Origin: Pseudomonas sp. B21-015
GTDB lineage: Bacteria; Pseudomonadota; Gammaproteobacteria; Pseudomonadales; Pseudomonadaceae
NCBI RefSeq assembly: GCF_024749285.1
Contig: NZ_CP087196.1
Span: forward strand, 4,898,001 to 4,962,000
Length of the DNA stretch: 64,000 nt
Direction of reading: 5' to 3'
How positions within the stretch are numbered: the first letter of the stretch is position 1; each line of letters opens with the position of its first letter. A model generated the notes under the pieces. It ran no database searches and was not told where the DNA came from. It saw only the letters and a list, made by a program, of their open reading frames with translations. Both the position numbers and the translations under genes were made by a program. Below are positions 1-64,000 of the stretch, piece by piece.

Positions 1-1
1 G

Positions 2-139
2 ACCAAAACCGACACCCATCCCCTGCTGCTCAAGACTGAACTGGGCGCCGGGCATGGCGGGATGAGCGGTCGTTATCAGGGATTACGTGACGTAGCCCTC
101 GAATACGCATTTGTTTTGAAGGTTTTGGGCATTGCCTGA
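2..139 (+). CDS. ptrB: Oligopeptidase B (PtrB), C-terminal end only
   Basis: The window opens inside this gene; only the last 45 codons and the TGA are present. The translated tail contains GAGHGG, which in prolyl-oligopeptidase-family serine peptidases carries the catalytic histidine, followed by SGR and ALEYAF, the usual end of oligopeptidase B. The enzyme cleaves peptides after basic residues in the cytoplasm. The start, the catalytic Ser and the Asp lie outside the window, so the identification rests on this tail alone. Confidence 0.8.
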   Translation, partial: TKTDTHPLLLKTELGAGHGGMSGRYQGLRDVALEYAFVLKVLGIA

Positions 140-197
140 GGAACTTGGCCCGGTGTCCTGGTCTTAACACCAGACACCGGGACCCGAGACAATACAC

Positions 198-237
198 ATC
201 CCCTGTGGGGGCGGGCTTGCCCGCTCCCACAGGGGAT
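198..237. repeat. REP hairpin (Pseudomonas type)
   Basis: This is a near-perfect palindrome built on CCTGTGGGGGCGGGCTTGCC and its complement. It matches the GTGGGAGCGGGCTTGCCCGC repetitive extragenic palindromes found throughout P. fluorescens-group genomes. It lies between ptrB and the next gene and may also act as a ptrB terminator, although no T-tract follows. Confidence 0.8.
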
Positions 238-292
238 GATGGGTGACTGAAGGCCCGGAACAGACACAGACACAAAAAAAGACCGTGACGAC

Positions 293-766
293 ATGTCAGA
301 ACCGACCTTACTGAACAAAGAAATTCGCGACTGGCTGATGGACTGCGGCCTGTTCGATCAACTGCTGCCGGCAGACTTCGTGGCGGCTTCGGGCTACTTC
401 AGCATCAGTACCATCGCCGAAGGCGAAGAGATTTTCCATGAGGGTGATGCCGGCAGTTTCATGTGCATCATCCACACTGGTCAGGTTGCGGTGCAGAAGA
501 CCAACAGCGACGGGCAACGGGTCACCATGGCCACCTTGCGCAGCGGTCGGGCGTTCGGCGAAATGGCCGTGCTCGATGGCGAACGGCGTTCGGCCAGTTG
601 CGTGGCCGCGAGCAATTGCCAGTTGCTCAACCTGGGCAAGGACTCCCTGGAGAAGATGCTCAATGACGCGCCGAAAATCGCCGCCAAGATCATCCGCGCC
701 CTCGCCGTCTCCCTCTCCAAACGCTTGCGCATGGCCGACGGGCAATTACTCTTGCAGCAAGTTTAA
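293..766 (+). CDS. Cyclic nucleotide-binding domain protein (CNBD only)
   Basis: The 157-residue protein is essentially one cyclic nucleotide-binding domain (about residues 20-140). The phosphate-binding cassette is visible as FGEMAVLDGERRSAS (about 84-98). Unlike Crp/Vfr it has no C-terminal helix-turn-helix, so it is unlikely to bind DNA directly and may be a sensor or adaptor subunit. The ligand is unknown. The ATG at 293 has only a weak upstream Shine-Dalgarno (A-rich, then GAC). Its stop overlaps the stop of the convergent gene by 2 bp. Confidence 0.75.
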   Translation: MSEPTLLNKEIRDWLMDCGLFDQLLPADFVAASGYFSISTIAEGEEIFHEGDAGSFMCIIHTGQVAVQKTNSDGQRVTMATLRSGRAFGEMAVLDGERRSASCVAASNCQLLNLGKDSLEKMLNDAPKIAAKIIRALAVSLSKRLRMADGQLLLQQV

Positions 767-1053
767 CCGCCCGGCGTTTTGATTTTGGTCGTGCTCGGTT
801 CAAGACCCGGCAAGGTCTGGTCCTTGGGCGGATTGGGCATTTCGATTGGCGGCAACAGCGGTGCCCCGCCACTGCCGGAACCGGCCTTGGGCACGCTGGT
901 CGGGGTGATTTGCGGGTACGGCGTCGGGGTGGCGGTGCCGGGTGAACCGGGCATCGGCGTGGGGCTGGTCGGGATGGTTTGCAGCTCTTGGGCCTGCACT
1001 GCAGTTATCGAGAGCGCGGCCAGGGCAATGGCCGTTAGAATGGTGCGCTTCAT
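763..1053 (-). CDS. Secreted proline/threonine-rich small protein
   Basis: The 96-residue protein starts with a clear signal peptide (MKRTILTAIALAALSITAVQA, cleavage after AQA at about residue 21). A low-complexity tail rich in Pro, Thr, Gly and Ser follows. I chose the ATG at 1053 because GGAG lies 8 nt upstream and the signal peptide starts there; the open frame continues upstream without signal-like sequence. No catalytic motif is seen. It is a small periplasmic or exported protein of unknown function, of a kind common in Pseudomonas. Confidence 0.6.
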   Translation of the reverse strand: MKRTILTAIALAALSITAVQAQELQTIPTSPTPMPGSPGTATPTPYPQITPTSVPKAGSGSGGAPLLPPIEMPNPPKDQTLPGLEPSTTKIKTPGG

Positions 1054-1148
1054 CAATGGCTCCGTTGGCCTTGTTGTCCTTTTGCAGGCTACTCCCAACT
1101 GCGCGTGTTTGCCTTCCTCCGTAGTCAATTTCTCATCAAGAGAGCCCC

Positions 1149-1835
1149 ATGAAACGTTTCGTTCTGCTCGACACCACCCCCATTCCTGAAAACGGCGGTG
1201 CCCTGTGCCTGTTCGAATACGGCGAGGACTTCGTTATCAAGATACAGGGCGGCGACGGCGGGCAGTTGATGAACACCCGCATGCACGGCTCTGAAGATGC
1301 CCTGGCCGAAATCCCCTGCCGCAAGGTCGCCGGCCGGCCGAATTCGCGGGTATTGATCGGTGGCCTGGGCATGGGCTTCACCCTCGCCTCGGCGCTCAAG
1401 CATTTGGGCAAGACCGCTGAAGTGGTGGTCGCCGAACTGGTGCCCGGCGTGGTGGAGTGGAATCGCGGGCCGCTGGGCGAGAAAGCCGGCAACCCGCTGC
1501 TCGACCCGCGCACGGTGATCCGCATGGAAGACGTGGCCAAGGTGCTGCAAGCCGAGCCGCAAGGTTTCGATGCGATCATGCTCGACGTCGACAACGGCCC
1601 CGAAGGTTTGACCCAGAAGGCCAACAGCTGGCTCTACTCCGCTGGCGGCCTGAGCGCGTGTGCCAAGGCCCTGCGGCCAAAAGGCGTGCTGGCGGTGTGG
1701 TCGGCCAGCGCCGACCGGCAGTTTTCCGACAAGCTGAAAAAGGCCGGTTTCAAGGCCGAGGAAGTGCAAGTCTTCGCCCACGGCAACAAGGGCACCCGCC
1801 ACACCATCTGGATTGCCGAGAAGCTCAAGGGCTGA
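1149..1835 (+). CDS. Spermidine synthase-like (SpeE-fold) protein
   Basis: The 228-residue protein has a Rossmann SAM-binding fold of the spermidine synthase family. The glycine loop LIGGLGMGFT is at about residues 68-77, an acidic strand end (VAELVPGVVEWN) follows, and DAIMLDVDNGP is at about 140-150. It lacks an obvious N-terminal tetramerisation domain and is shorter than genuine SpeE, so substrate and activity are uncertain. Pseudomonas genomes often annotate such proteins as spermidine synthase or SAM-dependent methyltransferase. It stands alone ahead of yajD, 49 bp downstream. Confidence 0.65.
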   Translation: MKRFVLLDTTPIPENGGALCLFEYGEDFVIKIQGGDGGQLMNTRMHGSEDALAEIPCRKVAGRPNSRVLIGGLGMGFTLASALKHLGKTAEVVVAELVPGVVEWNRGPLGEKAGNPLLDPRTVIRMEDVAKVLQAEPQGFDAIMLDVDNGPEGLTQKANSWLYSAGGLSACAKALRPKGVLAVWSASADRQFSDKLKKAGFKAEEVQVFAHGNKGTRHTIWIAEKLKG

Positions 1836-1884
1836 GCTAAACTCACGTCATAACCGTCATTAGTCTTTTTACAAAGGTGAACCC

Positions 1885-2256
1885 ATGAGTTCGTCCACCC
1901 CAACCAACACATCGAAGCTGGACCGCATCCTCGCCGACAACCAGCGCGACAAGGAAATGGGTTACCGCGACAAGGCCCTGAAGATGTACCCGCACGTGTG
2001 CGGCCGCTGCGCCCGTGAGTTCTCCGGCAAACGCCTGAGCGAACTGACCGTGCACCACCGCGACCACAACCATGACAACAACCCTCAGGACGGTTCGAAC
2101 TGGGAACTGTTGTGCCTGTATTGCCATGACAACGAACATTCGCGCTATACCGATCAGCAGTATTTTGGCGAGGGCTCGCTGAGTACGCCGAAGATTGCCA
2201 AGGCGACGCATAACCCGTTTGCGGCGTTGGCGGGGCTGATGAAAAAAGAAGACTGA
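1885..2256 (+). CDS. yajD: YajD-family HNH nuclease
   Basis: The 123-residue protein carries a zinc-binding HNH domain: CGRC at about residues 39-42, the HHRDHNHDNNP core at about 57-67, and a second pair in CLYCHDNEH at about 78-86. The length and the motif DGSNWELLC match YajD. It is a predicted metal-dependent endonuclease whose physiological target is not known. AAAGGTG lies upstream of the ATG. A REPIN follows downstream. Confidence 0.85.
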   Translation: MSSSTPTNTSKLDRILADNQRDKEMGYRDKALKMYPHVCGRCAREFSGKRLSELTVHHRDHNHDNNPQDGSNWELLCLYCHDNEHSRYTDQQYFGEGSLSTPKIAKATHNPFAALAGLMKKED

Positions 2257-2289
2257 AGATCTTCAGCGCCTGCGCCTGCGCCGGCCCCG

Positions 2290-2380
2290 TCGCGAGCAAG
2301 CCCGCTCCCACAGTGATTGGCGGTGAGCACCGATGTTGTGTACGCCGCAGCCCCCTGTGGGAGCGGGCTTGCCCGCGATA
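2290..2380. repeat. REPIN (inverted pair of REP elements)
   Basis: Two REP sequences face each other. The left copy reads CGCGAGCAAGCCCGCTCCCA and the right copy is its inverse, TGGGAGCGGGCTTGCCCGCG. The roughly 40-bp spacer contains AGTGATTGGCGGTGAGCA. It lies between yajD and the RNA methyltransferase, upstream of the latter's promoter. A close copy with a related spacer lies at 3430-3519. Confidence 0.85.
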
Positions 2381-2410
2381 GCATTTGTCCGGACACCACC
2401 AATCTACAAT

Positions 2411-2440
2411 CTGACCACCCTCCCCCAATCCCCGTATAAT
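2411..2440 (+). promoter_or_regulatory. Sigma-70 promoter for the RNA methyltransferase gene
   Basis: A consensus TATAAT (2435-2440) is preceded after 18 bp by CTGACC (2411-2416), a partial -35. Transcription would start at about 2447, just before the GTG at 2471. The position downstream of the open frame's earlier ATG at 2333 supports the later GTG start. Confidence 0.6.
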
Positions 2441-2470
2441 CGCCGTTTTTTCCCCGAAGGCACCCCGCTC

Positions 2471-2941
2471 GTGGCAGACAAACGGTACAGCTGCATTGGT
2501 TTGTATAACCCCAAATCACCGGAGAACGTCGGTTCGGTGATGCGCGCCGCCGGTTGTTATGGCGTGGCGTCAGTGTTCTACACCGGCAAGCGCTATGAGC
2601 GCGCCGCCGATTTCGTCACCGACACCAAGAAAGTCCACTACGACATTCCGCTGATCGGCATCGACGACCTGAAGAAAATCCTGCCGCTGGGCTGTGTACC
2701 AGTCGCCGTGGAACTGGTCGACGGCGCCCGCTCGCTGCCGGAATACACTCACCCGGATCGCGCCCTCTACATCTTCGGCCCCGAAGACGGCTCGCTGGAT
2801 AAAGAGATCCGCGACTGGTGCGAAGACGTGGTCTACATCCCGACCACCGGCTGCATGAACCTGGCGGCCACCGTCAACGTTGTGCTGTACGACCGCATGG
2901 CCAAGGGCAACAACACCCGCTCGGGGCCGAAATTCCGTTGA
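2471..2941 (+). CDS. SpoU/TrmH-family RNA methyltransferase
   Basis: This 156-residue protein is a SPOUT methyltransferase. The N-terminal NPKSPENVGSVMRAA motif lies at about residues 12-26. The C-terminal knot includes IFGPEDGSL and YIPTTGCMNLAATVNVVLYD, which form the SAM-binding loops of TrmH/TrmL proteins. It probably 2'-O-methylates tRNA or rRNA. The GTG start at 2471 was chosen because a TATAAT box lies 31 bp upstream and GAAGG about 10 nt upstream; a start at 2333 would put 46 unrelated residues in front and would precede the promoter. Confidence 0.8.
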   Translation: MADKRYSCIGLYNPKSPENVGSVMRAAGCYGVASVFYTGKRYERAADFVTDTKKVHYDIPLIGIDDLKKILPLGCVPVAVELVDGARSLPEYTHPDRALYIFGPEDGSLDKEIRDWCEDVVYIPTTGCMNLAATVNVVLYDRMAKGNNTRSGPKFR

Positions 2942-3021
2942 ATCGCCGCACATCCGATGGAACGAGCCGCCCGCCTCGGCAGTCAGCTTAATTATCTATT
3001 CTTGAAGCCTGGAGACAGATC

Positions 3022-3399
3022 ATGAGCGACCTCAAGCGCGTAGAGCGTATCGAATCCACCCCGTTCCAGACTCATTCCGACCAGAACGTCCAGGGTTGGG
3101 AGCGCATCGGTTCTGTGGCCGGCGGTGTGGTGATGGTCGGCAAGGGCCTGCGTCGCGGTGGCGTGTTCGGGTTGATTCAAGTGGCGATCGGCGGCGTGGC
3201 CCTGGCCCGAGGTATCACCGGGCACAGTTCGGCGAAAAGTTTTCTGGAAAAAAGCCGTCAGGACATGAATAACGTTCGGGCGAGGATTGAGCGTGCCGGG
3301 GATGAGCTGAGCCGCATGAGAGCCAATGCCGAAGCGGCAACCCGCACGGCGACCGTGACGGGTAATGATTCGTTGGACTCGCCGAAGGCCGGGGTCTGA
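3022..3399 (+). CDS. Small inner-membrane protein, YgaP/DUF2892-like
   Basis: The 125-residue protein starts with a polar segment ending in NVQGWERIGSVAGG. A hydrophobic pair follows around residues 33-70 (GVVMVGKGLRRGG, then GLIQVAIGGVALARGITGHS), matching the DUF2892 pattern of a two-helix membrane hairpin. The C-terminal part (about 75-110) is charged and probably coiled. GGAGACAGATC lies just upstream of the ATG. Function unknown. Confidence 0.6.
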   Translation: MSDLKRVERIESTPFQTHSDQNVQGWERIGSVAGGVVMVGKGLRRGGVFGLIQVAIGGVALARGITGHSSAKSFLEKSRQDMNNVRARIERAGDELSRMRANAEAATRTATVTGNDSLDSPKAGV

Positions 3400-3429
3400 T
3401 CCGAAGTTGCGGTGAAGCTCCGGGCCTCT

Positions 3430-3519
3430 TCGCGGGCAAGCCCGCTCCCACAGTGATTGGCGGTGATCACAATTGTTGTGTACAGCGCAAACCCTGTGGG
3501 AGCGGGCTTGCCCGCGATG
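3430..3519. repeat. REPIN
   Basis: An inverted pair: CGCGGGCAAGCCCGCTCCCA on the left and TGGGAGCGGGCTTGCCCGCG on the right. The spacer shares AGTGATTGGCGGTGA and TTGTTGTGTAC with the REPIN at 2290-2380, so the two are recent relatives. It lies between two convergent genes. Confidence 0.85.
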
Positions 3520-3525
3520 GCGGCG

Positions 3526-4755
3526 CTACTGAAGCAACTCGGTATCAAGCACCCTGGAAGACTCGCCAATAACGCTTTGCGCGAGCTGAATGAATGCCTT
3601 CGTATCCACGCTCTCCAACTGCATCGCCCCGCGCAACACATCATCCAGCGAACGCTTGTTGCGGGTTTTCAGGCGAATCTCGCGATCCAGCTCCTGTAGC
3701 AACACCACCGCTTTGGCCACCTGCGCCGGGTTGATCTGCTCCCCGCGCAATGTGCTGACCTTCTGGCTTTCCTTGACCAACTTGCTCTGCAGGCTCTCAT
3801 ACCGCTCATCACTCATCCCGCCTGCGCGGCGCACCAGTTCGATGGCGTAATACTCGGCAAACCCTTCGCTGATCCAGTCGCTACGCTGGCTGTCATTGAT
3901 CCGCCCGAACACCTGGGCCAATTCACGCACCAAGGCACTGGTACCGCTTTCGCTGACCAGCGGCAGGCGGCTATTGAGGTAGATCGATTCATGCGCGCCC
4001 AGGCTGCCACGCCACATCGGGTCGTTGGCGCCGACAATCAGCAGCTTGCTGGGGTGACGCGGAAAAACCGCCTGCACTTGCGGCCAGACAAAGGTCAGCA
4101 GTGTCAGCACGTCCATGCGATGCATGCCCTGGCCTTGGGGTGAAGCCACGGTGACTTCGGTTTCCCCCAACTGCGTGCGACGGCTGCCGAGGTGGCCAGC
4201 GAGCATCCAGCCAGTGGGACGGTCGAACAGGCGCGAGACGTTATCGATCCGGAACTTGTTTTTGCCGATCCTTGGCCAGGCGGTTTCGACGCTTTTCCAA
4301 CCGGTGGGCAATTCGAATTCAAGGCGTGATACCAGCTCGATACCGTCCTGCTGATCGAGTCTGGCGGCGGGCACCAGGTCATCGCCACGCATCAGCGCCC
4401 ACGTTGGCGTCATGCGCGTGTCGAAGCTGCCGTTTTTGCGCCCATGGCTGATGCGCACGCGGTAGGTCAGGCTGGCCTTGTCGGTGGCCGGGCGCCAGAC
4501 ACCACGGGCCTGCTTGCCCGATGTGAGCTGCCATTGGCCGTCGGCCTTGAAATCGCTGTAGTGACTGCCATCGCCCAAGTCGAAATCCAGACTGCGCACC
4601 GCCGAGCCCTGGGCCAGGGTCAGGCGCACTTCGGCCTGATCGCTTTGCGGCAACAGGCGCACGTGATAATCCAGATCGACTTTCTTGGCCGCCCACACAG
4701 GCAAACTCAGGGCCAGCAGCCCGACAGCCAACGCCCGCCGCACTCCCACAGCCAT
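3526..4755 (-). CDS. Periplasmic M1/M61-like protein with a degenerate zinc site
   Basis: The 409-residue protein starts with a signal peptide (VRRALAVGLLALSLPVWA). An N-terminal beta-rich half is followed by a C-terminal helical half. The C-terminal half contains WISEGFAEYYA, the third zinc-ligand motif of M1/M61 metallopeptidases, but the expected HEXXH is replaced by RELAQ in the segment SALVRELAQVFGRI. Two of the three metal ligands are therefore missing and it is probably not an active protease. The ATG at 4755 was chosen because the signal peptide begins there; the frame is open further upstream. Confidence 0.6.
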   Translation of the reverse strand: MAVGVRRALAVGLLALSLPVWAAKKVDLDYHVRLLPQSDQAEVRLTLAQGSAVRSLDFDLGDGSHYSDFKADGQWQLTSGKQARGVWRPATDKASLTYRVRISHGRKNGSFDTRMTPTWALMRGDDLVPAARLDQQDGIELVSRLEFELPTGWKSVETAWPRIGKNKFRIDNVSRLFDRPTGWMLAGHLGSRRTQLGETEVTVASPQGQGMHRMDVLTLLTFVWPQVQAVFPRHPSKLLIVGANDPMWRGSLGAHESIYLNSRLPLVSESGTSALVRELAQVFGRINDSQRSDWISEGFAEYYAIELVRRAGGMSDERYESLQSKLVKESQKVSTLRGEQINPAQVAKAVVLLQELDREIRLKTRNKRSLDDVLRGAMQLESVDTKAFIQLAQSVIGESSRVLDTELLQ

Positions 4756-4767
4756 ACACACTCCTAT

Positions 4768-4880
4768 TGTGGCGAGCGAGCTTGCTCGCGCTGGGCTGCG
4801 TAGCAGCCCCAAATTCTTGTAATCACTGCCGATTATGTGAGTGCTACGCACTCAAGCGCGAGCAAGCGCCCTCGCCACAC
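4768..4880. repeat. REPIN-like inverted repeat pair
   Basis: TGTGGCGAGCGAGCTTGCTC on the left and GAGCAAGCGCCCTCGCCACA on the right form a divergent REP subclass with a roughly 70-bp spacer. The spacer itself holds short palindromes (GCTGCGTAGCAGC and TGAGTGCTACGCACTCA). It lies between the signal-peptide gene start and the ycgN stop. Confidence 0.75.
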
Positions 4881-4881
4881 A

Positions 4882-5331
4882 TTAACCCGCGCGGAAAATC
4901 AGATGGTCTTCCCAATCGTCTTCAGCCACGCTGCCTTCGGCGAGCATGCGCCCGGACTGGGAAATACGTTCGTGATGCACCGCATCACGATCACCGCACA
5001 CCAGGTGATGCCAGAGCGGCAGGTCCTTGCCTTCACTGACCAGTCGATAACCGCAGGTCGGCGGCAGCCATTTGAACTCATCGGCCTTGCCCGGCGTGAG
5101 CTGGATGCAATCGGGCACAAAGTCGCGGCGGTTGGGGTAATCGGTGCACTGGCAGGTTTTGAGGTCCAGCAGTTTGCAGGCGATACGCGTGTAGTAGACG
5201 GCGTTGTCGTCTTCATCCTCGAGCTTTTGCAGGCAGCACAGGCCACAGCCGTCGCACAGCGATTCCCATTCCTCTTGATCGAGTTGATCGAGGGTTTTGC
5301 GTATCCAGAACGGTTCGACTTTGGCGGCCAT
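4882..5331 (-). CDS. ycgN: YcgN-family cysteine-cluster protein (UPF0260)
   Basis: The 149-residue protein has the cysteine-rich YkgJ/YcgN signature: [11 protein letters not shown] at about residues 27-37, then [23 protein letters not shown], and CGYRL. These cysteines are thought to bind a metal or iron-sulfur centre. The function is unproven. The family is conserved across gammaproteobacteria and sits near ycgL and rnd in Pseudomonas, as here. Confidence 0.85.
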
Positions 5332-5610
5332 GGCTCAAGCATCAACATCAGGTGGTGAAAAGGCCGCCAGTCTAGTGCCAAGGCACCGGCGGGCCAAGCA
5401 TTGGCGACTGCCGGTACGCGGCACTTGTGAGTTTTTGCGCCGCCCGGTAGCTTTGCCAGTCGCAAGGAGCCCTACCCAAGTGCCATTAACGCTCAACCGC
5501 GTTGCATTCAGGTGAACGGCCCAGGCTCTCGGAAAACCCTATCGCTCAGCTCAACTGCGCCCACCGGTTTTTTCGACGCCCCTCACTTTCAACCGTAAAG
5601 GAATCTCTTG

Positions 5611-6204
5611 ATGAGTGCTAACCCACGCGTTGCCGACTACGCCATTCACCCTCAGTTCACCGATCGCTGGTCGCCCCGCGCCTTCACTGGCGAAACCATT
5701 CCTGAAGAGACCCTGCTGAGCTTCTTCGAAGCCGCACGCTGGGCGCCATCGGCGTACAACTCGCAGCCTTGGCGGTTTCTCTATGCCCGTCGCGATACGC
5801 CGAACTGGGAGCGTTACCTGGGCCTGCTGAATGAGTTCAACCGCAGCTGGGCACAGCACGCCTCGGCGCTGGTGATCGTGATCTCGAAAACCACCTTCGT
5901 GGCACCCGGCGCCAGCGAAGAAACCCCGGCGCTGTGGCACACCTTCGACACCGGTTCGGCCTGGGGCCACCTGGCGCTGCAAGCGAGCATCAGCGGCTGG
6001 CACACCCACGGCATGGCCGGTTTCGATCAGGACCTGACCCGCAAGGAGCTGAACATTCCTGAAGGCTACGCACTGCATGTCGCCGTGGCGATCGGCAAGC
6101 TGGGCGACAAGGCGACGCTGGCCGAGTACCTGCAAGCGCGCGAAGAGCCAAGCCCACGTCTCCCGCTGAGCGAGTTGGCGGCTGAAGGCGATTTCACCCT
6201 CTAA
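5611..6204 (+). CDS. Nitroreductase-family protein (FMN-dependent)
   Basis: The 197-residue protein has a nitroreductase fold with the FMN phosphate contact (RWSPRAFTGE near the N-terminus), EAARWAPSAYNSQPWRF at about residues 44-60, and GSAWGHLALQAS at about 114-125. It is predicted to reduce nitro-compounds, quinones or related substrates with NAD(P)H. The ATG at 5611 is preceded by AAAGGAATC; a TTG one codon earlier is less likely. The true substrate is not evident. Confidence 0.8.
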   Translation: MSANPRVADYAIHPQFTDRWSPRAFTGETIPEETLLSFFEAARWAPSAYNSQPWRFLYARRDTPNWERYLGLLNEFNRSWAQHASALVIVISKTTFVAPGASEETPALWHTFDTGSAWGHLALQASISGWHTHGMAGFDQDLTRKELNIPEGYALHVAVAIGKLGDKATLAEYLQAREEPSPRLPLSELAAEGDFTL

Positions 6205-6220
6205 GCCACAACATAAAGCC

Positions 6221-6315
6221 AATGTGGGAGCGAGCCTGCCCGCGATACCGGCCTGTCAGTCAATACTTATGGAGACTGATACACCGCTATCGCGAGCAGG
6301 CTCGCTCCCACATTT
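6221..6315. repeat. REPIN
   Basis: An inverted pair of TGTGGGAGCGAGCCTGCCCG and CGCGAGCAGGCTCGCTCCCA, the AGCGAGC subclass, with a roughly 50-bp spacer containing TGTCAGTCAATACTTATGGA. It lies between the convergent nitroreductase and 2-hydroxyacid dehydrogenase genes. Confidence 0.85.
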
Positions 6316-6330
6316 TGTTTGGGGGTGAGT

Positions 6331-7263
6331 TTAATATCCGCGTGCGAAATCCACTTCCCCACGCAATGCTTCGCCCGCCTGATACGCCCGCAAGTTCTCG
6401 ATAAACAGCTTCGCCATCATCGGCGGCGAAGTCGGTGCCGAACTGTGACCGGTCAGCAGCAGCCCCCACGCAGTCCAGAATGGATGACGTTGCGGCAGCG
6501 GCTCCTGACGGCAGACGTCGATCACGGCCCCGGCCAGGTGCCCTTCTTTCAAGGCTTCCACCAGGTCTGCATCGACCACCGCCACGCCACGCCCGACATT
6601 AATGAACAACCCGGTCGCCTTGAACTGCTTGAACAGCGCGGCGTCGTACAGGTCATGCGTATTCGGGGTATTCGGCAGCAGATTGACGACGTAATCCACT
6701 TCACCGACCAGACGCGGCAAGTCGCTCAGTGCCCCCACTTCGACAAAAGGCGCCTGCTCCCGGGCAGTGCTGGCGATGCCATATAACTCGACGCCAAACG
6801 GCAGCAGAAACTGCGCCACCGCCTGACCGATGTCACCGGTGCCGACAATCAACACCTTGCGCCCTGCAAGGCTTTGACCCTGGCGATTGTCCCATTTGCG
6901 CTCGACCTGGCTGACCAGCCGCGCCAGCACTTCGCGCTCGTGGCCGAGCATGTAAGTCAGCACGTATTCAGCCATGACCTGACCGAAAATCCCTACCGCG
7001 CGAGTCAGTCGATAGTGCCGTGGCAGGCCGTCGGCCAGCAGCGGCGTGATACCGGCCCAGGTCGACTGCAGCCATGCAGGCGTGTGGCCCTGACGCAACA
7101 GCGTTGCCAGCAAGTCCGGCTGGCCGAGCCAGACCTGGCAATCGGCGGCCTGACGGGACAGTTCGGCGGAGTCACCGCTGGTCAGTACTTCCAGATCAGG
7201 CGCTGCCTGACGCAACAGTTGGGCATACACAGGGTGGTCGTGTTCAGCAATCAGAACGCGCAT
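6331..7263 (-). CDS. D-2-hydroxyacid dehydrogenase (GhrA-like)
   Basis: The 310-residue protein belongs to the NAD(P)-dependent D-isomer-specific 2-hydroxyacid dehydrogenases. The dinucleotide fold reads VLIVGTGDIGQAVAQF (about residues 137-152). FINVGRGVAVVDADL carries the catalytic Arg, and CRQEPLPQRHPFW with LLTGHSSAPT supplies the Glu and His of the active site. It is likely a glyoxylate/hydroxypyruvate reductase; the exact substrate cannot be read. In Pseudomonas it is commonly near ycgL-rnd. Confidence 0.85.
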   Translation of the reverse strand: MRVLIAEHDHPVYAQLLRQAAPDLEVLTSGDSAELSRQAADCQVWLGQPDLLATLLRQGHTPAWLQSTWAGITPLLADGLPRHYRLTRAVGIFGQVMAEYVLTYMLGHEREVLARLVSQVERKWDNRQGQSLAGRKVLIVGTGDIGQAVAQFLLPFGVELYGIASTAREQAPFVEVGALSDLPRLVGEVDYVVNLLPNTPNTHDLYDAALFKQFKATGLFINVGRGVAVVDADLVEALKEGHLAGAVIDVCRQEPLPQRHPFWTAWGLLLTGHSSAPTSPPMMAKLFIENLRAYQAGEALRGEVDFARGY

Positions 7264-7386
7264 GGTTCAAACCTTTCAAAAACAGTGCAGACGACCACCG
7301 ACGGAGTATCACTCCATCGTCGTGGCCATCGCCAAAATCATTCCAGTGTTTCTTTCATAAAGGCCCTGAATAGAGCCTGTCTGCGA

Positions 7387-7680
7387 TCACATCGGGTCGT
7401 TGCGGCGCAGCAATTCTTCCGGCAAGTGTTCGATGTACTCGTCTTCGGCCGGCGGCATTTGCAGGTGGTAGCCCTGCTTGTCGAGGTTCTCCAGTACTAC
7501 AGTAATGTCTTCGCGCGACAGCTTGCGCTCGGGGCTCAGCACCAGATCAAAAGCGTGGATGGCTTTGCCGAAAGCCGCCATCAGGGATTCAGGCACGCGC
7601 TCCAGTGCATCGCTCTTGAGCACATAGAGGTACATCTCGTTTTTCTTCGAGCTTCGATAAATGGAGCAAATACGTTTCAA
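7387..7680 (-). CDS. ycgL: YcgL-domain protein
   Basis: A 97-residue YcgL protein ([16 protein letters not shown] near the start, then [19 protein letters not shown] core). Translation appears to start at a TTG that overlaps the rnd stop codon in a TTGA arrangement, so it is probably translationally coupled to rnd. No upstream ATG in frame gives the family's N-terminus. Function unknown; the coupling suggests an RNA-related role. Confidence 0.85.
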
Positions 7681-8810
7681 GGCTGTTCTCCGGCGGTGGC
7701 CAGGCTGTCGAGCAGCGCCTGGCCCATCAATTCGCGGCGCCAGCCACGCAGCGAATCAGGCAATTGGTAAGGACCCTTGGGAAAGCCGCTCTTGAGCAGC
7801 GCTTCCAGGGTTTTCTTGCGCAGCATCAGCTCCGGCGCGATGTTCAGGCGCTCGGCTTCGGCCTGGCCGATGGCCCGCAGCTGTTTGACCAGCGCGGCGG
7901 CTTCCACCGGCAATGGCTCCGGCACTGCCGGCGGCCATTGATCAGGCGGCACACTGCCCGAGCGCTTGATCAGATCAAGCAGAAATTCGCCGTCCTGACG
8001 CACGGTACGCGGGTGCATGTCTTCGATTTTCGCCAACGCGCCAAGGTTGTCCGGTTGCGTGCGCGCCAGTGGCCACAGGGAATGTTCACGGACAATGCGG
8101 TTGCGCGGCAGATCACGGGCGCGGGCTTCGCGCTCACGCCAGGCGCAGAGTTCACGCAGCACGGCGAGTTGGGCGCGGGACAGTTTCCAGGCCAGTTTGG
8201 CATCGCGATAGACCTCATACGGGTCGACCTCGCGACGCAGATTGGCCACCAGCTCGGCACCGTCTTCCAGGACCCAGGCGTATTTTTCGTCAGAAAGCTT
8301 AGGACGCAGCTGTACGAAAACTTCCGCCAGGTGCAGGGCATCTTCGGCGGCGTAGCTGATTTGAGTGTCGGATAGAGGGCGTTGCAGCCAGTCGGAGCGG
8401 GTCTCGCCCTTGGGCAGGTCGATGCCGAGCACTTCCTGCACCAACCGCGAATAGCCCATGGAAAAACCCAGGTTCAGGTAAGCGCCGGCCAGTTGGGTGT
8501 CGAACAGCGGTGCCGGCAGGCTGCCGGTCAGGCGCAACAGGACTTCGAGGTCCTCGCTGCACGCATGCACGACCTTGACCACGGCCGGGTTTTCCAGCAA
8601 CGCGGCCAGGGGCTGCCAGTTGTCGATGGTCAGAGGGTCAATCAGGTAAGCGCGTACGCCATCGCCGATCTGCAGCAGGCCTGCGATCGGATAAAAGGTG
8701 TCGACCCGCATGAATTCGGTGTCGAGGGCAACGAATGGCAGCTGCTGCCACTCGGCGCAAAATTGACCGAGGCTATCGTTGTCGCGAATCCAGTGAATAT
8801 CGATGGCCAC
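7677..8810 (-). CDS. rnd: Ribonuclease D
   Basis: The 377-residue protein is a DEDD 3'-5' exoribonuclease acting in tRNA 3' processing. Catalytic residues are visible in [10 protein letters not shown] (Asp30, Glu32), [10 protein letters not shown] and [18 protein letters not shown]-type helical domains follow (about 205-370). I chose GTG at 8810, which has GGGAGAG close upstream and gives the expected [10 protein letters not shown] beginning; the frame runs 21 codons further with no family similarity. It forms a two-gene operon with ycgL. Confidence 0.9.
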
Positions 8811-8933
8811 ACGGCTCTCCCTTGAAGAATGGCGCGCAGTATATATCGCCCCCGGCGATTTCCGCGCATTCACTGAACAAGAGCTTTAGCGAAAATACCT
8901 GCCGGACAGCAAGAATTGTCTGATAGATGGTGA

Positions 8934-8994
8934 CTAGGGGGCGCTCTCAATTAGTTTCCCCTCGGTGTGGAAACTAATTGAGAAAGCCCCCTAG
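8934..8994. repeat. 61-bp near-perfect inverted repeat
   Basis: The arms CTAGGGGGC and CTCAATTAGTTTCC pair with GGAAACTAATTGAG and GCCCCCTAG around a short CCTCGGTGT centre. The stem is more than 20 bp long. It lies between the rnd promoter region and the end of the leftward methyltransferase gene, whose TAG stop forms its right end. No T-tract follows, so an ordinary intrinsic terminator is not obvious. It does not resemble the REP families in this window. Confidence 0.8.
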
Positions 8995-9653
8995 CTGCCC
9001 TTACGCAACACGTAGACCCGCATCCTCGTGCAACCCGGCAGGAAGTCGTGATGACTGAGCAAGCGGAAACCCGCCTGCCTGAACTCGGCCTCAAGCGCGG
9101 CTTTGCTGGCTTGCGGCTGGATTTGTGCGCCTTCTGCGCCCAATCGCCGGAGCTTGAAATGCGCTTCAACCCGTACCGCCACAATCACCGTATCGCGGCT
9201 GACCCGGTGGAACTCGCCCAGCATGGCCAACCGATGCTCGGGACTGGTGATGTGCTGGAACAGTTGCAGGCAAAGAATGCAGTCAACCGCATTCGCCGAC
9301 AAGCCGATGGTGAAGGCTGAACTCTGAAAGGTCTTGACCCGATCCAGCAGGTTCTGTGGATGGTGGGTGCGGGCGTGATCGAGCATGTCCTGAGACGGAT
9401 CGGTCGCGAGGATCACCCGGTTCGCATGCTCGGCCAGTACCGGCCAGAAACGCCCGGCACCGCAGGCCACATCAAGAATCAATCCCGGTTCGCCCGCGAC
9501 CTGAAGCGCGTTACGCACCAGTTGCTCATCGCGCCAGAACGTCAAACGCCCCGCCAGGCCACGCGGTCGCGGCTGCGAGCAGACGCGGGCGTGTGCCTGA
9601 TCGTAGCGCCGGGCGAACTCAAGTTCGATGGCGGAAGGGGGTTGCGCGGACAT
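8991..9653 (-). CDS. Class I SAM-dependent methyltransferase
   Basis: The 220-residue protein has the SAM-binding motif ILDVACGAGRFWPVLA (about residues 60-75), then LATDPSQDMLD and CILCLQLFQHI (motifs II and III). It resembles small-molecule methyltransferases of the UbiE/BioC type, but the substrate is unknown. The ATG at 9653 is the conventional start; a GTG at 9725 directly after the eptA stop would add 24 residues. It may be co-transcribed with the upstream phosphoethanolamine transferase. Confidence 0.75.
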   Translation of the reverse strand: MSAQPPSAIELEFARRYDQAHARVCSQPRPRGLAGRLTFWRDEQLVRNALQVAGEPGLILDVACGAGRFWPVLAEHANRVILATDPSQDMLDHARTHHPQNLLDRVKTFQSSAFTIGLSANAVDCILCLQLFQHITSPEHRLAMLGEFHRVSRDTVIVAVRVEAHFKLRRLGAEGAQIQPQASKAALEAEFRQAGFRLLSHHDFLPGCTRMRVYVLRKGS

Positions 9654-9725
9654 GTGCAATGGCTCTGTTTGGACGTTCCAGGCGCCGCAGGTTAGCGGTC
9701 GCCACGTGAAAAAAAGGTCGAGCAC

Positions 9726-11375
9726 TCATTTCTTGGCCAGCACACCGTCGATCACTGCACCGCGGCATTCGGAGAACATGTCCAGCCCCGGGCTGTAGAC
9801 CTTGCTGTTGACCTCTAGCAGACCGAGCATCGAATGGAACAGGTTGTCCTGGCTCAAGGGCTTCTCGCGACTCAGTTGCAGGCAATGGGTGTCCACCGAG
9901 AACGACTTTTGATAGCTGTCGGAGAACCACGCCAGCATCGCGACGTGCTTCTGCTGTTCCGGCGCCAGCATGTAAGGCGTGCCATGCAGGAACAGGTTGT
10001 ATTCGCCCAGCGATTCGCCGTGGTCCGACAGATAAAGCATCGCGGTATCGACTTTGTCCTGATTGCTACGCAACAGGTCGATCAGGCTCGACAGCACGTG
10101 GTCGGTATACACCAGCGTATTGTCGTAGCCATTGACGATGCTTTCACGGCTGCAATTGTTCAGCGCATTGCTTTCACACACCGGCGTGAAGTGTTCGTAC
10201 TCTTTCGGGTAGCGCTTGAAGTATTCCGGACCGTGACTGCCCATTTGGTGCAGCACCAGCACCGTGTCTTTATCCAGCGTGTCGATGAAGTGCTGCAAAC
10301 CTTGCAGGAGAATTTCATCGCGGCACTCGCTGTTGGCGCACAGCACCGGATCTTTCAGGTTACTCACGTCATCGACAGTGACCCGATCGCAGGTGCCTTT
10401 GCAGCCCGACTGGTTATCGCGCCAGATCACCTCGAGACCGGCGTGTTTGAGCACGTCCAGCAAACCTTCCTGGTTCTTCGCCTTGCTGGCGTTGTAATCC
10501 TTGCGGCCCATGTTGGAGAACATGCAGGGCACCGACACAGCCGTTTCCGTGCCGCAGGAGTGCACATCGGTGAAAGCAATAAGGCCGGCTTCCTTATTCA
10601 GTTCCGGTGTGGTGTCGCGGTTATAACCCAGGATGCCGAAGTTCTCGGCCCGGGCGCTTTCGCCCACCACCAGTACCGTCAGGGATTTACGGCCGTGGGT
10701 CTGCCAGACAGGATTTTTCCGGGCATCTTCACCCAGCTTGGCGAAGGGTTGTTGCGCAGACACCACTTGCTCACGCAAATAACCGACCGAGGCACCGATG
10801 TAGTTGCTCGGCACCACCATCAGGCGCAATTCATGGTGATTGCGAAACAACGACGACAGGCCTTGATAATTGACCAATGCGACACCGCCAATCACCGCAG
10901 CCGAGGCGACACTTACCAGCACTTTACTTAATAACTCACGGTGCCAGCGACGGTAATTAACCGGGATTTTCCACAACAACCACGACGGCAAGACGCCGAG
11001 CAGCACGATATAAACAAACAGTTTGAGCGAGAGTAAGTCGCGTACTTCCGTGGCATTGGTTTCTGCGAAGTTACGCAACATGCCGGCGTCAATCAGCACA
11101 CCGTATTGACTCATGAAGTACGCCACACCGGCACTGATCAGAAAGATCAGCGTCAACAGGGGTTTCATCACGGGCCGGAATGCCAGCAACGTCAGCACAA
11201 TGTTGAAGGCCGCCAGGATCATCACCCCGAACGCGACACGCATGACGATGCCTTTACCGTCTGCGGCGGTGATATCGAAGAGGTGTTGCCAGAGAACTAA
11301 ATTGAACCCTGCCAATAGAAAGGCACTGGAAACCAACGTCACCCACTCGGGGCGCACGGCTTTGAACTTCAACAT
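9726..11375 (-). CDS. eptA: Phosphoethanolamine transferase, EptA family
   Basis: The 549-residue protein has five N-terminal membrane segments (within about residues 10-175) and a periplasmic sulfatase-fold domain. The domain shows VGESARAENFGILGYNRD (metal ligand), GTETAVSVPCMFSN (catalytic Thr, about 280) and LYLSDHGESLGE (metal ligands, about 455-466). It transfers phosphoethanolamine from phosphatidylethanolamine to lipid A or core sugars and so can lower polymyxin susceptibility. No two-component system is adjacent. Confidence 0.85.
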   Translation of the reverse strand: MLKFKAVRPEWVTLVSSAFLLAGFNLVLWQHLFDITAADGKGIVMRVAFGVMILAAFNIVLTLLAFRPVMKPLLTLIFLISAGVAYFMSQYGVLIDAGMLRNFAETNATEVRDLLSLKLFVYIVLLGVLPSWLLWKIPVNYRRWHRELLSKVLVSVASAAVIGGVALVNYQGLSSLFRNHHELRLMVVPSNYIGASVGYLREQVVSAQQPFAKLGEDARKNPVWQTHGRKSLTVLVVGESARAENFGILGYNRDTTPELNKEAGLIAFTDVHSCGTETAVSVPCMFSNMGRKDYNASKAKNQEGLLDVLKHAGLEVIWRDNQSGCKGTCDRVTVDDVSNLKDPVLCANSECRDEILLQGLQHFIDTLDKDTVLVLHQMGSHGPEYFKRYPKEYEHFTPVCESNALNNCSRESIVNGYDNTLVYTDHVLSSLIDLLRSNQDKVDTAMLYLSDHGESLGEYNLFLHGTPYMLAPEQQKHVAMLAWFSDSYQKSFSVDTHCLQLSREKPLSQDNLFHSMLGLLEVNSKVYSPGLDMFSECRGAVIDGVLAKK

Positions 11376-11541
11376 GTGATCGGCTGTTCCTGAAAAGAAG
11401 TGCCCGCGGCAAATGTGAAAATTTCATTGACCGAGGCGACACAAATCTTAAGCAGTCAACCATCAATTTTTCGTGAAAAAGAAGCCAACGAATAGTTGGC
11501 TCATGGCATTTGGCCAAAACTTTCAACACTGGAGACCCGTT

Positions 11542-12924
11542 TCAAGCCTGGTGCAGATACCAGCGCCAGTCCTGCTCACCGACTTCGCCCATGAACCGCC
11601 GGTATTCGGCACGTTTCACTGCCAGGTACACACCAAGAAACTCACAGCCGAATGCCTCCCGTGCCCAATTCGAACGTTCCAGCGCTCGCAAGGTGGTCAG
11701 CCAGTCGGTCGGTAACAGTTGCGTGGCCTGGGCGTAACCGTTGCCTTCTACCGGTACTCCAGGGTCAAGCTGCTCGCGGATGCCGCGATGAATACCGGCC
11801 AGGATCGCCGCAGCCGCCAGATACGGATTGGCGTCGGCACCACAGATGCGATGCTCGATATGCCGGGAGAATGCCGGCCCGCCGGGCACTCGCAAACTCA
11901 CGGTGCGGTTGTCCACGCCCCAGGTGGCCGCCAGTGGTGCGTAGCTATGGGTCTGGAAACGACGGTAAGAGTTGGCGTTTGGACAGAACAGCAGCAACGA
12001 ATCGAGCAATGTGGCGAGCATCCCGCCGACCGCTTGTTTGAGCAGCGGCGTGCCCTCCGGGGCGTCGCTGGCGAACAGGTTGTTGCCGTCCTTGTCCGCC
12101 AGGCTGACGTGCATGTGCATGCCGGTGCCGGCCAGGTCATCGAAAGGCTTGGCCATGAAACAAGCCGTCATCCCGTGCTTGTGGGCCACGCCCTTGACCA
12201 GCCGCTTGTAACGCACTGCCTCGTCCATCGCCTGCAAAGCGTCGGTGCGGTGTTCGAGAGTGATTTCCACCTGCCCCGGTGCGTATTCGGAAATCGCCGT
12301 GCGCGCCGGAATGCCCTGGAGCTTGCAGGCGCTGTAGAGGTCGGCCAGAAACGGTTCGATCTGTTCCAGTTCACGCAAGCCGTAGACCTGAGTCCCACGG
12401 GGCCGCCCGCCATCGACATCCCGCGCCGGCTGCGGCCGACCGTTGCTGTCGCGCTGCTGATCCAGCAGATAGAACTCCAGCTCCGCCGCCATCACCGGGT
12501 AATAACCGTCAGTCTGCAAGCCTTCGATGACCTTGGCCAACAGATGCCGTGGGTCGGCGATGGTCGCGGGCATGCCCTCTTTTGGATGCATGCTGACCTG
12601 CACCGCCGCCGTGGGAATCAATCGCCACGGCATACGCTGCAAACTGCCGCTGAGCGGATAAGCGCGACAATCGATATCACCCACGTCCCAGACCAGCCCG
12701 GAGTTTTCCACGTCATCGCCATTGATAGTCAGGCCCAGGATGGTACTCGGCAGTGGTCGCCCGCTTTCGTAAACCGCCAGCAGTTCATCGCGATGCAGTA
12801 ATTTGCCCCGTGGCACACCATTGTTGTCGAGGATGAACAACTCGAACATCTCGATATCCGGGTTCTGTTCAAGAAACGTCAGGGCTTGTTCTTTCGTGGC
12901 GAAGGATGTCATGGCACAGTTCAT
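11542..12924 (-). CDS. Glutamine synthetase-family ligase (gamma-glutamylpolyamine synthetase-like)
   Basis: The 460-residue protein has a glutamine synthetase beta-grasp N-domain and catalytic domain, including AAELEFYL, GQVEITLEH, HGMTACFMAKP, GTGMHMHVSL and NRTVSLRVPG. It lacks the Tyr adenylylation loop of GlnA, as in PuuA/SpuI-type ligases that glutamylate polyamines or other amines. No putrescine-catabolism genes are adjacent, so the amine substrate is open. The start ATG at 12924 or 12912 cannot be separated on RBS grounds. Confidence 0.8.
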   Translation of the reverse strand: MNCAMTSFATKEQALTFLEQNPDIEMFELFILDNNGVPRGKLLHRDELLAVYESGRPLPSTILGLTINGDDVENSGLVWDVGDIDCRAYPLSGSLQRMPWRLIPTAAVQVSMHPKEGMPATIADPRHLLAKVIEGLQTDGYYPVMAAELEFYLLDQQRDSNGRPQPARDVDGGRPRGTQVYGLRELEQIEPFLADLYSACKLQGIPARTAISEYAPGQVEITLEHRTDALQAMDEAVRYKRLVKGVAHKHGMTACFMAKPFDDLAGTGMHMHVSLADKDGNNLFASDAPEGTPLLKQAVGGMLATLLDSLLLFCPNANSYRRFQTHSYAPLAATWGVDNRTVSLRVPGGPAFSRHIEHRICGADANPYLAAAAILAGIHRGIREQLDPGVPVEGNGYAQATQLLPTDWLTTLRALERSNWAREAFGCEFLGVYLAVKRAEYRRFMGEVGEQDWRWYLHQA

Positions 12925-13443
12925 GGGAATTCTCGTTTATCCGCGTCAGGCAAACGCACAGGCGCCGCCGGTTCGATCCCGGCGCACAGCGCGGGACCTG
13001 TCAGAACAATCAACGGGACATGCAAGAATCCGGCGGGCGCGCGTGGCGGCAGTGCCACAGCGCCCAGAAGGCCAGTTCACAGGGAAGTGCAGCAGGCCAA
13101 CCATCCATAGAGAAAACCGCTGGAAACAGATGAGCAGCAGCGTCACACGGGTGCTCAAGTCGTTAAATCGGGATTTGAAGAACCTTGGGTTCGGATTGGC
13201 TAAACATTCACCAAGCTCTACCAAACACTACATCCCCCTGTGGAAGCGAGCCTGCTCGCGATGAAGCCATCACATTCAACATATCTGTTGGCTGTCACAC
13301 CGCTATCGCGAGCAGGCTCGCTCCCACAGGAATTTTGGGGTGCAGTACGGTTATTTAATTTCTAAATACTGCTCCAGACTTTCTGATTTGCCGCCTCCAG
13401 GGCTCGCGTGCCTAATCGGCTCCTTGTTCCTGAAGGTCCGATT
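12925..13443. other. 519-bp intergenic region
   Basis: There is no convincing gene here. It holds the divergent upstream regions of the glutamine-synthetase-like gene and the MFS gene, plus a REPIN at 13237-13330. The open frames crossing it lack start signals and family features. Confidence 0.6.
13237..13330. repeat. REPIN
   Basis: An inverted pair of CTGTGGAAGCGAGCCTGCTC and CGCGAGCAGGCTCGCTCCCA with a roughly 50-bp spacer. It shares ACACCGCTATCGCGAGCAGG with the REPIN at 6221-6315, the same subclass. Confidence 0.85.
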
Positions 13444-14628
13444 ATGGAAAACGTTCGCGCAACCTCCCGTCCTGCCCTCTGGCTGATGTTCAGCATCATT
13501 CTCGTCGCCCTGAACCTGCGTCCGTCCATGGCCGCTGTCGGTCCTTTGCTGTCAGCCATTCGCGGTGACATCCCGTTGAGTTTCAGCCTGGCGTCGCTGC
13601 TGACGATGCTGCCGGTCATGGCCATGGGACTGGCGATGTTCTTCGGCATCGGTGTCAGTCAGCGCCTGGGCGAACAGCGCACTGTGGTGCTGTCGCTGCT
13701 GATCATCGGCCTGGCCACGGTGTCGCGGTTGTTCCTCGATTCAGCGGCGGAACTGATCCTCAGCGCCGTATTGGCCGGCGTAGGCATTGCGCTGATTCAG
13801 GCGTTGATGCCCGCCCTGATCAAGTCCCGTTTCAGCGACAACGTTGCCGTGTGCATGGGCCTCTACGTGACCTCGATCATGGGCGGCGCGGCAATCGCGG
13901 CGTCGTTTTCGCCGCTGGTGATGACCCACACCGGCAGTTGGCGAGTGGGGCTGGCGATCTGGGCGGCGCTGGCGCTGGTGGCGTTGCTGTTCTGGTGTGT
14001 TCAACGCTCGGGAATGCCGACACCGAGTGCTGAATCATCAAGCAAAGAATCCTTTTTCACCCATTCCCGGGCCTGGTTACTCGCGATCTTCTTCGGCCTG
14101 GGCACGGCGTCCTACACCTGTGTGCTGGCCTGGTTGGCGCCGTATTACGTGGAAAAAGGCTGGAGCGAACAACAGGCCGGTTTGTTGCTGGGCTTTTTGA
14201 CCGCCATGGAAGTGTTGTCGGGGCTGCTGACACCCGCCATCGCCAATCGCAGCCGTGACCGGCGCCTGGTGCTGGTGGTGTTGCTGGCACTGATCATGGC
14301 CGGTTTTTGCGGGCTGATTCTGAGCCCGCAGCACCTGAGCCTGCTGTGGCCGTGCCTGCTGGGACTGGGCATCGGCGGCCTGTTCCCGATGAGCCTGATC
14401 GTGTCGCTGGATCATCTGGATAATCCTCAGCGCGCGGGCGGGTTAACCGCCTTCGTGCAAGGCATCGGCTACCTGATCGCCGGCCTCTCGCCACTGATGG
14501 CCGGGATGATTCGCGATCATCTGGGCAGTTTCGAATGGGCCTGGTGGTCACTGACCGGCGTCATGGCACTGATGATCCTGATGGCTTTACGTTTCGATCC
14601 ACGGCATTACGCCAAGCACATTCACTGA
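13444..14628 (+). CDS. MFS transporter, CynX/NimT type
   Basis: The 394-residue protein has about 12 hydrophobic segments and the N-terminal NLRPSMAAVGPLLSAI of the cyanate/nitroimidazole transporter family. Substrates of this group are poorly defined anions and drugs. The ATG at 13444 has GAAGGT upstream; an earlier in-frame ATG at 13408 is not supported. The EamA transporter follows after 14 bp, so the two are co-transcribed. Confidence 0.8.
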   Translation: MENVRATSRPALWLMFSIILVALNLRPSMAAVGPLLSAIRGDIPLSFSLASLLTMLPVMAMGLAMFFGIGVSQRLGEQRTVVLSLLIIGLATVSRLFLDSAAELILSAVLAGVGIALIQALMPALIKSRFSDNVAVCMGLYVTSIMGGAAIAASFSPLVMTHTGSWRVGLAIWAALALVALLFWCVQRSGMPTPSAESSSKESFFTHSRAWLLAIFFGLGTASYTCVLAWLAPYYVEKGWSEQQAGLLLGFLTAMEVLSGLLTPAIANRSRDRRLVLVVLLALIMAGFCGLILSPQHLSLLWPCLLGLGIGGLFPMSLIVSLDHLDNPQRAGGLTAFVQGIGYLIAGLSPLMAGMIRDHLGSFEWAWWSLTGVMALMILMALRFDPRHYAKHIH

Positions 14629-14642
14629 CCCGGAACCTCATC

Positions 14643-15590
14643 ATGAAACGCACGGGTTTTGCTGCCGCTCACGTCGGCATGTTGCTCTGGGCGCTGTTGA
14701 TTGCCGTCTCGTTTTCCGCGGCAGCCCAGGTGAGTCAGGCCATCGACCCGATTCTGCTCACCGGGTTGCGCCTGCTGTTTTGCGCCCTGGTGTTTTTGCC
14801 CCTGCTGCTGTTCAAGGGCGATACCGTCATGACCGTCCGTGGCCTGTTCGGTCATGCCGCGCTCGGCATGCTGCTGGCGCTGTATTTCGGCTCGTTGTTC
14901 GAAGCGCTGCGCTACACCTCGTCGGTCAACACCGGGACGATGTTCACCCTGGTGCCGTTGCTGACGCTGCTGTTCGAAGCCCTCCTGACACCCGACAGCC
15001 GCCTGAAACAACGCGTGTTGCCCATGCTGATTGCTGCGGCCGGCGCCATACTGCTGGTGTTGAAAGGTGCAGGCCCCGGCGAACTGCCATCGCTGTATGC
15101 GGTGTCGGTGTATGGGGTCGGCTGCCTGGCCATGGCGCTCTACTCGCCCCTGAGTCAACGGCTCAAGGCCAACAGCCTCAAAGGTCGCGGCCCGGTGGGC
15201 ATGACCTTCTGGAACATGCTGTTCGGCGCAGTGTTTCTATTGGCGTTCTGTGGGTTCAGCGGCGGCTGGCGATCGGCGTCGTTGCTGACCGCGAGCGATC
15301 TTGGGTGGTTGATCTACCTGGCATTGTTCGCCACGCTGGCGACCTTCTGGCTACTGCATCGAGCCATTGGCGTCATCGCCCCTTCCTCGGTCATTTCCTA
15401 CATCTACCTGAGCACCCTGTTCATCACGCTTTTCCACTGGTTCTGGCTACGCCAGTCGCCACGAGCCCTGGAAATCATCGGTGCATTACTGGTGGGCATC
15501 GGCATGTTGGCGCTGTTAATATCCAGCCACTTTGCGATATCTGTGCAGCCCTCAGCGGCAAAGGCTTCTGGCCAGGTTTCAGGGGATTGA
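14643..15590 (+). CDS. EamA-family (DMT) transporter
   Basis: The 315-residue inner-membrane protein has ten predicted helices in two EamA repeats: the first begins at GMLLWALLIAVSFSAAAQ, the second at GVGCLAMALYSPLSQRL. Metabolite export is typical of the family but the substrate is unknown. The start was set at ATG 14643, directly downstream of the MFS stop; the longer frame overlaps that gene. The LysR gene downstream may control the pair. Confidence 0.8.
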   Translation: MKRTGFAAAHVGMLLWALLIAVSFSAAAQVSQAIDPILLTGLRLLFCALVFLPLLLFKGDTVMTVRGLFGHAALGMLLALYFGSLFEALRYTSSVNTGTMFTLVPLLTLLFEALLTPDSRLKQRVLPMLIAAAGAILLVLKGAGPGELPSLYAVSVYGVGCLAMALYSPLSQRLKANSLKGRGPVGMTFWNMLFGAVFLLAFCGFSGGWRSASLLTASDLGWLIYLALFATLATFWLLHRAIGVIAPSSVISYIYLSTLFITLFHWFWLRQSPRALEIIGALLVGIGMLALLISSHFAISVQPSAAKASGQVSGD

Positions 15591-15737
15591 ACTCACAGGT
15601 CGTGTTCATAACACTTTCTGTCCCACAACTGACCATGAAACGTCCTACAAGGCATTCACTTGGCACCATCGTTCCGCTAGGATCGTTCGCACCCGTTTGC
15701 GCACAGTCAGCGCAAGGAGCACAGCGAGACAGAACGG

Positions 15738-16673
15738 ATGCTGAACAGTAACTTGCTTAGAAAGCTCGACATGCAGGACCTCATGGTGTTTGTGGCCGTG
15801 TATGAGCAAAGCAGCGTCACCGGTGTGTCGGAGGCGCTCTGCGTCAGCCAGTCCACCGTGAGTTACTGCCTGAAGAAACTGCGCACCAGTTTCGAAGACG
15901 AGCTATTCATCAATACCCGCACGGGTATGCGCCCCACCTACAAAGCCAGCACCATGTATACCCATGTGCTGAAGATTCTCGAAAGCATCAACCTGTGCCA
16001 CGCCGGGACACCGACGTTCGATCCAACCTTGCAACCGGTCACCTTCAATATCTGCGCGCCGGAATACTTCGAGCAGTTGATCCTGCCGCGTCTGTTGAAG
16101 AACTTAGATTTCGCTGACCTGCCGGTGATGGTCAACATGCACAAGTTCGAAACCGACATCCCGGCCGAAGAACTGCGCGACGGCAGTCTCGACCTGGTGA
16201 TCTGTTTCGGCCCGAACTTTCATCGCAGCCACACCGATTTCAACTCCAGGAAGCTGCTGGAAGACGATCTGGTCTGCGTCTTCGACAAACGCGCCACGCC
16301 GCTGGAACCGCGCTTGAGCCTGCAAGCGTTCATTGAACGCCGGCATGTGTTCCCGACGCCCTGGACGTCTACCACCAACATGGTTGACGGTTGGCTGGCT
16401 CAACAGGCCCACAAACGGCAGATTGTCGCGCGTTCCAACAGCTACAGCGCGGCGCTGAAGATGATCACCGGCACCGACTTCATCCTGACCCTGCCCCGAC
16501 GCATCCAGCAATTGCTGGCCAACGAGGCGATCTTCATTCACTGCGAAGCGCCCAACGGCTTGCCGGGCTTCACCCTGGACATGCAATGGAGTCAAAGCGT
16601 CGACCAGGACAGCGCCAACACCTGGCTGCGCGAGCAAGTGATCAAGGCCTGCTCCGAGCAGGAAATGACCTGA
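15738..16673 (+). CDS. LysR-family transcriptional regulator
   Basis: The 311-residue protein has an N-terminal winged HTH (DLMVFVAVYEQSSVTGVSEA then CVSQSTVSYCLKKLR, about residues 14-48) and a periplasmic-binding-protein-like effector domain (about 95-300). It is transcribed in the same direction as the two transporters 147 bp upstream. The C-terminal domain resembles NodD/SyrM-type regulators only in general layout. The inducer is unknown. Confidence 0.85.
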   Translation: MLNSNLLRKLDMQDLMVFVAVYEQSSVTGVSEALCVSQSTVSYCLKKLRTSFEDELFINTRTGMRPTYKASTMYTHVLKILESINLCHAGTPTFDPTLQPVTFNICAPEYFEQLILPRLLKNLDFADLPVMVNMHKFETDIPAEELRDGSLDLVICFGPNFHRSHTDFNSRKLLEDDLVCVFDKRATPLEPRLSLQAFIERRHVFPTPWTSTTNMVDGWLAQQAHKRQIVARSNSYSAALKMITGTDFILTLPRRIQQLLANEAIFIHCEAPNGLPGFTLDMQWSQSVDQDSANTWLREQVIKACSEQEMT

Positions 16674-16676
16674 AAC

Positions 16677-17042
16677 TCAGTGGCCGATGGCAGTCTTGGT
16701 GTAGGACTCTCGATCGATGTCGAGGATTTCCACACATAGCTGGACCTCAACGCCGACCGGCCATTCACACACATCCTGCACCACCGCCAGCAGGCTTTCA
16801 GACAACTGCTTCTTGATCTGCGGCGAGCGACCGCTCAACAGCGCCAGCTTTACATGCACGAACGCCCGCTCACCCGGTGCAGTACCCACCCTGAAAGTCT
16901 CGACCTTCACCGCACGGGCCTTGATGTCGAACTCAGCGCTAAACTGCCCGGAAGCGACCAGCGCATTATTGAGTCGCATCAACGCCACATCGGCATTCAG
17001 TTCGGACAGGTTAGCGGTGTATTCCATGTGCAGGTGGGGCAT
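16677..17042 (-). CDS. 5-carboxymethyl-2-hydroxymuconate isomerase-like protein
   Basis: The 121-residue tautomerase-superfamily protein begins MPHLHMEYTANL. Met removal would expose the catalytic Pro1 of this family, so the ATG at 17042 is favoured over the longer frame. AGGAAC lies upstream. In homoprotocatechuate degradation CHMI converts CHM to COHED, but no other hpa genes are nearby, so a true catabolic role here is uncertain. Confidence 0.75.
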   Translation of the reverse strand: MPHLHMEYTANLSELNADVALMRLNNALVASGQFSAEFDIKARAVKVETFRVGTAPGERAFVHVKLALLSGRSPQIKKQLSESLLAVVQDVCEWPVGVEVQLCVEILDIDRESYTKTAIGH

Positions 17043-17101
17043 AACGGGGTTCCTGAGGATGGGTAGAAAGGTCGTACATATAACACAGAGCCGCCCTGTG
17101 C

Positions 17102-18028
17102 TCACTGTGACAGCGGAAGAGTCGGACGCTCACTCATGAACGCCTCCAGACGCGAGCGCAGCCAGCGTTCGGCTGGGTCGCTGTCGACATGGCTGAGCCA
17201 GACCATGGACAGGTCCAGCGTCGGCGTCTTGAACGGAAACGGCTCTTTGAACAGTTGGCCGGACGCAGCCATCGCCTCGGCCGTGTAATCCGGCAGGCTG
17301 GCGATCAGGTCGGTGCCAGCGAGCAACGCCGGCAATGAGCTGTATTGCGGGACGGACAGCAGGACGTGGCGTGTACGACCGATCTCCGCCAGCCATTCAT
17401 CGGCATAACCACTGACGTTGGCAGTGTGGGACACCAGCACGTGCGGCCGCGCGCAATATTCATCGAGGGTCAACGGCGTGTCCGATGCGTCGGCGCGCAA
17501 AATACTGGGCTGGATGTGTCGCAACAACTTGCGCTTGGCGTTGGCCGGCAGGCCGCGGGTCTGGCTGATACCAACGGTGATATCGCCAGACGCCAGCAGG
17601 TCGGGAATGCGCCAATAGTCGACATGCTGGACCACGAACACCACCTTCGGCGCTTCCTGGCGCAAAGCGCGCAGCAACGGCGGCAACAGGCCGAACTCGA
17701 CATCATCCGACAGCCCGATGCGAAACGTCATGGTGCTGCTGAGCGGATCGAAATCGTGGGTCAGGCTCAAGGCCACCGACAGCGAATCCAGCGCCGGAGA
17801 CAGGTGCTGAATAATCTCCTCGGCCCGTGCCGTCGGCTCCATGCGATGGCCAACCCGAATGAACAGCGGATCATTGAACATCGTCCGCAAGCGGTTCAGC
17901 GCCGCACTGATGGTCGGCTGACCGAGGAACAGCTTCTCCGCCACCCGTGTGACGTTGCGTTCGAGCATCAAAGTCTCGAACACCACCATCAGGTTGATGT
18001 CGGCCTTGCGCAGTTCGTTGCGATTCAT
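17102..18028 (-). CDS. LysR-family transcriptional regulator
   Basis: The 308-residue regulator has the HTH region LMVVFETLMLERNVTRVAEK then FLGQPTISAALNRLR (about residues 13-46) and a substrate-binding domain. It lies upstream of, and is transcribed in the same direction as, the isomerase-like gene, 59 bp away. I took the ATG at 18028; a GTG three codons upstream is also possible. Target genes are unknown. Confidence 0.85.
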   Translation of the reverse strand: MNRNELRKADINLMVVFETLMLERNVTRVAEKLFLGQPTISAALNRLRTMFNDPLFIRVGHRMEPTARAEEIIQHLSPALDSLSVALSLTHDFDPLSSTMTFRIGLSDDVEFGLLPPLLRALRQEAPKVVFVVQHVDYWRIPDLLASGDITVGISQTRGLPANAKRKLLRHIQPSILRADASDTPLTLDEYCARPHVLVSHTANVSGYADEWLAEIGRTRHVLLSVPQYSSLPALLAGTDLIASLPDYTAEAMAASGQLFKEPFPFKTPTLDLSMVWLSHVDSDPAERWLRSRLEAFMSERPTLPLSQ

Positions 18029-18151
18029 CCGTTGCACCCCGGTCCCAAATCTGCCGACAGTTTAGGGAGGTGTCGCAATCGGCGTCTATGCAGGCAGGCA
18101 AATGACCTGCTCCATAAAAACCCGGGACACTTATCCCCCAGACCGCCCGGT

Positions 18152-18182
18152 AAAAACGAAGCTGCTCTCACTGAGCAGCTTC
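18152..18182 (-). terminator. Intrinsic terminator for the YegP-like gene
   Basis: The 10-bp stem GAAGCTGCTC / GAGCAGCTTC with a 5-nt loop is followed on the minus strand by GTTTTTA. It lies 12 bp downstream of the small leftward gene ending at 18195. Confidence 0.75.
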
Positions 18183-18194
18183 ACCGCCTGAAGC

Positions 18195-18386
18195 CTAGAT
18201 TTCCTTGACCGGGGTCTGATCGTGAGTCCCCTTGATCAAACTGATGGCGTGCACGCAATCAGACTTGTTGACGTAAGCCTCCCCGCTGGCAATCGTTTCA
18301 TGATTCCCCGCCCGCAAACGCCAGCGCCATTGGCCCTTGCCGGTCTGTGCGGTGCCACGGGTTTGCCTGTAAATCTCAAAATACAT
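18195..18386 (-). CDS. YegP-like DUF1508 protein
   Basis: A 63-residue protein with a single DUF1508 repeat: MYFEIYRQ, WRWRLRAGNHETIASGEAY, and SDCVHAISLIK. The family has a small beta-alpha fold of unknown function and some members form tandem repeats; this one has a single copy. An excellent AAGGAG lies 7 nt before the ATG, and a terminator follows at 18152-18182. Confidence 0.75.
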   Translation of the reverse strand: MYFEIYRQTRGTAQTGKGQWRWRLRAGNHETIASGEAYVNKSDCVHAISLIKGTHDQTPVKEI

Positions 18387-18704
18387 TGATCGCTCCTTGC
18401 GATGGCTGATTACGACAGGTCAGTGACCTGCGAAACCAGAGTAGATGAGGAATTTCTGAGGCAAAGTCTTTCAATGTCAGGGGATATTTCGGGGAAAAAC
18501 CCTTGATTGACGAAACGATCAACAAATACGGGGAGTGGTAATTCGAACGACTCGGCGGAGCAACTTTTCCCGTGAATAGACATATCTTTCTTACGTTGTT
18601 GTGTAAGCGCCCGACCAACACACCTTGCCAGCAAGGCGAAATGATTTGAATCCAATTCGCTCCTTGTAGAGAATCGCCGTCTTTGCCTCGAAAGGATGCG
18701 CGCG

Positions 18705-19205
18705 ATGAAGTTCGAAGGGACTTTCCAGTACATGGGCACTCACGGGATCGTCTTCAACGTCTCGCATATCACCCTCACCGACAGCGAACGCGGACGCCTG
18801 CGCGAGCTGCATTTTGGCGAGGCGAAAAGCGCCCACTATGAGGTCAACAGCAAGGTCGTCGAGGTGTACGACAAGATGCAGGCCAAGAGCCTGCCGTGCG
18901 TGATGATGATCGGCATCTCCAAGCCGCTGACCCGGCAACAGGGCGATGTCCTCAATGCCCAACGCACCAAGATCGCCAACCTGGCCGCCTCCGCCTTCGG
19001 TGGCGCTGCCGGTACTGTGGGCGGTTTAGCCGGACCTGCAGGCAGTGTCGCCGCAGGTACTGTTGTAACGGCGGGTGTGCGCTCGTACGTCAATGACGCT
19101 CTGCCCACCTACCATGCTGGCGACGTAATCGTCAGCATCCAGGCGCAAGTCAATGGTGGGATTGGCCCACAGCGCTCTTCCGAATCCCTGATCATCAAGA
19201 CCTGA
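18705..19205 (+). CDS. Hypothetical protein with a glycine-rich hydrophobic segment
   Basis: The 166-residue protein is not recognised. Residues about 1-90 look soluble (KFEGTFQYMGTHGIVFNVSH). Residues about 93-130 form a Gly/Ala-rich stretch (AASAFGGAAGTVGGLAGPAG) that could insert in a membrane. The ATG at 18705 is preferred because AAAGGA lies about 9 nt upstream; an ATG at 18696 lies too close to it. A small membrane protein follows 12 bp downstream, so the pair is probably an operon. Confidence 0.55.
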   Translation: MKFEGTFQYMGTHGIVFNVSHITLTDSERGRLRELHFGEAKSAHYEVNSKVVEVYDKMQAKSLPCVMMIGISKPLTRQQGDVLNAQRTKIANLAASAFGGAAGTVGGLAGPAGSVAAGTVVTAGVRSYVNDALPTYHAGDVIVSIQAQVNGGIGPQRSSESLIIKT

Positions 19206-19217
19206 GTGGGGCTGCAC

Positions 19218-19460
19218 ATGTCCGAAATTACCCAGACGGTCATCGCTGTGGCGCTGGCCTTTCTACTTGATCGGCTTCTTAAGCCGTACCCGCTGCGCAA
19301 GTGGCTAGGGGTGACGCTGGTGGTGGCAGGCGCAATCGGCGGCGTTGCACTGAGCCAGACCCAGTTGCTGGGCTTTGACTTGGGATTGATGTCGGTCCTT
19401 GCCGTGCCGGTGGGCGCGGGGCTGTTCGTGACCAGGCGGCGGTTTGAGCAGATTGGCTGA
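19218..19460 (+). CDS. Small two-helix membrane protein
   Basis: The 80-residue protein has two or three hydrophobic segments (TVIAVALAFLLDRLL, LGVTLVVAGAIGGVALS and LMSVLAVPVGAGLFV) and a basic end (TRRRFEQ). No family was recognised. It follows the previous hypothetical gene closely and is the last gene before the base composition drops and the accessory island begins. Confidence 0.5.
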   Translation: MSEITQTVIAVALAFLLDRLLKPYPLRKWLGVTLVVAGAIGGVALSQTQLLGFDLGLMSVLAVPVGAGLFVTRRRFEQIG

Positions 19461-19490
19461 AGGGATGTAGGGATGCAGGGATGTAGGGAT
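19461..19490. repeat. 8-bp tandem repeat AGGGATGY
   Basis: AGGGATGT, AGGGATGC, AGGGATGT and a partial AGGGAT follow one another directly after the TGA of the small membrane protein. It sits at the boundary between core-like genes and the lower-GC accessory region, so it may mark a junction or slippage site. Confidence 0.75.
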
Positions 19491-19566
19491 TTATCGCGTT
19501 AACCAGCAAACTAGCTCATACGATCCTAGATGCGCCCAATCCTCTGATGCTGACCCGTTCAGCCTT

Positions 19567-20250
19567 ATGTTTGGGCCTTCTCCTTCATCGGTGATGCAAC
19601 AGCATTTCGAGCACTGCGGACAAGTCACTCAGCTTCACTCTTATTTGGTATTGGACGAGGTAGCTGAAAACGAGAAGCCGAATTACGCTTCTTGGCGTCG
19701 TAGTTGCCGATACAGACTTGAAGAGTCAGGTTTCAGGTTGCATACGAAGCCTCCCAAACTCTATCAAAGCTCAGAAAAGGCTTCGATCACCAAAACCACT
19801 GTCGATATAGCTGTCGATATTTTACTGCATTCTGATCGACTGGAGCGAGTGGTGCCCGTGAGCGGAGATGGTGATTTTGTAAGACTCGTGCAAGCTCTTC
19901 AAGATAAAGGTATTTGGGTGGACATTGCCGCACATAAGGGTGTGTCACGCGACATCGCAAAAATCTGCAACTCTCTGATCGATCCGCTCATGATCCCGGG
20001 AGTGCACTACTCGCCGGATAACACCTATCAATATATTTTTCGAGTCGTTGCCTTTGATTCACGAGAGATGCAGATCGATATCGAGTATCTGGATCGCTCA
20101 CCGCAATCACTGTCACCTCATGATCCTGCCTGGGTGAGGTCGCGTATTGCAGGGACAAAAGAGATGTATATGTCTCAGCGTTTCAAACCAGGCAATATAC
20201 TGGCATGGACAGGTGCCAGTGGGCTTGCCGCCTACCATGATATTGACTGA
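19567..20250 (+). pseudogene. NYN-domain (LabA-like) nuclease, 5'-truncated
   Basis: The 227-residue reading frame contains VDIAVDILLHSDRLERVVPV and SGDGDF, the central Asp-rich part of LabA/NYN (PIN-like) domains. A full NYN domain begins with a strand carrying the first catalytic Asp (typically FIDGxN). That part is missing, and the preceding 100 bp has no start or Shine-Dalgarno supporting it. It is likely a remnant, although the remaining frame is intact. It lies right at the left edge of the accessory island. Confidence 0.55.
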
Positions 20251-20447
20251 ATTCCGTGGCAGCATTCGCCGGATGCTGCTATCGAAGACTGGAGACCGCA
20301 ATCGATGGAAATCAATGTTTACTCAAAATAAAAAGTCATTGCCGCTTTCATGGCAATGAGCGTTGTAAATTCTTCTGCTTATATTGACTCACTATTGAGT
20401 TGCAATATTTAAGCACTTCAAGACTTCTAAATTTTGGCAAGAAGACA

Positions 20448-21164
20448 ATGAATATCCCGATCAAAAGCATAAAGTTGCCCGAAGACTGCCCCGCTGATAT
20501 CTCTCTATGGCTAGCTCATGTCAGATTCGATCTACCACCAGACAGCAGCTGTTTCTCTGAGCTCTGCGCAGATGAAAAAATGCGCCTTGCGGCTTTCCAC
20601 CAAACGGCTGATGCCGCTCGCTTTGCATCGACTCGAGCGGCTTTACGAATACTGCTGTCAGAAAAGCTGGGCAAGCCTCCTGGACAAATATCGTTCACAG
20701 TGGACGCATACGGGCGGCCGAGCGTGAAAAACATACCTTGCTGCGAAGCGGAGTTCCCCTTTCTCGACTTCAATGTTTCCCACTCAGGTGAGTACGGCCT
20801 GATCGCCTTGTCAATGAAACGCCGGGTAGGTGTCGATATACAGCAGCATACTAAGCTCGATTGGCGTGAAGTCGCTGCCGTCACACTGAGCACCGACGAG
20901 TCTGCTCATATCGACCAACTAGATGCACCGAATCAATTGGCTACATTTTACGATTACTGGTCGACCAAAGAAGCTTTGCTTAAATGCGTAGGCGTTGGAA
21001 TTTCGTATGGTATGAAACGTATATCAGTTCACCCGCGCTCACAGCGCAGTGTAAAGTGGTTACATCCTAACAACGGCGTAACACGCTGCTATGCGGCTGC
21101 TCCTGTCGACGCCCCGAAAAATTACGCTGCACAGCTTGCATGGTCTATTACCGACCCATGTTAA
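20448..21164 (+). CDS. Sfp-type 4'-phosphopantetheinyl transferase
   Basis: The 238-residue enzyme shows the Sfp-family motifs DFNVSHSGEYGLIALS (about residues 107-122), VGVDIQ (about 127-132, Mg-binding Asp) and WSTKEALLKCVGVG (about 172-185, catalytic Glu and Lys). It transfers phosphopantetheine from CoA to carrier-protein serines. Placed beside two NRPS proteins, it most likely activates their T domains. The ATG at 20448 gives the family-like beginning; AAGAAG lies upstream. It converges on the racemase gene. Confidence 0.9.
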   Translation: MNIPIKSIKLPEDCPADISLWLAHVRFDLPPDSSCFSELCADEKMRLAAFHQTADAARFASTRAALRILLSEKLGKPPGQISFTVDAYGRPSVKNIPCCEAEFPFLDFNVSHSGEYGLIALSMKRRVGVDIQQHTKLDWREVAAVTLSTDESAHIDQLDAPNQLATFYDYWSTKEALLKCVGVGISYGMKRISVHPRSQRSVKWLHPNNGVTRCYAAAPVDAPKNYAAQLAWSITDPC

Positions 21165-21229
21165 CGTGGGTCGCACGAAAGTCATGGGCGCGCTGTAATG
21201 CAATGCCCATGTTCATTGAATACAATCAA

Positions 21230-22054
21230 TCATCTCTCGCAGTCCCCTCCGATGCGTACAGCATGAACTTGGCATTCTATGCTCAGTAGTCGATTGGCTA
21301 ACTTCATTAGCGCAATTTGTTGGCTATCAGTCGTCGTTGAACAGAAACGCAGGAAAGTACTGCTCCCTTCCTCTGCTTTCACTCCAGACTTTGTCAGTAG
21401 ATCATAAGCTCTTCTAGCGATCGCAGTTCCAGTCTCGATAAGTTCCAATTGATCACCGAACAGATGTTTTATGTGTGGGGCCAGTAAAGCGAAGTGTGTG
21501 GAGCCGAGCACAACCGTATCGGCACCCGCCAGTATCATCGGTACCAGATATTTCTGAAGTAACGTAGAGATGTCCGGTGAGTTGATATCGCCCTGTTCGA
21601 TCAGCTCGACAAGGCCGTGGCCTGCTTGGCAAATAAAACTGCAATGACCGCTATAGTTGGAAAGAAGATCCCGCAGTTTCTCGCTGCGTAGCGTTGCGGC
21701 TGTTGCCAGCACTCCAACAATACCGGTAACGGACACCAGCACTGAGGGTTTGATCCCAGGTTCAACTCCCACAATGGGAACCTTCAATTGGTCTCGCAGA
21801 CTCGCAATTGCGTGTGTGGTAGCAGTATTACAAGCAACAACCAACATCTTCGCGCCCTGCTCCACGAGCCATTTGGCCAACGCCGCGCTACGCTCGCGGA
21901 TAAACTCGTTTGTCTTCTCGCCATATGGTGCATAGCGCGAGTCCGCCAGATAAATTATCGATTCGTCAGGGAGCCGCCGGCGAAGTGCTTCCAGTACCGA
22001 GAGACCTCCCAAACCCGAATCGAATACGCCAATAGGTGCAGAGTTACTGATCAT
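21230..22054 (-). CDS. murI: Glutamate racemase (MurI family), second catalytic Cys replaced by Ser
   Basis: The 274-residue protein has the MurI fold with GVFDSGLGGLSV (Asp11), LADSRYAPYGEK, VVACNTATTH (Cys75) and VLGSTHFALL. In MurI the last motif is normally GCTH, and the two cysteines act as the acid/base pair; here residue 185 is Ser (codon TCC). It may still racemise slowly or act differently. In cluster context it could supply D-glutamate for the starter A-T protein, which has no epimerisation domain. The ATG at 22054 gives the standard N-terminus. It is 265 bp downstream of the methyltransferase, so it may have its own promoter. Confidence 0.85.
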   Translation of the reverse strand: MISNSAPIGVFDSGLGGLSVLEALRRRLPDESIIYLADSRYAPYGEKTNEFIRERSAALAKWLVEQGAKMLVVACNTATTHAIASLRDQLKVPIVGVEPGIKPSVLVSVTGIVGVLATAATLRSEKLRDLLSNYSGHCSFICQAGHGLVELIEQGDINSPDISTLLQKYLVPMILAGADTVVLGSTHFALLAPHIKHLFGDQLELIETGTAIARRAYDLLTKSGVKAEEGSSTFLRFCSTTTDSQQIALMKLANRLLSIECQVHAVRIGGDCER

Positions 22055-22319
22055 AATATCGAACCAATGATTGTAATTTACTCCGGGGCGCCGGCTCTGA
22101 TGCAATCACTGCGTATTGTTTGAAAACCGCAAATAATACGCACCGTGAAGAGTCCAATCGGGTATACCCGACTGATTTCTCGTGCTTTGTTTCGCATCAA
22201 TACTGACCGTGCCGCCGCGCCTAGAGCTGCGTCTACACGCCTGTTTGTGATTGTCCCGCTGGGTTTCCTGTCGTCGCAGGATGCGTGGTCCCTGAATCGC
22301 CACGCACCGGGTGTTGGTT

Positions 22320-23180
22320 TTAGCTCACTTCACCCTTTTGCGGCGTACGCGCTACCCAGCTTTCACGTGCGCCTCGTTTGTAATCGTCGAGCTCGGTCCA
22401 GTCTGTTATCCCCTGTGACTTCCAATCTACGCGCTCGTATTCAAGACCGAAGTGATCGAAAAGCATTTCGACCAGCGAGGGATTCGCCCAGCCCATCAGG
22501 CCACTTGGACGAGCCGTCGCGCCTGGCGCTTGTGCGTCTTCATACAGGAACACCAGATTACCTGTGCGGCTATGAGAACTTGGAACGATATTGGCAAGCC
22601 AACTCTGTATCCGCTTCATCAGGCCAGCGCCACGGGTTCCACCTTGTTGGGTTCGTGTCACGAACGAGTTCACGCGATAGTTTCGTAAGCGTTCGCGCAG
22701 ATTCCATTGCTCCAACGCGACCCACGTGTCGAGTATGAAGGTGCCCGGAGCGATCCGACTGACTTCGCGCATAATCTCGATATGCTCAATCAAGTGGCTC
22801 AAGACGCCGAAGCAAAGGATCGTATCGAATGCGCCGGGCTCGACGCTTTTCAGGTATTCGACTAGATCCCCACAGATCACTTCATAGCTGTCGTTGCTGT
22901 GACCGCCTTGCGCCAGATTTTCCTGCGCACTTATCGTGTGATCGGCCCGCACCTCCACTCCGACGACTTTACTCGCGCCATGGGCAAGCGCGGCATGCAT
23001 GAAGCGTCCGTCGTGACTCGCCAGATCGAGCACTTTTTTGCCCTTGAACGCGTCCGCGTATCGACTCAGCAGTACTTCGGATCGCCAGTTCAAACGATGC
23101 GCGTTCGCGCGGACGTTGCTCGACTCTAAGAAAATTGATTTGGAAAAATCGATGCTTCGTTCACTCAATTGACTCGACAT
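22320..23180 (-). CDS. sulP: SAM-dependent O-methyltransferase, SulP-like
   Basis: The 286-residue class I methyltransferase has the SAM-binding loop VLDLASHDGRFMHAAL (about residues 50-65), the acidic motif VVGVEVRADH and ILCFGVLSHLIEHIEIM (motif III). In the sulfazecin cluster a methyltransferase with the dioxygenase beside it makes the methoxy group on C3 of the beta-lactam. The same pairing exists here, with the TauD-type gene 105 bp upstream. The substrate assignment is by context only. The Shine-Dalgarno is weak. Confidence 0.75.
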   Translation of the reverse strand: MSSQLSERSIDFSKSIFLESSNVRANAHRLNWRSEVLLSRYADAFKGKKVLDLASHDGRFMHAALAHGASKVVGVEVRADHTISAQENLAQGGHSNDSYEVICGDLVEYLKSVEPGAFDTILCFGVLSHLIEHIEIMREVSRIAPGTFILDTWVALEQWNLRERLRNYRVNSFVTRTQQGGTRGAGLMKRIQSWLANIVPSSHSRTGNLVFLYEDAQAPGATARPSGLMGWANPSLVEMLFDHFGLEYERVDWKSQGITDWTELDDYKRGARESWVARTPQKGEVS

Positions 23181-23285
23181 ATCTTGACTCGCACAGGATT
23201 AAATAAAGTGGCCAAAGCCCAGGTATCTGGCCGCATCTTCTCCCTTGAATGGGCAAGTATTGCGGCCAAGCTAAAGAACGCTGAA

Positions 23286-24164
23286 TTACGCCGTCGCAGG
23301 TTCCGTTTTTTTCACGCCGCTCACTCCCAAAGGCACGTCGCCCCTGACGCAAACACGGTGCGCCAGACGCCGCCCCGAACCGTAGTCGTCCACCGCCGTA
23401 TGCATCGTGCAGCGGTTGTCCCAGACCGCGACGTCGCCCTTGGACCAGTGCCAACGTACGACGAACTCCGGCCTCTGCATGTGTGCATAGAGGAAGTTGA
23501 GGAGGTGGGCACTCTCTGAGGAACTGAAGCCGACGATATGCGAGGTCATGAATGGATTGACGAACAGGCACTTGCGACCGGTTTCCGGATGCACACGAAC
23601 GACGGGGTGTTCGGCGCCGAAGACGTTCGAAAAATCAATGTCGTTACGACCCTTGGTCTGAAACGCACCAGGCCGCTCCGCGTATTGTTTGCTCAACATG
23701 TCGTGGACAGCAGTCTGTCCTTCAAGAAATTGCTGCATCGAGGCAGACAAGGTCGAATAGGCCGCTTCACAGTCCGCCCACATAGTATCGCCGCCGCTCT
23801 CTGGCACTTCTTTTACACAGAGAATTCCCATGGCTGTAGGCCGTTTCGCGATACTCAGATCCGTATGCCAGATAGAAGCCCGACCACTGGCGACATCACC
23901 GTCGAAAATGGTGAGCTCCGGCGTCTCTTTAGGCTTGGCCGCGAAAGACGGGAACTCGGTTTCTACCGTACCGAACAGGCGGCCGAATGCGATTTGTGTG
24001 TGCGTCGGCAGCGCCGGCTGATCGGTGAACAGCAACACCTTGTACTTCAGCATCGCCTGTCGAACTTCTTCTATATTTGCGCTCTCTACCAGATCGCAAA
24101 TGTTGCATCCACGAACTTGCGCGCCAATCGTCCCGCTCAGAGGGCGAATATCTAATGTTGCCAT
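23286..24164 (-). CDS. sulO: Fe(II)/2-oxoglutarate dioxygenase (TauD family), SulO-like
   Basis: The 292-residue enzyme has all TauD active-site residues: WHTDLS with His100 and Asp102, MHTAVDDYG with His255, and Arg270 in the following LAHR, which binds 2-oxoglutarate. In the sulfazecin pathway a TauD-type oxygenase hydroxylates the C3 position before O-methylation. The ATG at 24164 follows the sulfotransferase stop by one base and has AAGGAG upstream, so the two are coupled. Confidence 0.85.
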   Translation of the reverse strand: MATLDIRPLSGTIGAQVRGCNICDLVESANIEEVRQAMLKYKVLLFTDQPALPTHTQIAFGRLFGTVETEFPSFAAKPKETPELTIFDGDVASGRASIWHTDLSIAKRPTAMGILCVKEVPESGGDTMWADCEAAYSTLSASMQQFLEGQTAVHDMLSKQYAERPGAFQTKGRNDIDFSNVFGAEHPVVRVHPETGRKCLFVNPFMTSHIVGFSSSESAHLLNFLYAHMQRPEFVVRWHWSKGDVAVWDNRCTMHTAVDDYGSGRRLAHRVCVRGDVPLGVSGVKKTEPATA

Positions 24165-24165
24165 T

Positions 24166-24930
24166 TCATGCACTCCTTGTTGCCTGATTGATACTGCAAT
24201 CACCAGCATCAGCGGTGGACTCGAACAGGTCCTTCGCGAAGCCGTATAACTCCATGTCGAACTGATTTCTTTCTGTGACGTAGCTCAGACACGACTCGGA
24301 CAGCGTCACATCCGGACCGTAAGCACCTTCGTTTTGCCGCTCCAGTTGCGGCAAATCCCACATAAAGTCGCGCGCAAAACGATTCATCGATCGATCGAAT
24401 TGCTCGGTCAGACCGAACGCGGTAAAGCGCTCAACAAGGTTGTACTTGGCCTCGTCCAGATGCCGCTGCGACACACGCTCGCGCACCGAGCCGAACCGGG
24501 CACCTGAGATCGCCCGCACCTGATAGTTGTCCAAATCGATGCTGGCATCGCTCTGCAGGAATTGCTCAAGTCCCAGGCGCCGCTGTAACAGGTAGGAGTG
24601 CAGATAGTTGCTGCGGTCTTTGAGCGCGTAAAAATAGAAGGAAATCAGTCGTTGAATCGGCTCCCTCAACAACGTCACGTGATGGATGTCACGCAGATCG
24701 CTATCGAAGCCGTAGACGAAATGGCCCCGCAACATATCGAACCCAGCTTTCTCGCTGGCGCTCAGGTTACGGAACGCATCGATCTTCTCGTTCACCACGC
24801 TGCTCTGTTCGTCGCCATAGAATTTCGCGGACTGACTTCCGCAATACAGGTCGTCAAGCATAGTGCCGAACGACGTACCTGCCGTTCGGGGGATGTGGAC
24901 AAACGCGATCCGGGGATTCGCAAGGCTCAT
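24166..24930 (-). CDS. sulN: PAPS-dependent N-sulfotransferase, SulN-like
   Basis: The 254-residue protein has the 5'-phosphosulfate-binding loop HIPRTAGTSFG (residues 13-23) and the 3'-phosphate motif LLREPIQRLISFYF (about 87-100) of cytosolic sulfotransferases. In sulfazecin biosynthesis a sulfotransferase transfers SO3 to the Dap nitrogen of the carrier-bound tripeptide, making the N-sulfonate that defines monobactams. Its ATG overlaps the NRPS stop (ATGA), which ties it tightly to the NRPS. An APS kinase in the same operon supports PAPS supply. Confidence 0.85.
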   Translation of the reverse strand: MSLANPRIAFVHIPRTAGTSFGTMLDDLYCGSQSAKFYGDEQSSVVNEKIDAFRNLSASEKAGFDMLRGHFVYGFDSDLRDIHHVTLLREPIQRLISFYFYALKDRSNYLHSYLLQRRLGLEQFLQSDASIDLDNYQVRAISGARFGSVRERVSQRHLDEAKYNLVERFTAFGLTEQFDRSMNRFARDFMWDLPQLERQNEGAYGPDVTLSESCLSYVTERNQFDMELYGFAKDLFESTADAGDCSINQATRSA

Positions 24931-27900
24931 TGCGCCCCCCCAATGGAGACGCTTTCCCATAGTTCCTGCAGCGAGCTCGCTACGCGCTCAGGGCAATCAC
25001 GCAGTAAGTAGTGCCCGACGCCGGGGTATTCCACGAGTCGGGTCTGGGTCCCAAGGTGGTTCCAGTCCTGGAATCGCTGTTGATAGCTTGGTACCAGTTG
25101 ATCCTCTGTGCCGACCAGACACCACACTGGAATATGCAGGTTCTCCAGAGCATTGCGCCCCATGTCTGCGACCAGGTGGTTGTAGTAGCCGTCAGCCATC
25201 GAGCAGTCGTAGCGGAAGTCGTGCATGAAAAACGCTAATTCGTCTGGCTGCACCGGCAGTGTTGAGCCTACCGATCCCAGGAAATTGATGACCTCCCTGT
25301 CGGTACGCAAGTCCTTGGCGCTAATGGCGGTACGCATTAGTGCCCCACCAATGCACAATCCGCGCAAGTCAGCCGAACGTCTTTTCAGTTCGCGCGCCAC
25401 GCTGATTGCCAATGCCGAGCCATTGCACTGGGCAAATACGATAATCGGCAGCATCGTTTCTTTCAGCAGACCGTCGCAAATCTCGTTCGTCAGACGTGCG
25501 ACTTCATCGATCATCGCCGCCTCGTTGCCGACGTCGTTGCGCGGAAACTTCACCGCGTACAACGCCAACTTGCGAGGAAGTGCAGCCATCGCACGACCCG
25601 TTTCAATGAAGTTGACGGGACCGCCCGCCGAGTTGGCGAAACAGACGACAACGGCTTCGGCTGTCGTCAGGTCCCCGCTCATTGGCACCAGAGTGCGCTG
25701 AGCGTCGCTGCTGCGCGAGGCAAGGTGCGCGGCGAGCGTCTCTATCGTCGGAAAATTGTAGATATCCGTTACTTCAACCGGCGGGCCGTATTTCGCCGCA
25801 ATACGGATCGCCTTGAACGAATCACCGCCGAGCTCGAAGAAGTCGTCGCGGATGCCTATCGCTGGATTGGCCAGCACCCCACACCAGATATCCGCAAGAT
25901 GCCGTTCAACATCGGTCGTTGGTTCGACGTATTCCGAACGCGGCGCATCATCTTGGAACTGAGCGAGCAACGCCCGGCGATCCACCTTGCCGCTTTGCAG
26001 CTCAGGCAGGTGTGTTGAGAAACGGAAAACCGACGGCACCATGGACGGCGGGAGCTTGGCTTTCAGCTCATCGATAATGTGTTCGCGATCGCCCTCGTTG
26101 TGCGGCACGACATAGGCACACAAGAACGCTTCGCGTCCTTCGGGCCGGATGTCGAGCACCGCCGCCTGACGCACGGCCGCAATTTCGAGCAGATTCGATT
26201 CGACTTCTCCCAATTCGATCCGCATGCCGCGGATTTTCACCTGATTGTCTTTTCTTCCGTGATACAGCAACACGCCATCCGGACGCATCACGCCGATGTC
26301 GCCGGTGCGATACAGACGTCCCTTGTACTTATCCGGAAACGGGCTTTCCACAAACGCTTTGGCTGTCGCCCCTGCCATCCCTACGTAACCGCGTCCAATG
26401 CCGACACCGCTGACGACGATTTCTCCTTTCACCCCGAACGGCACGGGTCGCAACTCGTCATCGACGACATAGATGTCAAAGTTGGCGAGTGCCCGGCCTA
26501 CCGGAACTGGATTGACGATGACGTCATCGGCTGTCATCACGTGGTGTGTGATGTCGTCCGATGCTTCGGTCGGACCATATGCATTGACCGCTTTACTGGT
26601 CGGAAACAGCTTGAACCAGCGTCTGAGAAGCGATGCATCCACCGCTTCACCAGTGACCAACAGGAACTGCAGGTCTAACGCGGGTCGTTGTAGCGGCCGC
26701 TCCTCCAAGAACTCGATCAGCACCAGCAAGTACGTTGGCACGACTTCCAGCACCGTGATCTGGTCCTGCACAAGACGGCCGATAAAGCCGGCAATGTCGT
26801 TGACAACGCGCTCGTCATACACAAACGTTGTGCCACCCTGGGTCAATGCAATAAACATCTGCCAGACCGACACATCGAAACTCATCGAGGCATTCTGCAC
26901 AACGCGACTCGCGTCGTTCATCTCCAGATCGATTGCCTTGTTCGCAATATTGTTCAGCATGCCGATGTGCTCGACCATCGCGCCTTTCGGTTTGCCGGTC
27001 GATCCGGAAGTGAATAGCACGTAACTCAGATCATGGGCGGAAACATGGATATCCGGGTTTTCGTCGCATGCTTGTGCTCCCTCTATCAGATCGCCGTAGG
27101 TCGCTGTGCGAACGTCGGTCATCGGTGCCGCGAATGCTGCGACATCCGTGTCCTCGATTAGCAGCGTCGCCTCCGCAATCTGCAACATCTCGCGCACACG
27201 CTGCTCCGGTAGTACCGGGTCGATAGGAATGTACGCCGCACCGACCTTCCAAATGGCCAGGATCGTGACGATAAGTCTGTCGCTTCGCGGGATGCGCACG
27301 CCAATCAATGCGTCCGTGCCCAGGTTCGGGAAAGACGACAGAAGGCTGTTCGCCAGACGATTCGCTGCACAGTTGAGATCGTCGTAGCTGTAGCTATACT
27401 CGTTGAAAACCAGCGCCTGCTTGCTCGGTGTGGCGGCCGCATGATCCTCGACAAGATGCGGGACGAGGAGCCTGCCCAACCGAAGATCGCCCTGTCGCAA
27501 CGTACGGCTGACTTCCACGCCATCAGTTTCGATATCGTAGGCAGCCAAGGCCGTATCGCCACGACCAAGGGCTGTGCCTACCGGCTCGTCAAGACGATTG
27601 GGTATGTTGAGGAGAGCCGTTTCAAACTTATCAGCCATAGTGTGAACATCCTTGATGTGGAATCGCGAAGAGTTGAAAGCTATTTCCAGTCCGAGGCGTG
27701 TCCCCGGCTTGGCCGACACCGTGAGGCCGTAATGGGTCTCTTCGGCGTAGCCGTAATCAGTCAGGCCGAGCAGCTCGTTCGAGTCGAGCGACACTTCGGG
27801 GTAGTTCTCGACGATCAATACGCTGTCGAACAACGATTGACCGTTTCGAATTGCGCTTTCGCGCTGGATCTGGAGCAGATCGAGGCTGGCATGTTCTTCG

Positions 27901-30900
27901 CGCTCGATATGAGCGTCGTGAACGCTGCGCAACCAGTCCCGAAGACTCAGGTTAGGGTCGATCGTCAGTCGTGCAGGAACTGTATTGATCAATGGCCCAA
28001 CGATGGTTTCGACGCCGAGTAGATCAATCGAGCGGCCGGAGACTGTGACGCCGAACACCACGTCTTGTTCGCCGCTGTACTGGCGGAGCAATAGCGCCCA
28101 TGCGGCCTGAAGCATTGCCGATACCGTGATATGGCAAGCACGGGCAGTGTCAACGAGTCGGCGTGTGTCTTGCTCGTTGAGCTCACGACGCAGTACTGGC
28201 GACTCGCCGGCAGGGGATTCAAGCTCGTGCTGTTCAATGCCGAGCGTGGTCCGGCTTGCCAGATTACCCAGCACACCGCGCCAATAGCGTCTGTCTTCGT
28301 CCTGCGATCGGCGCTGTCGCCATTCGATGAAGTGGCCGAACGATTGCGCAGCCTGCAGTGTTGGTGCACACCCCGCATGAAGTGACTCGTACGCAGTAAA
28401 AACTTCTGCCCAGATCAGTGAAACGCTCCAGCCGTCGAGAATGCCGTGGTGATAGGTCCAGACGAACCGATATCCCTGCGCGCCGCGATCAACGAGCGTC
28501 AGGCGGATATGTGAAGCGCATGCGAAATCGAACGGCGTAGACTTATCCGCAGCCAGTATCGCGTCGAACGCAACGACCTGCTGCTGCACATCGAGCTGAC
28601 GATGATCGACCTCACGCCATGGGCATTCGACATGCGATAGCACCGCCTGCAATGGTTGCTCACGGTCGAACCCGACAAATGCGGTGCGCAACACTGGATG
28701 ACGATCAATGACCAGCTGCCAGGCTGCCTTGAACAGCTTCGGCTCAAAGGAACCTGCGAAGCTCATAAACACCTGGTTTGTGTAAGCGCTGGCGTGATCG
28801 GGCATCAGACTGTGAAACACCATGCCCACCTGCATACCAGTGACCGGGTAGAGGTTTTCGAGCGCTGGGTAACACTCGCGCCAAGCACAAATTTCGTCCG
28901 CCGTGACAGATGCAAGGGGAAAGTCGGCCGGCGTCGGACGCCAGCGCGTCGGTAATGTCTTGCAATGGGCCGCTATCTCACACAGTGCATTGACAAACAG
29001 CGATGCGAAGGTCTGTATGGTCTGTTGTTCGTATTCTTCGCTCGAGTAATCGATTTCGAACGCCAAGCAGCCATCCTTGACTTCACCGTTCATGCCGAGT
29101 CTGTGCTCACGACGGCGTTGCTCACCGATATCATCGCTCGCCACGACATTCAGCACCGAAATGCCAGCCGTTTCGTCGCCGTGGGTATCGATCTGACCGA
29201 AGTAGTTAAAGACGATCTCGGCCGGGCTAGCCTCTTCCGCCTCTACCAACGAAGGGTCAGCCACCACGTGTCGCAAGATGCCGTAGCCGAAACCGTGATG
29301 GGGTATCGCCCGATACTGCTCTTTGACAGACATGACCGCCGCGGCAACCTGCTCATCCGGCGACCCGTTTCTGCTCGTAAGCGCATTGTTCAGCATCAAC
29401 ACGAGCGGGTAATAGCTGGTGAACCAGCCCACGGTCTGGCTGACGTCAAGCTCATCCGGAGCACCAGCGTATTGACTCAGGGCATAGGTTTCTCGTCCGT
29501 GCCCCTCCAGCGCGATCCGTATCGCTTCATGGCCCGTCCAGCGGTATACCGCAAGCAACAGTGCAGTGAGCATCAGTTCATTGATGTGCGTCTGATAGGC
29601 ATGATGACTCTCGGTCAGCAGCATCGCGGTTGTCTGCGCGCTCAAACAGGCTACTTCGATCCGTCTAAAGCGGCGCGTGCTGTCGCTCGCCACGCCGTGA
29701 TCGATAGGTAGCTGCGGCACCGGCTGAGCCAGCGTTTTCAGCCAGTAGTCACGCTCGGCAAGTAGCGCGGGGGCATTGCGCTGCGCCACGATCTCGTTTG
29801 CCCACGCCTGGTATGAGTCGGTTTTGTCGTGCAGCGAAATGCTTTCAGTGACTTGCCATTGCGAATAAGCATGACGCAGATCCTCGAGGAGGATGCGCCA
29901 TGACACACCGTCGACCACAGTGTGATGGCAAATCAGCAACAGACGGGAAGTGCATTGCCCGCCGCGCGTGGCCAGCGCCGCCTTGAATAGCGGCCCGTCT
30001 GACAAGTTGATGCAATCACGAGCCTCGCTAAAGAATGTATCGATGTTCTGCGATGAGTTGCCCGAGTGCGCGAAGTTGCGCGTTTCGAGCGAAGCATGTA
30101 CCTGCAACTCGTCCATCGGAACGAATTCACCGCTCCATTCCCCCTCCCTCGTCTGCAACCGCATGCGCAAAGCATCGTGACGCAGGAACAGCGCGCTTAA
30201 CCACACCTTGAGGAATGCACAGTCGAGGTCCACCGGAACATCCAGCAGTCGCGATTGGTGATAGTGATTGATCTGCTCCGCGTCGAGCGCAAAGAAGCGC
30301 CGGTGGATCGGCAACAATGGCATCGTCTTGACGCTCGCCTGTTGCGAAGGCTTTCTGACCGAGCCGCGAACGTTCGCCGCTAGCCGCTCGATGGTCTGGT
30401 GCTGGAACACATCTCGTGCGGACAGTTTCATTCCCTGCTGCCGTGCCCGGGATGCGACCTGAATCGATAAAATCGAATCACCTCCTGCCGCGAAGAAATT
30501 GTCGGTGACACCAATCTCTGGCACCCGCAGCACCGATTTCCAGATTTCACACAGCAGGCTTTCAATCTCATTGCGTGCGGCGACCGAAGCACTGTGCTCG
30601 GGCCGTACCTCGCCACTGATCGTTTCAAGTTCCTTGCGGTTGAGCTTTCCGGTGATACCTTTCGGTAGGCTGACGGTGAACACAAACGATGCGGGTACCA
30701 TATATTCTGGCAAGCGCAGTTTGATCGCCTCCGTCAGCGTCTGTGCCAACAGGGTCGATGCGTGCGAAGCCGTAAGCACCTCACCCTCCATGTGGCCGGA
30801 CGGCACGACATAAGCGACCAATCTAGTTGGTCCGCCCTCCGCGCTTTGAGCGAGAACGGCGGCTTCACTGACGAGTGGGTGTGCATTCAAAACGCTGGCG

Positions 30901-33881
30901 ATTTCGTCGAGTTCAATTCGATAACCGCGGATCTTGATCTGTTGATCATCACGGCCGAGATATTCGATTTCCCCACTGCGTAGCCAGCGCGCGAGGTCCC
31001 CGGTTTTGTATAACGTGCCATTCCTGGCGAACGGATCGGGCAGAAAGCGTTCTTCGCACAGATCTGGGCGATTCAAATACCCGGCGGCGATGCCGCTACC
31101 GGCAAGGTAGAGATCGCCCGGCACGCCGATAGGCGCGGGCTGCATATGCTCGTCCAGGACATACGTCCGTACGTTGGCAAACGGTCTGCCAATCGGAATC
31201 TTTGTGCCAGGTACCGGAGACGCGTAGGAGTGGCCTGTCGCAAAGACCGTTGCCTCGGTCGGTCCGTACAAGTTCTCAATCGCTGCTGGGCGAAGCCCCG
31301 ATAACGCATCGTTGGCAAGATCCTTCGGCAACTCCTCACCAGCAACGAACACGTACTTCAGGCAGTGGTTGTTCTGGAAGCGTTCGCTGGCCGACACCTC
31401 GGTAACAAACGGACGCAGCATTGATGGCGTGAAGTTCACGTGAGTAACAGCGTGCTGGATCATCTCATCGGCGATCAGGTCGGGCGAGCCTTCGAACTGG
31501 GGCGGCAAGATAACCAGAGAGCCCTCGCCGACGAACCAGCCGAACAATTCGGGCACAGATACATCGAAGGCATAGTTGGTTTTCAGCAGATAGCGATCTT
31601 CACTTTCCAGCGGATAACGCGCCTGCATTGCGTTAAGCAGATGCGTCACGTTGGCATGAGTGACGACCACTCCTTTCGGCGCCCCCGTAGACCCGGACGT
31701 GTACATCACGTAGGCGACAGATTCCGGGGTGGTTTCGGGGGCGAGATGCTCTGTGTGCTGCTCATCTACGACCGGCATCGATTCATCGATGCACAGGACT
31801 TTGATCGGCTGCGCCGCGAACTTTTCTTCTCTGATTGTGACCACTGTCAGGACAAACGCTGCTGCACTGTCAGCCAGCATGAAGTCGATGCGTTCCGATG
31901 GCAGGCGCGTATCGATTGGGACATAGGCAGCACCAGCTTTGAGCACCGCCAGAATTGCCACCAGCATTTCCACTGAACGGTCCAAGCAGATTGCGATCCT
32001 GACGTCGCGTCCCTGGATAATGCGGCGTAGTCGTCCGGCTAGTTCGTCGACTCGCCGATTGAGTTCGCAGTACGTCAGCGATTGATTACCGAAGCGGACA
32101 GCGATGGCATCAGGTCGCTCCTTGGCCCGCGCTTCGAATAGCTGATGGATGCAGGCAGGAGTCGCTTGCGAAAGCTCCGTGGCGTTCCATACGTTGACGA
32201 CTTTTTCGAGTTCGCCCTTGGGAACACATGACAGCCGGGACACTAGGGCCTTGGGCGTTGCCACGACTTGCTGCAGCAGGACCTCGTATTGCGCCAACAT
32301 TCCCTCGATCGTGGTGACATCGAAGAGTGACGTAGCGTATTCGATCGAGCAGACGAGACCGTCGCGCGTATTGGCAATTTCCAGACTCAGATCGTATTTT
32401 GCGACGCCGATGTCATGGGTAACCAGACGAAACTCCGTGGGTTCAGTACCCTCTTCGTCCAGCAGTTCGTTGTGAAACTCCAACATCACCTGAAACAACG
32501 GGGAATGACTCAGACTGCGTTCCTGGCTCGCCAATTCGACGACCTGACGCAGCGGTAGATCCTTGTGTTCGTAGGCTCCGAGAGTAACGTGCACGACGCG
32601 CTGCAACAGTTCGTCGAAACGTTCGGTTGGCACCACCTGCCCACGAATGACCACAGTGTTGACGAAATAGCCGACCGTCGATTCGAACCCGTCACCATCC
32701 CGCGTCGCCATCGGCGTGCCTATGGCGAATTCTGTCTGCCGACTATAACGCCACAGCAGCAGTTGCCAAGCGGCCATCAATGTCATGAATAGCGACGCAC
32801 CCCATTTACCGCCGACGGCCGCAACCTGTTCAGCCAGCTCCGACGACAGAACTTTGGTGAATTTGGCGCCATCGGAGTTGCGCACACGTGGACGCAGGAA
32901 ATCGGTTGGCAGATCGATGACCTGCGGCAGCGCAGCAAGCTGCGTGGACCAGTAGTGGCGCAACTGCGCCAGCCGCGTCGGGGTCAAGCGCGCGTTATGC
33001 CAGCGCGCGAACGCTCCCGGTTCTGCACTTGTTGACGCAAGTTTCAGCGCAAGCCCACTGTCGAGTGAGTTGTACACAGTCTCGATCTCACGTGACACGA
33101 CGACACGTGACCAAGCATCGAATACAGCGTGATGAACCACAAACTGCACGATGAAGTCGTCAGTGTTCATACGATACAGGCACGCCCGTATTAGAGGACC
33201 GCTGGCGAGATCAAAGCTTTTCCGGGCGAAAGCAGCGAGCCTCGCATGAAGCTGTTCCTCGCGCGATGCGCCACCGAGTGCGTCGTCCAGCGATACCACC
33301 GACCACTCAAATGTCGCATCGGTGGCCACCACCTGCCTTAAACCCCGCTGATCACGTTCAAGGGTTGTTCGAAGCGCCGCATGGCGTCTGACGACTTGAG
33401 AGATTGCTTGATGCATGACGTCGGCATGCAGTGGCTTGTCGGAACGCAGAGCAGTCGACAGGTTGTAGGCCATCGAACTTCCTTCAATCTGATCCACCAG
33501 CCACAGATCTTCCTGCGCCAATGATGCTGCTACGTTGCTCTCATGATCGTCGACATAGGCATCGTGCCCGCTCTGCGTAGGTTGCTGGCTATCCTCGGCG
33601 GCCGTATTCGTCGAAGGGACTGTGCTTTGCCCGTTTTTACGCACAATCAGATCGGCCAGTTCTTTGATGGTTGCGCAACCCAGCACATCCAGCGGCGTGA
33701 TGACGACCTGGCTGAAACGTCGAGTTTCCCGTACCAGCTCCTGCAGCGGCAAGTCGTCGCCCCAATGTTCGGTCAATGCTTCGTCAATGCCAATGTTGCC
33801 TAAATCCAGGGCCTCCGAGAGATGCTCGCGCAACTTCTCCGCAAGCGTTTCCCCGTAAGTGCCGACCACTTGACTCATCAT
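24927..33881 (-). CDS. sulM: Two-module NRPS with monobactam-forming Cys thioesterase, SulM-like
   Basis: The 2984-residue protein reads, in order: a degenerate carrier-like region (about 20-82; WGDDL where a carrier has GGDSL), C (about 115-550, HHAVFDAW at 250-257), A1 (about 575-1090), T (GGDSI, Ser1136), E (about 1185-1640, HHTVVDGVSW, EGHGRE), C (about 1675-2100, HHGILDGW), A2 (about 2135-2640), T (LGGDSF, Ser2688) and TE (about 2735-2975). The A2 code reads D-V-W-E-L-T-A-D-D, close to the D-I-W-E-L-T-A-D-D diaminobutyrate code, so Dap is plausible. The A1 code (D-V-P-F-F-A-L-V-F) is not one I know; Ala is expected from sulfazecin. The TE has Cys2819 (AQCNG), Asp2927 and His2957. Published work shows that the sulfazecin TE uses Cys to form the beta-lactam. 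GAGGGA precedes the ATG. Confidence 0.9.
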   Translation of the reverse strand: MMSQVVGTYGETLAEKLREHLSEALDLGNIGIDEALTEHWGDDLPLQELVRETRRFSQVVITPLDVLGCATIKELADLIVRKNGQSTVPSTNTAAEDSQQPTQSGHDAYVDDHESNVAASLAQEDLWLVDQIEGSSMAYNLSTALRSDKPLHADVMHQAISQVVRRHAALRTTLERDQRGLRQVVATDATFEWSVVSLDDALGGASREEQLHARLAAFARKSFDLASGPLIRACLYRMNTDDFIVQFVVHHAVFDAWSRVVVSREIETVYNSLDSGLALKLASTSAEPGAFARWHNARLTPTRLAQLRHYWSTQLAALPQVIDLPTDFLRPRVRNSDGAKFTKVLSSELAEQVAAVGGKWGASLFMTLMAAWQLLLWRYSRQTEFAIGTPMATRDGDGFESTVGYFVNTVVIRGQVVPTERFDELLQRVVHVTLGAYEHKDLPLRQVVELASQERSLSHSPLFQVMLEFHNELLDEEGTEPTEFRLVTHDIGVAKYDLSLEIANTRDGLVCSIEYATSLFDVTTIEGMLAQYEVLLQQVVATPKALVSRLSCVPKGELEKVVNVWNATELSQATPACIHQLFEARAKERPDAIAVRFGNQSLTYCELNRRVDELAGRLRRIIQGRDVRIAICLDRSVEMLVAILAVLKAGAAYVPIDTRLPSERIDFMLADSAAAFVLTVVTIREEKFAAQPIKVLCIDESMPVVDEQHTEHLAPETTPESVAYVMYTSGSTGAPKGVVVTHANVTHLLNAMQARYPLESEDRYLLKTNYAFDVSVPELFGWFVGEGSLVILPPQFEGSPDLIADEMIQHAVTHVNFTPSMLRPFVTEVSASERFQNNHCLKYVFVAGEELPKDLANDALSGLRPAAIENLYGPTEATVFATGHSYASPVPGTKIPIGRPFANVRTYVLDEHMQPAPIGVPGDLYLAGSGIAAGYLNRPDLCEERFLPDPFARNGTLYKTGDLARWLRSGEIEYLGRDDQQIKIRGYRIELDEIASVLNAHPLVSEAAVLAQSAEGGPTRLVAYVVPSGHMEGEVLTASHASTLLAQTLTEAIKLRLPEYMVPASFVFTVSLPKGITGKLNRKELETISGEVRPEHSASVAARNEIESLLCEIWKSVLRVPEIGVTDNFFAAGGDSILSIQVASRARQQGMKLSARDVFQHQTIERLAANVRGSVRKPSQQASVKTMPLLPIHRRFFALDAEQINHYHQSRLLDVPVDLDCAFLKVWLSALFLRHDALRMRLQTREGEWSGEFVPMDELQVHASLETRNFAHSGNSSQNIDTFFSEARDCINLSDGPLFKAALATRGGQCTSRLLLICHHTVVDGVSWRILLEDLRHAYSQWQVTESISLHDKTDSYQAWANEIVAQRNAPALLAERDYWLKTLAQPVPQLPIDHGVASDSTRRFRRIEVACLSAQTTAMLLTESHHAYQTHINELMLTALLLAVYRWTGHEAIRIALEGHGRETYALSQYAGAPDELDVSQTVGWFTSYYPLVLMLNNALTSRNGSPDEQVAAAVMSVKEQYRAIPHHGFGYGILRHVVADPSLVEAEEASPAEIVFNYFGQIDTHGDETAGISVLNVVASDDIGEQRRREHRLGMNGEVKDGCLAFEIDYSSEEYEQQTIQTFASLFVNALCEIAAHCKTLPTRWRPTPADFPLASVTADEICAWRECYPALENLYPVTGMQVGMVFHSLMPDHASAYTNQVFMSFAGSFEPKLFKAAWQLVIDRHPVLRTAFVGFDREQPLQAVLSHVECPWREVDHRQLDVQQQVVAFDAILAADKSTPFDFACASHIRLTLVDRGAQGYRFVWTYHHGILDGWSVSLIWAEVFTAYESLHAGCAPTLQAAQSFGHFIEWRQRRSQDEDRRYWRGVLGNLASRTTLGIEQHELESPAGESPVLRRELNEQDTRRLVDTARACHITVSAMLQAAWALLLRQYSGEQDVVFGVTVSGRSIDLLGVETIVGPLINTVPARLTIDPNLSLRDWLRSVHDAHIEREEHASLDLLQIQRESAIRNGQSLFDSVLIVENYPEVSLDSNELLGLTDYGYAEETHYGLTVSAKPGTRLGLEIAFNSSRFHIKDVHTMADKFETALLNIPNRLDEPVGTALGRGDTALAAYDIETDGVEVSRTLRQGDLRLGRLLVPHLVEDHAAATPSKQALVFNEYSYSYDDLNCAANRLANSLLSSFPNLGTDALIGVRIPRSDRLIVTILAIWKVGAAYIPIDPVLPEQRVREMLQIAEATLLIEDTDVAAFAAPMTDVRTATYGDLIEGAQACDENPDIHVSAHDLSYVLFTSGSTGKPKGAMVEHIGMLNNIANKAIDLEMNDASRVVQNASMSFDVSVWQMFIALTQGGTTFVYDERVVNDIAGFIGRLVQDQITVLEVVPTYLLVLIEFLEERPLQRPALDLQFLLVTGEAVDASLLRRWFKLFPTSKAVNAYGPTEASDDITHHVMTADDVIVNPVPVGRALANFDIYVVDDELRPVPFGVKGEIVVSGVGIGRGYVGMAGATAKAFVESPFPDKYKGRLYRTGDIGVMRPDGVLLYHGRKDNQVKIRGMRIELGEVESNLLEIAAVRQAAVLDIRPEGREAFLCAYVVPHNEGDREHIIDELKAKLPPSMVPSVFRFSTHLPELQSGKVDRRALLAQFQDDAPRSEYVEPTTDVERHLADIWCGVLANPAIGIRDDFFELGGDSFKAIRIAAKYGPPVEVTDIYNFPTIETLAAHLASRSSDAQRTLVPMSGDLTTAEAVVVCFANSAGGPVNFIETGRAMAALPRKLALYAVKFPRNDVGNEAAMIDEVARLTNEICDGLLKETMLPIIVFAQCNGSALAISVARELKRRSADLRGLCIGGALMRTAISAKDLRTDREVINFLGSVGSTLPVQPDELAFFMHDFRYDCSMADGYYNHLVADMGRNALENLHIPVWCLVGTEDQLVPSYQQRFQDWNHLGTQTRLVEYPGVGHYLLRDCPERVASSLQELWESVSIGGAQ

Positions 33882-33973
33882 TGTTCCCTCAAAATTCGTC
33901 TTTCGTTAGGGTTCGCGCGAAGCGACATTCAGGGTGTTGCGATTGCTTTGACCAATAGGCACACAGATTCGGA

Positions 33974-35380
33974 TCACACGGGCAGAGCTTCCCGTTGAAG
34001 GCTTTTCAACACGTCCGCCAGGCGCTCCACATAGCCTCGCAATTCAGGCACTGCCGTGGCTTCCCAATCGCGTGCCTGAAGGAATGGTCCGACGTAATGC
34101 AGCCAGCGCGACGCAACTCCTTTGCAATCTATTAGCGCCCCAAGGTGGTCGACCTCAAGGCCGATACCAAGTACGTCAGATACCAACAGTCCATCGGCGC
34201 GTAGGGACGAGAGCAGTGGGTCCGCCAAATGGCGAAGATCGGGGGTCGTGCAATTAATCACGGCGGCAACATCGAGTCGCTCCTCGGTCTGGGCGCTACG
34301 GCGACGCAGACAAACGCCGACGCCATCGGCTTTAGGGGCGTAACCGACGACACGTGCGGCCAGCAGCGTGAGCCCGCCGCGCTCGATCTCTGCCTGCAGA
34401 CGTGCACCCGGTTGTGGTGCGCAACGGTGACGGTGGACATCCCAGTAAGGACGCACATGACGCAAGAAACGTTGGCGCTCATTTGTCGGCAGTGCGTGCC
34501 ACAGTTGCGCAGTCGCCGATCGCAGCCCGCCGATCACGTCCCGCCAGTCACCGCCGGCACGGGTGTGCTGCTCGAGCGAGTCACGCACTGCTCGCACATA
34601 GTGGCGCACGCTGCAATCGGTGAGCATGCGGTGAGGCAGTCGCTCGTCATAGGTGGGTTGCGCATTCAGTTCACGATGCGGCTGAGGGATCAGGCCGCGA
34701 CGAGAAATAGCCTGGATCGGCCCCCGATGGCCGCGATCACGCAGATCAAGCACCACATCCACCATTGTCAGTCCGCTGCCGATGAGCAGAACGGGGTCGT
34801 CAGCACCGATATTGCGTAATGCGCCTGGACGCCAAGGGTCATGCACATAGCGCGGTTCTTCGTAAAATGATCGTTGTTCGGGCGCTATCGATGGCTCTTG
34901 GCGGGCGTAGTAACCGATGCTCAAGACAATGCGGTCGGCATCGAAGCGCTCTCCGTTCTTCATCAAGAGGCGAGCTCCCTCGCCATCTTTACGAGGTACC
35001 ACCTGTACTACTTCACCGATGACGCTGTGCAGTTCACAGCCCGGCGGCGCCTTTTCGGCCGCATCATTGAGCAATGCCTCGAGGCAATCACCATAGAGAC
35101 GGCGCCCCACGAAAGACCCCGGTACAATACTGGGGTCGCAACGCCTGGCATATTCATGAAAGCTGTCCTCTTCACCTGCCAGCGCACTCATTCTGCCGGC
35201 CGGCACATTGAGCACATGCGCGGCGGTACGGGTGCCATAGGCAACACCCCGGGCCATCGTGCCTGACCTGTTGATCAAAAGAATTCTCAGCGGTGTGACC
35301 GGTGGGCGGCGCAGTAGATGTACCGCCAGCGTCGAACCGCAGAAACCGGCACCGATAATCGCAATGGTCTTGGTCTTCAT
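33974..35380 (-). CDS. FAD/NAD(P)-binding flavoprotein, YdhS-like
   Basis: The 468-residue protein has an N-terminal FAD-binding motif (IAIIGAGFCGSTLAVHL, about residues 6-22), the internal NAD(P)-binding stretch VLLIGSGLTMVDVVLDL, and AQLWHALPTNERQRF in the middle. This is the YdhS/NAD_binding_9 layout. Its substrate is unknown. It lies between the outer-membrane factor and the NRPS in the same operon, so a role in tailoring or redox control of the product is possible, but sulfazecin chemistry as I know it has no obvious need for it. Start at ATG 35380 (GGAAGCGGGA upstream). Confidence 0.75.
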   Translation of the reverse strand: MKTKTIAIIGAGFCGSTLAVHLLRRPPVTPLRILLINRSGTMARGVAYGTRTAAHVLNVPAGRMSALAGEEDSFHEYARRCDPSIVPGSFVGRRLYGDCLEALLNDAAEKAPPGCELHSVIGEVVQVVPRKDGEGARLLMKNGERFDADRIVLSIGYYARQEPSIAPEQRSFYEEPRYVHDPWRPGALRNIGADDPVLLIGSGLTMVDVVLDLRDRGHRGPIQAISRRGLIPQPHRELNAQPTYDERLPHRMLTDCSVRHYVRAVRDSLEQHTRAGGDWRDVIGGLRSATAQLWHALPTNERQRFLRHVRPYWDVHRHRCAPQPGARLQAEIERGGLTLLAARVVGYAPKADGVGVCLRRRSAQTEERLDVAAVINCTTPDLRHLADPLLSSLRADGLLVSDVLGIGLEVDHLGALIDCKGVASRWLHYVGPFLQARDWEATAVPELRGYVERLADVLKSLQREALPV

Positions 35381-35501
35381 TCCCGCTTCCAATTCGATGT
35401 AACGTTTTGTTTCATCAGACTATGAGTGGTGTTTACGCCGAGGCGACCGAATCACCATGCGACCTGTCGATGTGAGCACCCAGGCAGTAACCCGATTTGC
35501 G

Positions 35502-36989
35502 TCAATTGCGTTGCACAGTCGAACCGTCGTTCCATCCGCCACCCAGCGCCTTGGCGAGGAAAACCAGGGAGCCTGCCTGACGACCATTAATGCGTGCTCG
35601 CTGTCGCTCACTGTTGAGCAGCAGCTGCTGTGCGGTGATCACGTCGAGGTAGTCGACCAGTCCGTCGCGATAGCGATACGTCGACAAATTCACCAACTGC
35701 TGCGCATCGTCGACCGAGGCATTCACATCATTCAGCGCAGCGTCGAGCACCGCGAGATTGCTGACCGCGTCCTGGACTTCCTGAAAGGCTGTCAGCACGG
35801 TTGCGCGATAGCGCGCGTTCGCCGCGACATAGCCCGCCTGCGCATAGGCGACCCCCGCCGCATTACGCCCGCCATCGAACAGCGTCTGGCTAATCGAAGT
35901 CCCCAGTGACCAGATCATGCTGGGGGCGTTTGTCAGCGTCGCGAACCGGGTACTTTGCCAACCCACCTCAGGCGACAACGTAAGGCTTGGAAAGTAGGCC
36001 GCGCGGGCGACGCCGGTTCTGGCATTCGCCGCCGCCATTGCACGCTCTGCGGATGCAACGTCCGGACGACGCAGCAACAACTCGCTTGGCATACCAATCG
36101 GTAATACAGGCAACTTGAGCGGATCAACTTTTGGCGCAAGCGAAAATTGCGGTGCCGGTACGCCGATCATTGCGGCAATCGCATGTTCGTATTGTGATCG
36201 TCGCGTCAAAAGCAGTCGCGCTTGGGTACGGGTCGTATCGAGTTGTGCGCGCTGCTGCAACACACTCAGTTCAGAAACCTGTCCGAAACTGTTTTGCGCA
36301 CTAACGAAGTCAAGCGCCTTCTGCTGCCAGGCGATCGAACGCGTCAGTACATCACGCTCGGCATCAACCTCTCTGAGGGCGAAATAGGTAGCCGCAAGTT
36401 GCGCGGTGATCACCAATCGCGCATTCGATAGATCGTTGGCCTGCTGCTGCATATCGGCTTTCGCCGATTCGACCTCACGCCGTATGCGGCCGAACAGATC
36501 GAGTTCATAGCTGGCCGAAAAAGCCGCGATTACATTGTTCTGCACAGTTGATTTGTTAGGCGAATCGTAGTCGGTCAACGGCCGGTTCGCGGAAATCCGG
36601 CGACGGTCCAGTTCGGCCGACAATCCAATTTGCGGTAGTTGCTCGGACGAAACCGATGACAGCGTTGCGCGTGACTGGTCGTAATGCGCAACCGCTTCGC
36701 GCAACGTCTGGTTGTTCTCCAGCGCTGTTCGCTCCAGCGTGTCGAGTTCATCGATACCGAACACCGTCCACCAGTCCTCATTGAGCGGCTGAGGCGCGAC
36801 GGGATGCCAGTACGAGTATTCTGGATCGATCTTCCACGTCGTCGGTGTTTCGACCTCTGGCCGACGATAGTTCGGTCCAACGGTACAGGCGGTCAGCAAG
36901 CCCGATATCAGCGCGCAGCCCATCCCCAGCCAAACGCGAGTTCCATACCCGCACTTGAGTGTTCGATCAATCGTGTTGCTGCTAGTCAT
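35502..36989 (-). CDS. Outer-membrane factor lipoprotein (NodT/OprM family)
   Basis: The 495-residue protein has a lipobox LLTAC (Cys35) after a hydrophobic segment, then TVGPNYRRPEVETP, the usual start of NodT-type efflux outer-membrane lipoproteins. Repeated helical coiled-coil domains follow (for example LRRPDVASAERAMAAANART). It should form the trimeric outer-membrane exit of a tripartite pump. The RND adaptor and pump are on the divergent operon 9-13 kb away, so it may serve them, or the adjacent MFS transporter, or both. Confidence 0.85.
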   Translation of the reverse strand: MTSSNTIDRTLKCGYGTRVWLGMGCALISGLLTACTVGPNYRRPEVETPTTWKIDPEYSYWHPVAPQPLNEDWWTVFGIDELDTLERTALENNQTLREAVAHYDQSRATLSSVSSEQLPQIGLSAELDRRRISANRPLTDYDSPNKSTVQNNVIAAFSASYELDLFGRIRREVESAKADMQQQANDLSNARLVITAQLAATYFALREVDAERDVLTRSIAWQQKALDFVSAQNSFGQVSELSVLQQRAQLDTTRTQARLLLTRRSQYEHAIAAMIGVPAPQFSLAPKVDPLKLPVLPIGMPSELLLRRPDVASAERAMAAANARTGVARAAYFPSLTLSPEVGWQSTRFATLTNAPSMIWSLGTSISQTLFDGGRNAAGVAYAQAGYVAANARYRATVLTAFQEVQDAVSNLAVLDAALNDVNASVDDAQQLVNLSTYRYRDGLVDYLDVITAQQLLLNSERQRARINGRQAGSLVFLAKALGGGWNDGSTVQRN

Positions 36990-37079
36990 TCCACATATCC
37001 TTGTGCATCGGCCGCGACGATCCCGAAGGCAGGTCTCGTGTGGCTTCTTTTAGTCAGCGTGTTGCTATCTTTCAGGGGA

Positions 37080-38414
37080 CTAGCGCGCGATCTCCGGGCA
37101 CTGATCGTAAGGGACCGGGGATGGCAATGGCATGCGCAGTGCCAACAACATAGACACGAACATGAACAGCCCCGAAATGACGAATGTGGCGTTGATCGTT
37201 GTTGCCGTGGCCACCATGCCCCACACAAAACTGCCGATCGCCAGACCTCCGACGATGCAGGAGTGAAACAGTGACAGCGCACGACCTGCGACCCAGCTTG
37301 GCGACGCCGTCTGGATCGCCAGGTTGTAGGTCGACACGACAACAACCCAGCTCGCACCCGAGATGGCCAGCCCGAGCATGGCTACGGCCTTGCACGGACT
37401 CCATGCAGTCATCAGCGCCCCCAAGCCGAACGTCAACGTAAAGATTCGTAATACCAACTCCGGGTGGTGCCGCGCTCGCATCGCCGCACCGCCGAGCGCG
37501 CCGCAAGCTGCCCCTGCGCCGAACGCCCCCAGGAGGATGCCGTAGGTGCCGGCCTCGCCGCCGAACTGCCGTTTGGCGAACAGCGGAAGGAGCGCCCAGA
37601 CCGGGCTTCCGAGAAAGCCGAACAGACTGCTTCGTAACAACGCACTGCGAATACCGTGGGAGCCGAGGCAATACCGGATACCACCCATCAGGGACGCGAG
37701 TAGCCCTTGGCGAGGAGCGCGCGGAGCTTTCACATCGGCATCACGGCGACGCCAGCGTAACAACACGTAAATCAGTCCCGCGGACGACACGCCGCTTACG
37801 ATGAACGCTACATCGGGAGCCAACCGCGCGACGATCAATCCACCGACTGCCGGTCCGGCAGTGCGGGCAAAGTTCAGAGAAAAACTGTCGAGCGCAATGG
37901 CCGCAGAAAGCTCACTACGCGGCACTTGTTCCGCGACCGCCGACTGCCAGGCCGGCTGAAACATCGCTGCGCCGCAGCCGCTGACAAACGTGCAAACGAG
38001 CAGAGCCAACGGCGTGATCTGTCCTGTTGCACACAGAACAGCAAGCATTACCGCGACTGAACACACCAGTACTTGCGAGGCGAGCATCACCAGACGTCGA
38101 TCCCAAGCGTCCGCTGCGACTCCGGAAAGGAGCGCAAACAACGCAATCGGCAGGGTCGATGCGGTCTGCACAAGCGATACTTGTGCAGGCGTGGGTGCCA
38201 TTGAGGTCATCAACCAAAACGCGCCGACGTTCTGAATAGAGCCGCCGATATTGGCAAACAAGCTCGCCACCCATATCGTCGTAAATGCTCGGTATGCAAA
38301 GGGACCGCCCAATGTGCCAAACCACGAGCGGGGACGCAGGTGTAAGTCGAGACCATCGGCGGTCGCGTGGGTGTGCTTACCGTCGGCAAGGCTATTGCTG
38401 GCGCGTTCAGTCAT
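37080..38414 (-). CDS. MFS transporter (EntS-like, DHA3 type)
   Basis: The 444-residue protein has about 12 membrane segments and the DHA3 signature FRTIW-like start (FAYRAFTTIWVASLFANIGG) and AWQSAVAEQVPRSELSAAIA. EntS, a siderophore exporter, is a relative. Located between the A-T protein (62 bp upstream) and the outer-membrane factor (90 bp downstream), it is a candidate exporter of the product or an intermediate and a possible self-protection factor. Confidence 0.8.
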   Translation of the reverse strand: MTERASNSLADGKHTHATADGLDLHLRPRSWFGTLGGPFAYRAFTTIWVASLFANIGGSIQNVGAFWLMTSMAPTPAQVSLVQTASTLPIALFALLSGVAADAWDRRLVMLASQVLVCSVAVMLAVLCATGQITPLALLVCTFVSGCGAAMFQPAWQSAVAEQVPRSELSAAIALDSFSLNFARTAGPAVGGLIVARLAPDVAFIVSGVSSAGLIYVLLRWRRRDADVKAPRAPRQGLLASLMGGIRYCLGSHGIRSALLRSSLFGFLGSPVWALLPLFAKRQFGGEAGTYGILLGAFGAGAACGALGGAAMRARHHPELVLRIFTLTFGLGALMTAWSPCKAVAMLGLAISGASWVVVVSTYNLAIQTASPSWVAGRALSLFHSCIVGGLAIGSFVWGMVATATTINATFVISGLFMFVSMLLALRMPLPSPVPYDQCPEIAR

Positions 38415-38476
38415 GCGTCTGTCTCGATAGGTTCACTAGATGCATCAGATCTTTGAGGCCGCGATGGGCGCCGCGA

Positions 38477-40321
38477 CTACCGTGACGGTATCGACAAATG
38501 CACCGCCAGCGACTCGACGGTTGGATGACCGAACAGATCGCTCAGCCCCAGCTCCAACTCGAGACTGGCGTTGATTCGTGCAAGCAGGCGCACGCCTAGA
38601 AGTGAGTCGCCACCCAGTTCGAAAAAGTTTTCATCCGTACCGAGCGCGTCACGCCGCAGCACCGTCGACCAGAGGCCGACGAGCAACCTTTGCAGAGGTG
38701 TTTGAGGTCTCTTTGGCTCATACGCAGTATCTGTCACTGCCGCGATAGGTAGCGCGCTGCGGTTGACCTTTCCGTTTGGCAGTAAGGGGATCGCGCAGAG
38801 TTCAACGAACGTCTGCGGAATCATGTAAGACGGCAAGCTGCTGGCCAGGTAGACGCGAAAACGAGCAGTGACATCGGTACTGTCGGGCGCACGTAACACG
38901 ACATAAGCAATGATCGACTGCTGCTGCGTTGCAGGGTCGGTGTGCGGCAGAACGACTGCCTGAAGCACATTTTCGTGCATGCAGAGAGTGGCCTGGATTT
39001 CGCCGAGTTCAACGCGAAACCCACGAATTTTGATCTGATCATCGACTCGCGTCAGGTATTCGAGGTTACCAGCCGCGTTCCACTTCACCATATCGCCGGT
39101 CCGGTAACAGCGCTCGCCATTTGGGCCGGCCAGTTCACCGAACCGCTCGTGTGTCAGATCCTGACGCTCCCAATATCCAAGCGCGACATATTGGCTGATG
39201 ATTGCCAGCTCGCCTTCGGTGGCCGACGAATTACCGTCGGCGTCCAGCAGCACTACTTCGATTCCTGGCACCGGCCTACCCACCGGTAAACGGAGCAAAT
39301 TGCAGTCCTGTATCGGATCGGCAACGTACTGCAGAGCCGTGGTGCATTCGGTAGGGCCGAGACCGTTGAGTAGACTGCAATGCGCACCGGCATGGAGCAG
39401 TGTCAGGCTCAGATCCTGGCCTGTGGCCGTCTCACCTCCTAGCACGACCCAACGCAGGTCAACGGTGCGTTTGAAGGTTGGGAAAGCCGCACGTAACACG
39501 CTGGGCGTCGAATGCCAAACTGTGATCTGGCTGTCGGCCAGCCAGTCATTAACTCGCTCAAGGCCATCCTTGCGCACGTTCCAGATATACAGGGAGGCGC
39601 CGGTCAGCAACGTAGCGAAAATATCCATCACCGAAGCATCGAATCCGTAAAATGGCAGCAGCGTCATCCGGTCGTTCGCGGTCAGTTCGATGGCTGACGC
39701 GTAACACGCTGCGTGGTGCAACACGTTACGATCGTTCTGGAAGACACCTTTGGGCACCCCGGTCGTGCCTGACGTGTACAGGAGATAAGCAATCGAATCA
39801 CCGGACCTCGTATCGAGTGAGCCCCCCTCCACAGGCAGGCTCGCCTCTTCGATCACCATTGCTCCACTGCCGAGTTGCCCTCCTAATTCAGCCAGTTCGC
39901 AGCTGACAAAGACGGCGCGACATCGGCTCTCGCGCAAAATAGTCTGCAGGCGCGGCAGTGGATCGTCCGCAACCAGCGGAACGTAGAACTTACCGGCCCC
40001 TAACACGCCGAGAATCGCTGCGACCATCGGTGCGCCATGTGGAAACAGCAGCGCGACAGGTTCGTTGCCTTCACCGCACACACTCGTGATCAAACCGGCT
40101 ATGCGAGCCGCACGGTCCGAAAGTTCCCTGTACGTCCAGCACTCACTTTGGGTGACGACTGCGGTGGCGTTGCCATACAGGCGTGTCACTTCGTTGAATC
40201 GCTGTATCAACGAGTGGGAGTTTGCGATCGTTTCTGCGTTACGGGACATGAACCGCTGGCTGCTTACACGCGCTTGCGCCGTCGACGGGAGGTCTATTTC
40301 GACCATGACATTTTGATCCAT
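38477..40321 (-). CDS. sulI: Stand-alone A-T NRPS starter protein, SulI-like
   Basis: The 614-residue protein is one adenylation domain plus one carrier domain: LLYTSGTTGVPKG (A3), YGFDASVMDIF (A4), NGLGPTECTT (A5), YRTGDMVKW (A7), PNGKVNRSAL (A10) and LGGDSLLGV (carrier Ser). My alignment to the PheA specificity residues gives D-A-M-H-V-G-G-T-A, which resembles the D-A-W-H-F-G-G Glu codes of fengycin synthetases. In sulfazecin the starter is D-Glu joined through its gamma-carboxyl. There is no E domain, so the D-form would have to be supplied free. The start is uncertain: ATG 40321 is used, with GTG 40378 and ATG 40306 possible. Confidence 0.85.
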   Translation of the reverse strand: MDQNVMVEIDLPSTAQARVSSQRFMSRNAETIANSHSLIQRFNEVTRLYGNATAVVTQSECWTYRELSDRAARIAGLITSVCGEGNEPVALLFPHGAPMVAAILGVLGAGKFYVPLVADDPLPRLQTILRESRCRAVFVSCELAELGGQLGSGAMVIEEASLPVEGGSLDTRSGDSIAYLLYTSGTTGVPKGVFQNDRNVLHHAACYASAIELTANDRMTLLPFYGFDASVMDIFATLLTGASLYIWNVRKDGLERVNDWLADSQITVWHSTPSVLRAAFPTFKRTVDLRWVVLGGETATGQDLSLTLLHAGAHCSLLNGLGPTECTTALQYVADPIQDCNLLRLPVGRPVPGIEVVLLDADGNSSATEGELAIISQYVALGYWERQDLTHERFGELAGPNGERCYRTGDMVKWNAAGNLEYLTRVDDQIKIRGFRVELGEIQATLCMHENVLQAVVLPHTDPATQQQSIIAYVVLRAPDSTDVTARFRVYLASSLPSYMIPQTFVELCAIPLLPNGKVNRSALPIAAVTDTAYEPKRPQTPLQRLLVGLWSTVLRRDALGTDENFFELGGDSLLGVRLLARINASLELELGLSDLFGHPTVESLAVHLSIPSR

Positions 40322-40398
40322 TGGTGGTGGTCTCGAAATTTTTGAGGAGAAACGGACGTCGCGAGCATCGCGGCCCACACGTCATTGACCAGCTCGCG

Positions 40399-41058
40399 TT
40401 ATTCGGACGTTGCTGTGTCGAGACTGGTCTGGGGCGAAGACCTGAATGCGGAAGGCTCGTGCGGGGTGGGTCGTAGCACGCTATCGATGTAGTACCGACG
40501 CAGGATGTCTGTGGCTGTATCGATATCGGTGGTGGTTGTGTCGATACGTACTTGCGGATTGAGCGGCGCCTCGTACTGGGCGTGGATACCTGTGAACAAC
40601 TGGATTTTTCCGGCGCGGGCGCGCTGGTACAGACCTTTCGGATCCCGCTCTTCCGCGACTTCGAGTGGGGTGTCGATATGCACTTCGATGAAGCGTCGGT
40701 CGCCGATGATGGTTCTGGCCATGTCCCGGAACGACTTCATCGGCGAAATGCACGAGACGATCACGAGTAAGTGTGCATCCGCCATCAGTGCTGCGACCTC
40801 GGCAATTCGACGGATGTTTTCCGCGCGGTCTTGCTCCGAGAAACCAAGGTCCGAATTCAAGCGGCTACGCACGACATCACCATCGAGTGTCACGACCGGC
40901 CAATTTGCTGTGCGGCAAACGCTTTCGAAACTCGTCGCTATCGTGGTCTTTCCAGCGCCTGATACACCCGTCAGCCAAAAAACGGCCGACGACGGGCCAA
41001 ACGGAGAAGTATTGAGGGGGGAATGTGTTCCACAATCGATAGCTTTACGGTCATGCAT
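40399..41058 (-). CDS. cysC: Adenylylsulfate (APS) kinase
   Basis: The 219-residue protein has the P-loop GVSGAGKTT (31-39), LDGDVVRSRLNSDLGFSEQDR (starting about residue 58, the APS-binding motif) and GLYQRARAGKI-like residues near 145-155. It phosphorylates APS to PAPS, the sulfonate donor. Housekeeping Pseudomonas sulfate assimilation does not need a dedicated free copy beside an NRPS; here it would feed the sulfotransferase downstream in the operon. It is the first gene of the leftward operon, with AAGGAGAGG upstream of the ATG at 41058. Confidence 0.9.
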   Translation of the reverse strand: MHDRKAIDCGTHSPLNTSPFGPSSAVFWLTGVSGAGKTTIATSFESVCRTANWPVVTLDGDVVRSRLNSDLGFSEQDRAENIRRIAEVAALMADAHLLVIVSCISPMKSFRDMARTIIGDRRFIEVHIDTPLEVAEERDPKGLYQRARAGKIQLFTGIHAQYEAPLNPQVRIDTTTTDIDTATDILRRYYIDSVLRPTPHEPSAFRSSPQTSLDTATSE

Positions 41059-41290
41059 GACAATACCTCTCCTTGTTCTAATCACCGCTCATAGAGTTGG
41101 AACGGTGTTGCAATTCCTTTGCGTGTTTATTGCCTTTATCGGCCGTAGCTCAACACATTTTCGAACTTCCAATCGATCACGGACACACATTGATACTGAT
41201 TGTGGCATTGCAGAAGTAGCTGAACATTCTTAGGTTGTAAAGTTTTTCAAACCAAAACTAGTTAAATTTTTTGTCATCCGAAAAAAAATT

Positions 41291-41320
41291 TTGACAAACT
41301 GGATCCAATGCTGCTTTATA
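41291..41320 (+). promoter_or_regulatory. Sigma-70-like promoter for the rightward operon
   Basis: A consensus TTGACA (41291-41296) is separated by 18 bp from TTTATA (41315-41320) within an AT-rich stretch of the 468-bp divergent intergenic region (41059-41526). It faces the SbnI-SbnA-SbnB-RND operon. No equally good box was seen on the minus strand for cysC. Confidence 0.65.
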
Positions 41321-41384
41321 AAAAAAGCTGATACTTGCACCACTGTGGACAGGCCTGTTTTCTCTAAGGCATCAGGTGGTGATA

Positions 41385-41408
41385 CCTCCAGACTCAGGAG
41401 GGATTTTT
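41385..41408 (+). terminator. Hairpin plus T-run in the leader: terminator or attenuator
   Basis: CCTCC (41385-41389) pairs with GGAGG (41397-41401) around a 7-nt loop, and a TTTTT run follows at 41404-41408. It lies about 60 nt downstream of the predicted transcription start and about 120 nt before the first gene, so it could attenuate the operon. The GGAGG could also be mistaken for a ribosome site, but no start codon follows at suitable distance. Confidence 0.4.
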
Positions 41409-41526
41409 GCTAGCGCAGTTATGGATGTTCGCTTGGTTGTAAGGTGCAATCGGTGCATTCCACTGGCTCATACCAGGTGGTTGTCAGCAGTTTCACCGGA
41501 AAGTCCGCACATGGAAGAGGCGCGAA

Positions 41527-42027
41527 ATGCCCGAGGAAAGGCGTGAAATGAACGTACGGACAGCTGAGCCTCACTCCGAGGAAGCTCCTGAGTTAATGTT
41601 TTTACCACCCGAAATGCTGAAGCCTACGGAAGAGATTATTCCGAGTCATTTGCGTGAGCTAACCGCGCAGATGCTGTCATCTAGCCAGTGGCAAACCCCC
41701 ATTCTCGTCGAGCGCTCAACGCTGATCATCATGGATGGTCACCATCGCAGGGCCTTCGCCCTTGAGCAGAAATTCGCCCGCGTCCCCTGCATTCTTCTTT
41801 CATATTCCCACGTCCTGCTGGAGTCGCGCAGGAAGGACCTTCTGGTGACGCCTGCCGAGGTCATTTCGCGCGGGTTGAAAGGCAAGCTATATCCACCAAA
41901 ATCTACCCGACACACCCTGCAAACCGGCGGTGAACTGATAATCGAGTTTTCCTTTCAGGAACTGCTCGCCCCTTTTAAAAGTAGTGATCGCTTAATCCCT
42001 TCAAGTTGCAAGGTGATAAGCAGCTAA
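41527..42027 (+). CDS. SbnI-like ParB/sulfiredoxin-fold free serine kinase
   Basis: The 166-residue protein has the ParB-like signature of the SbnI/SerK group: PPEMLKPTEEI at about residues 27-37, QTPILVERSTLIIMDGHHRR at about 56-74, and AFALEQKFARVPCIL. SbnI in staphyloferrin B biosynthesis phosphorylates L-serine to O-phosphoserine, which SbnA then uses. It is the first gene of the operon containing SbnA- and SbnB-like enzymes, which fits that role. Two starts are possible: ATG 41527 and ATG 41548, each with a purine-rich region (GGAAGAGG and GAGGAAAGG) upstream. Confidence 0.75.
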   Translation: MPEERREMNVRTAEPHSEEAPELMFLPPEMLKPTEEIIPSHLRELTAQMLSSSQWQTPILVERSTLIIMDGHHRRAFALEQKFARVPCILLSYSHVLLESRRKDLLVTPAEVISRGLKGKLYPPKSTRHTLQTGGELIIEFSFQELLAPFKSSDRLIPSSCKVISS

Positions 42028-42104
42028 TAAATCTTATGCGACGCTGACTCTATTATCAGATCCTTGTTAGATCTTGCCTATTTGTGCCCGGGGTAAAACT
42101 AAAA

Positions 42105-43094
42105 ATGAAATTCGACTCCATCGATCAAATAATCAATGACAATATTTTCCTGTTACTGGATCAGTTTACACCGGGGAAAAAATTATATTTAAAGATGGAG
42201 GGATTCAATCCCGGGGGTTCCATCAAGATTAAAACTGCAATGGCGCTGATGAGAAACGCGGAAGAGCACAGCAACTTGCGGGAGAAGAAGAGATTCATAG
42301 AGTCGAGTTCAGGTAATCTTGGACTCTCATTGAGCATGATTGCCGCAGCCAGAGGCTATCGATTCACTTGCGTCGTCGACAGCAATACCAGCGCACAATG
42401 CGTCGGGATAATGAGGGCGCTGGGCGCCACAGTGGTGGTCATCGATTGCCGCGACGAACAAGGCGGTTATCTTGGCAATCGGCTCGCCTATATCCGAAAT
42501 GCACTTGATCTCGATCCTGAGCTCACCTGGCTCAACCAATATCAGAACCCGGCAAATCCCGCCGTCCATGTCGAGATGACCGCGCAAGCGATCTTCGATG
42601 AGTTCGACCATATTGATTATCTGTTTGTGGGTGCCGGCACCACGGGCACGCTCATGGGCTGCTCTGATTTTTTTCGCCGCCATTCTCCTCGCACGAAACT
42701 CATTGCAGTCGATTCGATAGGCTCAGTGACATTTGGCACACCCGGTCAACGCCGTTATTTGCCAGGCCTGGGAGCCAGCGTGATGCCGCATTTTTTCAAC
42801 CGCAGCAAACTGGACCGACTCATTCAGATACCCGAGGCTGAAACAGTAGCGGCCTGCCGAGACGCAGCGCTTCGCTACGGCAGCTTTTGCGGCGCGTCGA
42901 CCGGTACCGTGCTCGCGGCAGTCAAGCGCATGTCTGCCGAACTGCCTCGTGATGCGACCGTCGTCGCGATTTCTCCAGACCTCGGCAATTCCTATTTCGA
43001 CACAATCTATAGCGACGAATGGTGTGACAGTACATTTGGTCTCGCATGGCGCGAACTCTCGCATACGACTACGGATATCCCAGAGCATGCATAA
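42105..43094 (+). CDS. sbnA: SbnA-like PLP enzyme (N-(2-amino-2-carboxyethyl)-L-glutamate synthase)
   Basis: The 329-residue fold-type II PLP enzyme shows FNPGGSIKIKTA (PLP Lys41), ESSSGNLGLSLS (substrate loop), VGAGTTGTLMG (PLP phosphate loop) and CGASTGTVLAA. SbnA joins O-phosphoserine and L-glutamate to give ACEGA, the first step to L-2,3-diaminopropionate. The next gene is SbnB-like, overlapping by 8 bp, and an SbnI-like kinase precedes it, so SbnA rather than cysteine synthase is the better call. The ATG at 42105 is chosen over GTG 42084. Confidence 0.85.
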   Translation: MKFDSIDQIINDNIFLLLDQFTPGKKLYLKMEGFNPGGSIKIKTAMALMRNAEEHSNLREKKRFIESSSGNLGLSLSMIAAARGYRFTCVVDSNTSAQCVGIMRALGATVVVIDCRDEQGGYLGNRLAYIRNALDLDPELTWLNQYQNPANPAVHVEMTAQAIFDEFDHIDYLFVGAGTTGTLMGCSDFFRRHSPRTKLIAVDSIGSVTFGTPGQRRYLPGLGASVMPHFFNRSKLDRLIQIPEAETVAACRDAALRYGSFCGASTGTVLAAVKRMSAELPRDATVVAISPDLGNSYFDTIYSDEWCDSTFGLAWRELSHTTTDIPEHA

Positions 43095-44118
43095 TCACGA
43101 CCCGCAGTTTTCGGTGATCGGGGGCGACTACATTCAGACGCTGCTGTCAAACTCGACAGTGGACATTATCAATATCGTCGAACATTGCTACCTACTGCAT
43201 CACAGCGGCAACACCGTCAATCCGGATAGCTATTTTCTGAAATTCGATGACAAGCCCGAGGCTCGCATCATCGCGTTACCCACAGCCATCCGAGACGAAA
43301 ATAACGGCTCCTCGTTTTCGGGCATCAAGTGGATTGCGAGCTACCCGCGCAATATTGATGCGAATCTGCAACGGGCTTCAGCCGTCATTGTGCTTAACGA
43401 CTATCAAACCGGTTATCCGTTCGCATGTCTTGAAGCGTCGCAGATCAGCGCCGCCCGCACTGCTGCTTCCGCGGTGCTGGCCGCTAGCCGGCTCGGTCCG
43501 CAGAACCGACGCGCAGCACGCCTGGGCATAATCGGTGGAGGCCTTATTGCGAGCACTATTCTCAAGTTTTTCAAGGCTCACGGTTGGCAGTTCGAAGATG
43601 TGTGCCTGTATGACATATCCGCGCAACATTGCGAAAAATTTGTCCGCAACGTAAATGCGCGCTCAATTTACCCTGTGCGCCCAGGCTCCCAAGACGAGGC
43701 ACTCAGCGCAGACATCGTTGTGTTGGCGACCACAGCAGGCAGCCCGTGGATCCCGGCAACACACACCTTTGTTCAGTCACAGTTGGTATTGAACATTTCC
43801 CTGCGTGACCTGCCACCTGAAACCATCCTTGCCTGTAACAACATCCTGGACGATGTCGACCACTGCATGAAAGCTAATACATCACCGCATCTCGCAGAGC
43901 AGCAGTATGGGCATCGCGATTTCATTTCTGGGACTCTGGCTGAATTCATTCTTGGTCAAGCGCGGATCGATACCGGCAAGCCAACCATATTCTCGCCGTT
44001 CGGCCTGGGCGTCCTCGATCTGGGAGTTGCGATGTTTATCTATCAGAAAAGCCAACTTGCCGGCGCGCGTCATGCCATTCCCGGATTTTTTTCGACAACT
44101 CGACGCTGGACCGACTGA
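43087..44118 (+). CDS. sbnB: SbnB-like dehydrogenase (L-2,3-diaminopropionate-forming)
   Basis: The 343-residue protein belongs to the ornithine cyclodeaminase/mu-crystallin fold. It has IKWIASYPRNI (substrate region), the NAD-binding GIIGGGLIAST (about residues 151-161), NDYQTGYPFACLEA and VVLATTAGSPW. SbnB oxidatively cleaves ACEGA with NAD+ to give L-Dap and 2-oxoglutarate. The start ATG at 43087 overlaps the SbnA stop, so translation is coupled. L-Dap is the established beta-lactam precursor in sulfazecin. Confidence 0.85.
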   Translation: MHNHDPQFSVIGGDYIQTLLSNSTVDIINIVEHCYLLHHSGNTVNPDSYFLKFDDKPEARIIALPTAIRDENNGSSFSGIKWIASYPRNIDANLQRASAVIVLNDYQTGYPFACLEASQISAARTAASAVLAASRLGPQNRRAARLGIIGGGLIASTILKFFKAHGWQFEDVCLYDISAQHCEKFVRNVNARSIYPVRPGSQDEALSADIVVLATTAGSPWIPATHTFVQSQLVLNISLRDLPPETILACNNILDDVDHCMKANTSPHLAEQQYGHRDFISGTLAEFILGQARIDTGKPTIFSPFGLGVLDLGVAMFIYQKSQLAGARHAIPGFFSTTRRWTD

Positions 44119-44244
44119 AGCGACCGGCCCCGCTGCAGCGCAACCATCACCGGTACTGCACAGACACGCCGAGCATCACCACTGTTTTTACCTATCGAGC
44201 TGCGCCTTAACCCTTTCATCGCTTTTCTGGAATCGCACGCGCCA

Positions 44245-45459
44245 ATGTCTATCTCATTTCCGAAGTGCCTAAAAACCAAGCGTTCTCTTCTCCTGCTTCC
44301 AATAATCGCTGCCTTGGCACTGTTTGTTTATGGCGGATCAAGCACTACATCCGCGTCGCAGCCAAGTGCAGGTAATCCAGGAGAAGCGGCCGTACCGGTG
44401 ACGGCGGTCGAAGTGCTGAGTATGGACTTACCGATGTACCTTACGGGCGTCGGGCTGGTTCAGCCAATCGAGCAGATCACGATAAAAAGTCAGGTCGACG
44501 GCCAGATCACCAAAGTGCTCTTTAAACAGGGGCAATTCGTACGAAAAGGCGATCCACTGTTCGAGATCGACAGTCGATCATTTCGTGCGACGCTGGATCA
44601 GGTAGTCGCCAAGAAGGAACAGAATCAAGCGATGCTCGCAAACGCCAAACTGGACCTAGAAAGGCACTTGAAACTCGCGAAGGTCAACGCAATTTCCATG
44701 CAGGCGCTCGAAGCGCAGAAAGCACTGGTCGCACAATTGACGGCACAGGTACGCGGTGACCAAGCAGCCATTCAGAGTGCGCAGGTGCAGGCCGGGTATA
44801 CGACGGTGAATGCACCGCTGCCCGGAAGGGTCGGTTTCCAACTCGTAGATCCGGGCAATATCGTGAAGGCGAACGACACGTCGATTCTCACACTCGTTCG
44901 GATTTCACCGATCTCAGTGGTGTACTCCCAACCTGAGAATGCATTACCTGCGATCCATCAGGCGATCGCCGCAGGTAAGGTCTCGATCGATGCGCTGACG
45001 ACTGATGGCAAGACGCTCCTGTCCAGCGGGCATGTGAGCGCCGTCGACAACAGCGTCGACTCCTCCAGTGGAACAATCCGTCTGAAAGCGGAATTCTTGA
45101 ATGACACGAATGCGCTTTGGCCAGGACAGTCAGTGATGACTCGTACGGTGATTAGCGTGTTAAAGCAGGCGATCGTGGTACCTGAAGATGCTGTTCAACA
45201 TGGGCCCGAAGGCCTATTTACCTATGTAGTCGGAGACGACAACCGGGTGACAGTACAACCGATCGTCGTCGAACACAGATCAGTGGGATATGCCGCTATA
45301 ACAAGCGGTTTGCAGCCAAAGCAGCGAGTAGTGGTTAAAGGGCAATATCGCTTGCAGGACCGAACGCTTGTCTCCGTTACGTTGGCGAACACCAATGCTA
45401 CATCGGACACGCAAATGCAGACGGAGTCGACAGCCCGGCTCGCGATGGACGCTCAATGA
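44245..45459 (+). CDS. RND efflux periplasmic adaptor (MdtA/MexE type)
   Basis: The 404-residue protein starts with an uncleaved or cleaved N-terminal hydrophobic segment (LLLLPIIAALALFVYGG). Then come the biotinyl-lipoyl halves: GVGLVQPIEQITIKSQVDGQ before, and APLPGRVGFQLVDPGNIV after, a coiled-coil hairpin (about 110-175). It bridges the inner-membrane pump to the outer-membrane factor. The pump gene starts within its stop codon (ATGA). It is 126 bp downstream of SbnB. Confidence 0.85.
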   Translation: MSISFPKCLKTKRSLLLLPIIAALALFVYGGSSTTSASQPSAGNPGEAAVPVTAVEVLSMDLPMYLTGVGLVQPIEQITIKSQVDGQITKVLFKQGQFVRKGDPLFEIDSRSFRATLDQVVAKKEQNQAMLANAKLDLERHLKLAKVNAISMQALEAQKALVAQLTAQVRGDQAAIQSAQVQAGYTTVNAPLPGRVGFQLVDPGNIVKANDTSILTLVRISPISVVYSQPENALPAIHQAIAAGKVSIDALTTDGKTLLSSGHVSAVDNSVDSSSGTIRLKAEFLNDTNALWPGQSVMTRTVISVLKQAIVVPEDAVQHGPEGLFTYVVGDDNRVTVQPIVVEHRSVGYAAITSGLQPKQRVVVKGQYRLQDRTLVSVTLANTNATSDTQMQTESTARLAMDAQ

Positions 45460-48400
45460 CCATGAACACGAACCTGTTTGCCCCGTTCATCCGTTACCCA
45501 GTCGCGACCTGTCTGCTGATGGTTGGCATCATCTTTAGCGGGCTTGTCGCCTATTTTCATCTGCCCGTCGCGCCGCTGCCTCAGGTCGAATTTCCCACCA
45601 TTCAAGTATCCGCGACGCTTCCAGGGGCCGATCCAATCTCTGTCGCATCGTCGCTCGCGCAACCGCTAGAAACACAGCTCGCGAAAATCCCATACGTCAC
45701 GCAGATGACATCGCAGAGCACGTTAAGCTCGACGTCGATCGTTCTGCAGTTCAGTCTGGATCGCAACATCGACGCCGCGGGGAACGATGTGCAGGCCGCT
45801 ATAAACGCGGCAGCCGCACAATTGCCCAAAGACCTACCATCACCTCCGACGTTTCAGAAACTCAACCCGGCCGACCCTCCGATTCTACTGCTGAGCGCGA
45901 CCTCCGCGACACTACCGCTGACGACCATCAATGACTATGTTGAAACACGGCTCACGCAAAGCCTGAGTCAGATCGATGGCGTCGGTGCTGTGTCGATCGG
46001 AGGCCAACAGAAACCGTCGATCCGTATCCAGCTCGATCCCCTGAAACTAGCTGCCAAAGGCCTGTCGCTTGAAGACGTACGACTGTCGTTAACGAGGGTC
46101 TCGGGGGTCAGTCCCAAAGGGGTGCTGAACGGAGCGACACGCTCATATACCATTTATACGAACGGCCAGATCACTGATCCCACCGAGTGGAACAATGCGA
46201 TCATCGCTCACCGAGAAGGCAATCCGATTCGCGTCAGCGATGTCGGTACAGCGATACTCGGACCGGAAGACAGTACGCTGTCAGCATGGCTCGACAGTAA
46301 GCGGGCGATCACCATCGGCATTTACAAGAAGCCAGGTGCTAATACAGTCGACACTGTCGACAAGATCAAAGCGAAACTGCCGGAGCTCGTTGCGACGCTT
46401 CCACCGTCACTGAAAGTCGCTGTTCTTGCAGACCGAACTCAGACTATCCGCGCATCGTTGCTCGATATCGAACTGACACTGCTCGTTAACATCGTTCTGG
46501 TCGTCCTGGTCATCTATGCATTTCTAGGGAACGTGCGCACAACGATCATTCCAGCCGTCACGGTGCCCGTGTCGCTCCTCGGAGCATGTTCGCTCATGTG
46601 GGCATGTGGATACAGCCTGGACAACATCTCACTAATGGCGTTGACCATCGCGGTGGGCTTCGTCGTCGATGACGCGATCGTGATGGTGGAGAATATTTCG
46701 CGCCACATCGAGCAGGGCGTATCGCCGAGGCAGGCCGCGTTCAAAGGCCTTAGTGAAACCAGCTTCACGATTGCGTCTATCAGCATCTCGCTCGTCGCGG
46801 CCCTGATCCCCCTACTACTGATGGACGGCATCATCGGGCGAATGTTTCGGGAGTTCGCGGTCACGCTGTCAATGACGATTATCGTATCGGCGTTCGTATC
46901 ACTGACGCTGACGCCGATGATGGCTTGCTACCTACTACGGCCGACATTGCCCGAAAACGAACGCTCCGATGGCTGGATCAAAAAAAGTCTGGATCGGCTC
47001 ACGCATGGGTATGAGCGCTACCTCGATATCGCCCTAAAGCATCAATTCGCCACGCTCTGCGTCTTTTTTCTTTCGCTGATTGCATCCGTGTTTCTCTATA
47101 TCGGCATACCCAAAGGTTTCTTTCCGCAACAGGACACCGGCCTCATTACCGGTTTATCGGAGGCCTCACAGGATATCTCGGTCGAAGAAATGGGGCGGCA
47201 TTCCAAAGCACTGGCCGCGATCATTAGCAAGGATCCCGCAGTCGAGCACTGCTTGATGGCTGTCGGCGGCAGCGCTTATACCGGCACCACTGTCAACAAC
47301 GGGCGCTGGTACATTACGCTGAAGCCTCGTAATCAGCGCGACGCTTCTGCTGACGAGGTCATCCAGCGTCTGAAGCCGCAGCTCGCAAAAGTGACGGGGG
47401 TACGCCTGTACATGCAGGCTGCACAGGACGTCATCATCGGTGCACGACTCTCCCGCACGCAATATCAGCTCACACTGCAGAGCGCGGACGTTGCGGAACT
47501 GACGAAGTGGGCACCGCGACTACTCACCCAGTTGTCGTCGTTGCCGCAACTCAGGGATGTAGCGACGGACCAGCAGGTAAACGGCACGGCGCTGAGTGTG
47601 TCAATTGATCGCGATCAGGTTGCACGCTACGGCCTAACCCCTGAATTGATTGACGACACTTTGTACAACGCCTTCGGACAACGTCAGATTGCGCAATATT
47701 TCACGCAACTAGCGACCTACAAAGTCATCATGGAGGTGCTGCCGTCTTTGCAACGCGATGCGAGTGCACTGGATAGGATCTATGTGAAATCGCCGTCGAC
47801 AGGCGCCATGGTACCGCTGTCTTCGGTGGCGCAATGGACGACGGATCCGGTGCAACCGTTATCAGTCAATCACCAGTCACATTTCCCATCGGTCACGATC
47901 AGCTTCAACCTCGCACCTGGTGTATCGCTTGGTCAGGCGACCACAGCGATCGAGGCCGCGCAAGCACAACTGCAACTACCGCCAGCGGTGTTGAGCTCGT
48001 TTCAGGGAACCGCCCAGGCTTTCCAGAGTACGCTGGCGACAATGCCTATCCTGATCATCTCGGCGCTGGTCGTCGCGTACCTGATTCTTGGCGCACTTTA
48101 TGGGAGCTTTGTTCATCCGTTAACTATTCTATCGACCTTGCCTTCGGCTGGTGTCGGAGCAATCGCCACCCTTTGGCTCTTTCACTATGACTTCAGTCTG
48201 ATCGCATTGATTGGCATTATTTTGTTGATCGGCATCGTCAAGAAGAACGGAATCATGATGGTCGACTTCGCCATTACCGCGACACGCCGAGACAACATGT
48301 CGTCGTTCGACGCCATCCGCACTGCATGCCTGCTACGCTTTCGTCCGATCATGATGACGACGATGACCGCTCTATTCGGTGCGCTGCCTCTATTGCTAGG

Positions 48401-48602
48401 TACCGGCATGGGCTCGGAGCTACGGCGACCGTTGGGCTATGCTCTGGTCGGTGGCCTCGTCATAAGCCAACTGCTCACCCTGTTCACCACGCCGGTCATC
48501 TATCTTTATCTCGACAGTTTGTCAAAACGGCTGAACCGATGGTTTGGATCGCACAGTGAGGCTCACGCTGCAGATCAGCGCGCCGAAATATCGGGTCAGT
48601 AG
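45456..48602 (+). CDS. RND efflux pump (MdtB/MdtC-like, HAE1 family)
   Basis: The 1048-residue protein has the RND layout of 12 membrane helices and two large periplasmic loops. It shows LPQVEFPTIQVSATLPGADP near the start, the helix-4 motif GFVVDDAIVMVENISRHIE with the proton-relay Asp pair, and GIVKKNGIMMVDFAI in helix 10. MdtB/MdtC-type pumps export bile salts, novobiocin and similar compounds; which substrate this one takes is unknown. Its placement next to Dap genes suggests product export or self-resistance. No outer-membrane gene follows; the one at 35502 probably completes the system. Confidence 0.9.
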   Translation: MTMNTNLFAPFIRYPVATCLLMVGIIFSGLVAYFHLPVAPLPQVEFPTIQVSATLPGADPISVASSLAQPLETQLAKIPYVTQMTSQSTLSSTSIVLQFSLDRNIDAAGNDVQAAINAAAAQLPKDLPSPPTFQKLNPADPPILLLSATSATLPLTTINDYVETRLTQSLSQIDGVGAVSIGGQQKPSIRIQLDPLKLAAKGLSLEDVRLSLTRVSGVSPKGVLNGATRSYTIYTNGQITDPTEWNNAIIAHREGNPIRVSDVGTAILGPEDSTLSAWLDSKRAITIGIYKKPGANTVDTVDKIKAKLPELVATLPPSLKVAVLADRTQTIRASLLDIELTLLVNIVLVVLVIYAFLGNVRTTIIPAVTVPVSLLGACSLMWACGYSLDNISLMALTIAVGFVVDDAIVMVENISRHIEQGVSPRQAAFKGLSETSFTIASISISLVAALIPLLLMDGIIGRMFREFAVTLSMTIIVSAFVSLTLTPMMACYLLRPTLPENERSDGWIKKSLDRLTHGYERYLDIALKHQFATLCVFFLSLIASVFLYIGIPKGFFPQQDTGLITGLSEASQDISVEEMGRHSKALAAIISKDPAVEHCLMAVGGSAYTGTTVNNGRWYITLKPRNQRDASADEVIQRLKPQLAKVTGVRLYMQAAQDVIIGARLSRTQYQLTLQSADVAELTKWAPRLLTQLSSLPQLRDVATDQQVNGTALSVSIDRDQVARYGLTPELIDDTLYNAFGQRQIAQYFTQLATYKVIMEVLPSLQRDASALDRIYVKSPSTGAMVPLSSVAQWTTDPVQPLSVNHQSHFPSVTISFNLAPGVSLGQATTAIEAAQAQLQLPPAVLSSFQGTAQAFQSTLATMPILIISALVVAYLILGALYGSFVHPLTILSTLPSAGVGAIATLWLFHYDFSLIALIGIILLIGIVKKNGIMMVDFAITATRRDNMSSFDAIRTACLLRFRPIMMTTMTALFGALPLLLGTGMGSELRRPLGYALVGGLVISQLLTLFTTPVIYLYLDSLSKRLNRWFGSHSEAHAADQRAEISGQ

Positions 48603-48682
48603 TAGATGCCTTCAGGATCAGGATTGCCATCTGGCCGTACTCGGTTTCTCGCTGATTATGTACAGTTTCGCTAACGTCCAGG

Positions 48683-48805
48683 ATGACGAAAACTATGACG
48701 CTCTTTACCCGATTCACACTCATTGCGATCGCCTTCGTAGTCATGCTTTCAGCGCCTCTGACGCTGGAAGCGAACACAAGTCGACATCAGCAATATCTCG
48801 TATAA
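48683..48805 (+). CDS. Possible 40-residue peptide or truncated secreted protein
   Basis: A short frame begins MTKTMTLFTRFTLIAIAFVV and reads as a typical signal peptide (basic N-region, hydrophobic core, MLSAPLTLEA cleavage region), then stops after about ten more residues. It is either a small exported peptide or the 5' remnant of a longer gene cut off at the cluster edge. CCAGG just before the ATG is a weak ribosome site. Low confidence. Confidence 0.3.
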   Translation: MTKTMTLFTRFTLIAIAFVVMLSAPLTLEANTSRHQQYLV

Positions 48806-48856
48806 ATATTGGCTATGAATATAGACCCTATAAATAATACTAATACCGAAACCTAT

Positions 48857-48884
48857 CGCTCCACGCCCGCAAGGGAGTGGAGCG
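48857..48884. other. Hairpin, 8-bp perfect stem
   Basis: CGCTCCAC (48857-48864) and GTGGAGCG (48877-48884) form a stem with a 12-nt interior that can pair further (CCC with GGG). There is no T-run after it. It could terminate the RND operon weakly or be a leftover end of a mobile element. Confidence 0.45.
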
Positions 48885-49022
48885 GCGGAATGCCAGAGAA
48901 CAAGGGAAGAATGTGACAGATTCAATGATTCAGATGCTCTGGAAATAAACCACTTTTTTGAGCCATCCGATCAGCTCGAACGCCGACCGAATGACTGGGC
49001 GCAAGCTCAGCCCATCGGCTGA

Positions 49023-49244
49023 TCATGCAGCCTTTAACTGCGACACCGCAGTGAGGGACTCGTGACTATCACGAGCCTCGATCCTAGCCATGACCCAGGC
49101 CATGACTTCACTTTCAACCCAGCCGACAGCCCTGTCACCCAATGACACTGGCTTCGGAAAGCTCCCCTCGCTGATGTACTTGTAGATCGTGGACCGACCC
49201 AGGCCGGTGGCGTGCTTGACGTCTTTCAGACGAATGATCCTCAT
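49023..49244 (-). CDS. AlpA-family phage/island regulator
   Basis: The 73-residue protein is an AlpA-type MerR-like HTH: MRIIRLKDVKHATGLGRSTI, YKYISEGSFPKPVSLGDRAV and GWVESEVMAWV. AlpA proteins activate excision genes in P4-like satellites and integrative islands and are usually found beside a tRNA-integrating integrase. Here it is about 1.7 kb from tRNA-Ser with no integrase seen. GGAG precedes the ATG. Confidence 0.85.
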   Translation of the reverse strand: MRIIRLKDVKHATGLGRSTIYKYISEGSFPKPVSLGDRAVGWVESEVMAWVMARIEARDSHESLTAVSQLKAA

Positions 49245-49299
49245 GAACTGGCTCCTCTGTATTCCGTTCAGAGGATTGGGAGGTCCTGTAGAAAAATAC

Positions 49300-49572
49300 C
49301 TACGTGTTCTTCGCCTTGCCGCCTGGCCGAGTCAGCAAGCCGTAGCGGTATCGATACTCGATAGGAATGTCAGACTCGCAGGTAAACTCCTGCGGCTTGG
49401 TATCGGGTTCAACGAATAAACAGCTACGCCAGCCATCTAAATCATGGGGCCGAGCAAGCAGCGTGATGCCGCAATAACCACGCTCCATAGGCTGAGGCAT
49501 GATGACGAAATCCATCGTGTCAAACGAAACCTCGGAGGCTTGGCAAAGCAGCTTCTTGATCTGTATTGCCAA
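49300..49572 (-). CDS. Hypothetical protein, island cargo
   Basis: The 90-residue frame (with a TTG start; an internal ATG at 49515 is possible) is not recognised. It contains DFVIMPQPMERGYCGITLLA and EYRYRYGLLTRPGG. It lies upstream of the alpA gene in the same direction, 55 bp away, and may be co-transcribed with it. No Shine-Dalgarno supports the TTG, so the start is unsure. Confidence 0.35.
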   Translation of the reverse strand: MAIQIKKLLCQASEVSFDTMDFVIMPQPMERGYCGITLLARPHDLDGWRSCLFVEPDTKPQEFTCESDIPIEYRYRYGLLTRPGGKAKNT

Positions 49573-49648
49573 TACGTAAACCCTATAGTGGAGTCAGATC
49601 GGCGAGGAGCTGGAGCGATCGAGAACGGGCATATTGATCATTGGGCAG

Positions 49649-50539
49649 ATGAAAAATGCCCGGAGGCAGGCGAAACGCAACGCCTCAGATAAAGACAAGG
49701 ACCGTAAGACCTATGCCTTCAAGCTCGGAATCGATGTAGAAGAAGAGCTGACGCGACTCACAAAGAAGCACAAGATTACTGCCGCCGACATGCTCAGCAG
49801 ACTGATCTCCGCCGAGCAGGATGCACATGCAAGTGTTGAGGAGAAGCTCAACGAAGCAAAAAAGACGCACAAAGAACTGCTGAGCAATTGCAGAAATCAG
49901 ACCAACCATTACAGACAGACCAACAGCACCCTGAGAGAGTTGCTGGAGGTCAGCGTGGCGCGACTGTGTCGATCTGCAGTCCTGCTGGAAGATGCCTCAA
50001 TCTCGACAGAGAGCCTCACCGAGGTGCAGCAGCACAGGATAGAACAGCTACGTAAGCAAACAATGACCGAAGTTGACGCCGATATAAAAGGTGAGATTAA
50101 GCTTCTACGCTCAGGGCTCCTTGATCGCCCCAGAAAAGGAAGTAACGCCACCCACCACGCATCGAAAGAAAATGCGGCAGAGACCGACAGCAGTACACCG
50201 ACGCAGCCAGCTCGTACCCAGGTGATAATTGATGAGAGCCCGGTCGCTCCCCCAGCACCTCAGGACCAGCAGACTCCAGAAGCAAAGCCCGAGTCCAGCT
50301 CGTCAGTCGCACGCAATAGTGCCAGCCCATTGACCGACGATCCTGTTAGTGGGGATCTGAAGGCACACCCCAATGAGAATGCTTCATCCCACCTAGAGAC
50401 AGACAGACCACCCCAGACTGCCCAAACAGCAACACTAAGCCCACCCAGCAAATACAAGGCCGGCCAGACTCTCGGGGACCTCATGCGCGAACAGCAGGAG
50501 AAAGAGGCCCTTGGTTTGGAAGCTAAGGCAGGAGGCTGA
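49649..50539 (+). CDS. Island hypothetical with RHH-like N-terminus and long disordered tail
   Basis: The 296-residue protein has a basic start, then KTYAFKLGIDVEEELTRLTK and ADMLSRLISAEQ, which resemble a ribbon-helix-helix type DNA-binding segment. A coiled region follows at about 60-150. The second half (about 165-280) is low-complexity, rich in Pro, Ser, Thr and Glu. I do not recognise the family. The layout is like conjugation/plasmid accessory proteins, but that is inference. The ATG at 49649 follows GGGCAG; an in-frame TTG five codons earlier is less likely. Confidence 0.45.
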   Translation: MKNARRQAKRNASDKDKDRKTYAFKLGIDVEEELTRLTKKHKITAADMLSRLISAEQDAHASVEEKLNEAKKTHKELLSNCRNQTNHYRQTNSTLRELLEVSVARLCRSAVLLEDASISTESLTEVQQHRIEQLRKQTMTEVDADIKGEIKLLRSGLLDRPRKGSNATHHASKENAAETDSSTPTQPARTQVIIDESPVAPPAPQDQQTPEAKPESSSSVARNSASPLTDDPVSGDLKAHPNENASSHLETDRPPQTAQTATLSPPSKYKAGQTLGDLMREQQEKEALGLEAKAGG

Positions 50540-50922
50540 TTAAAATCGGCTCATGAGACACCTTCCCGGGCAGGCGCTGAGCCCCTTGGGCAGTCTGGGC
50601 TGCTCACTGAGGTCTCAGTGCGCCCAGGCGGGCCAGCCTTGAACTGGTAGGGTGGGTCATCAGCTTGCTTCGGCACTGACACCTGCCCGACGCCCATAGC
50701 GACTCAATAGAGGGATTGCAACATGACGACGATAGAGTACTGACCGACCACGCACGCACAACAGGGCCGCAGATGACTAGGCCGCGCACGTCATACGATC
50801 TGATGAGTATTTTTATTCCAGACGCTCACACCGCTGCATTCACACCCTTTAGAGGGCGGCAGAGCAAAATCACACAAAAGTAGAGTGGGGGAACAGATGG
50901 GGGAACAGAAACCGCAGAATGC
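50540..50922. other. Non-coding stretch between island and tRNA
   Basis: No gene is supported in these 383 bp. The end shows two direct copies of GGGGGAACAG (50887-50896 and 50899-50908) separated by AT. I looked for an integrase remnant in all frames and saw no recognisable tyrosine-recombinase motif. Confidence 0.5.
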
Positions 50923-50951
50923 AAAAAGGCCCCATAGAATGGGGCCTTTTT
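50923..50951 (-). terminator. Intrinsic terminator of tRNA-Ser, bidirectional
   Basis: AAAAAGGCCCC and GGGGCCTTTTT form a stem around ATAGAAT. It has a T-run on both strands and lies 10 bp beyond the tRNA 3' end, so it ends the tRNA transcript. The GC-rich stem with flanking A and T runs is a textbook intrinsic terminator. Confidence 0.9.
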
Positions 50952-50960
50952 GTGCATATA

Positions 50961-51050
50961 TGGCGGAGAGATAGGGATTCGAACCCTAGGTACCGGTGAA
51001 GGTACAACGGATTTCGAATCCGTCCCATTCGGCCACTCTGGCATCTCTCC
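50961..51050 (-). tRNA. tRNA-Ser (anticodon CGA)
   Basis: A 90-nt class II tRNA beginning GGAGAGATGCCAGAGTGGCC. The anticodon stem-loop places CGA (complement of TCG at 51014-51016), and a long variable arm follows (GTACCTTCACCGGTAC). The T-loop is GGTTCGAATCC and the CCA end is encoded. The acceptor stem GGAGAGA pairs with TCTCTCC. Its 3' end faces the accessory island, the usual arrangement for integration at a tRNA gene. Confidence 0.97.
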
Positions 51051-51060
51051 AACGGCGCGC

Positions 51061-51089
51061 ATCATAACAGCACAATCGCCGGAAGCGAA
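51061..51089 (-). promoter_or_regulatory. Probable tRNA-Ser promoter
   Basis: On the minus strand TATGAT (51066-51061) lies just upstream of a GC-rich discriminator GCGCGCC and the tRNA start. The -35 (TTCGCT at 51089-51084, 17 bp away) is poor. The GC-rich discriminator is typical of stringently controlled stable-RNA promoters. Confidence 0.45.
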
Positions 51090-51134
51090 CCCCCTTGAGC
51101 GATTTTTTTCCGTGCTATCAGATGCTTGCGTCGA

Positions 51135-51848
51135 TTAAAGCGGTACGCCCAGACGGTTGGCGACTTCTTCGTAGGCTTCGATGACGTCACCGAGGCCCTG
51201 ACGGAAGCGGTCCTTGTCCATTTTCTTGCCGGTGGCCTTGTCCCACAGACGGCAGCCGTCCGGGCTGAATTCGTCACCCAGAACGATGGAGCCGTCGGAG
51301 AACACGCCGAATTCGAGTTTGAAGTCGACCAGCAGCAGGCCGGCGTCGTCGAACAGTTTGCTCAGGACTTCGTTGACCTTGAGCGACAGTTCTTTCATGC
51401 GAACCAGTTGCTCGGCGGTGCCCCAACCGAATGCCACGACGTGGGATTCGTTGATGAACGGGTCGCCCTTGGCGTCGTCCTTCAGGAACAGTTCGAAGGT
51501 GTAAGGGTTGAGCTTCATGCCCTCTTCCACGCCCAAGCGCTTGACCAGGCTGCCGGCGGCGTAGTTACGCACGACGCACTCGACCGGGATCATGTCGAGT
51601 TTCTTCACCAGGCATTCGTTGTCGCCCAGCAGTTTGTCGAATTGAGTCGGCACGCCGGCTGCTTCGAGTTTCTGCATGATGAAGGCGTTGAACTTGTTGT
51701 TCACCATGCCTTTGCGGTCGAGCTGCTCGATGCGCTTGCCGTCGAACGCCGAGGTGTCGTTGCGAAACAGCAGGATCAAGCGGTCAGCGTCGTCGGTCTT
51801 GTAAACCGATTTGGCTTTGCCGCGGTAGAGTTCTTCACGTTTTTCCAT
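51135..51848 (-). CDS. purC: Phosphoribosylaminoimidazole-succinocarboxamide synthase
   Basis: The 237-residue SAICAR synthetase joins CAIR and aspartate with ATP in purine biosynthesis. Family motifs are visible: [17 protein letters not shown] at the start, [28 protein letters not shown], and [15 protein letters not shown]. The length is normal. It is the terminal gene of the leftward block dapA-bamC-MBL-purC; the tRNA-Ser follows 84 bp downstream. Confidence 0.97.
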
Positions 51849-51876
51849 GATGGGCTCCGCTTGCTAAGTAGGTGGG

Positions 51877-52635
51877 CTAGGCGATGTGTCGCCAGTCGAG
51901 CCCTGAATCTTGATCGGCCAGTTGCAGCCAGTCCGGGTCGCACCCGAGGGTGTCGACAAAACATTGCCGGGCCAGCTGCGGCAGGTTGTTCTTGCTGCTC
52001 AGATGGGCCAGGACCAGGTGTTGCAGGCCTTGCCAGCCCAACTCGGCCACCAGGAATGCCGCCTGATGGTTGTTCAAATGTCCCAATTCACCGCCTACCC
52101 GCTGCTTGAGAAAGTAAGGGTAGTGACCGCGAGCCAGCATGTCACGGCAATGGTTGGACTCGATCATCAATGCATCGAGGTCCCGATAACCGTCCAGCAC
52201 CTTGTTGCAGTACGAACCCAGGTCGGTCAGCAGGCCGAAACGCCGCTGACCATCACTGAAGACATACTGCGTTGGCTCCTGCGCATCGTGGGCCACGGCA
52301 ATGACGCCGATGCTCAGAGGGCCGATTTGCAGTTGCTCGCCGCCGGCCAGAAGGCCTGCGGGTTCAATCGGTTTGCGCATCCCGCGCAAGGTCCCGCGAC
52401 TGAGGTAGACAGGCAGATTGTAACGCCGAGACAGCAAACCCACGCCATGCACGTGGTCGGCATGTTCGTGGGTCACGAGTATCGCGCTCAGCTGCGCAGG
52501 GTTCACACCCAGGCGCAGCAGGCGTTTTTCGGTTTCCCGCAGGGAGAAACCACAATCCACCAGTACATACGTGTCATCGCTGGCTACCAGCGTGCCGTTC
52601 CCTTGGCTACCGCTGCCGAGAACGGCAAAACGCAT
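51877..52635 (-). CDS. MBL-fold metallo-hydrolase (YycJ/WalJ-like)
   Basis: The 252-residue protein has the metallo-beta-lactamase fold with VTHEHADHVHGVG (residues about 54-66; the HxHxDH metal site) and the start MRFAVLGSGSQGNGTLV, typical of YycJ/WalJ-type hydrolases implicated in DNA metabolism. It is not a beta-lactamase of the clinical type and is a core gene unrelated to the monobactam island. It lies between bamC (4 bp) and purC (28 bp). Confidence 0.85.
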   Translation of the reverse strand: MRFAVLGSGSQGNGTLVASDDTYVLVDCGFSLRETEKRLLRLGVNPAQLSAILVTHEHADHVHGVGLLSRRYNLPVYLSRGTLRGMRKPIEPAGLLAGGEQLQIGPLSIGVIAVAHDAQEPTQYVFSDGQRRFGLLTDLGSYCNKVLDGYRDLDALMIESNHCRDMLARGHYPYFLKQRVGGELGHLNNHQAAFLVAELGWQGLQHLVLAHLSSKNNLPQLARQCFVDTLGCDPDWLQLADQDSGLDWRHIA

Positions 52636-52639
52636 GGGA

Positions 52640-53755
52640 TCAGCCCAGGTTGTCCTGAATCACGGTCAACACTTTGCGCGCCACGTCTGCCGGCGCCACG
52701 GTGTTGATGTTTTTCTCGACGGTGACTTGTACGTTGTCGCCAACCTTGCTCAGACGAACCTGATAACGCTCGGCGCGGGCTTCAACTTCTTCCTTGTCCG
52801 GTTTGCTGCCGAACAGACCGCTGAAGAAACCTGGCTGCTCGTCCTTTTTCTCGGCTTTTTCGGCGAGGTTGATGTAGTACAGGCCCAGGCTGCGGTTGAT
52901 GTCTTCAACACGCCATTCGCCCTGCTCCAGCGCACGACCGACGCTTGACCAGGCACGATCCAGATCGGAACCGACGTTGAGCACCGGGTTGCCACTGCCG
53001 TCTTCGGTCAGGCTGACACGGCTTGGCGTGTCGAAATCACGACTCGCCAGCATGGAAACCGAACCGCCCTTCTCCGAAGTGCGGCTCATGCTCGCAAGCA
53101 TGTCGTCGACCAGCGCTGCGTCCAGGCCGGTATTGACCGAACGATTGGTGAAATCGACATTGGCGGTGCTGCCGGCAGGACGCTCGGCGCTGACCACGTA
53201 GACTTCACTGGTGTTGCGCTGCACGCCCGGCTCGATACGCACCCGCACGCGGGTTTCGCTGTCGGCGCCGACACCGGCCGCGCTCAGGCGCTTGGCCATG
53301 GCTGCGGACAGTTCGTCGGAATGCTGCCAGGTGGTGGTGAATTCGCCGGTTTGCGGGCGCTGTTCGTCCAGACGGAAACCGTTGTCCTGGAAGAACTGCA
53401 CGGCCACTGGCCAGACTTCAGCCGGCGGGTTCTGAGCCATGATCCAACGCGAATCACCGCTCTTCTGCAGTGAGTAGGCGCTGGCATCAGCCGCTGCCGA
53501 CAGCGGCTGCGGACGAGGCACGATGTATTCGCCCTTGGCGGTGTCGTCGGCCACGTTGCGCGGGATCGGCAACAGCGGATCCAGGCGCTTGGCGGTGCTG
53601 ACATCCGGTGGCAGTTGCATCGGTGCAGTCTGTTGCGCTTCCAGGTAATCGCTACCACGGTCACGGAAGTAACCTTCCGGGCCCCAGATCCATCCACAGC
53701 CACTGGTGCTGGAGATAATCAAGGCAAGTGCGGAAAGTCCGGCCATTCGCTTCAT
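52640..53755 (-). CDS. bamC: Outer-membrane assembly lipoprotein BamC
   Basis: The 371-residue protein has a lipoprotein signal peptide with SGCGW at the lipid-attachment Cys (about residue 20) and two helix-grip domains. The disordered N-terminal stretch after the Cys contains PLLPIPRNVADDTAKGEYIV-like sequence expected to contact BamD. It is part of the BAM complex that inserts beta-barrels. Gene order dapA-bamC matches Pseudomonas. Confidence 0.92.
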   Translation of the reverse strand: MKRMAGLSALALIISSTSGCGWIWGPEGYFRDRGSDYLEAQQTAPMQLPPDVSTAKRLDPLLPIPRNVADDTAKGEYIVPRPQPLSAAADASAYSLQKSGDSRWIMAQNPPAEVWPVAVQFFQDNGFRLDEQRPQTGEFTTTWQHSDELSAAMAKRLSAAGVGADSETRVRVRIEPGVQRNTSEVYVVSAERPAGSTANVDFTNRSVNTGLDAALVDDMLASMSRTSEKGGSVSMLASRDFDTPSRVSLTEDGSGNPVLNVGSDLDRAWSSVGRALEQGEWRVEDINRSLGLYYINLAEKAEKKDEQPGFFSGLFGSKPDKEEVEARAERYQVRLSKVGDNVQVTVEKNINTVAPADVARKVLTVIQDNLG

Positions 53756-53772
53756 GCGTTGTACTTCCTCAA

Positions 53773-54651
53773 TTAAACCAGGACGCCGGACTGGCGCATG
53801 GCCTGCCGCAGCGGTTCGTGACAGGCAGCGCTGAGCCAGGTGAGCGGCAGACGGATACCGTCCGGCATCAAGCCCATTTCATGCAGTGCCCATTTCACGG
53901 GGATAGGGTTGGATTCGATAAACAGGGTTTTATTGAGCGGCATCAGCTTTTCGTGGATAGCCCGGGCCTTGACGGCATCGCCGGCCATGGCCGCGGCGCA
54001 CAGCTCGCTCATGGCGCGCGGCGCGACGTTGGCGGTCACCGAAATATTGCCCTTGCCGCCGAGCAGCATCAGCTCGACCGCGGTCGCGTCGTCACCGGAA
54101 TAGACCAGGAAGTCGCTGCTCACGCCCGCCAGGATGTCCTTGGCGCGCTGCAGGTCGCCCGTGGCTTCCTTGATGCCGATGATGTTCTTCACGGTCGACA
54201 GGCGGATCACTGTCTCGGCCTGCATGTCACACGCGGTACGACCCGGCACGTTGTAAAGAATCTGCGGGATATCGACCGCTTCGGCGATGGCGCGGAAGTG
54301 CAGGTACAGGCCTTCTTGCGTCGGCTTGTTGTAGTAAGGGGTTACCAGCAGGCACGCATCGGCGCCGGCGTTCTTCGCGTTGGTGGTCAGTTCGATCGCT
54401 TCGCGCGTCGAATTGGCGCCCGTACCGGCGATCACCGGAATACGCCCTGCAACCTGGGCAACCACGCGACGAATCACTTCGATGTGCTCGTTCACGTCAA
54501 GCGTGGCCGACTCACCCGTAGTGCCGACCGCCACGATGGCGTTGGTGCCCTCTTGCAGGTGGAAGTCCACCAGTTTGCTCAGGCTGTCCCAGTCAAGACG
54601 ACCCTGTGCATCCATGGGTGTGACCAGTGCCACCATACTGCCCGCAATCAT
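53773..54651 (-). CDS. dapA: 4-hydroxy-tetrahydrodipicolinate synthase
   Basis: The 292-residue class I aldolase condenses pyruvate and aspartate semialdehyde in lysine/diaminopimelate synthesis. Motifs are GTTGESATL (about residues 43-51), [18 protein letters not shown] with the active Tyr (about 133), and GIKEATGDL with the Schiff-base Lys (about 161). The ATG at 54651 has CAGGAGCGG upstream; the longer frame does not resemble the family. bamC follows after 17 bp. Confidence 0.96.
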
Positions 54652-54977
54652 GCAACCGCTCCTGCCGGAAAAAGAGAGCGGTAATGGTACTGGCGCCAAG
54701 ATGCTTGTACAAGCGAAGTACTGCGCTGCTGCCATTCCCCTTGGCGCTGCTTTTCGCTACCCTTCAGACTTTGATCGGTACTGATAAGCTCGTACGCCGC
54801 GTTCCAGCCTCCATTTTCGGCATCACAAGCCCCGATCCAGCGTTGCCACCCCTCGCTCTCGCCATACTGGAGCACGTTGCAACCTTCGGCCGGGTTTTCT
54901 GAATTCGCATCCGCAGGCTCGTCCCGGTAAAAAAGGCCCATAAAAGTATCGACCGCTCATCGCTTTAGGAATGCTGC

Positions 54978-55538
54978 ATGTCCACCCCCACAGTTCGCGA
55001 ACAATTCCTTGTCATCAGTGCCCTCGGCGCCAACCCCATGGAGCTGACTAACGTCCTGTGCCGCGCCAGCCATGAAAACCGCTGCGCCGTGGTCACCTCT
55101 CGCCTGACACGCCATGGCGAATGCAGTGCGCTGATCCTCGAGATCTCCGGCAGCTGGGACGCCCTGGCGCGCCTCGAAGGCAGTCTGCCAGTGCTGGCCA
55201 AACGGCACGCCTTCACCGTCAATGTGGTGCGCAGCGCAGCCCTGGAGAATCGTCCTCAGGCCCTGCCGTACGTCGCCTATGTCAGCTCGGCCTATCGCTC
55301 GGACATCATCAACGAGCTGTGCCAGTTCTTCATGGACCACAACGTCGAGCTGGAAAACCTGACCTGCGACACCTATCAGGCTCCGCAAACCGGCGGCACC
55401 ATGCTCAACGCCACGTTTACCGTGACCTTGCCGGCCGGCGTGCAAATCAGCTGGCTGCGTGATCAATTCCTGGATTTCGCCGACGCGCTGAATCTGGATG
55501 CCCTGATCGAACCGTGGCGCCCACAAAACCCAATGTAA
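54978..55538 (+). CDS. gcvR: Glycine cleavage system transcriptional repressor-like protein
   Basis: The 186-residue protein has two ACT domains: VREQFLVISALGANPMELTN at residues 6-25, and YVAYVSSAYRSDIINELCQF at about 97-116. GcvR binds GcvA in E. coli to control the gcv operon; in Pseudomonas the protein is annotated by similarity. It is divergent from dapA and 10 bp upstream of bcp, likely one operon. Confidence 0.88.
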   Translation: MSTPTVREQFLVISALGANPMELTNVLCRASHENRCAVVTSRLTRHGECSALILEISGSWDALARLEGSLPVLAKRHAFTVNVVRSAALENRPQALPYVAYVSSAYRSDIINELCQFFMDHNVELENLTCDTYQAPQTGGTMLNATFTVTLPAGVQISWLRDQFLDFADALNLDALIEPWRPQNPM

Positions 55539-55548
55539 GGAAACTTCC

Positions 55549-56022
55549 ATGGCCGTTGCCATCGACCAACCGGTTGCCGACTTCGAAGCCCCCGCCACCA
55601 GCGGGCAGAACGTCAGCCTCGCGGGCCTTAAAGGCAAGCAAGTGGTGATTTACTTCTATCCGAAGGACAGCACGCCAGGTTGCACCACTCAGGGTCAGGG
55701 CTTTCGCGATCAGCTTGATGCTTTTAAAGCCGCCAACACTGAAGTCTTCGGCGTATCCCGCGACAGCCTCAAATCCCACGAAAACTTCAAGGCCAAGCAG
55801 GCGTTCACCTTCGAGTTGATCAGCGACAAGGAAGAAGCGCTCTGCCAGCAGTTCGACGTGATCAAGCTGAAAAAGCTCTATGGCAAAGAATATATGGGCG
55901 TTGATCGCAGCACGTTCCTGATCGACAAGGACGGTGTGTTGCGTCAGGAATGGCGCGGTGTGAAGGTGCCGGGCCATGTGGATGCGGTATTGGCTGCAGC
56001 TCAGGCGCTGAACAAGGCCTGA
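55549..56022 (+). CDS. bcp: Thiol peroxidase Bcp/PrxQ
   Basis: The 157-residue peroxiredoxin has VVIYFYPKDSTPGCTTQGQG (residues 32-51), with the peroxidatic Cys in PGCT. The resolving Cys found five residues later in E. coli Bcp is replaced by Gln (CTTQGQG), so this is a 1-Cys or atypical variant unless another Cys (EEALCQQF) serves. It reduces peroxides with thioredoxin. Co-transcribed with gcvR. Confidence 0.92.
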   Translation: MAVAIDQPVADFEAPATSGQNVSLAGLKGKQVVIYFYPKDSTPGCTTQGQGFRDQLDAFKAANTEVFGVSRDSLKSHENFKAKQAFTFELISDKEEALCQQFDVIKLKKLYGKEYMGVDRSTFLIDKDGVLRQEWRGVKVPGHVDAVLAAAQALNKA

Positions 56023-56069
56023 TTCATTTGGCGCCTGCTCGCGAAGAGGCCATCAGCCTCACTAAAGAA

Positions 56070-57143
56070 TTAAAGCAGCGGCGACACCACCGGCTCTTTG
56101 CGCGGCCAGGCGTCCAGCACAGCCTTGAACAGGGTTGCTAGCGGAATCGCAAAAAACACTCCCCAGAAGCCCCACAACCCGCCAAACAGCAGCACCGCGC
56201 AGATGATCGCCACCGGATGCAGATTGACCGCCTCCGAGAACAGCAGCGGCACCAGCACGTTGCCATCCAGCGTCTGGATGATCCCGTAGACCGCCATCAA
56301 ATAGATGAACTGATCGCTCCAGCCCCACTGGAACAGCGCAATCAGCATGACCGGCACGGTCACCACCACTGCGCCGACGTAAGGCACCACCACCGACACG
56401 CCCACCAGTAATGCCAGCAGTGCCGCGTAGTTGAGGCCCAGAACAACGAAACCGATATAGGTCACGCCACCGCAAATGAAAATCTCGATGACCTTGCCGC
56501 GAATGTAATTGGCGATCTGTCGGTTCATTTCCTGGGCTACCCGGGTGATCAGCGCCCGCTCCCGCGGCAGATAACCGCGCACCCACTGGCCGATCATTTC
56601 CCGGTCCTTGAGAAAGAAGAACACCAGGATTGGCACCAGCACCAGATAAATCATGATGTTCACCAGCAGCGGCAGGCTCGACAGTGAAAACGTCAGCGCC
56701 CACTGGCCGAACTTGCCGATCTCGCCCCGCGCCACTTCGATCGCCTGCAACACCTGCTCGTCCGACACCAGATGGGGATAACGCTCGGGCAGCAGCAACA
56801 GCAACGACTGCCACTTGGCGAGCATGCCGGGCAATTCGTTGAACAGCGTGATCAGTTGATGCCAGAGTAGTGGCACTACGACGATGATGAATACCAGCAA
56901 CAGCCCCATGAACAACGCGAAGACCAGCCCCACCGCCACGCCACCCGGTACGCGCAGGCGCTCGAGAGTCACCACCAACCCTTGCATCAGATACGCCAGG
57001 ACCATCCCGGCCAGTACCGGCGCGAGCATTCCACCCAAGGTGAGTACGGCGGTAAATGCCAGAAACAGCAGCACCGCCAGCACCACGGCCTCCTCATCCG
57101 AGAAGTAGCGCTGAATCCAGTCGCGTAACACTTTGAACATCAA
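56070..57143 (-). CDS. AI-2E family (PerM-like) transporter
   Basis: The 357-residue inner-membrane protein has about eight segments and family motifs including GMVLAYLMQGLVVTLERLR, FFLKDREMIGQWV and DGNVLVPLLFSEAVNLHPV. Members include the E. coli permease PerM and TqsA; the substrate here is unknown. It is 28 bp downstream of the tusA-like gene, as in other Pseudomonas. Confidence 0.88.
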   Translation of the reverse strand: MMFKVLRDWIQRYFSDEEAVVLAVLLFLAFTAVLTLGGMLAPVLAGMVLAYLMQGLVVTLERLRVPGGVAVGLVFALFMGLLLVFIIVVVPLLWHQLITLFNELPGMLAKWQSLLLLLPERYPHLVSDEQVLQAIEVARGEIGKFGQWALTFSLSSLPLLVNIMIYLVLVPILVFFFLKDREMIGQWVRGYLPRERALITRVAQEMNRQIANYIRGKVIEIFICGGVTYIGFVVLGLNYAALLALLVGVSVVVPYVGAVVVTVPVMLIALFQWGWSDQFIYLMAVYGIIQTLDGNVLVPLLFSEAVNLHPVAIICAVLLFGGLWGFWGVFFAIPLATLFKAVLDAWPRKEPVVSPLL

Positions 57144-57171
57144 TAATCCTTAGAAACGAACGCAGCAGGTT

Positions 57172-57411
57172 TCAGGCTTTTTTCAACCAATAGCGGTAAA
57201 CACCCGCCTCATCTTCTTCACGAAGCAGCGTATGACCAGCCAATCGGGCAAAGGTGCGAAAGTCGCGCTGAGAGCCTGCATCGGTGGCGATCACCTTGAG
57301 CACCGCACCGCTAGCCAGTCGATTGAGCTCCAGTTTGGCCTTGAGCAACGGCAACGGACAATTCAGACCGCTGGCGTCCAGTTCGGCGTCGTGGGTTACA
57401 GCGTCAGTCAT
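57172..57411 (-). CDS. TusA-family sulfurtransferase
   Basis: A 79-residue TusA/SirA-like protein with the CPxP motif in LDASGLNCPLPLLKAK (Cys about 17). It relays persulfide sulfur to acceptors such as the tRNA thiolation system. The start was set to ATG 57411, since the codon at 57414 is TTG. Co-oriented with and just upstream of the AI-2E transporter. Confidence 0.85.
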   Translation of the reverse strand: MTDAVTHDAELDASGLNCPLPLLKAKLELNRLASGAVLKVIATDAGSQRDFRTFARLAGHTLLREEDEAGVYRYWLKKA

Positions 57412-57509
57412 CAAATCACTCCGGAGCAGGGGGTTGAGCCGCTTAGAATATCTGGTCCCAAGCGTAGTGTCCGGCTACAGTAAGGTCTTTGTCGACTAAG
57501 GCTTTGTGC

Positions 57510-58943
57510 ATGACTTTTTTGCGCCCTACCCTGCTGACGCTCGCTTGCCTGCTCGCCTCACCGGGCTTCGCCGACGACTTGCCGTCACTCGGCGACGCCA
57601 GTTCTGCCATCGTCTCGCCGCAACAGGAATACCAACTGGGCCGTGCATGGCTGGCGCTGTTGCGCAGCCAGGTGTCGCAGCTCAACGATCCGCAACTCAA
57701 GGATTACGTCGAATCCAGCGTCTACCGGCTAGTGGAGACCAGCCAGGTCAATGACCGGCGCCTGGAGTTCATCCTGATCAACAGCCCGCAGCTCAACGCG
57801 TTTGCCGCGCCGGGCGGGATCGTCGGCGTAAACGGTGGCTTGTTCCTCAATGCCCAGACCGAAGGTGAATATGCTTCGGTACTGGCCCACGAACTGGCTC
57901 ACTTGTCGCAGCGTCACTTCGCACGCGGTGTCGAAGCCCAGCAGCGCATGCAGGTGCCGATGATGGCTGCCCTGCTGGCCGGGATCGTGATTGCCGCAGC
58001 CGGGGCAGGCGATGCCGGGATCGCGACCATTGCCGGCACTCAAGCGGCGGCGATCCAGGAACAACGACGCTTCTCGCGCCAGAACGAGCAGGAAGCCGAC
58101 CGTATCGGCATCATGAATCTGGAAAAGGCCGGTTACGATCCGCGCTCGATGCCGACCATGTTCGAACGGCTGATGCGCCAGTACCGCTTCGATGCCAAAC
58201 CGCCGGAATTCCTGCTGACTCACCCGGTGACCGAATCGCGGATCGCCGACACCCGCAACCGTGCCGAACAGGCCAAACCGGGCGGTATCGAAGACAGCAT
58301 GCGTTATCAGCTGATTCGGGCGCGCGTACAGCTGATCTACGAAGAAACCCCAGGCCTGGGCGCCAAGCGCTTCCGAGCCCAACTGGATGAAAACCCGAAA
58401 AACGACGTCGCGCGCTATGGCCTGGCGATCGCCCAGATCAAGGGCGGCCAGCTGAATGAGGCTCGCGAGAACCTCAAGCCGCTACTGGCCAAATCGCCTA
58501 ACGAGATCATCTATAACCTGGCGCAGGTCGATCTGGACATTACCAATAATCGCCTGCCCGATGCTCAGTCACGGGTCGACCGGATGCTCACTCAGTATCC
58601 AGGCAACTACCCGCTGAATCAGGTGCGTGTCGACCTGTTGCTCAAGCAGAATCGAGCGGCCGATGCGGAAAAAGCACTGGAAAACCTGCTCAAGACCCGT
58701 CCCGACGATCCGGACGTCTGGTACCTGGTAGCCGAGACTCGCGGCCTGTCGGGCAACATCATTGGCCTGCATCAGGCTCGCGCGGAGTACTTTGCATTGG
58801 TCGGCGACTATCGCCAGGCGATCCAGCAACTGGACTTCGCCAAGCGCAAGGCTGGCAGCAACTTCCCGCTGTCATCGCGGATCGACGCACGGCAACGTGA
58901 GTTGATGGAGCAGGAACGCATGGTCAAGGACATGATGGGCTGA
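57510..58943 (+). CDS. bepA: Periplasmic M48 protease with TPR domain (BepA-like)
   Basis: The 477-residue protein has a signal peptide (LTLACLLASPGFADD), the zinc-protease motif VLAHELAHLSQRHF (about residues 126-139), the downstream ligand EQEADRIG, and C-terminal TPR repeats (about 280-470). BepA/YfgC takes part in outer-membrane protein quality control. The ATG at 57510 is used; TTG 57489 in frame is an alternative. A bidirectional terminator follows. Confidence 0.88.
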   Translation: MTFLRPTLLTLACLLASPGFADDLPSLGDASSAIVSPQQEYQLGRAWLALLRSQVSQLNDPQLKDYVESSVYRLVETSQVNDRRLEFILINSPQLNAFAAPGGIVGVNGGLFLNAQTEGEYASVLAHELAHLSQRHFARGVEAQQRMQVPMMAALLAGIVIAAAGAGDAGIATIAGTQAAAIQEQRRFSRQNEQEADRIGIMNLEKAGYDPRSMPTMFERLMRQYRFDAKPPEFLLTHPVTESRIADTRNRAEQAKPGGIEDSMRYQLIRARVQLIYEETPGLGAKRFRAQLDENPKNDVARYGLAIAQIKGGQLNEARENLKPLLAKSPNEIIYNLAQVDLDITNNRLPDAQSRVDRMLTQYPGNYPLNQVRVDLLLKQNRAADAEKALENLLKTRPDDPDVWYLVAETRGLSGNIIGLHQARAEYFALVGDYRQAIQQLDFAKRKAGSNFPLSSRIDARQRELMEQERMVKDMMG

Positions 58944-58971
58944 TTCTTTCCAGACAGAAAAATCAGGCACA

Positions 58972-59001
58972 AAAAAACCGCCTCCTTCGAGGCGGTTTTT
59001 T
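58972..59001. terminator. Bidirectional intrinsic terminator
   Basis: A 7-bp GC-rich stem, CCGCCTC/GAGGCGG with loop CTTC, is flanked by A5 and T7 runs. It lies between the convergent bepA-like and mucD genes and can end both transcripts. Confidence 0.92.
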
Positions 59002-59019
59002 ATTCAGCCGACAACCGGT

Positions 59020-60447
59020 TTATTCAGCCAGTTTGAAGGTGATGAAGCTGGCGCGACCTTGACGCAGAACCCGCATCGACACCGATCGGTTTTTCGGCAG
59101 CGCCTTGGCAATCTCCGTGAACTCCTTGGCGGAGCCGATCGCCTGGTTGTTCAGGTGAGTGATCACATCGCCCGGCTGCAAGCCGATCAGGGCAGCAGGA
59201 CCGTCCTGGACCTCCTTGATCACCACACCGCCTTTCAGGTCGTAGGTTTTCTTCTGCTCATCGGTCAACTCGACCACGGATACACCCAGGCGATTGCTGC
59301 TGCGCTCGACGCTGGATTTAGGCAGGGCGTCCAGCTCTTTGCCTTCTTCAGGGATAGCGCCGACGGTCAGCTCGACATTCTTGCGCTTGCCTTCGCGGAT
59401 CACTTCAAGATTGGCTTTCGAACCTGCCTTCAGCGCCCCCACCAAGTGCGGCAGATCGGCGGACATGACGATCGGTTGACCGTTCATGCTCAGGATCACA
59501 TCGCCCACTTGCAGGCCACCCTTGGCAGCCGGACCGTCATCCTGGATCTGAGCCACCAGCGCACCGGCCGGTTTCTCGAGACCGAACGACTCGGCCAGAT
59601 CCTTGTTCACTTCCTGGATCACGACGCCCAACCAACCACGGCTGACCTTGCCGCCGCTTTTCAGCTGATTGGAAACGTCCATTGCCACATCGATAGGGAT
59701 CGCGAACGACACGCCCATGAAGCCGCCAGAGCGGGTGTAGATCTGCGAGTTGATGCCGACCACTTCACCCGCCAGGTTGAACAGCGGACCACCGGAGTTG
59801 CCCGGGTTGATCGGCACGTCGGTCTGGATGAACGGCACATAGTTTTCGTTCGGCAGGCTGCGACCGATGGCGCTGACGATGCCTTGAGTCACAGTGTGGT
59901 CAAAGCCGAACGGCGAGCCGATGGCCACGACCCACTGACCGGCTTTCAGGTCCTGCGATTTACCGAGTTTCAGGACCGGCAGGTCCTTGCCTTCGATTTT
60001 CAGCAAGGCGACGTCGGAACGCGGATCGGTACCGATCAGCTTGGCTTTCAACTCACTGCGATCGGCGAGGCGCACGAGAATCTCGTCGGCATCGGCGATC
60101 ACATGGTTGTTGGTCAGGATGTAGCCGTCAGACGAAATGATGAAACCCGAACCCAGGGACTGCGCTTCACGCTGGCGATCGCCACGAGGTGAGCGCGGCT
60201 GCGGCATGCCACGTTCGAAGAACTCGCGCAGCATCGGCGGCAAGCCTTCAAGGTCAGGCATTTGCTCGCTGGACACCTTGCGGTCCGGCAGCTTCTGCGT
60301 GGTACTGATGTTCACCACCGCGGGCGAGGCCTGCTCGACCAGTTGTGTGAAGTCAGGCAATTCGACCGCTTGCGCAGCAACCGCCTGACCGAGCACCAGC
60401 ACGGTGGCAAAAATGGAGAGGTAAGACTTCAAGCGTGGTATCGACAT
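59020..60447 (-). CDS. mucD: Periplasmic serine protease MucD (DegP/HtrA family)
   Basis: The 475-residue protein has a signal peptide (YLSIFATVLVLGQAVAAQA). The catalytic His is in YILTNNHVI, the Asp in DPRSDVALLKIEG, and the Ser in INPGNSGGPLF (about 230-240). Two PDZ domains follow (QVGDVILSMNGQPI and QPGDVITHLNNQAI). It restrains AlgU activity by degrading misfolded proteins. GGGAGC lies upstream of the ATG at 60447. Confidence 0.96.
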   Translation of the reverse strand: MSIPRLKSYLSIFATVLVLGQAVAAQAVELPDFTQLVEQASPAVVNISTTQKLPDRKVSSEQMPDLEGLPPMLREFFERGMPQPRSPRGDRQREAQSLGSGFIISSDGYILTNNHVIADADEILVRLADRSELKAKLIGTDPRSDVALLKIEGKDLPVLKLGKSQDLKAGQWVVAIGSPFGFDHTVTQGIVSAIGRSLPNENYVPFIQTDVPINPGNSGGPLFNLAGEVVGINSQIYTRSGGFMGVSFAIPIDVAMDVSNQLKSGGKVSRGWLGVVIQEVNKDLAESFGLEKPAGALVAQIQDDGPAAKGGLQVGDVILSMNGQPIVMSADLPHLVGALKAGSKANLEVIREGKRKNVELTVGAIPEEGKELDALPKSSVERSSNRLGVSVVELTDEQKKTYDLKGGVVIKEVQDGPAALIGLQPGDVITHLNNQAIGSAKEFTEIAKALPKNRSVSMRVLRQGRASFITFKLAE

Positions 60448-60693
60448 ACGGCTCCCGTTACGACGAGCATGGTTAAGCGATATGGAGCAAGGAACACCGG
60501 GAACGATACGCCGGTATTTTTGTTCCGGGAACAACAAACAAGGCCAGAGCCGAGGGGCTCTGACCTATAAAAAATTTTCGGGATATTTGCAAATGAAAAT
60601 GCTCAGCAAAACATTTCGAGGCCTCAACGACGGGGCAGCCATTGCGACCTCCCACACCATCCAGCCCCCGATTGATGAGCATGGCTAATCAGC

Positions 60694-61656
60694 TCACTGC
60701 TTGCTGGTAGCCGCGGCATCGTTGCGCATGGACAGCGCAATTCGTTCGGCGGTGCCAATCGGTATTTCACCGACCACGGTCACCATTATCTCGCCTTGCG
60801 GGGTGGTCAAGCGGCGGGAGACAGCGACTGTCGGCCCCAGCTGGGTACGTGTGTCGGTGACTGTTGCGCCATTCAACGGCTCAAGGAACACCGAGAATCG
60901 GGCCAGACCGTCGTCGAACATCAGACTGTTGACCTGGACTTTGGTATCCGGGTCCTTGTGCGAGGTACTGCTGGTCAGCTCGAAACCTGGCGGCAACCAG
61001 TCCGAATGCCAGACCTGCGCGGTTTTGACGGCGGAAGCCTTGTCACTGTCGAGGGTAATGGGTTTGCAATCAGAACCTGCCTGCAAATCGCTGTCGGAAG
61101 GTACCTCGGCAGTATCCAGTCGGGTGAACTGGAATCGCTCCAGCAGTTGCCCTTTGTCATTGAGCAACAATGACTTCAACGGCAAGCCGGTTTCCTTGTC
61201 CAGATGCAGCTCAAAACCGTAGCGGTGCTGATCGCGTGGCGTCAACGACACGATCACCGAGGCACGCCCGGCCACACGCGACTTGCCGATGACGGCAAGG
61301 TCATACCAATTCTTCAGCTTTTGTGGATCGAGTGCACGAGCGGCGGAGTTGGGTGAGTCCCCCAGCCCTGCTATCAAGGTGCCGCTGACACATTGAGTAT
61401 GCCCATCAATGCGCACGACTTCCTGAGCCGAGCCGTCGAGCTGGAGTAAACGCTCTTGGACTTTGCCATCCTGGACGCGGTGCCAGATGTTATGGGTAGA
61501 AAAACTACCGTTACGCTCGTAGACGAAAGTACCGTGAAAGCTCTGCGTTTGCTCGGCCTGTCCCAGACGCTTCAGCCAGTCCTGGGCTTCATCGGCGTGG
61601 GCTGGAACAACAAACCAGCCACTGAGCAGAAGCGCAAGTAGAGGTATGGCGCGCAT
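60694..61656 (-). CDS. mucB: Periplasmic sigma-factor regulator MucB/RseB
   Basis: The 320-residue protein has a signal peptide (ALLLSGWFVVPAHADEAQ) and the MucB/RseB lipid-binding lola-like domain (FHGTFVYERNGSFSTH) followed by the C-terminal RseB domain. It binds MucA in the periplasm and protects it from AlgW cleavage until envelope stress. AAGGAGGATC precedes the ATG. It is 8 bp downstream of mucA. Confidence 0.95.
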   Translation of the reverse strand: MRAIPLLALLLSGWFVVPAHADEAQDWLKRLGQAEQTQSFHGTFVYERNGSFSTHNIWHRVQDGKVQERLLQLDGSAQEVVRIDGHTQCVSGTLIAGLGDSPNSAARALDPQKLKNWYDLAVIGKSRVAGRASVIVSLTPRDQHRYGFELHLDKETGLPLKSLLLNDKGQLLERFQFTRLDTAEVPSDSDLQAGSDCKPITLDSDKASAVKTAQVWHSDWLPPGFELTSSTSHKDPDTKVQVNSLMFDDGLARFSVFLEPLNGATVTDTRTQLGPTVAVSRRLTTPQGEIMVTVVGEIPIGTAERIALSMRNDAAATSKQ

Positions 61657-61664
61657 GATCCTCC

Positions 61665-62252
61665 TTAACGGTTTTCCAGGCTTGCTGCTCGAGCGTAAGG
61701 CAGAGCGCTCTCAGTACCTTTCAGTGCAGCCTGTTGAGCATGTTGGCGCAAGTAACCTGGCAGACGCTGATCGTGCCAGCCTGGCTGACCTTGCAATACG
61801 CCGTTGGCCATAGGGCCAGTGGCTTCCGAACTCTCATTGTAGCCTGCCAATACAGCGGGACCCTTGACCTGAGGAGTGGCCAGACCCGGCTGGCTGGATT
61901 GCTGAGCCAGTTCGACACCAGCGATCTCGTCCTGGTTGTACAGACGAACACCCGCCAGCACAGCAATGGTCACCGAAGCAGCGACTGCCAGACGACCCAG
62001 GCTGCGCCATGGACCGCGAGAGGCTTTTGCCGGTACGGCTTCGTCAGCCAGCGCAGCAGAGACTGCCGCAGCGATGTCCAGACGAGGAAGCAGCAGGTCC
62101 TTGTGCATGACTGCCCGAGCGATCTGGTAACGAGCCCAGGTTTCGCGAGTTTCAACATCGTCAAAGGCATTCAATACCCGACGCAATTCCAATTCGTCCG
62201 CTTCGTTATCCATCACTGCGGACAGCGATTCCTGCAGGGCTTCACGACTCAT
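61665..62252 (-). CDS. mucA: Anti-sigma factor MucA
   Basis: The 195-residue protein has the N-terminal RseA-like AlgU-binding region (SREALQESLSAVMDNEADEL at the start), one transmembrane helix at about 85-105 (GRLAVAASVTIAVLAGVRLY) and a periplasmic tail. It holds AlgU inactive at the membrane. The reading frame is intact, so no mucoid-type truncation (such as mucA22) is present. Confidence 0.96.
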   Translation of the reverse strand: MSREALQESLSAVMDNEADELELRRVLNAFDDVETRETWARYQIARAVMHKDLLLPRLDIAAAVSAALADEAVPAKASRGPWRSLGRLAVAASVTIAVLAGVRLYNQDEIAGVELAQQSSQPGLATPQVKGPAVLAGYNESSEATGPMANGVLQGQPGWHDQRLPGYLRQHAQQAALKGTESALPYARAASLENR

Positions 62253-62282
62253 GGCGTTCCTCTCTTGGCTGTCGCCGCTGTC

Positions 62283-62864
62283 TCAGTTTTCCTGCAACAA
62301 CGGCTGCAGGGCTTTATCGATGGCCTCCCGGGCGCGGAAAATCCGGGAGCGCACGGTACCCACCGGACACTGCATGACGCTGGCAATGTCCTCGTAACTC
62401 AGACCATCGAATTCACGTAAAGTTAAAGCCGTACGCAAATCTTCTGGCAGTTGCTGAATGGTTCGATGGACGGTGCCTTCGATCTCATCCCGCAGCAATG
62501 CACGTTCTGGCGACTCGAGATCCTTGAGGCCATGATCGCCATCGTAGAACTCTGCATCCTCGGAACTGACATCGCTATCCGGCGGCCGACGGCCGCGTGA
62601 AACCAGATAGTTTTTCGCCGTGTTGATGGCGATGCGGTAAAGCCACGTATAAAACGCGCTGTCTCCGCGAAAATTACCAAGTGCACGGTATGCCTTGATA
62701 AAGGCTTCCTGTGCTACATCCTGGGCTTCATGGGTGTCGTGCACGAAACGCACGATCAACCCGAGAATTTTGTGCTGATATTTCAGCACTAGCAGATCGA
62801 AAGCTCGCTTGTCGCCGCGTTGAACACGCTCGACCAGCTGCTGATCCTCTTCCTGGGTTAGCAT
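62283..62864 (-). CDS. algU: RNA polymerase sigma factor AlgU (RpoE/sigma-22)
   Basis: The 193-residue ECF sigma factor has region 2 (RAFDLLVLKYQHKILGLI and DVAQEAFIKAYRALGNFRG) and region 4 (LREFDGLSYEDIASVMQCPV and GTVRSRIFRAREAI). It controls alginate and envelope-stress genes. The ATG at 62864 has GAGGAGTG upstream and gives the standard 193-residue length. Two AlgU-like promoters lie in the 558-bp upstream region. Confidence 0.97.
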   Translation of the reverse strand: MLTQEEDQQLVERVQRGDKRAFDLLVLKYQHKILGLIVRFVHDTHEAQDVAQEAFIKAYRALGNFRGDSAFYTWLYRIAINTAKNYLVSRGRRPPDSDVSSEDAEFYDGDHGLKDLESPERALLRDEIEGTVHRTIQQLPEDLRTALTLREFDGLSYEDIASVMQCPVGTVRSRIFRAREAIDKALQPLLQEN

Positions 62865-62922
62865 GAACACTCCTCGATAAGCTCGGAGGAGGCTTGCATA
62901 ACTGAACGACCAGACTTGCAAA

Positions 62923-62950
62923 CATAGACTCGGGCTTTTCGCAAAAGTTC
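62923..62950 (-). promoter_or_regulatory. Proximal AlgU-dependent promoter of algU
   Basis: On the minus strand GAACTT (62950-62945) is followed after 16 bp by TCTATG (62928-62923). This fits the AlgU consensus (GAACTT, 16-17 bp, TCTGA), as expected for the autoregulated algU operon. Confidence 0.7.
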
Positions 62951-63116
62951 TCCCCCTCCAAGCAAGTTTCCTGCGGGCTCTGATTTGGCACGCACGAAAA
63001 GCGCAGCGCGGGATAACCCGGCTGCGCGAATAATCTTGTCATCGGATTCGTCAGCTAGGACCCAACCGCAAGTCCCGCACCGAAGCCGACACTGTCCCTT
63101 GTTTCAGGCAACCGTC

Positions 63117-63145
63117 TATTGATCTTGGGCCGCTGGCAAAAGTTC
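63117..63145 (-). promoter_or_regulatory. Distal AlgU-like promoter
   Basis: On the minus strand GAACTT (63145-63140) is followed after 17 bp by TCAATA (63122-63117). The -10 is less good than at the proximal site. Confidence 0.45.
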
Positions 63146-63421
63146 CATATTTATAGCTGCCCGGAACCGACATTGTGCAACCGTGAAGAGAAAAAGACTG
63201 TTAAATCCGCGATACAGTCGCCTTGTCGCCGAAGCGGTCAAAAAAACATCCGACGAAGCGTCCAGTCTTTTCCGTCACAGTAGTTTCACAATGCCATGTG
63301 GGCTCAGCTATTGTGCCGCTCCCCCCCTCTATATACTAGTGGGCTGTGTGGCTGTATTGACTTGCCGATCCAGTTGTCCTGCGCCACCCCCGACCCGGGT
63401 CGCTTTGAGCGGAATCCTGAA

Positions 63422-64000
63422 ATGAGCCAACAGTTTCAACACGATGTTCTGGTAATTGGCAGCGGTGCTGCCGGCTTGAGCCTTGCGCTGACCTTGCCCG
63501 GTCATTTGCGCATCGCCGTATTGAGCAAAGGCGACCTCGCCAATGGCTCGACTTTCTGGGCCCAGGGCGGTGTCGCCGCCGTTCTGGATGACACCGATAC
63601 TGTCGAATCCCACGTCGATGACACCCTCAACGCCGGCGGCGGTCTGTGCCATGAAGACGCCGTGCGCTTTACCGTCGAACACAGCAGAGAGGCCATTCAA
63701 TGGCTGATCGATCAAGGCGTGCCCTTTACCCGCGATGAACAGTCCGGCACCGAAGACGGTGGTTTCGAGTTTCACCTGACCCGCGAAGGCGGTCACAGTC
63801 ATCGGCGCATCATCCACGCCGCCGATGCGACGGGCGCGGCGATCTTCAGAACCCTGCTCGACCAGGCCAAACAGCGTCCCAACATCGAATTGCTGGAACA
63901 GCGGGTCGCCATCGACCTGATCACCGAAAAGCGCTTGGGCCTTGAAGGCGACCGTTGCCTCGGCGCTTATGTGCTCAACCGCGGAACCGGTGAAGTCGAC
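63422..64000 (+). CDS. nadB: L-aspartate oxidase, N-terminal part (runs off window)
   Basis: The first 193 codons are in the window. The FAD-binding motif VLVIGSGAAGLSLALTL (about residues 9-25), STFWAQGGVAAVLDD (about 43-57) and GGHSHRRIIHAADATG (about 120-135) identify NadB, which oxidises aspartate to iminoaspartate for NAD synthesis. It is divergent from algU, as in other Pseudomonas. The C-terminal part lies outside. Confidence 0.96.
   Translation, partial: MSQQFQHDVLVIGSGAAGLSLALTLPGHLRIAVLSKGDLANGSTFWAQGGVAAVLDDTDTVESHVDDTLNAGGGLCHEDAVRFTVEHSREAIQWLIDQGVPFTRDEQSGTEDGGFEFHLTREGGHSHRRIIHAADATGAAIFRTLLDQAKQRPNIELLEQRVAIDLITEKRLGLEGDRCLGAYVLNRGTGEVD

Follow-up and report, generated by a model that had tools for sequence, protein, structure and literature searches.

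The 'Pseudomonas' strains from which sulfazecin and isosulfazecin were described have since been reassigned to Paraburkholderia and Burkholderia (available text of PMC11298585 and PMC5472815). A locus in Pseudomonas sp. B21-015, for which an earlier note based on the DNA letters had proposed a complete sulfazecin-type cluster, therefore raises the question of whether a true member of the genus carries this pathway and, if so, which compound it would make. We addressed both points in a stretch of 64,000 nucleotides (contig NZ_CP087196.1, positions 4,898,001 to 4,962,000), hereafter the window.

Relationship to known monobactam clusters

Comparison of 17 window proteins with 60 kb of Paraburkholderia acidicola ATCC 31363 (formerly Pseudomonas acidophila) around its sul locus delineated a sul core of 14 genes, extending from a methyltransferase to an RND pump (22320-48602). 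All 14 genes have orthologues in the P. acidicola locus, in identical order and orientation and with protein identities of 57-79%, and every one of them is an uninterrupted open reading frame. Because the entire core is collinear and co-oriented with the P. acidicola locus, a chance grouping of unrelated genes is ruled out, and the sulfazecin-type assignment put forward in the earlier note was borne out in both synteny and homology. The three remaining proteins, an NYN protein, a 4'-phosphopantetheinyl transferase (PPTase) and a racemase, have no match in these 60 kb.

The note had further claimed a full set of functions for an N-sulfonated, 3-methoxylated monocyclic beta-lactam, and domain and family matches located all of the functions that it listed. 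Its contention that every function is present stands with two qualifications: the PPTase and the racemase have no counterpart in the compared part of the known locus, whose beta-lactamase is in turn absent here. The gene list itself is real but incomplete, as it left out a probable free serine kinase gene at 41548-42027. Judged from its sequence, the locus is very probably a sul-type monobactam cluster on a tRNA-borne island of Pseudomonas, with sulfazecin (gamma-D-Glu-D-Ala-3-methoxymonobactam) or a near-identical compound as its predicted product. What is new here is the host, the system itself being of a known kind; the locus places the sulfazecin-type pathway in a real Pseudomonas and, at its level of divergence, offers a second reference for the enzymes responsible for N-sulfonation and for closing the ring.

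Beyond the 14 genes, the likeness to the sulfazecin cluster extends to the pockets of the first two adenylation domains (A1 and A2) and to the thioesterase (TE) motif. The two clusters differ in that SulI of P. acidicola is a fused protein (1089 aa), whereas the window has a separate A-T starter and APS kinase, and in that P. acidicola has a class A beta-lactamase and likely bulgecin genes, whereas the window adds the racemase and the PPTase. The isosulfazecin cluster (isl), from the Burkholderia ubonensis-like strain ATCC 31433, resembles the window in its sulfotransferase IslN (64% identity), in the B. ubonensis starter (61%, unfused by length) and in the A3 code of the B. ubonensis NRPS. 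That NRPS, however, is 2506 aa long in the database, and the isosulfazecin equivalent of SulM is described as having no E domain (PMC5472815, in the portion available). As the window NRPS has an E domain, membership in the isosulfazecin type is ruled out.

Among named records, the NRPS and SulN of Pseudomonas sp. 10B1 come closest, with 90% identity to the window in both the T-TE region and SulN, and this is the only other named Pseudomonas with both proteins among the matches listed. A monobactam-type cluster of Chromobacterium subtsugae PRAA4-1 shares SulN, SulO, SulP, FAD, MFS, APS kinase and serine kinase-like genes with the window, but its NRPS is 1845 aa long in the database, its gene aligns best from residue 1106 of the window NRPS onward, and there is no A-T starter between its MFS and APS kinase genes.

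Assembly line and predicted product

The gene at 24927-33881 (reverse strand) encodes a SulM-type NRPS with the domain order C-A-T-E-C-A-T-TE and a Cys thioesterase. The protein is 57% identical to SulM over its full length and equals it in size (2984 aa each). Of its three Condensation-family stretches, the second is the E domain, which keeps the HHxxxD motif as HHTVVD at residue 1319. The starter A-T protein (38477-40378, reverse strand), which would activate D-Glu, is an orthologue of the A-T portion of SulI (62% identity); the database version of this protein (609 aa) would begin at 40306. On the starter tree, the window and Burkholderia proteins are joined with support of 81/77.

The code positions of the adenylation domains were set by the GrsA rule, which we take to apply here. 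Under this assignment, the A1 pocket residues are identical by eye to those of SulI, and the A2 pocket (DVPNFALVF) equals that of SulM. The earlier note had predicted a gamma-D-Glu-D-X product, and the identity of the A2 pocket residues to those of SulM makes Ala the most likely candidate for X. The last adenylation domain has a Dap-type pocket; its code, DVWELTADD, differs at two of nine residues from DVWEMNADD in SulM, and a by-eye reading finds the same pocket in the B. ubonensis NRPS, here taken to be IslM.

The prediction of a Cys-type TE was confirmed by a Gln-Cys-Asn motif (Q2818, C2819, N2820), described as unique to SulTE among the TEs compared in the available text of PMC11298585. 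The triad C2819/D2927/H2957, in which D2927 is the Asp that follows beta-7, corresponds to Cys2818/Asp2926/His2956 of SulM, and the PCP3 serine is S2688. The TE matches structures 8W2C/8W2D; ObiF1 is also among the TE matches found here. The T-TE part is 55-65% identical to six Burkholderiales sulfazecin-type enzymes, and the inferred tree places the window TE with the sulfazecin-type clade of Burkholderiales (95/91), with only the Pseudomonas sp. 10B1 enzyme closer. The earlier note had regarded branching of the TE, the sulfotransferase and the L-Dap (Dap) genes away from sul homologues as grounds for rejecting its assignment; the trees of the TE and of the Dap synthesis enzyme SulG show the opposite, each grouping with its sul homologue.

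A SulTE-like pocket is described as holding two or more out of a set of three basic residues, with Arg2849, Lys2854 and Arg2858 of SulM named (accessible part of PMC11298585); that these three are the residues of the criterion is our own reading of that text. The window NRPS retains both arginines (Arg2850 and Arg2859, corresponding to SulM Arg2849 and Arg2858) and has Ala at the third position, as does the enzyme of Pseudomonas sp. 10B1. In the same source, as far as available, Lys2854 is modelled close to the gamma-Glu carboxylate. The related Cys-type TE of ObiF1 forms a beta-lactone according to the available text of PMC11298585, and an assembly line ending in a free acid, a beta-lactone or a macrocycle, with the sulfotransferase acting elsewhere, would agree with that precedent; against the joint presence of the Gln-Cys-Asn motif, the Dap genes and SulN, such an outcome can scarcely be credited.

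Substitution of Lys2854 by Ala, together with the A3 code common to the isosulfazecin-type enzyme, would also be compatible with a variant monobactam from the same pathway, be it isosulfazecin itself (with L-Ala and an idle E domain), a compound with another second residue or an unmethoxylated form. We consider this unlikely, given that the E domain is present with its HHxxxD motif, in contrast to the isosulfazecin SulM equivalent (PMC5472815, as above), that the A1 and A2 pockets are identical to those of SulI and SulM, and that SulO and SulP orthologues (73% and 77% identity) are encoded in the cluster. Four points weigh against the favoured reading of a sul-type cluster that makes sulfazecin or a near-identical compound: the absent beta-lactamase, the change of Lys2854 to Ala, the two-residue difference in A3 and the starter clade, with support of only 81/77.

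Precursor supply, tailoring and export

L-Dap would be supplied by SulG, an SbnA-type Dap synthesis enzyme (42084-43094, forward strand; TIGR03945 over cut-off, 76% identity to SulG), and SulH, an SbnB-type dehydrogenase (43087-44118, forward strand; TIGR03944 over cut-off, 69% identity to SulH). Although the longest open reading frame of SulH opens at 42949, translation more probably begins at the ATG at 43087. The tree unites SulG with its P. acidicola namesake (100/100) and keeps it separate from 15 further SbnA-type enzymes of the genus.

The gene at 41548-42027 (forward strand), omitted from the earlier list, encodes a SerK/SbnI-like protein with orthologues in P. acidicola and C. subtsugae. 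A profile built from the three orthologues gave E-values of 5.4e-8 for 5x0b, a free serine kinase of archaeal origin, and 0.18 for SbnI. The window protein aligns with the N-terminal KP-E and DGHHR stretches and the C-terminal PK-TRH stretch of SerK, although it is shorter (159 aa versus 242 aa). The alignment retains both DGHHR and the Glu of the KP-E stretch, the catalytic Glu of these kinases. The product is probably a free L-serine kinase providing O-phosphoserine for Dap synthesis, although it may act as a ParB-type regulator; its AlphaFold model has a mean pLDDT of 34. A search for promoter elements before this gene, comparing the window with P. acidicola, returned only an 11-bp match beside its start. 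The gene gains a probable function, no role for it having been found in the accessible portions of the sulfazecin literature.

Sulfonation and methoxylation would be carried out by the products of three adjoining reverse-strand genes, which encode a SulN-type PAPS sulfotransferase of 254 aa (24166-24930; PF03567, 62-64% identity to SulN), a SulO-type 2-oxoglutarate (TauD) dioxygenase with a putative role in C-3 hydroxylation (23286-24209; PF02668, 73% identity to P. acidicola) and a SulP-type O-methyltransferase (22320-23180; Methyltransf_25, 77% identity to the P. acidicola orthologue). The named matches of the sulfotransferase include SulN (62%) and IslN (64%), which likewise runs counter to the grounds for rejection set out in the earlier note. 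PAPS would be supplied by an APS kinase encoded by its own gene (40399-41085, reverse strand; TIGR00455 over cut-off, 63% identity to the N-terminal part of SulI). A frameshifted SulI is ruled out by the gap between the starter and APS kinase genes (20 bp, or 92 bp from the likelier starter start), by an in-frame stop between them and by the Burkholderia starters, which are likewise unfused by length. Among the 112 starter relatives listed, only SulI carries PF01583, which indicates that the fusion of APS kinase and starter is not essential. A FAD/NAD(P)-binding protein (33974-35380, reverse strand; PF13454) is kept in both clusters compared, with 58% identity in P. acidicola and 59% in C. subtsugae.

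On the side of the methyltransferase gene lie two genes outside the core. An extra MurI-type glutamate racemase (21230-22105, reverse strand; TIGR00067 over cut-off), the probable source of D-Glu, is encoded on the sul strand, with 214 bp separating it from the methyltransferase gene upstream; it is 48% identical to the host-genome copy at 1119082, and a third, partial match lies at 4039749. The Sfp-type PPTase (20448-21164, forward strand; PF01648, PF22624), a probable activator of the carrier domains, is the only match in its own genome in a protein search.

Export proteins comprise an outer-membrane efflux factor of the NodT family (35502-36989, reverse strand; TIGR01845 over cut-off, 65% identity to P. 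acidicola), an MFS exporter (37080-38414, reverse strand; PF05977, 67%), an RND periplasmic adaptor (44245-45459, forward strand; TIGR01730 over cut-off, 57%) and an MdtB/MdtC-like RND inner-membrane pump (45456-48602, forward strand; PF00873, 79%). In P. acidicola, a class A beta-lactamase gene lies beside the RND pump (C6:1114064-1114822). No counterpart was found in the window, where tblastn returned only a 13-residue chance match (E 5.3), and the likely bulgecin genes neighbouring the P. acidicola sul locus are likewise missing; one protein of that block had no match in the host genome, a negative of little weight. The cluster thus works without its beta-lactamase, if it works at all.

Following the published chemistry of the orthologues (PMC11298585 and PMC6097109, in the parts available), the serine kinase-like protein would form O-phosphoserine, which SulG and SulH would convert into L-Dap, while D-Glu from the racemase would be loaded by the A-T starter. 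The NRPS would then add L-Ala, epimerized to the D form, followed by L-Dap, and the Dap nitrogen would be sulfonated by SulN while carrier-bound, using PAPS from the APS kinase. Closure of the four-membered ring and product release would fall to the Cys thioesterase, and installation of the 3-methoxy group to SulO and SulP, and export would proceed via the RND, outer-membrane and MFS proteins.

Genomic island, distribution and origin

The cluster lies on a genomic island of ~32.9 kb (about 18047-50955), delimited by flanking homology, with a LysR-type regulator gene on its left and its insertion site, tRNA-Ser(CGA) (50961-51050, reverse strand; ARAGORN and Rfam), on its right. We examined eight stretches (~15.5 kb each) drawn from a set of 13 relatives whose purC matched closely. 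On the right flank, homology restarts at 50941-50960 in all eight; on the left, it reaches the LysR gene in five, extending to 18046 at most. The tRNA is present in all eight relatives, in none of whose stretches an island protein was found, and in relative L064 it lies about 0.3 kb from the LysR gene. These results corroborate the earlier proposal of an island and place it at a tRNA-Ser(CGA) hotspot. The core genes on the island's right-hand side share their order with a Pseudomonas aeruginosa record (76% DNA identity, with 48% of 13 kb covered), which, like the close NRPS and SulN matches in Pseudomonas sp. 10B1, points to Pseudomonas as the most likely genus of the host. A 16S comparison with a plasmid collection carries no weight in this respect: among the 12 listed of 532 records there is no Pseudomonas, the best full-length matches reach 88-89%, and five records at 90-95% fall outside those 12. 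The island carries an AlpA-type regulator (49023-49244, reverse strand; PF05930, E 2.7e-24), a mark of integrative elements, but no integrase was found among the window proteins scanned, and the tRNA region has no exact att-like repeat of at least 12 bp in the window.

A search of 199 genomes of the genus detected SulN only in the host's own genome. SulN above 30% identity was absent from the best 20 of 29 plasmid records, no NRPS match at 60% identity or more was found in 3066 plasmid records, and viral contigs gave no match. The restriction of SulN to one of the 199 genomes, the lack of a linked beta-lactamase and the AlpA-type regulator unaccompanied by an integrase could reflect a cluster that is silent or partly defective in its host and makes no antibiotic. 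We deem this distinctly unlikely, as the core reading frames are uninterrupted and the checked NRPS catalytic residues are in place, and as the 90% identity of the T-TE region in Pseudomonas sp. 10B1 indicates that more than one strain has retained the enzyme.

We tentatively propose, with somewhat less than even confidence, a self-sufficient, horizontally acquired Pseudomonas monobactam cassette with its own racemase, PPTase and serine kinase, in which export and host defences would have replaced the beta-lactamase, and which would be the first described in a true Pseudomonas, none having been found in our searches. The GC content of the sul core is 0.565 in the window but 0.643 in P. acidicola, and the TEs of the window and of Pseudomonas sp. 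10B1 branch off on their own next to the Burkholderiales clade; given both observations, a direct recent transfer from Burkholderia is unsupported.

Gene content and synteny with known clusters

Analysis of ORFs, Pfam and NCBIfam matches identified in 20448-48602 all the functions that an earlier note had read as a complete sulfazecin-type monobactam cluster. Comparison with 60 kb of the locus of Paraburkholderia acidicola ATCC 31363, the sulfazecin producer (PMC11298585), matched 14 of 17 window proteins in the same order and orientation, bearing out the homology proposed with the sulfazecin (sul) cluster. Identities to the P. acidicola orthologues were 77% for SulP, 73% for SulO, 64% for SulN, 57% for SulM, 58% for an FAD protein, 65% for the outer-membrane factor, 67% for the MFS protein, 62% and 63% for the A-T starter and the APS kinase (both against SulI), 58% for a serine kinase-like protein, 76% for SulG, 69% for SulH, 57% for the RND adaptor and 79% for the RND pump. 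Together, these results confirm the earlier observation and support its sul-type interpretation: the locus is a sul-type cluster with an altered accessory gene set. Judged from sequence, a sul-type monobactam pathway can be assigned with high confidence, the exact product only with moderate confidence.

A SulN alignment, comprising 23 of the 47 SulN-matching proteins, was used to search genome contigs and matched eight loci. Two of these, in P. acidicola and Chromobacterium subtsugae PRAA4-1, matched at 65% over most of the query; among the remaining six, five matched at 26-29% and one through a 25-residue match at 60%. The C. subtsugae locus (L007:1-12570) has orthologues of SulN, SulO, SulP, the FAD protein, the MFS protein, the APS kinase and the serine kinase-like protein. 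Its product is nevertheless likely a shorter monobactam, since the NRPS has 1845 aa and no starter A-T lies between the MFS and APS kinase genes. The FAD/NAD(P)-binding protein (PF13454; 33974-35380) is kept in both clusters at 58-59%, and is given no role in the available account of the published sulfazecin route.

The assembly line and its predicted product

The NRPS (24927-33881; 2984 residues) comprises two A domains, two T domains, a C-terminal TE and three Condensation-family stretches, whose HHxxxD motifs lie at 250, 1319 and 1811. Structure matches for its T-TE part include the SulM TE and PCP-TE crystal structures (8W2C, 8W2D). The TE carries Gln-Cys-Asn and conserves SulM Cys2818, in agreement with the Cys-type TE previously proposed, as well as Asp2926, His2956, Arg2849, Arg2858 and Asn2819, while Ala occupies the position of Lys2854. 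Structure-based hallmarks proposed for monobactam lines are Gln-Cys-Asn, a position-II Asp, basic residues, a Dap-type last A domain and a sulfotransferase gene (PMC11298585). All of them are found in the window cluster, with two of the three basic residues kept, the choice of which three are meant being our own reading of the source.

The SulM A domains incorporate L-Ala and L-Dap, as confirmed biochemically (PMC11298585). The A2 pocket, DVPNFALVF, is identical in the window NRPS and SulM, whereas the A3 pocket reads DVWELTADD in the window and DVWEMNADD in SulM; by eye, the window A3 residues equal those of a B. ubonensis enzyme (putative IslM), and the starter pocket residues (A1) equal those of SulI. 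The A2 and A3 pocket residues were read out at the positions given by the GrsA rule. The E domain of the window NRPS argues for D-Ala in the product, as in sulfazecin, whereas the SulM equivalent of the isosulfazecin cluster has no E domain (PMC5472815).

Phylogenies upheld the expected affinity of the TE and of the Dap enzyme SulG with their sul homologues. In the TE tree, built on the first 25 of 120 matches listed (302 in total), the window enzyme pairs with that of Pseudomonas sp. 10B1 (100/99) beside six Burkholderiales sulfazecin-type enzymes (95/91); Gln-Cys-Asn is present in 23 of the 25 proteins and absent from two outer rows (P0025, P0026), and long branches are flagged by the program in eight other rows. 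In the starter tree (20 proteins of the 112 starter relatives listed), the window groups with three metagenome proteins (79-84% identity; 100/100); the Burkholderiales SulI/IslI clade lies next to this group, at a lower support of 81/77. In the 17-row SulG tree, the window protein pairs with P. acidicola SulG (100/100); the remaining 15 rows are SbnA-type enzymes of the genus, which share 47-51% identity with the window protein. That tree left out a second SbnA-type gene of the same genome (G000:C1:2657611-2658513), which scores above the family cut-off and may belong to another Dap-using pathway.

Accessory genes

The window encodes the A-T starter (38477-40378) and APS kinase (40399-41085) as two genes with an in-frame stop between them, whereas P. 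acidicola SulI is fused. SulI alone among the 112 starter relatives listed has the kinase domain, and the fusion is thus the exception. The glutamate racemase gene lies downstream of the methyltransferase gene on the same strand, and the PPTase gene is convergent with it; both stand beside the window cluster and, like the NYN-domain protein, have no match in the 60 kb of the P. acidicola locus. The racemase shares 48% identity with a second copy in its own genome, at 1119082, which is presumably the housekeeping MurI; the third match, at 4039749, is partial. Since the SulI-type starter uses D-Glu, the window racemase likely provides a dedicated D-Glu supply.

Conversely, P. acidicola carries a class A beta-lactamase directly after the RND pump (C6:1114064-1114822), and a beta-lactamase in the sulfazecin cluster is mentioned in reviews (PMC6804068, PMC6100412). 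No beta-lactamase was found in the window; the rest of the genome holds five PF00144 and two weaker PF13354 matches. To the left of sul, P. acidicola encodes a second sulfotransferase and transketolase-like and SerC-like proteins (named by eye), which we take to be probably bulgecin genes; no similar block was seen in the window.

The gene at 41548-42027, absent from the earlier note's list, directly precedes SulG. Its product alone has no Pfam match, but a profile of three orthologues matched archaeal free serine kinases (5x0b, E 5.4e-8; 1vk1, E 2.2e-7); its match to SbnI was weak (E 0.18). SbnA enzymes, the relatives of SulG, use O-phosphoserine, and the product is likely a free serine kinase feeding Dap synthesis. 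Against this reading, ParB-type relatives may act in regulation, as EdeB does in edeine production (PMC9641203), and the AlphaFold model was unusable.

Insertion site and distribution

The proposed location of the cluster on an island was substantiated in eight stretches of ~15.5 kb, from 8 of the 13 relatives whose purC closely matches. Homology to the window restarts at 50941-50960, at a tRNA-Ser(CGA) present in all eight stretches, and searches for the island proteins were negative in every stretch. The LysR gene flanking the island on the left occurs in five; its distance to the tRNA is ~0.3 kb in L064 and ~5-11.5 kb in L065, L066, L068 and L069; it is not within the stretches of L063, L067 and L070. 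The varying LysR-tRNA spacing and the lack of island proteins in these relatives indicate that the tRNA-Ser(CGA) locus is a variable insertion site, with a 32.9-kb occupant in the window; within the genus it resembles a hotspot for insertions. An AlpA-type regulator (49023-49244) is consistent with an integrative element. The protein scan detected no integrase, and the tRNA region has no exact repeat of 12 bp. Besides this regulator, the island ends (48603-50955 and 18696-20250) encode a 301-aa ORF that matches no family and the NYN-domain protein. GC content is 0.557 in the island and 0.598 and 0.588 in the flanks. To the right of the island, the core genes, bamC and dapA among them, keep the order seen in a P. 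aeruginosa record, with 76% DNA identity across 48% of 13 kb. With Pseudomonas sp. 10B1 as the nearest named source of related NRPS and SulN sequences, this makes Pseudomonas a well-founded inference for the host genus.

At E 1e-20, SulN was detected in one of 199 genus genomes, its own; at E 0.001, it matched in 8 of 144 relatives, at 25-33% identity in all except its own genome. The sulfazecin and monobactam gene-cluster literature consulted yielded no report of a sul cluster in a true Pseudomonas, although a mention may exist elsewhere in these papers. Protein databases provided further SulN and NRPS sequences, Pseudomonas sp. 10B1 being the nearest named relative of both among the matches listed. 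A SulN relative with 50% identity occurs in Bradyrhizobium ontarionense (P0154). NRPSs of ~1800 aa with PF18563, a Gln-Cys-Asn TE and 39-40% identity are present in Thalassomonas viridans (P0023) and Pseudoalteromonas sp. MMG013 (P0024), possibly representing undescribed monobactam-type lines in marine bacteria.
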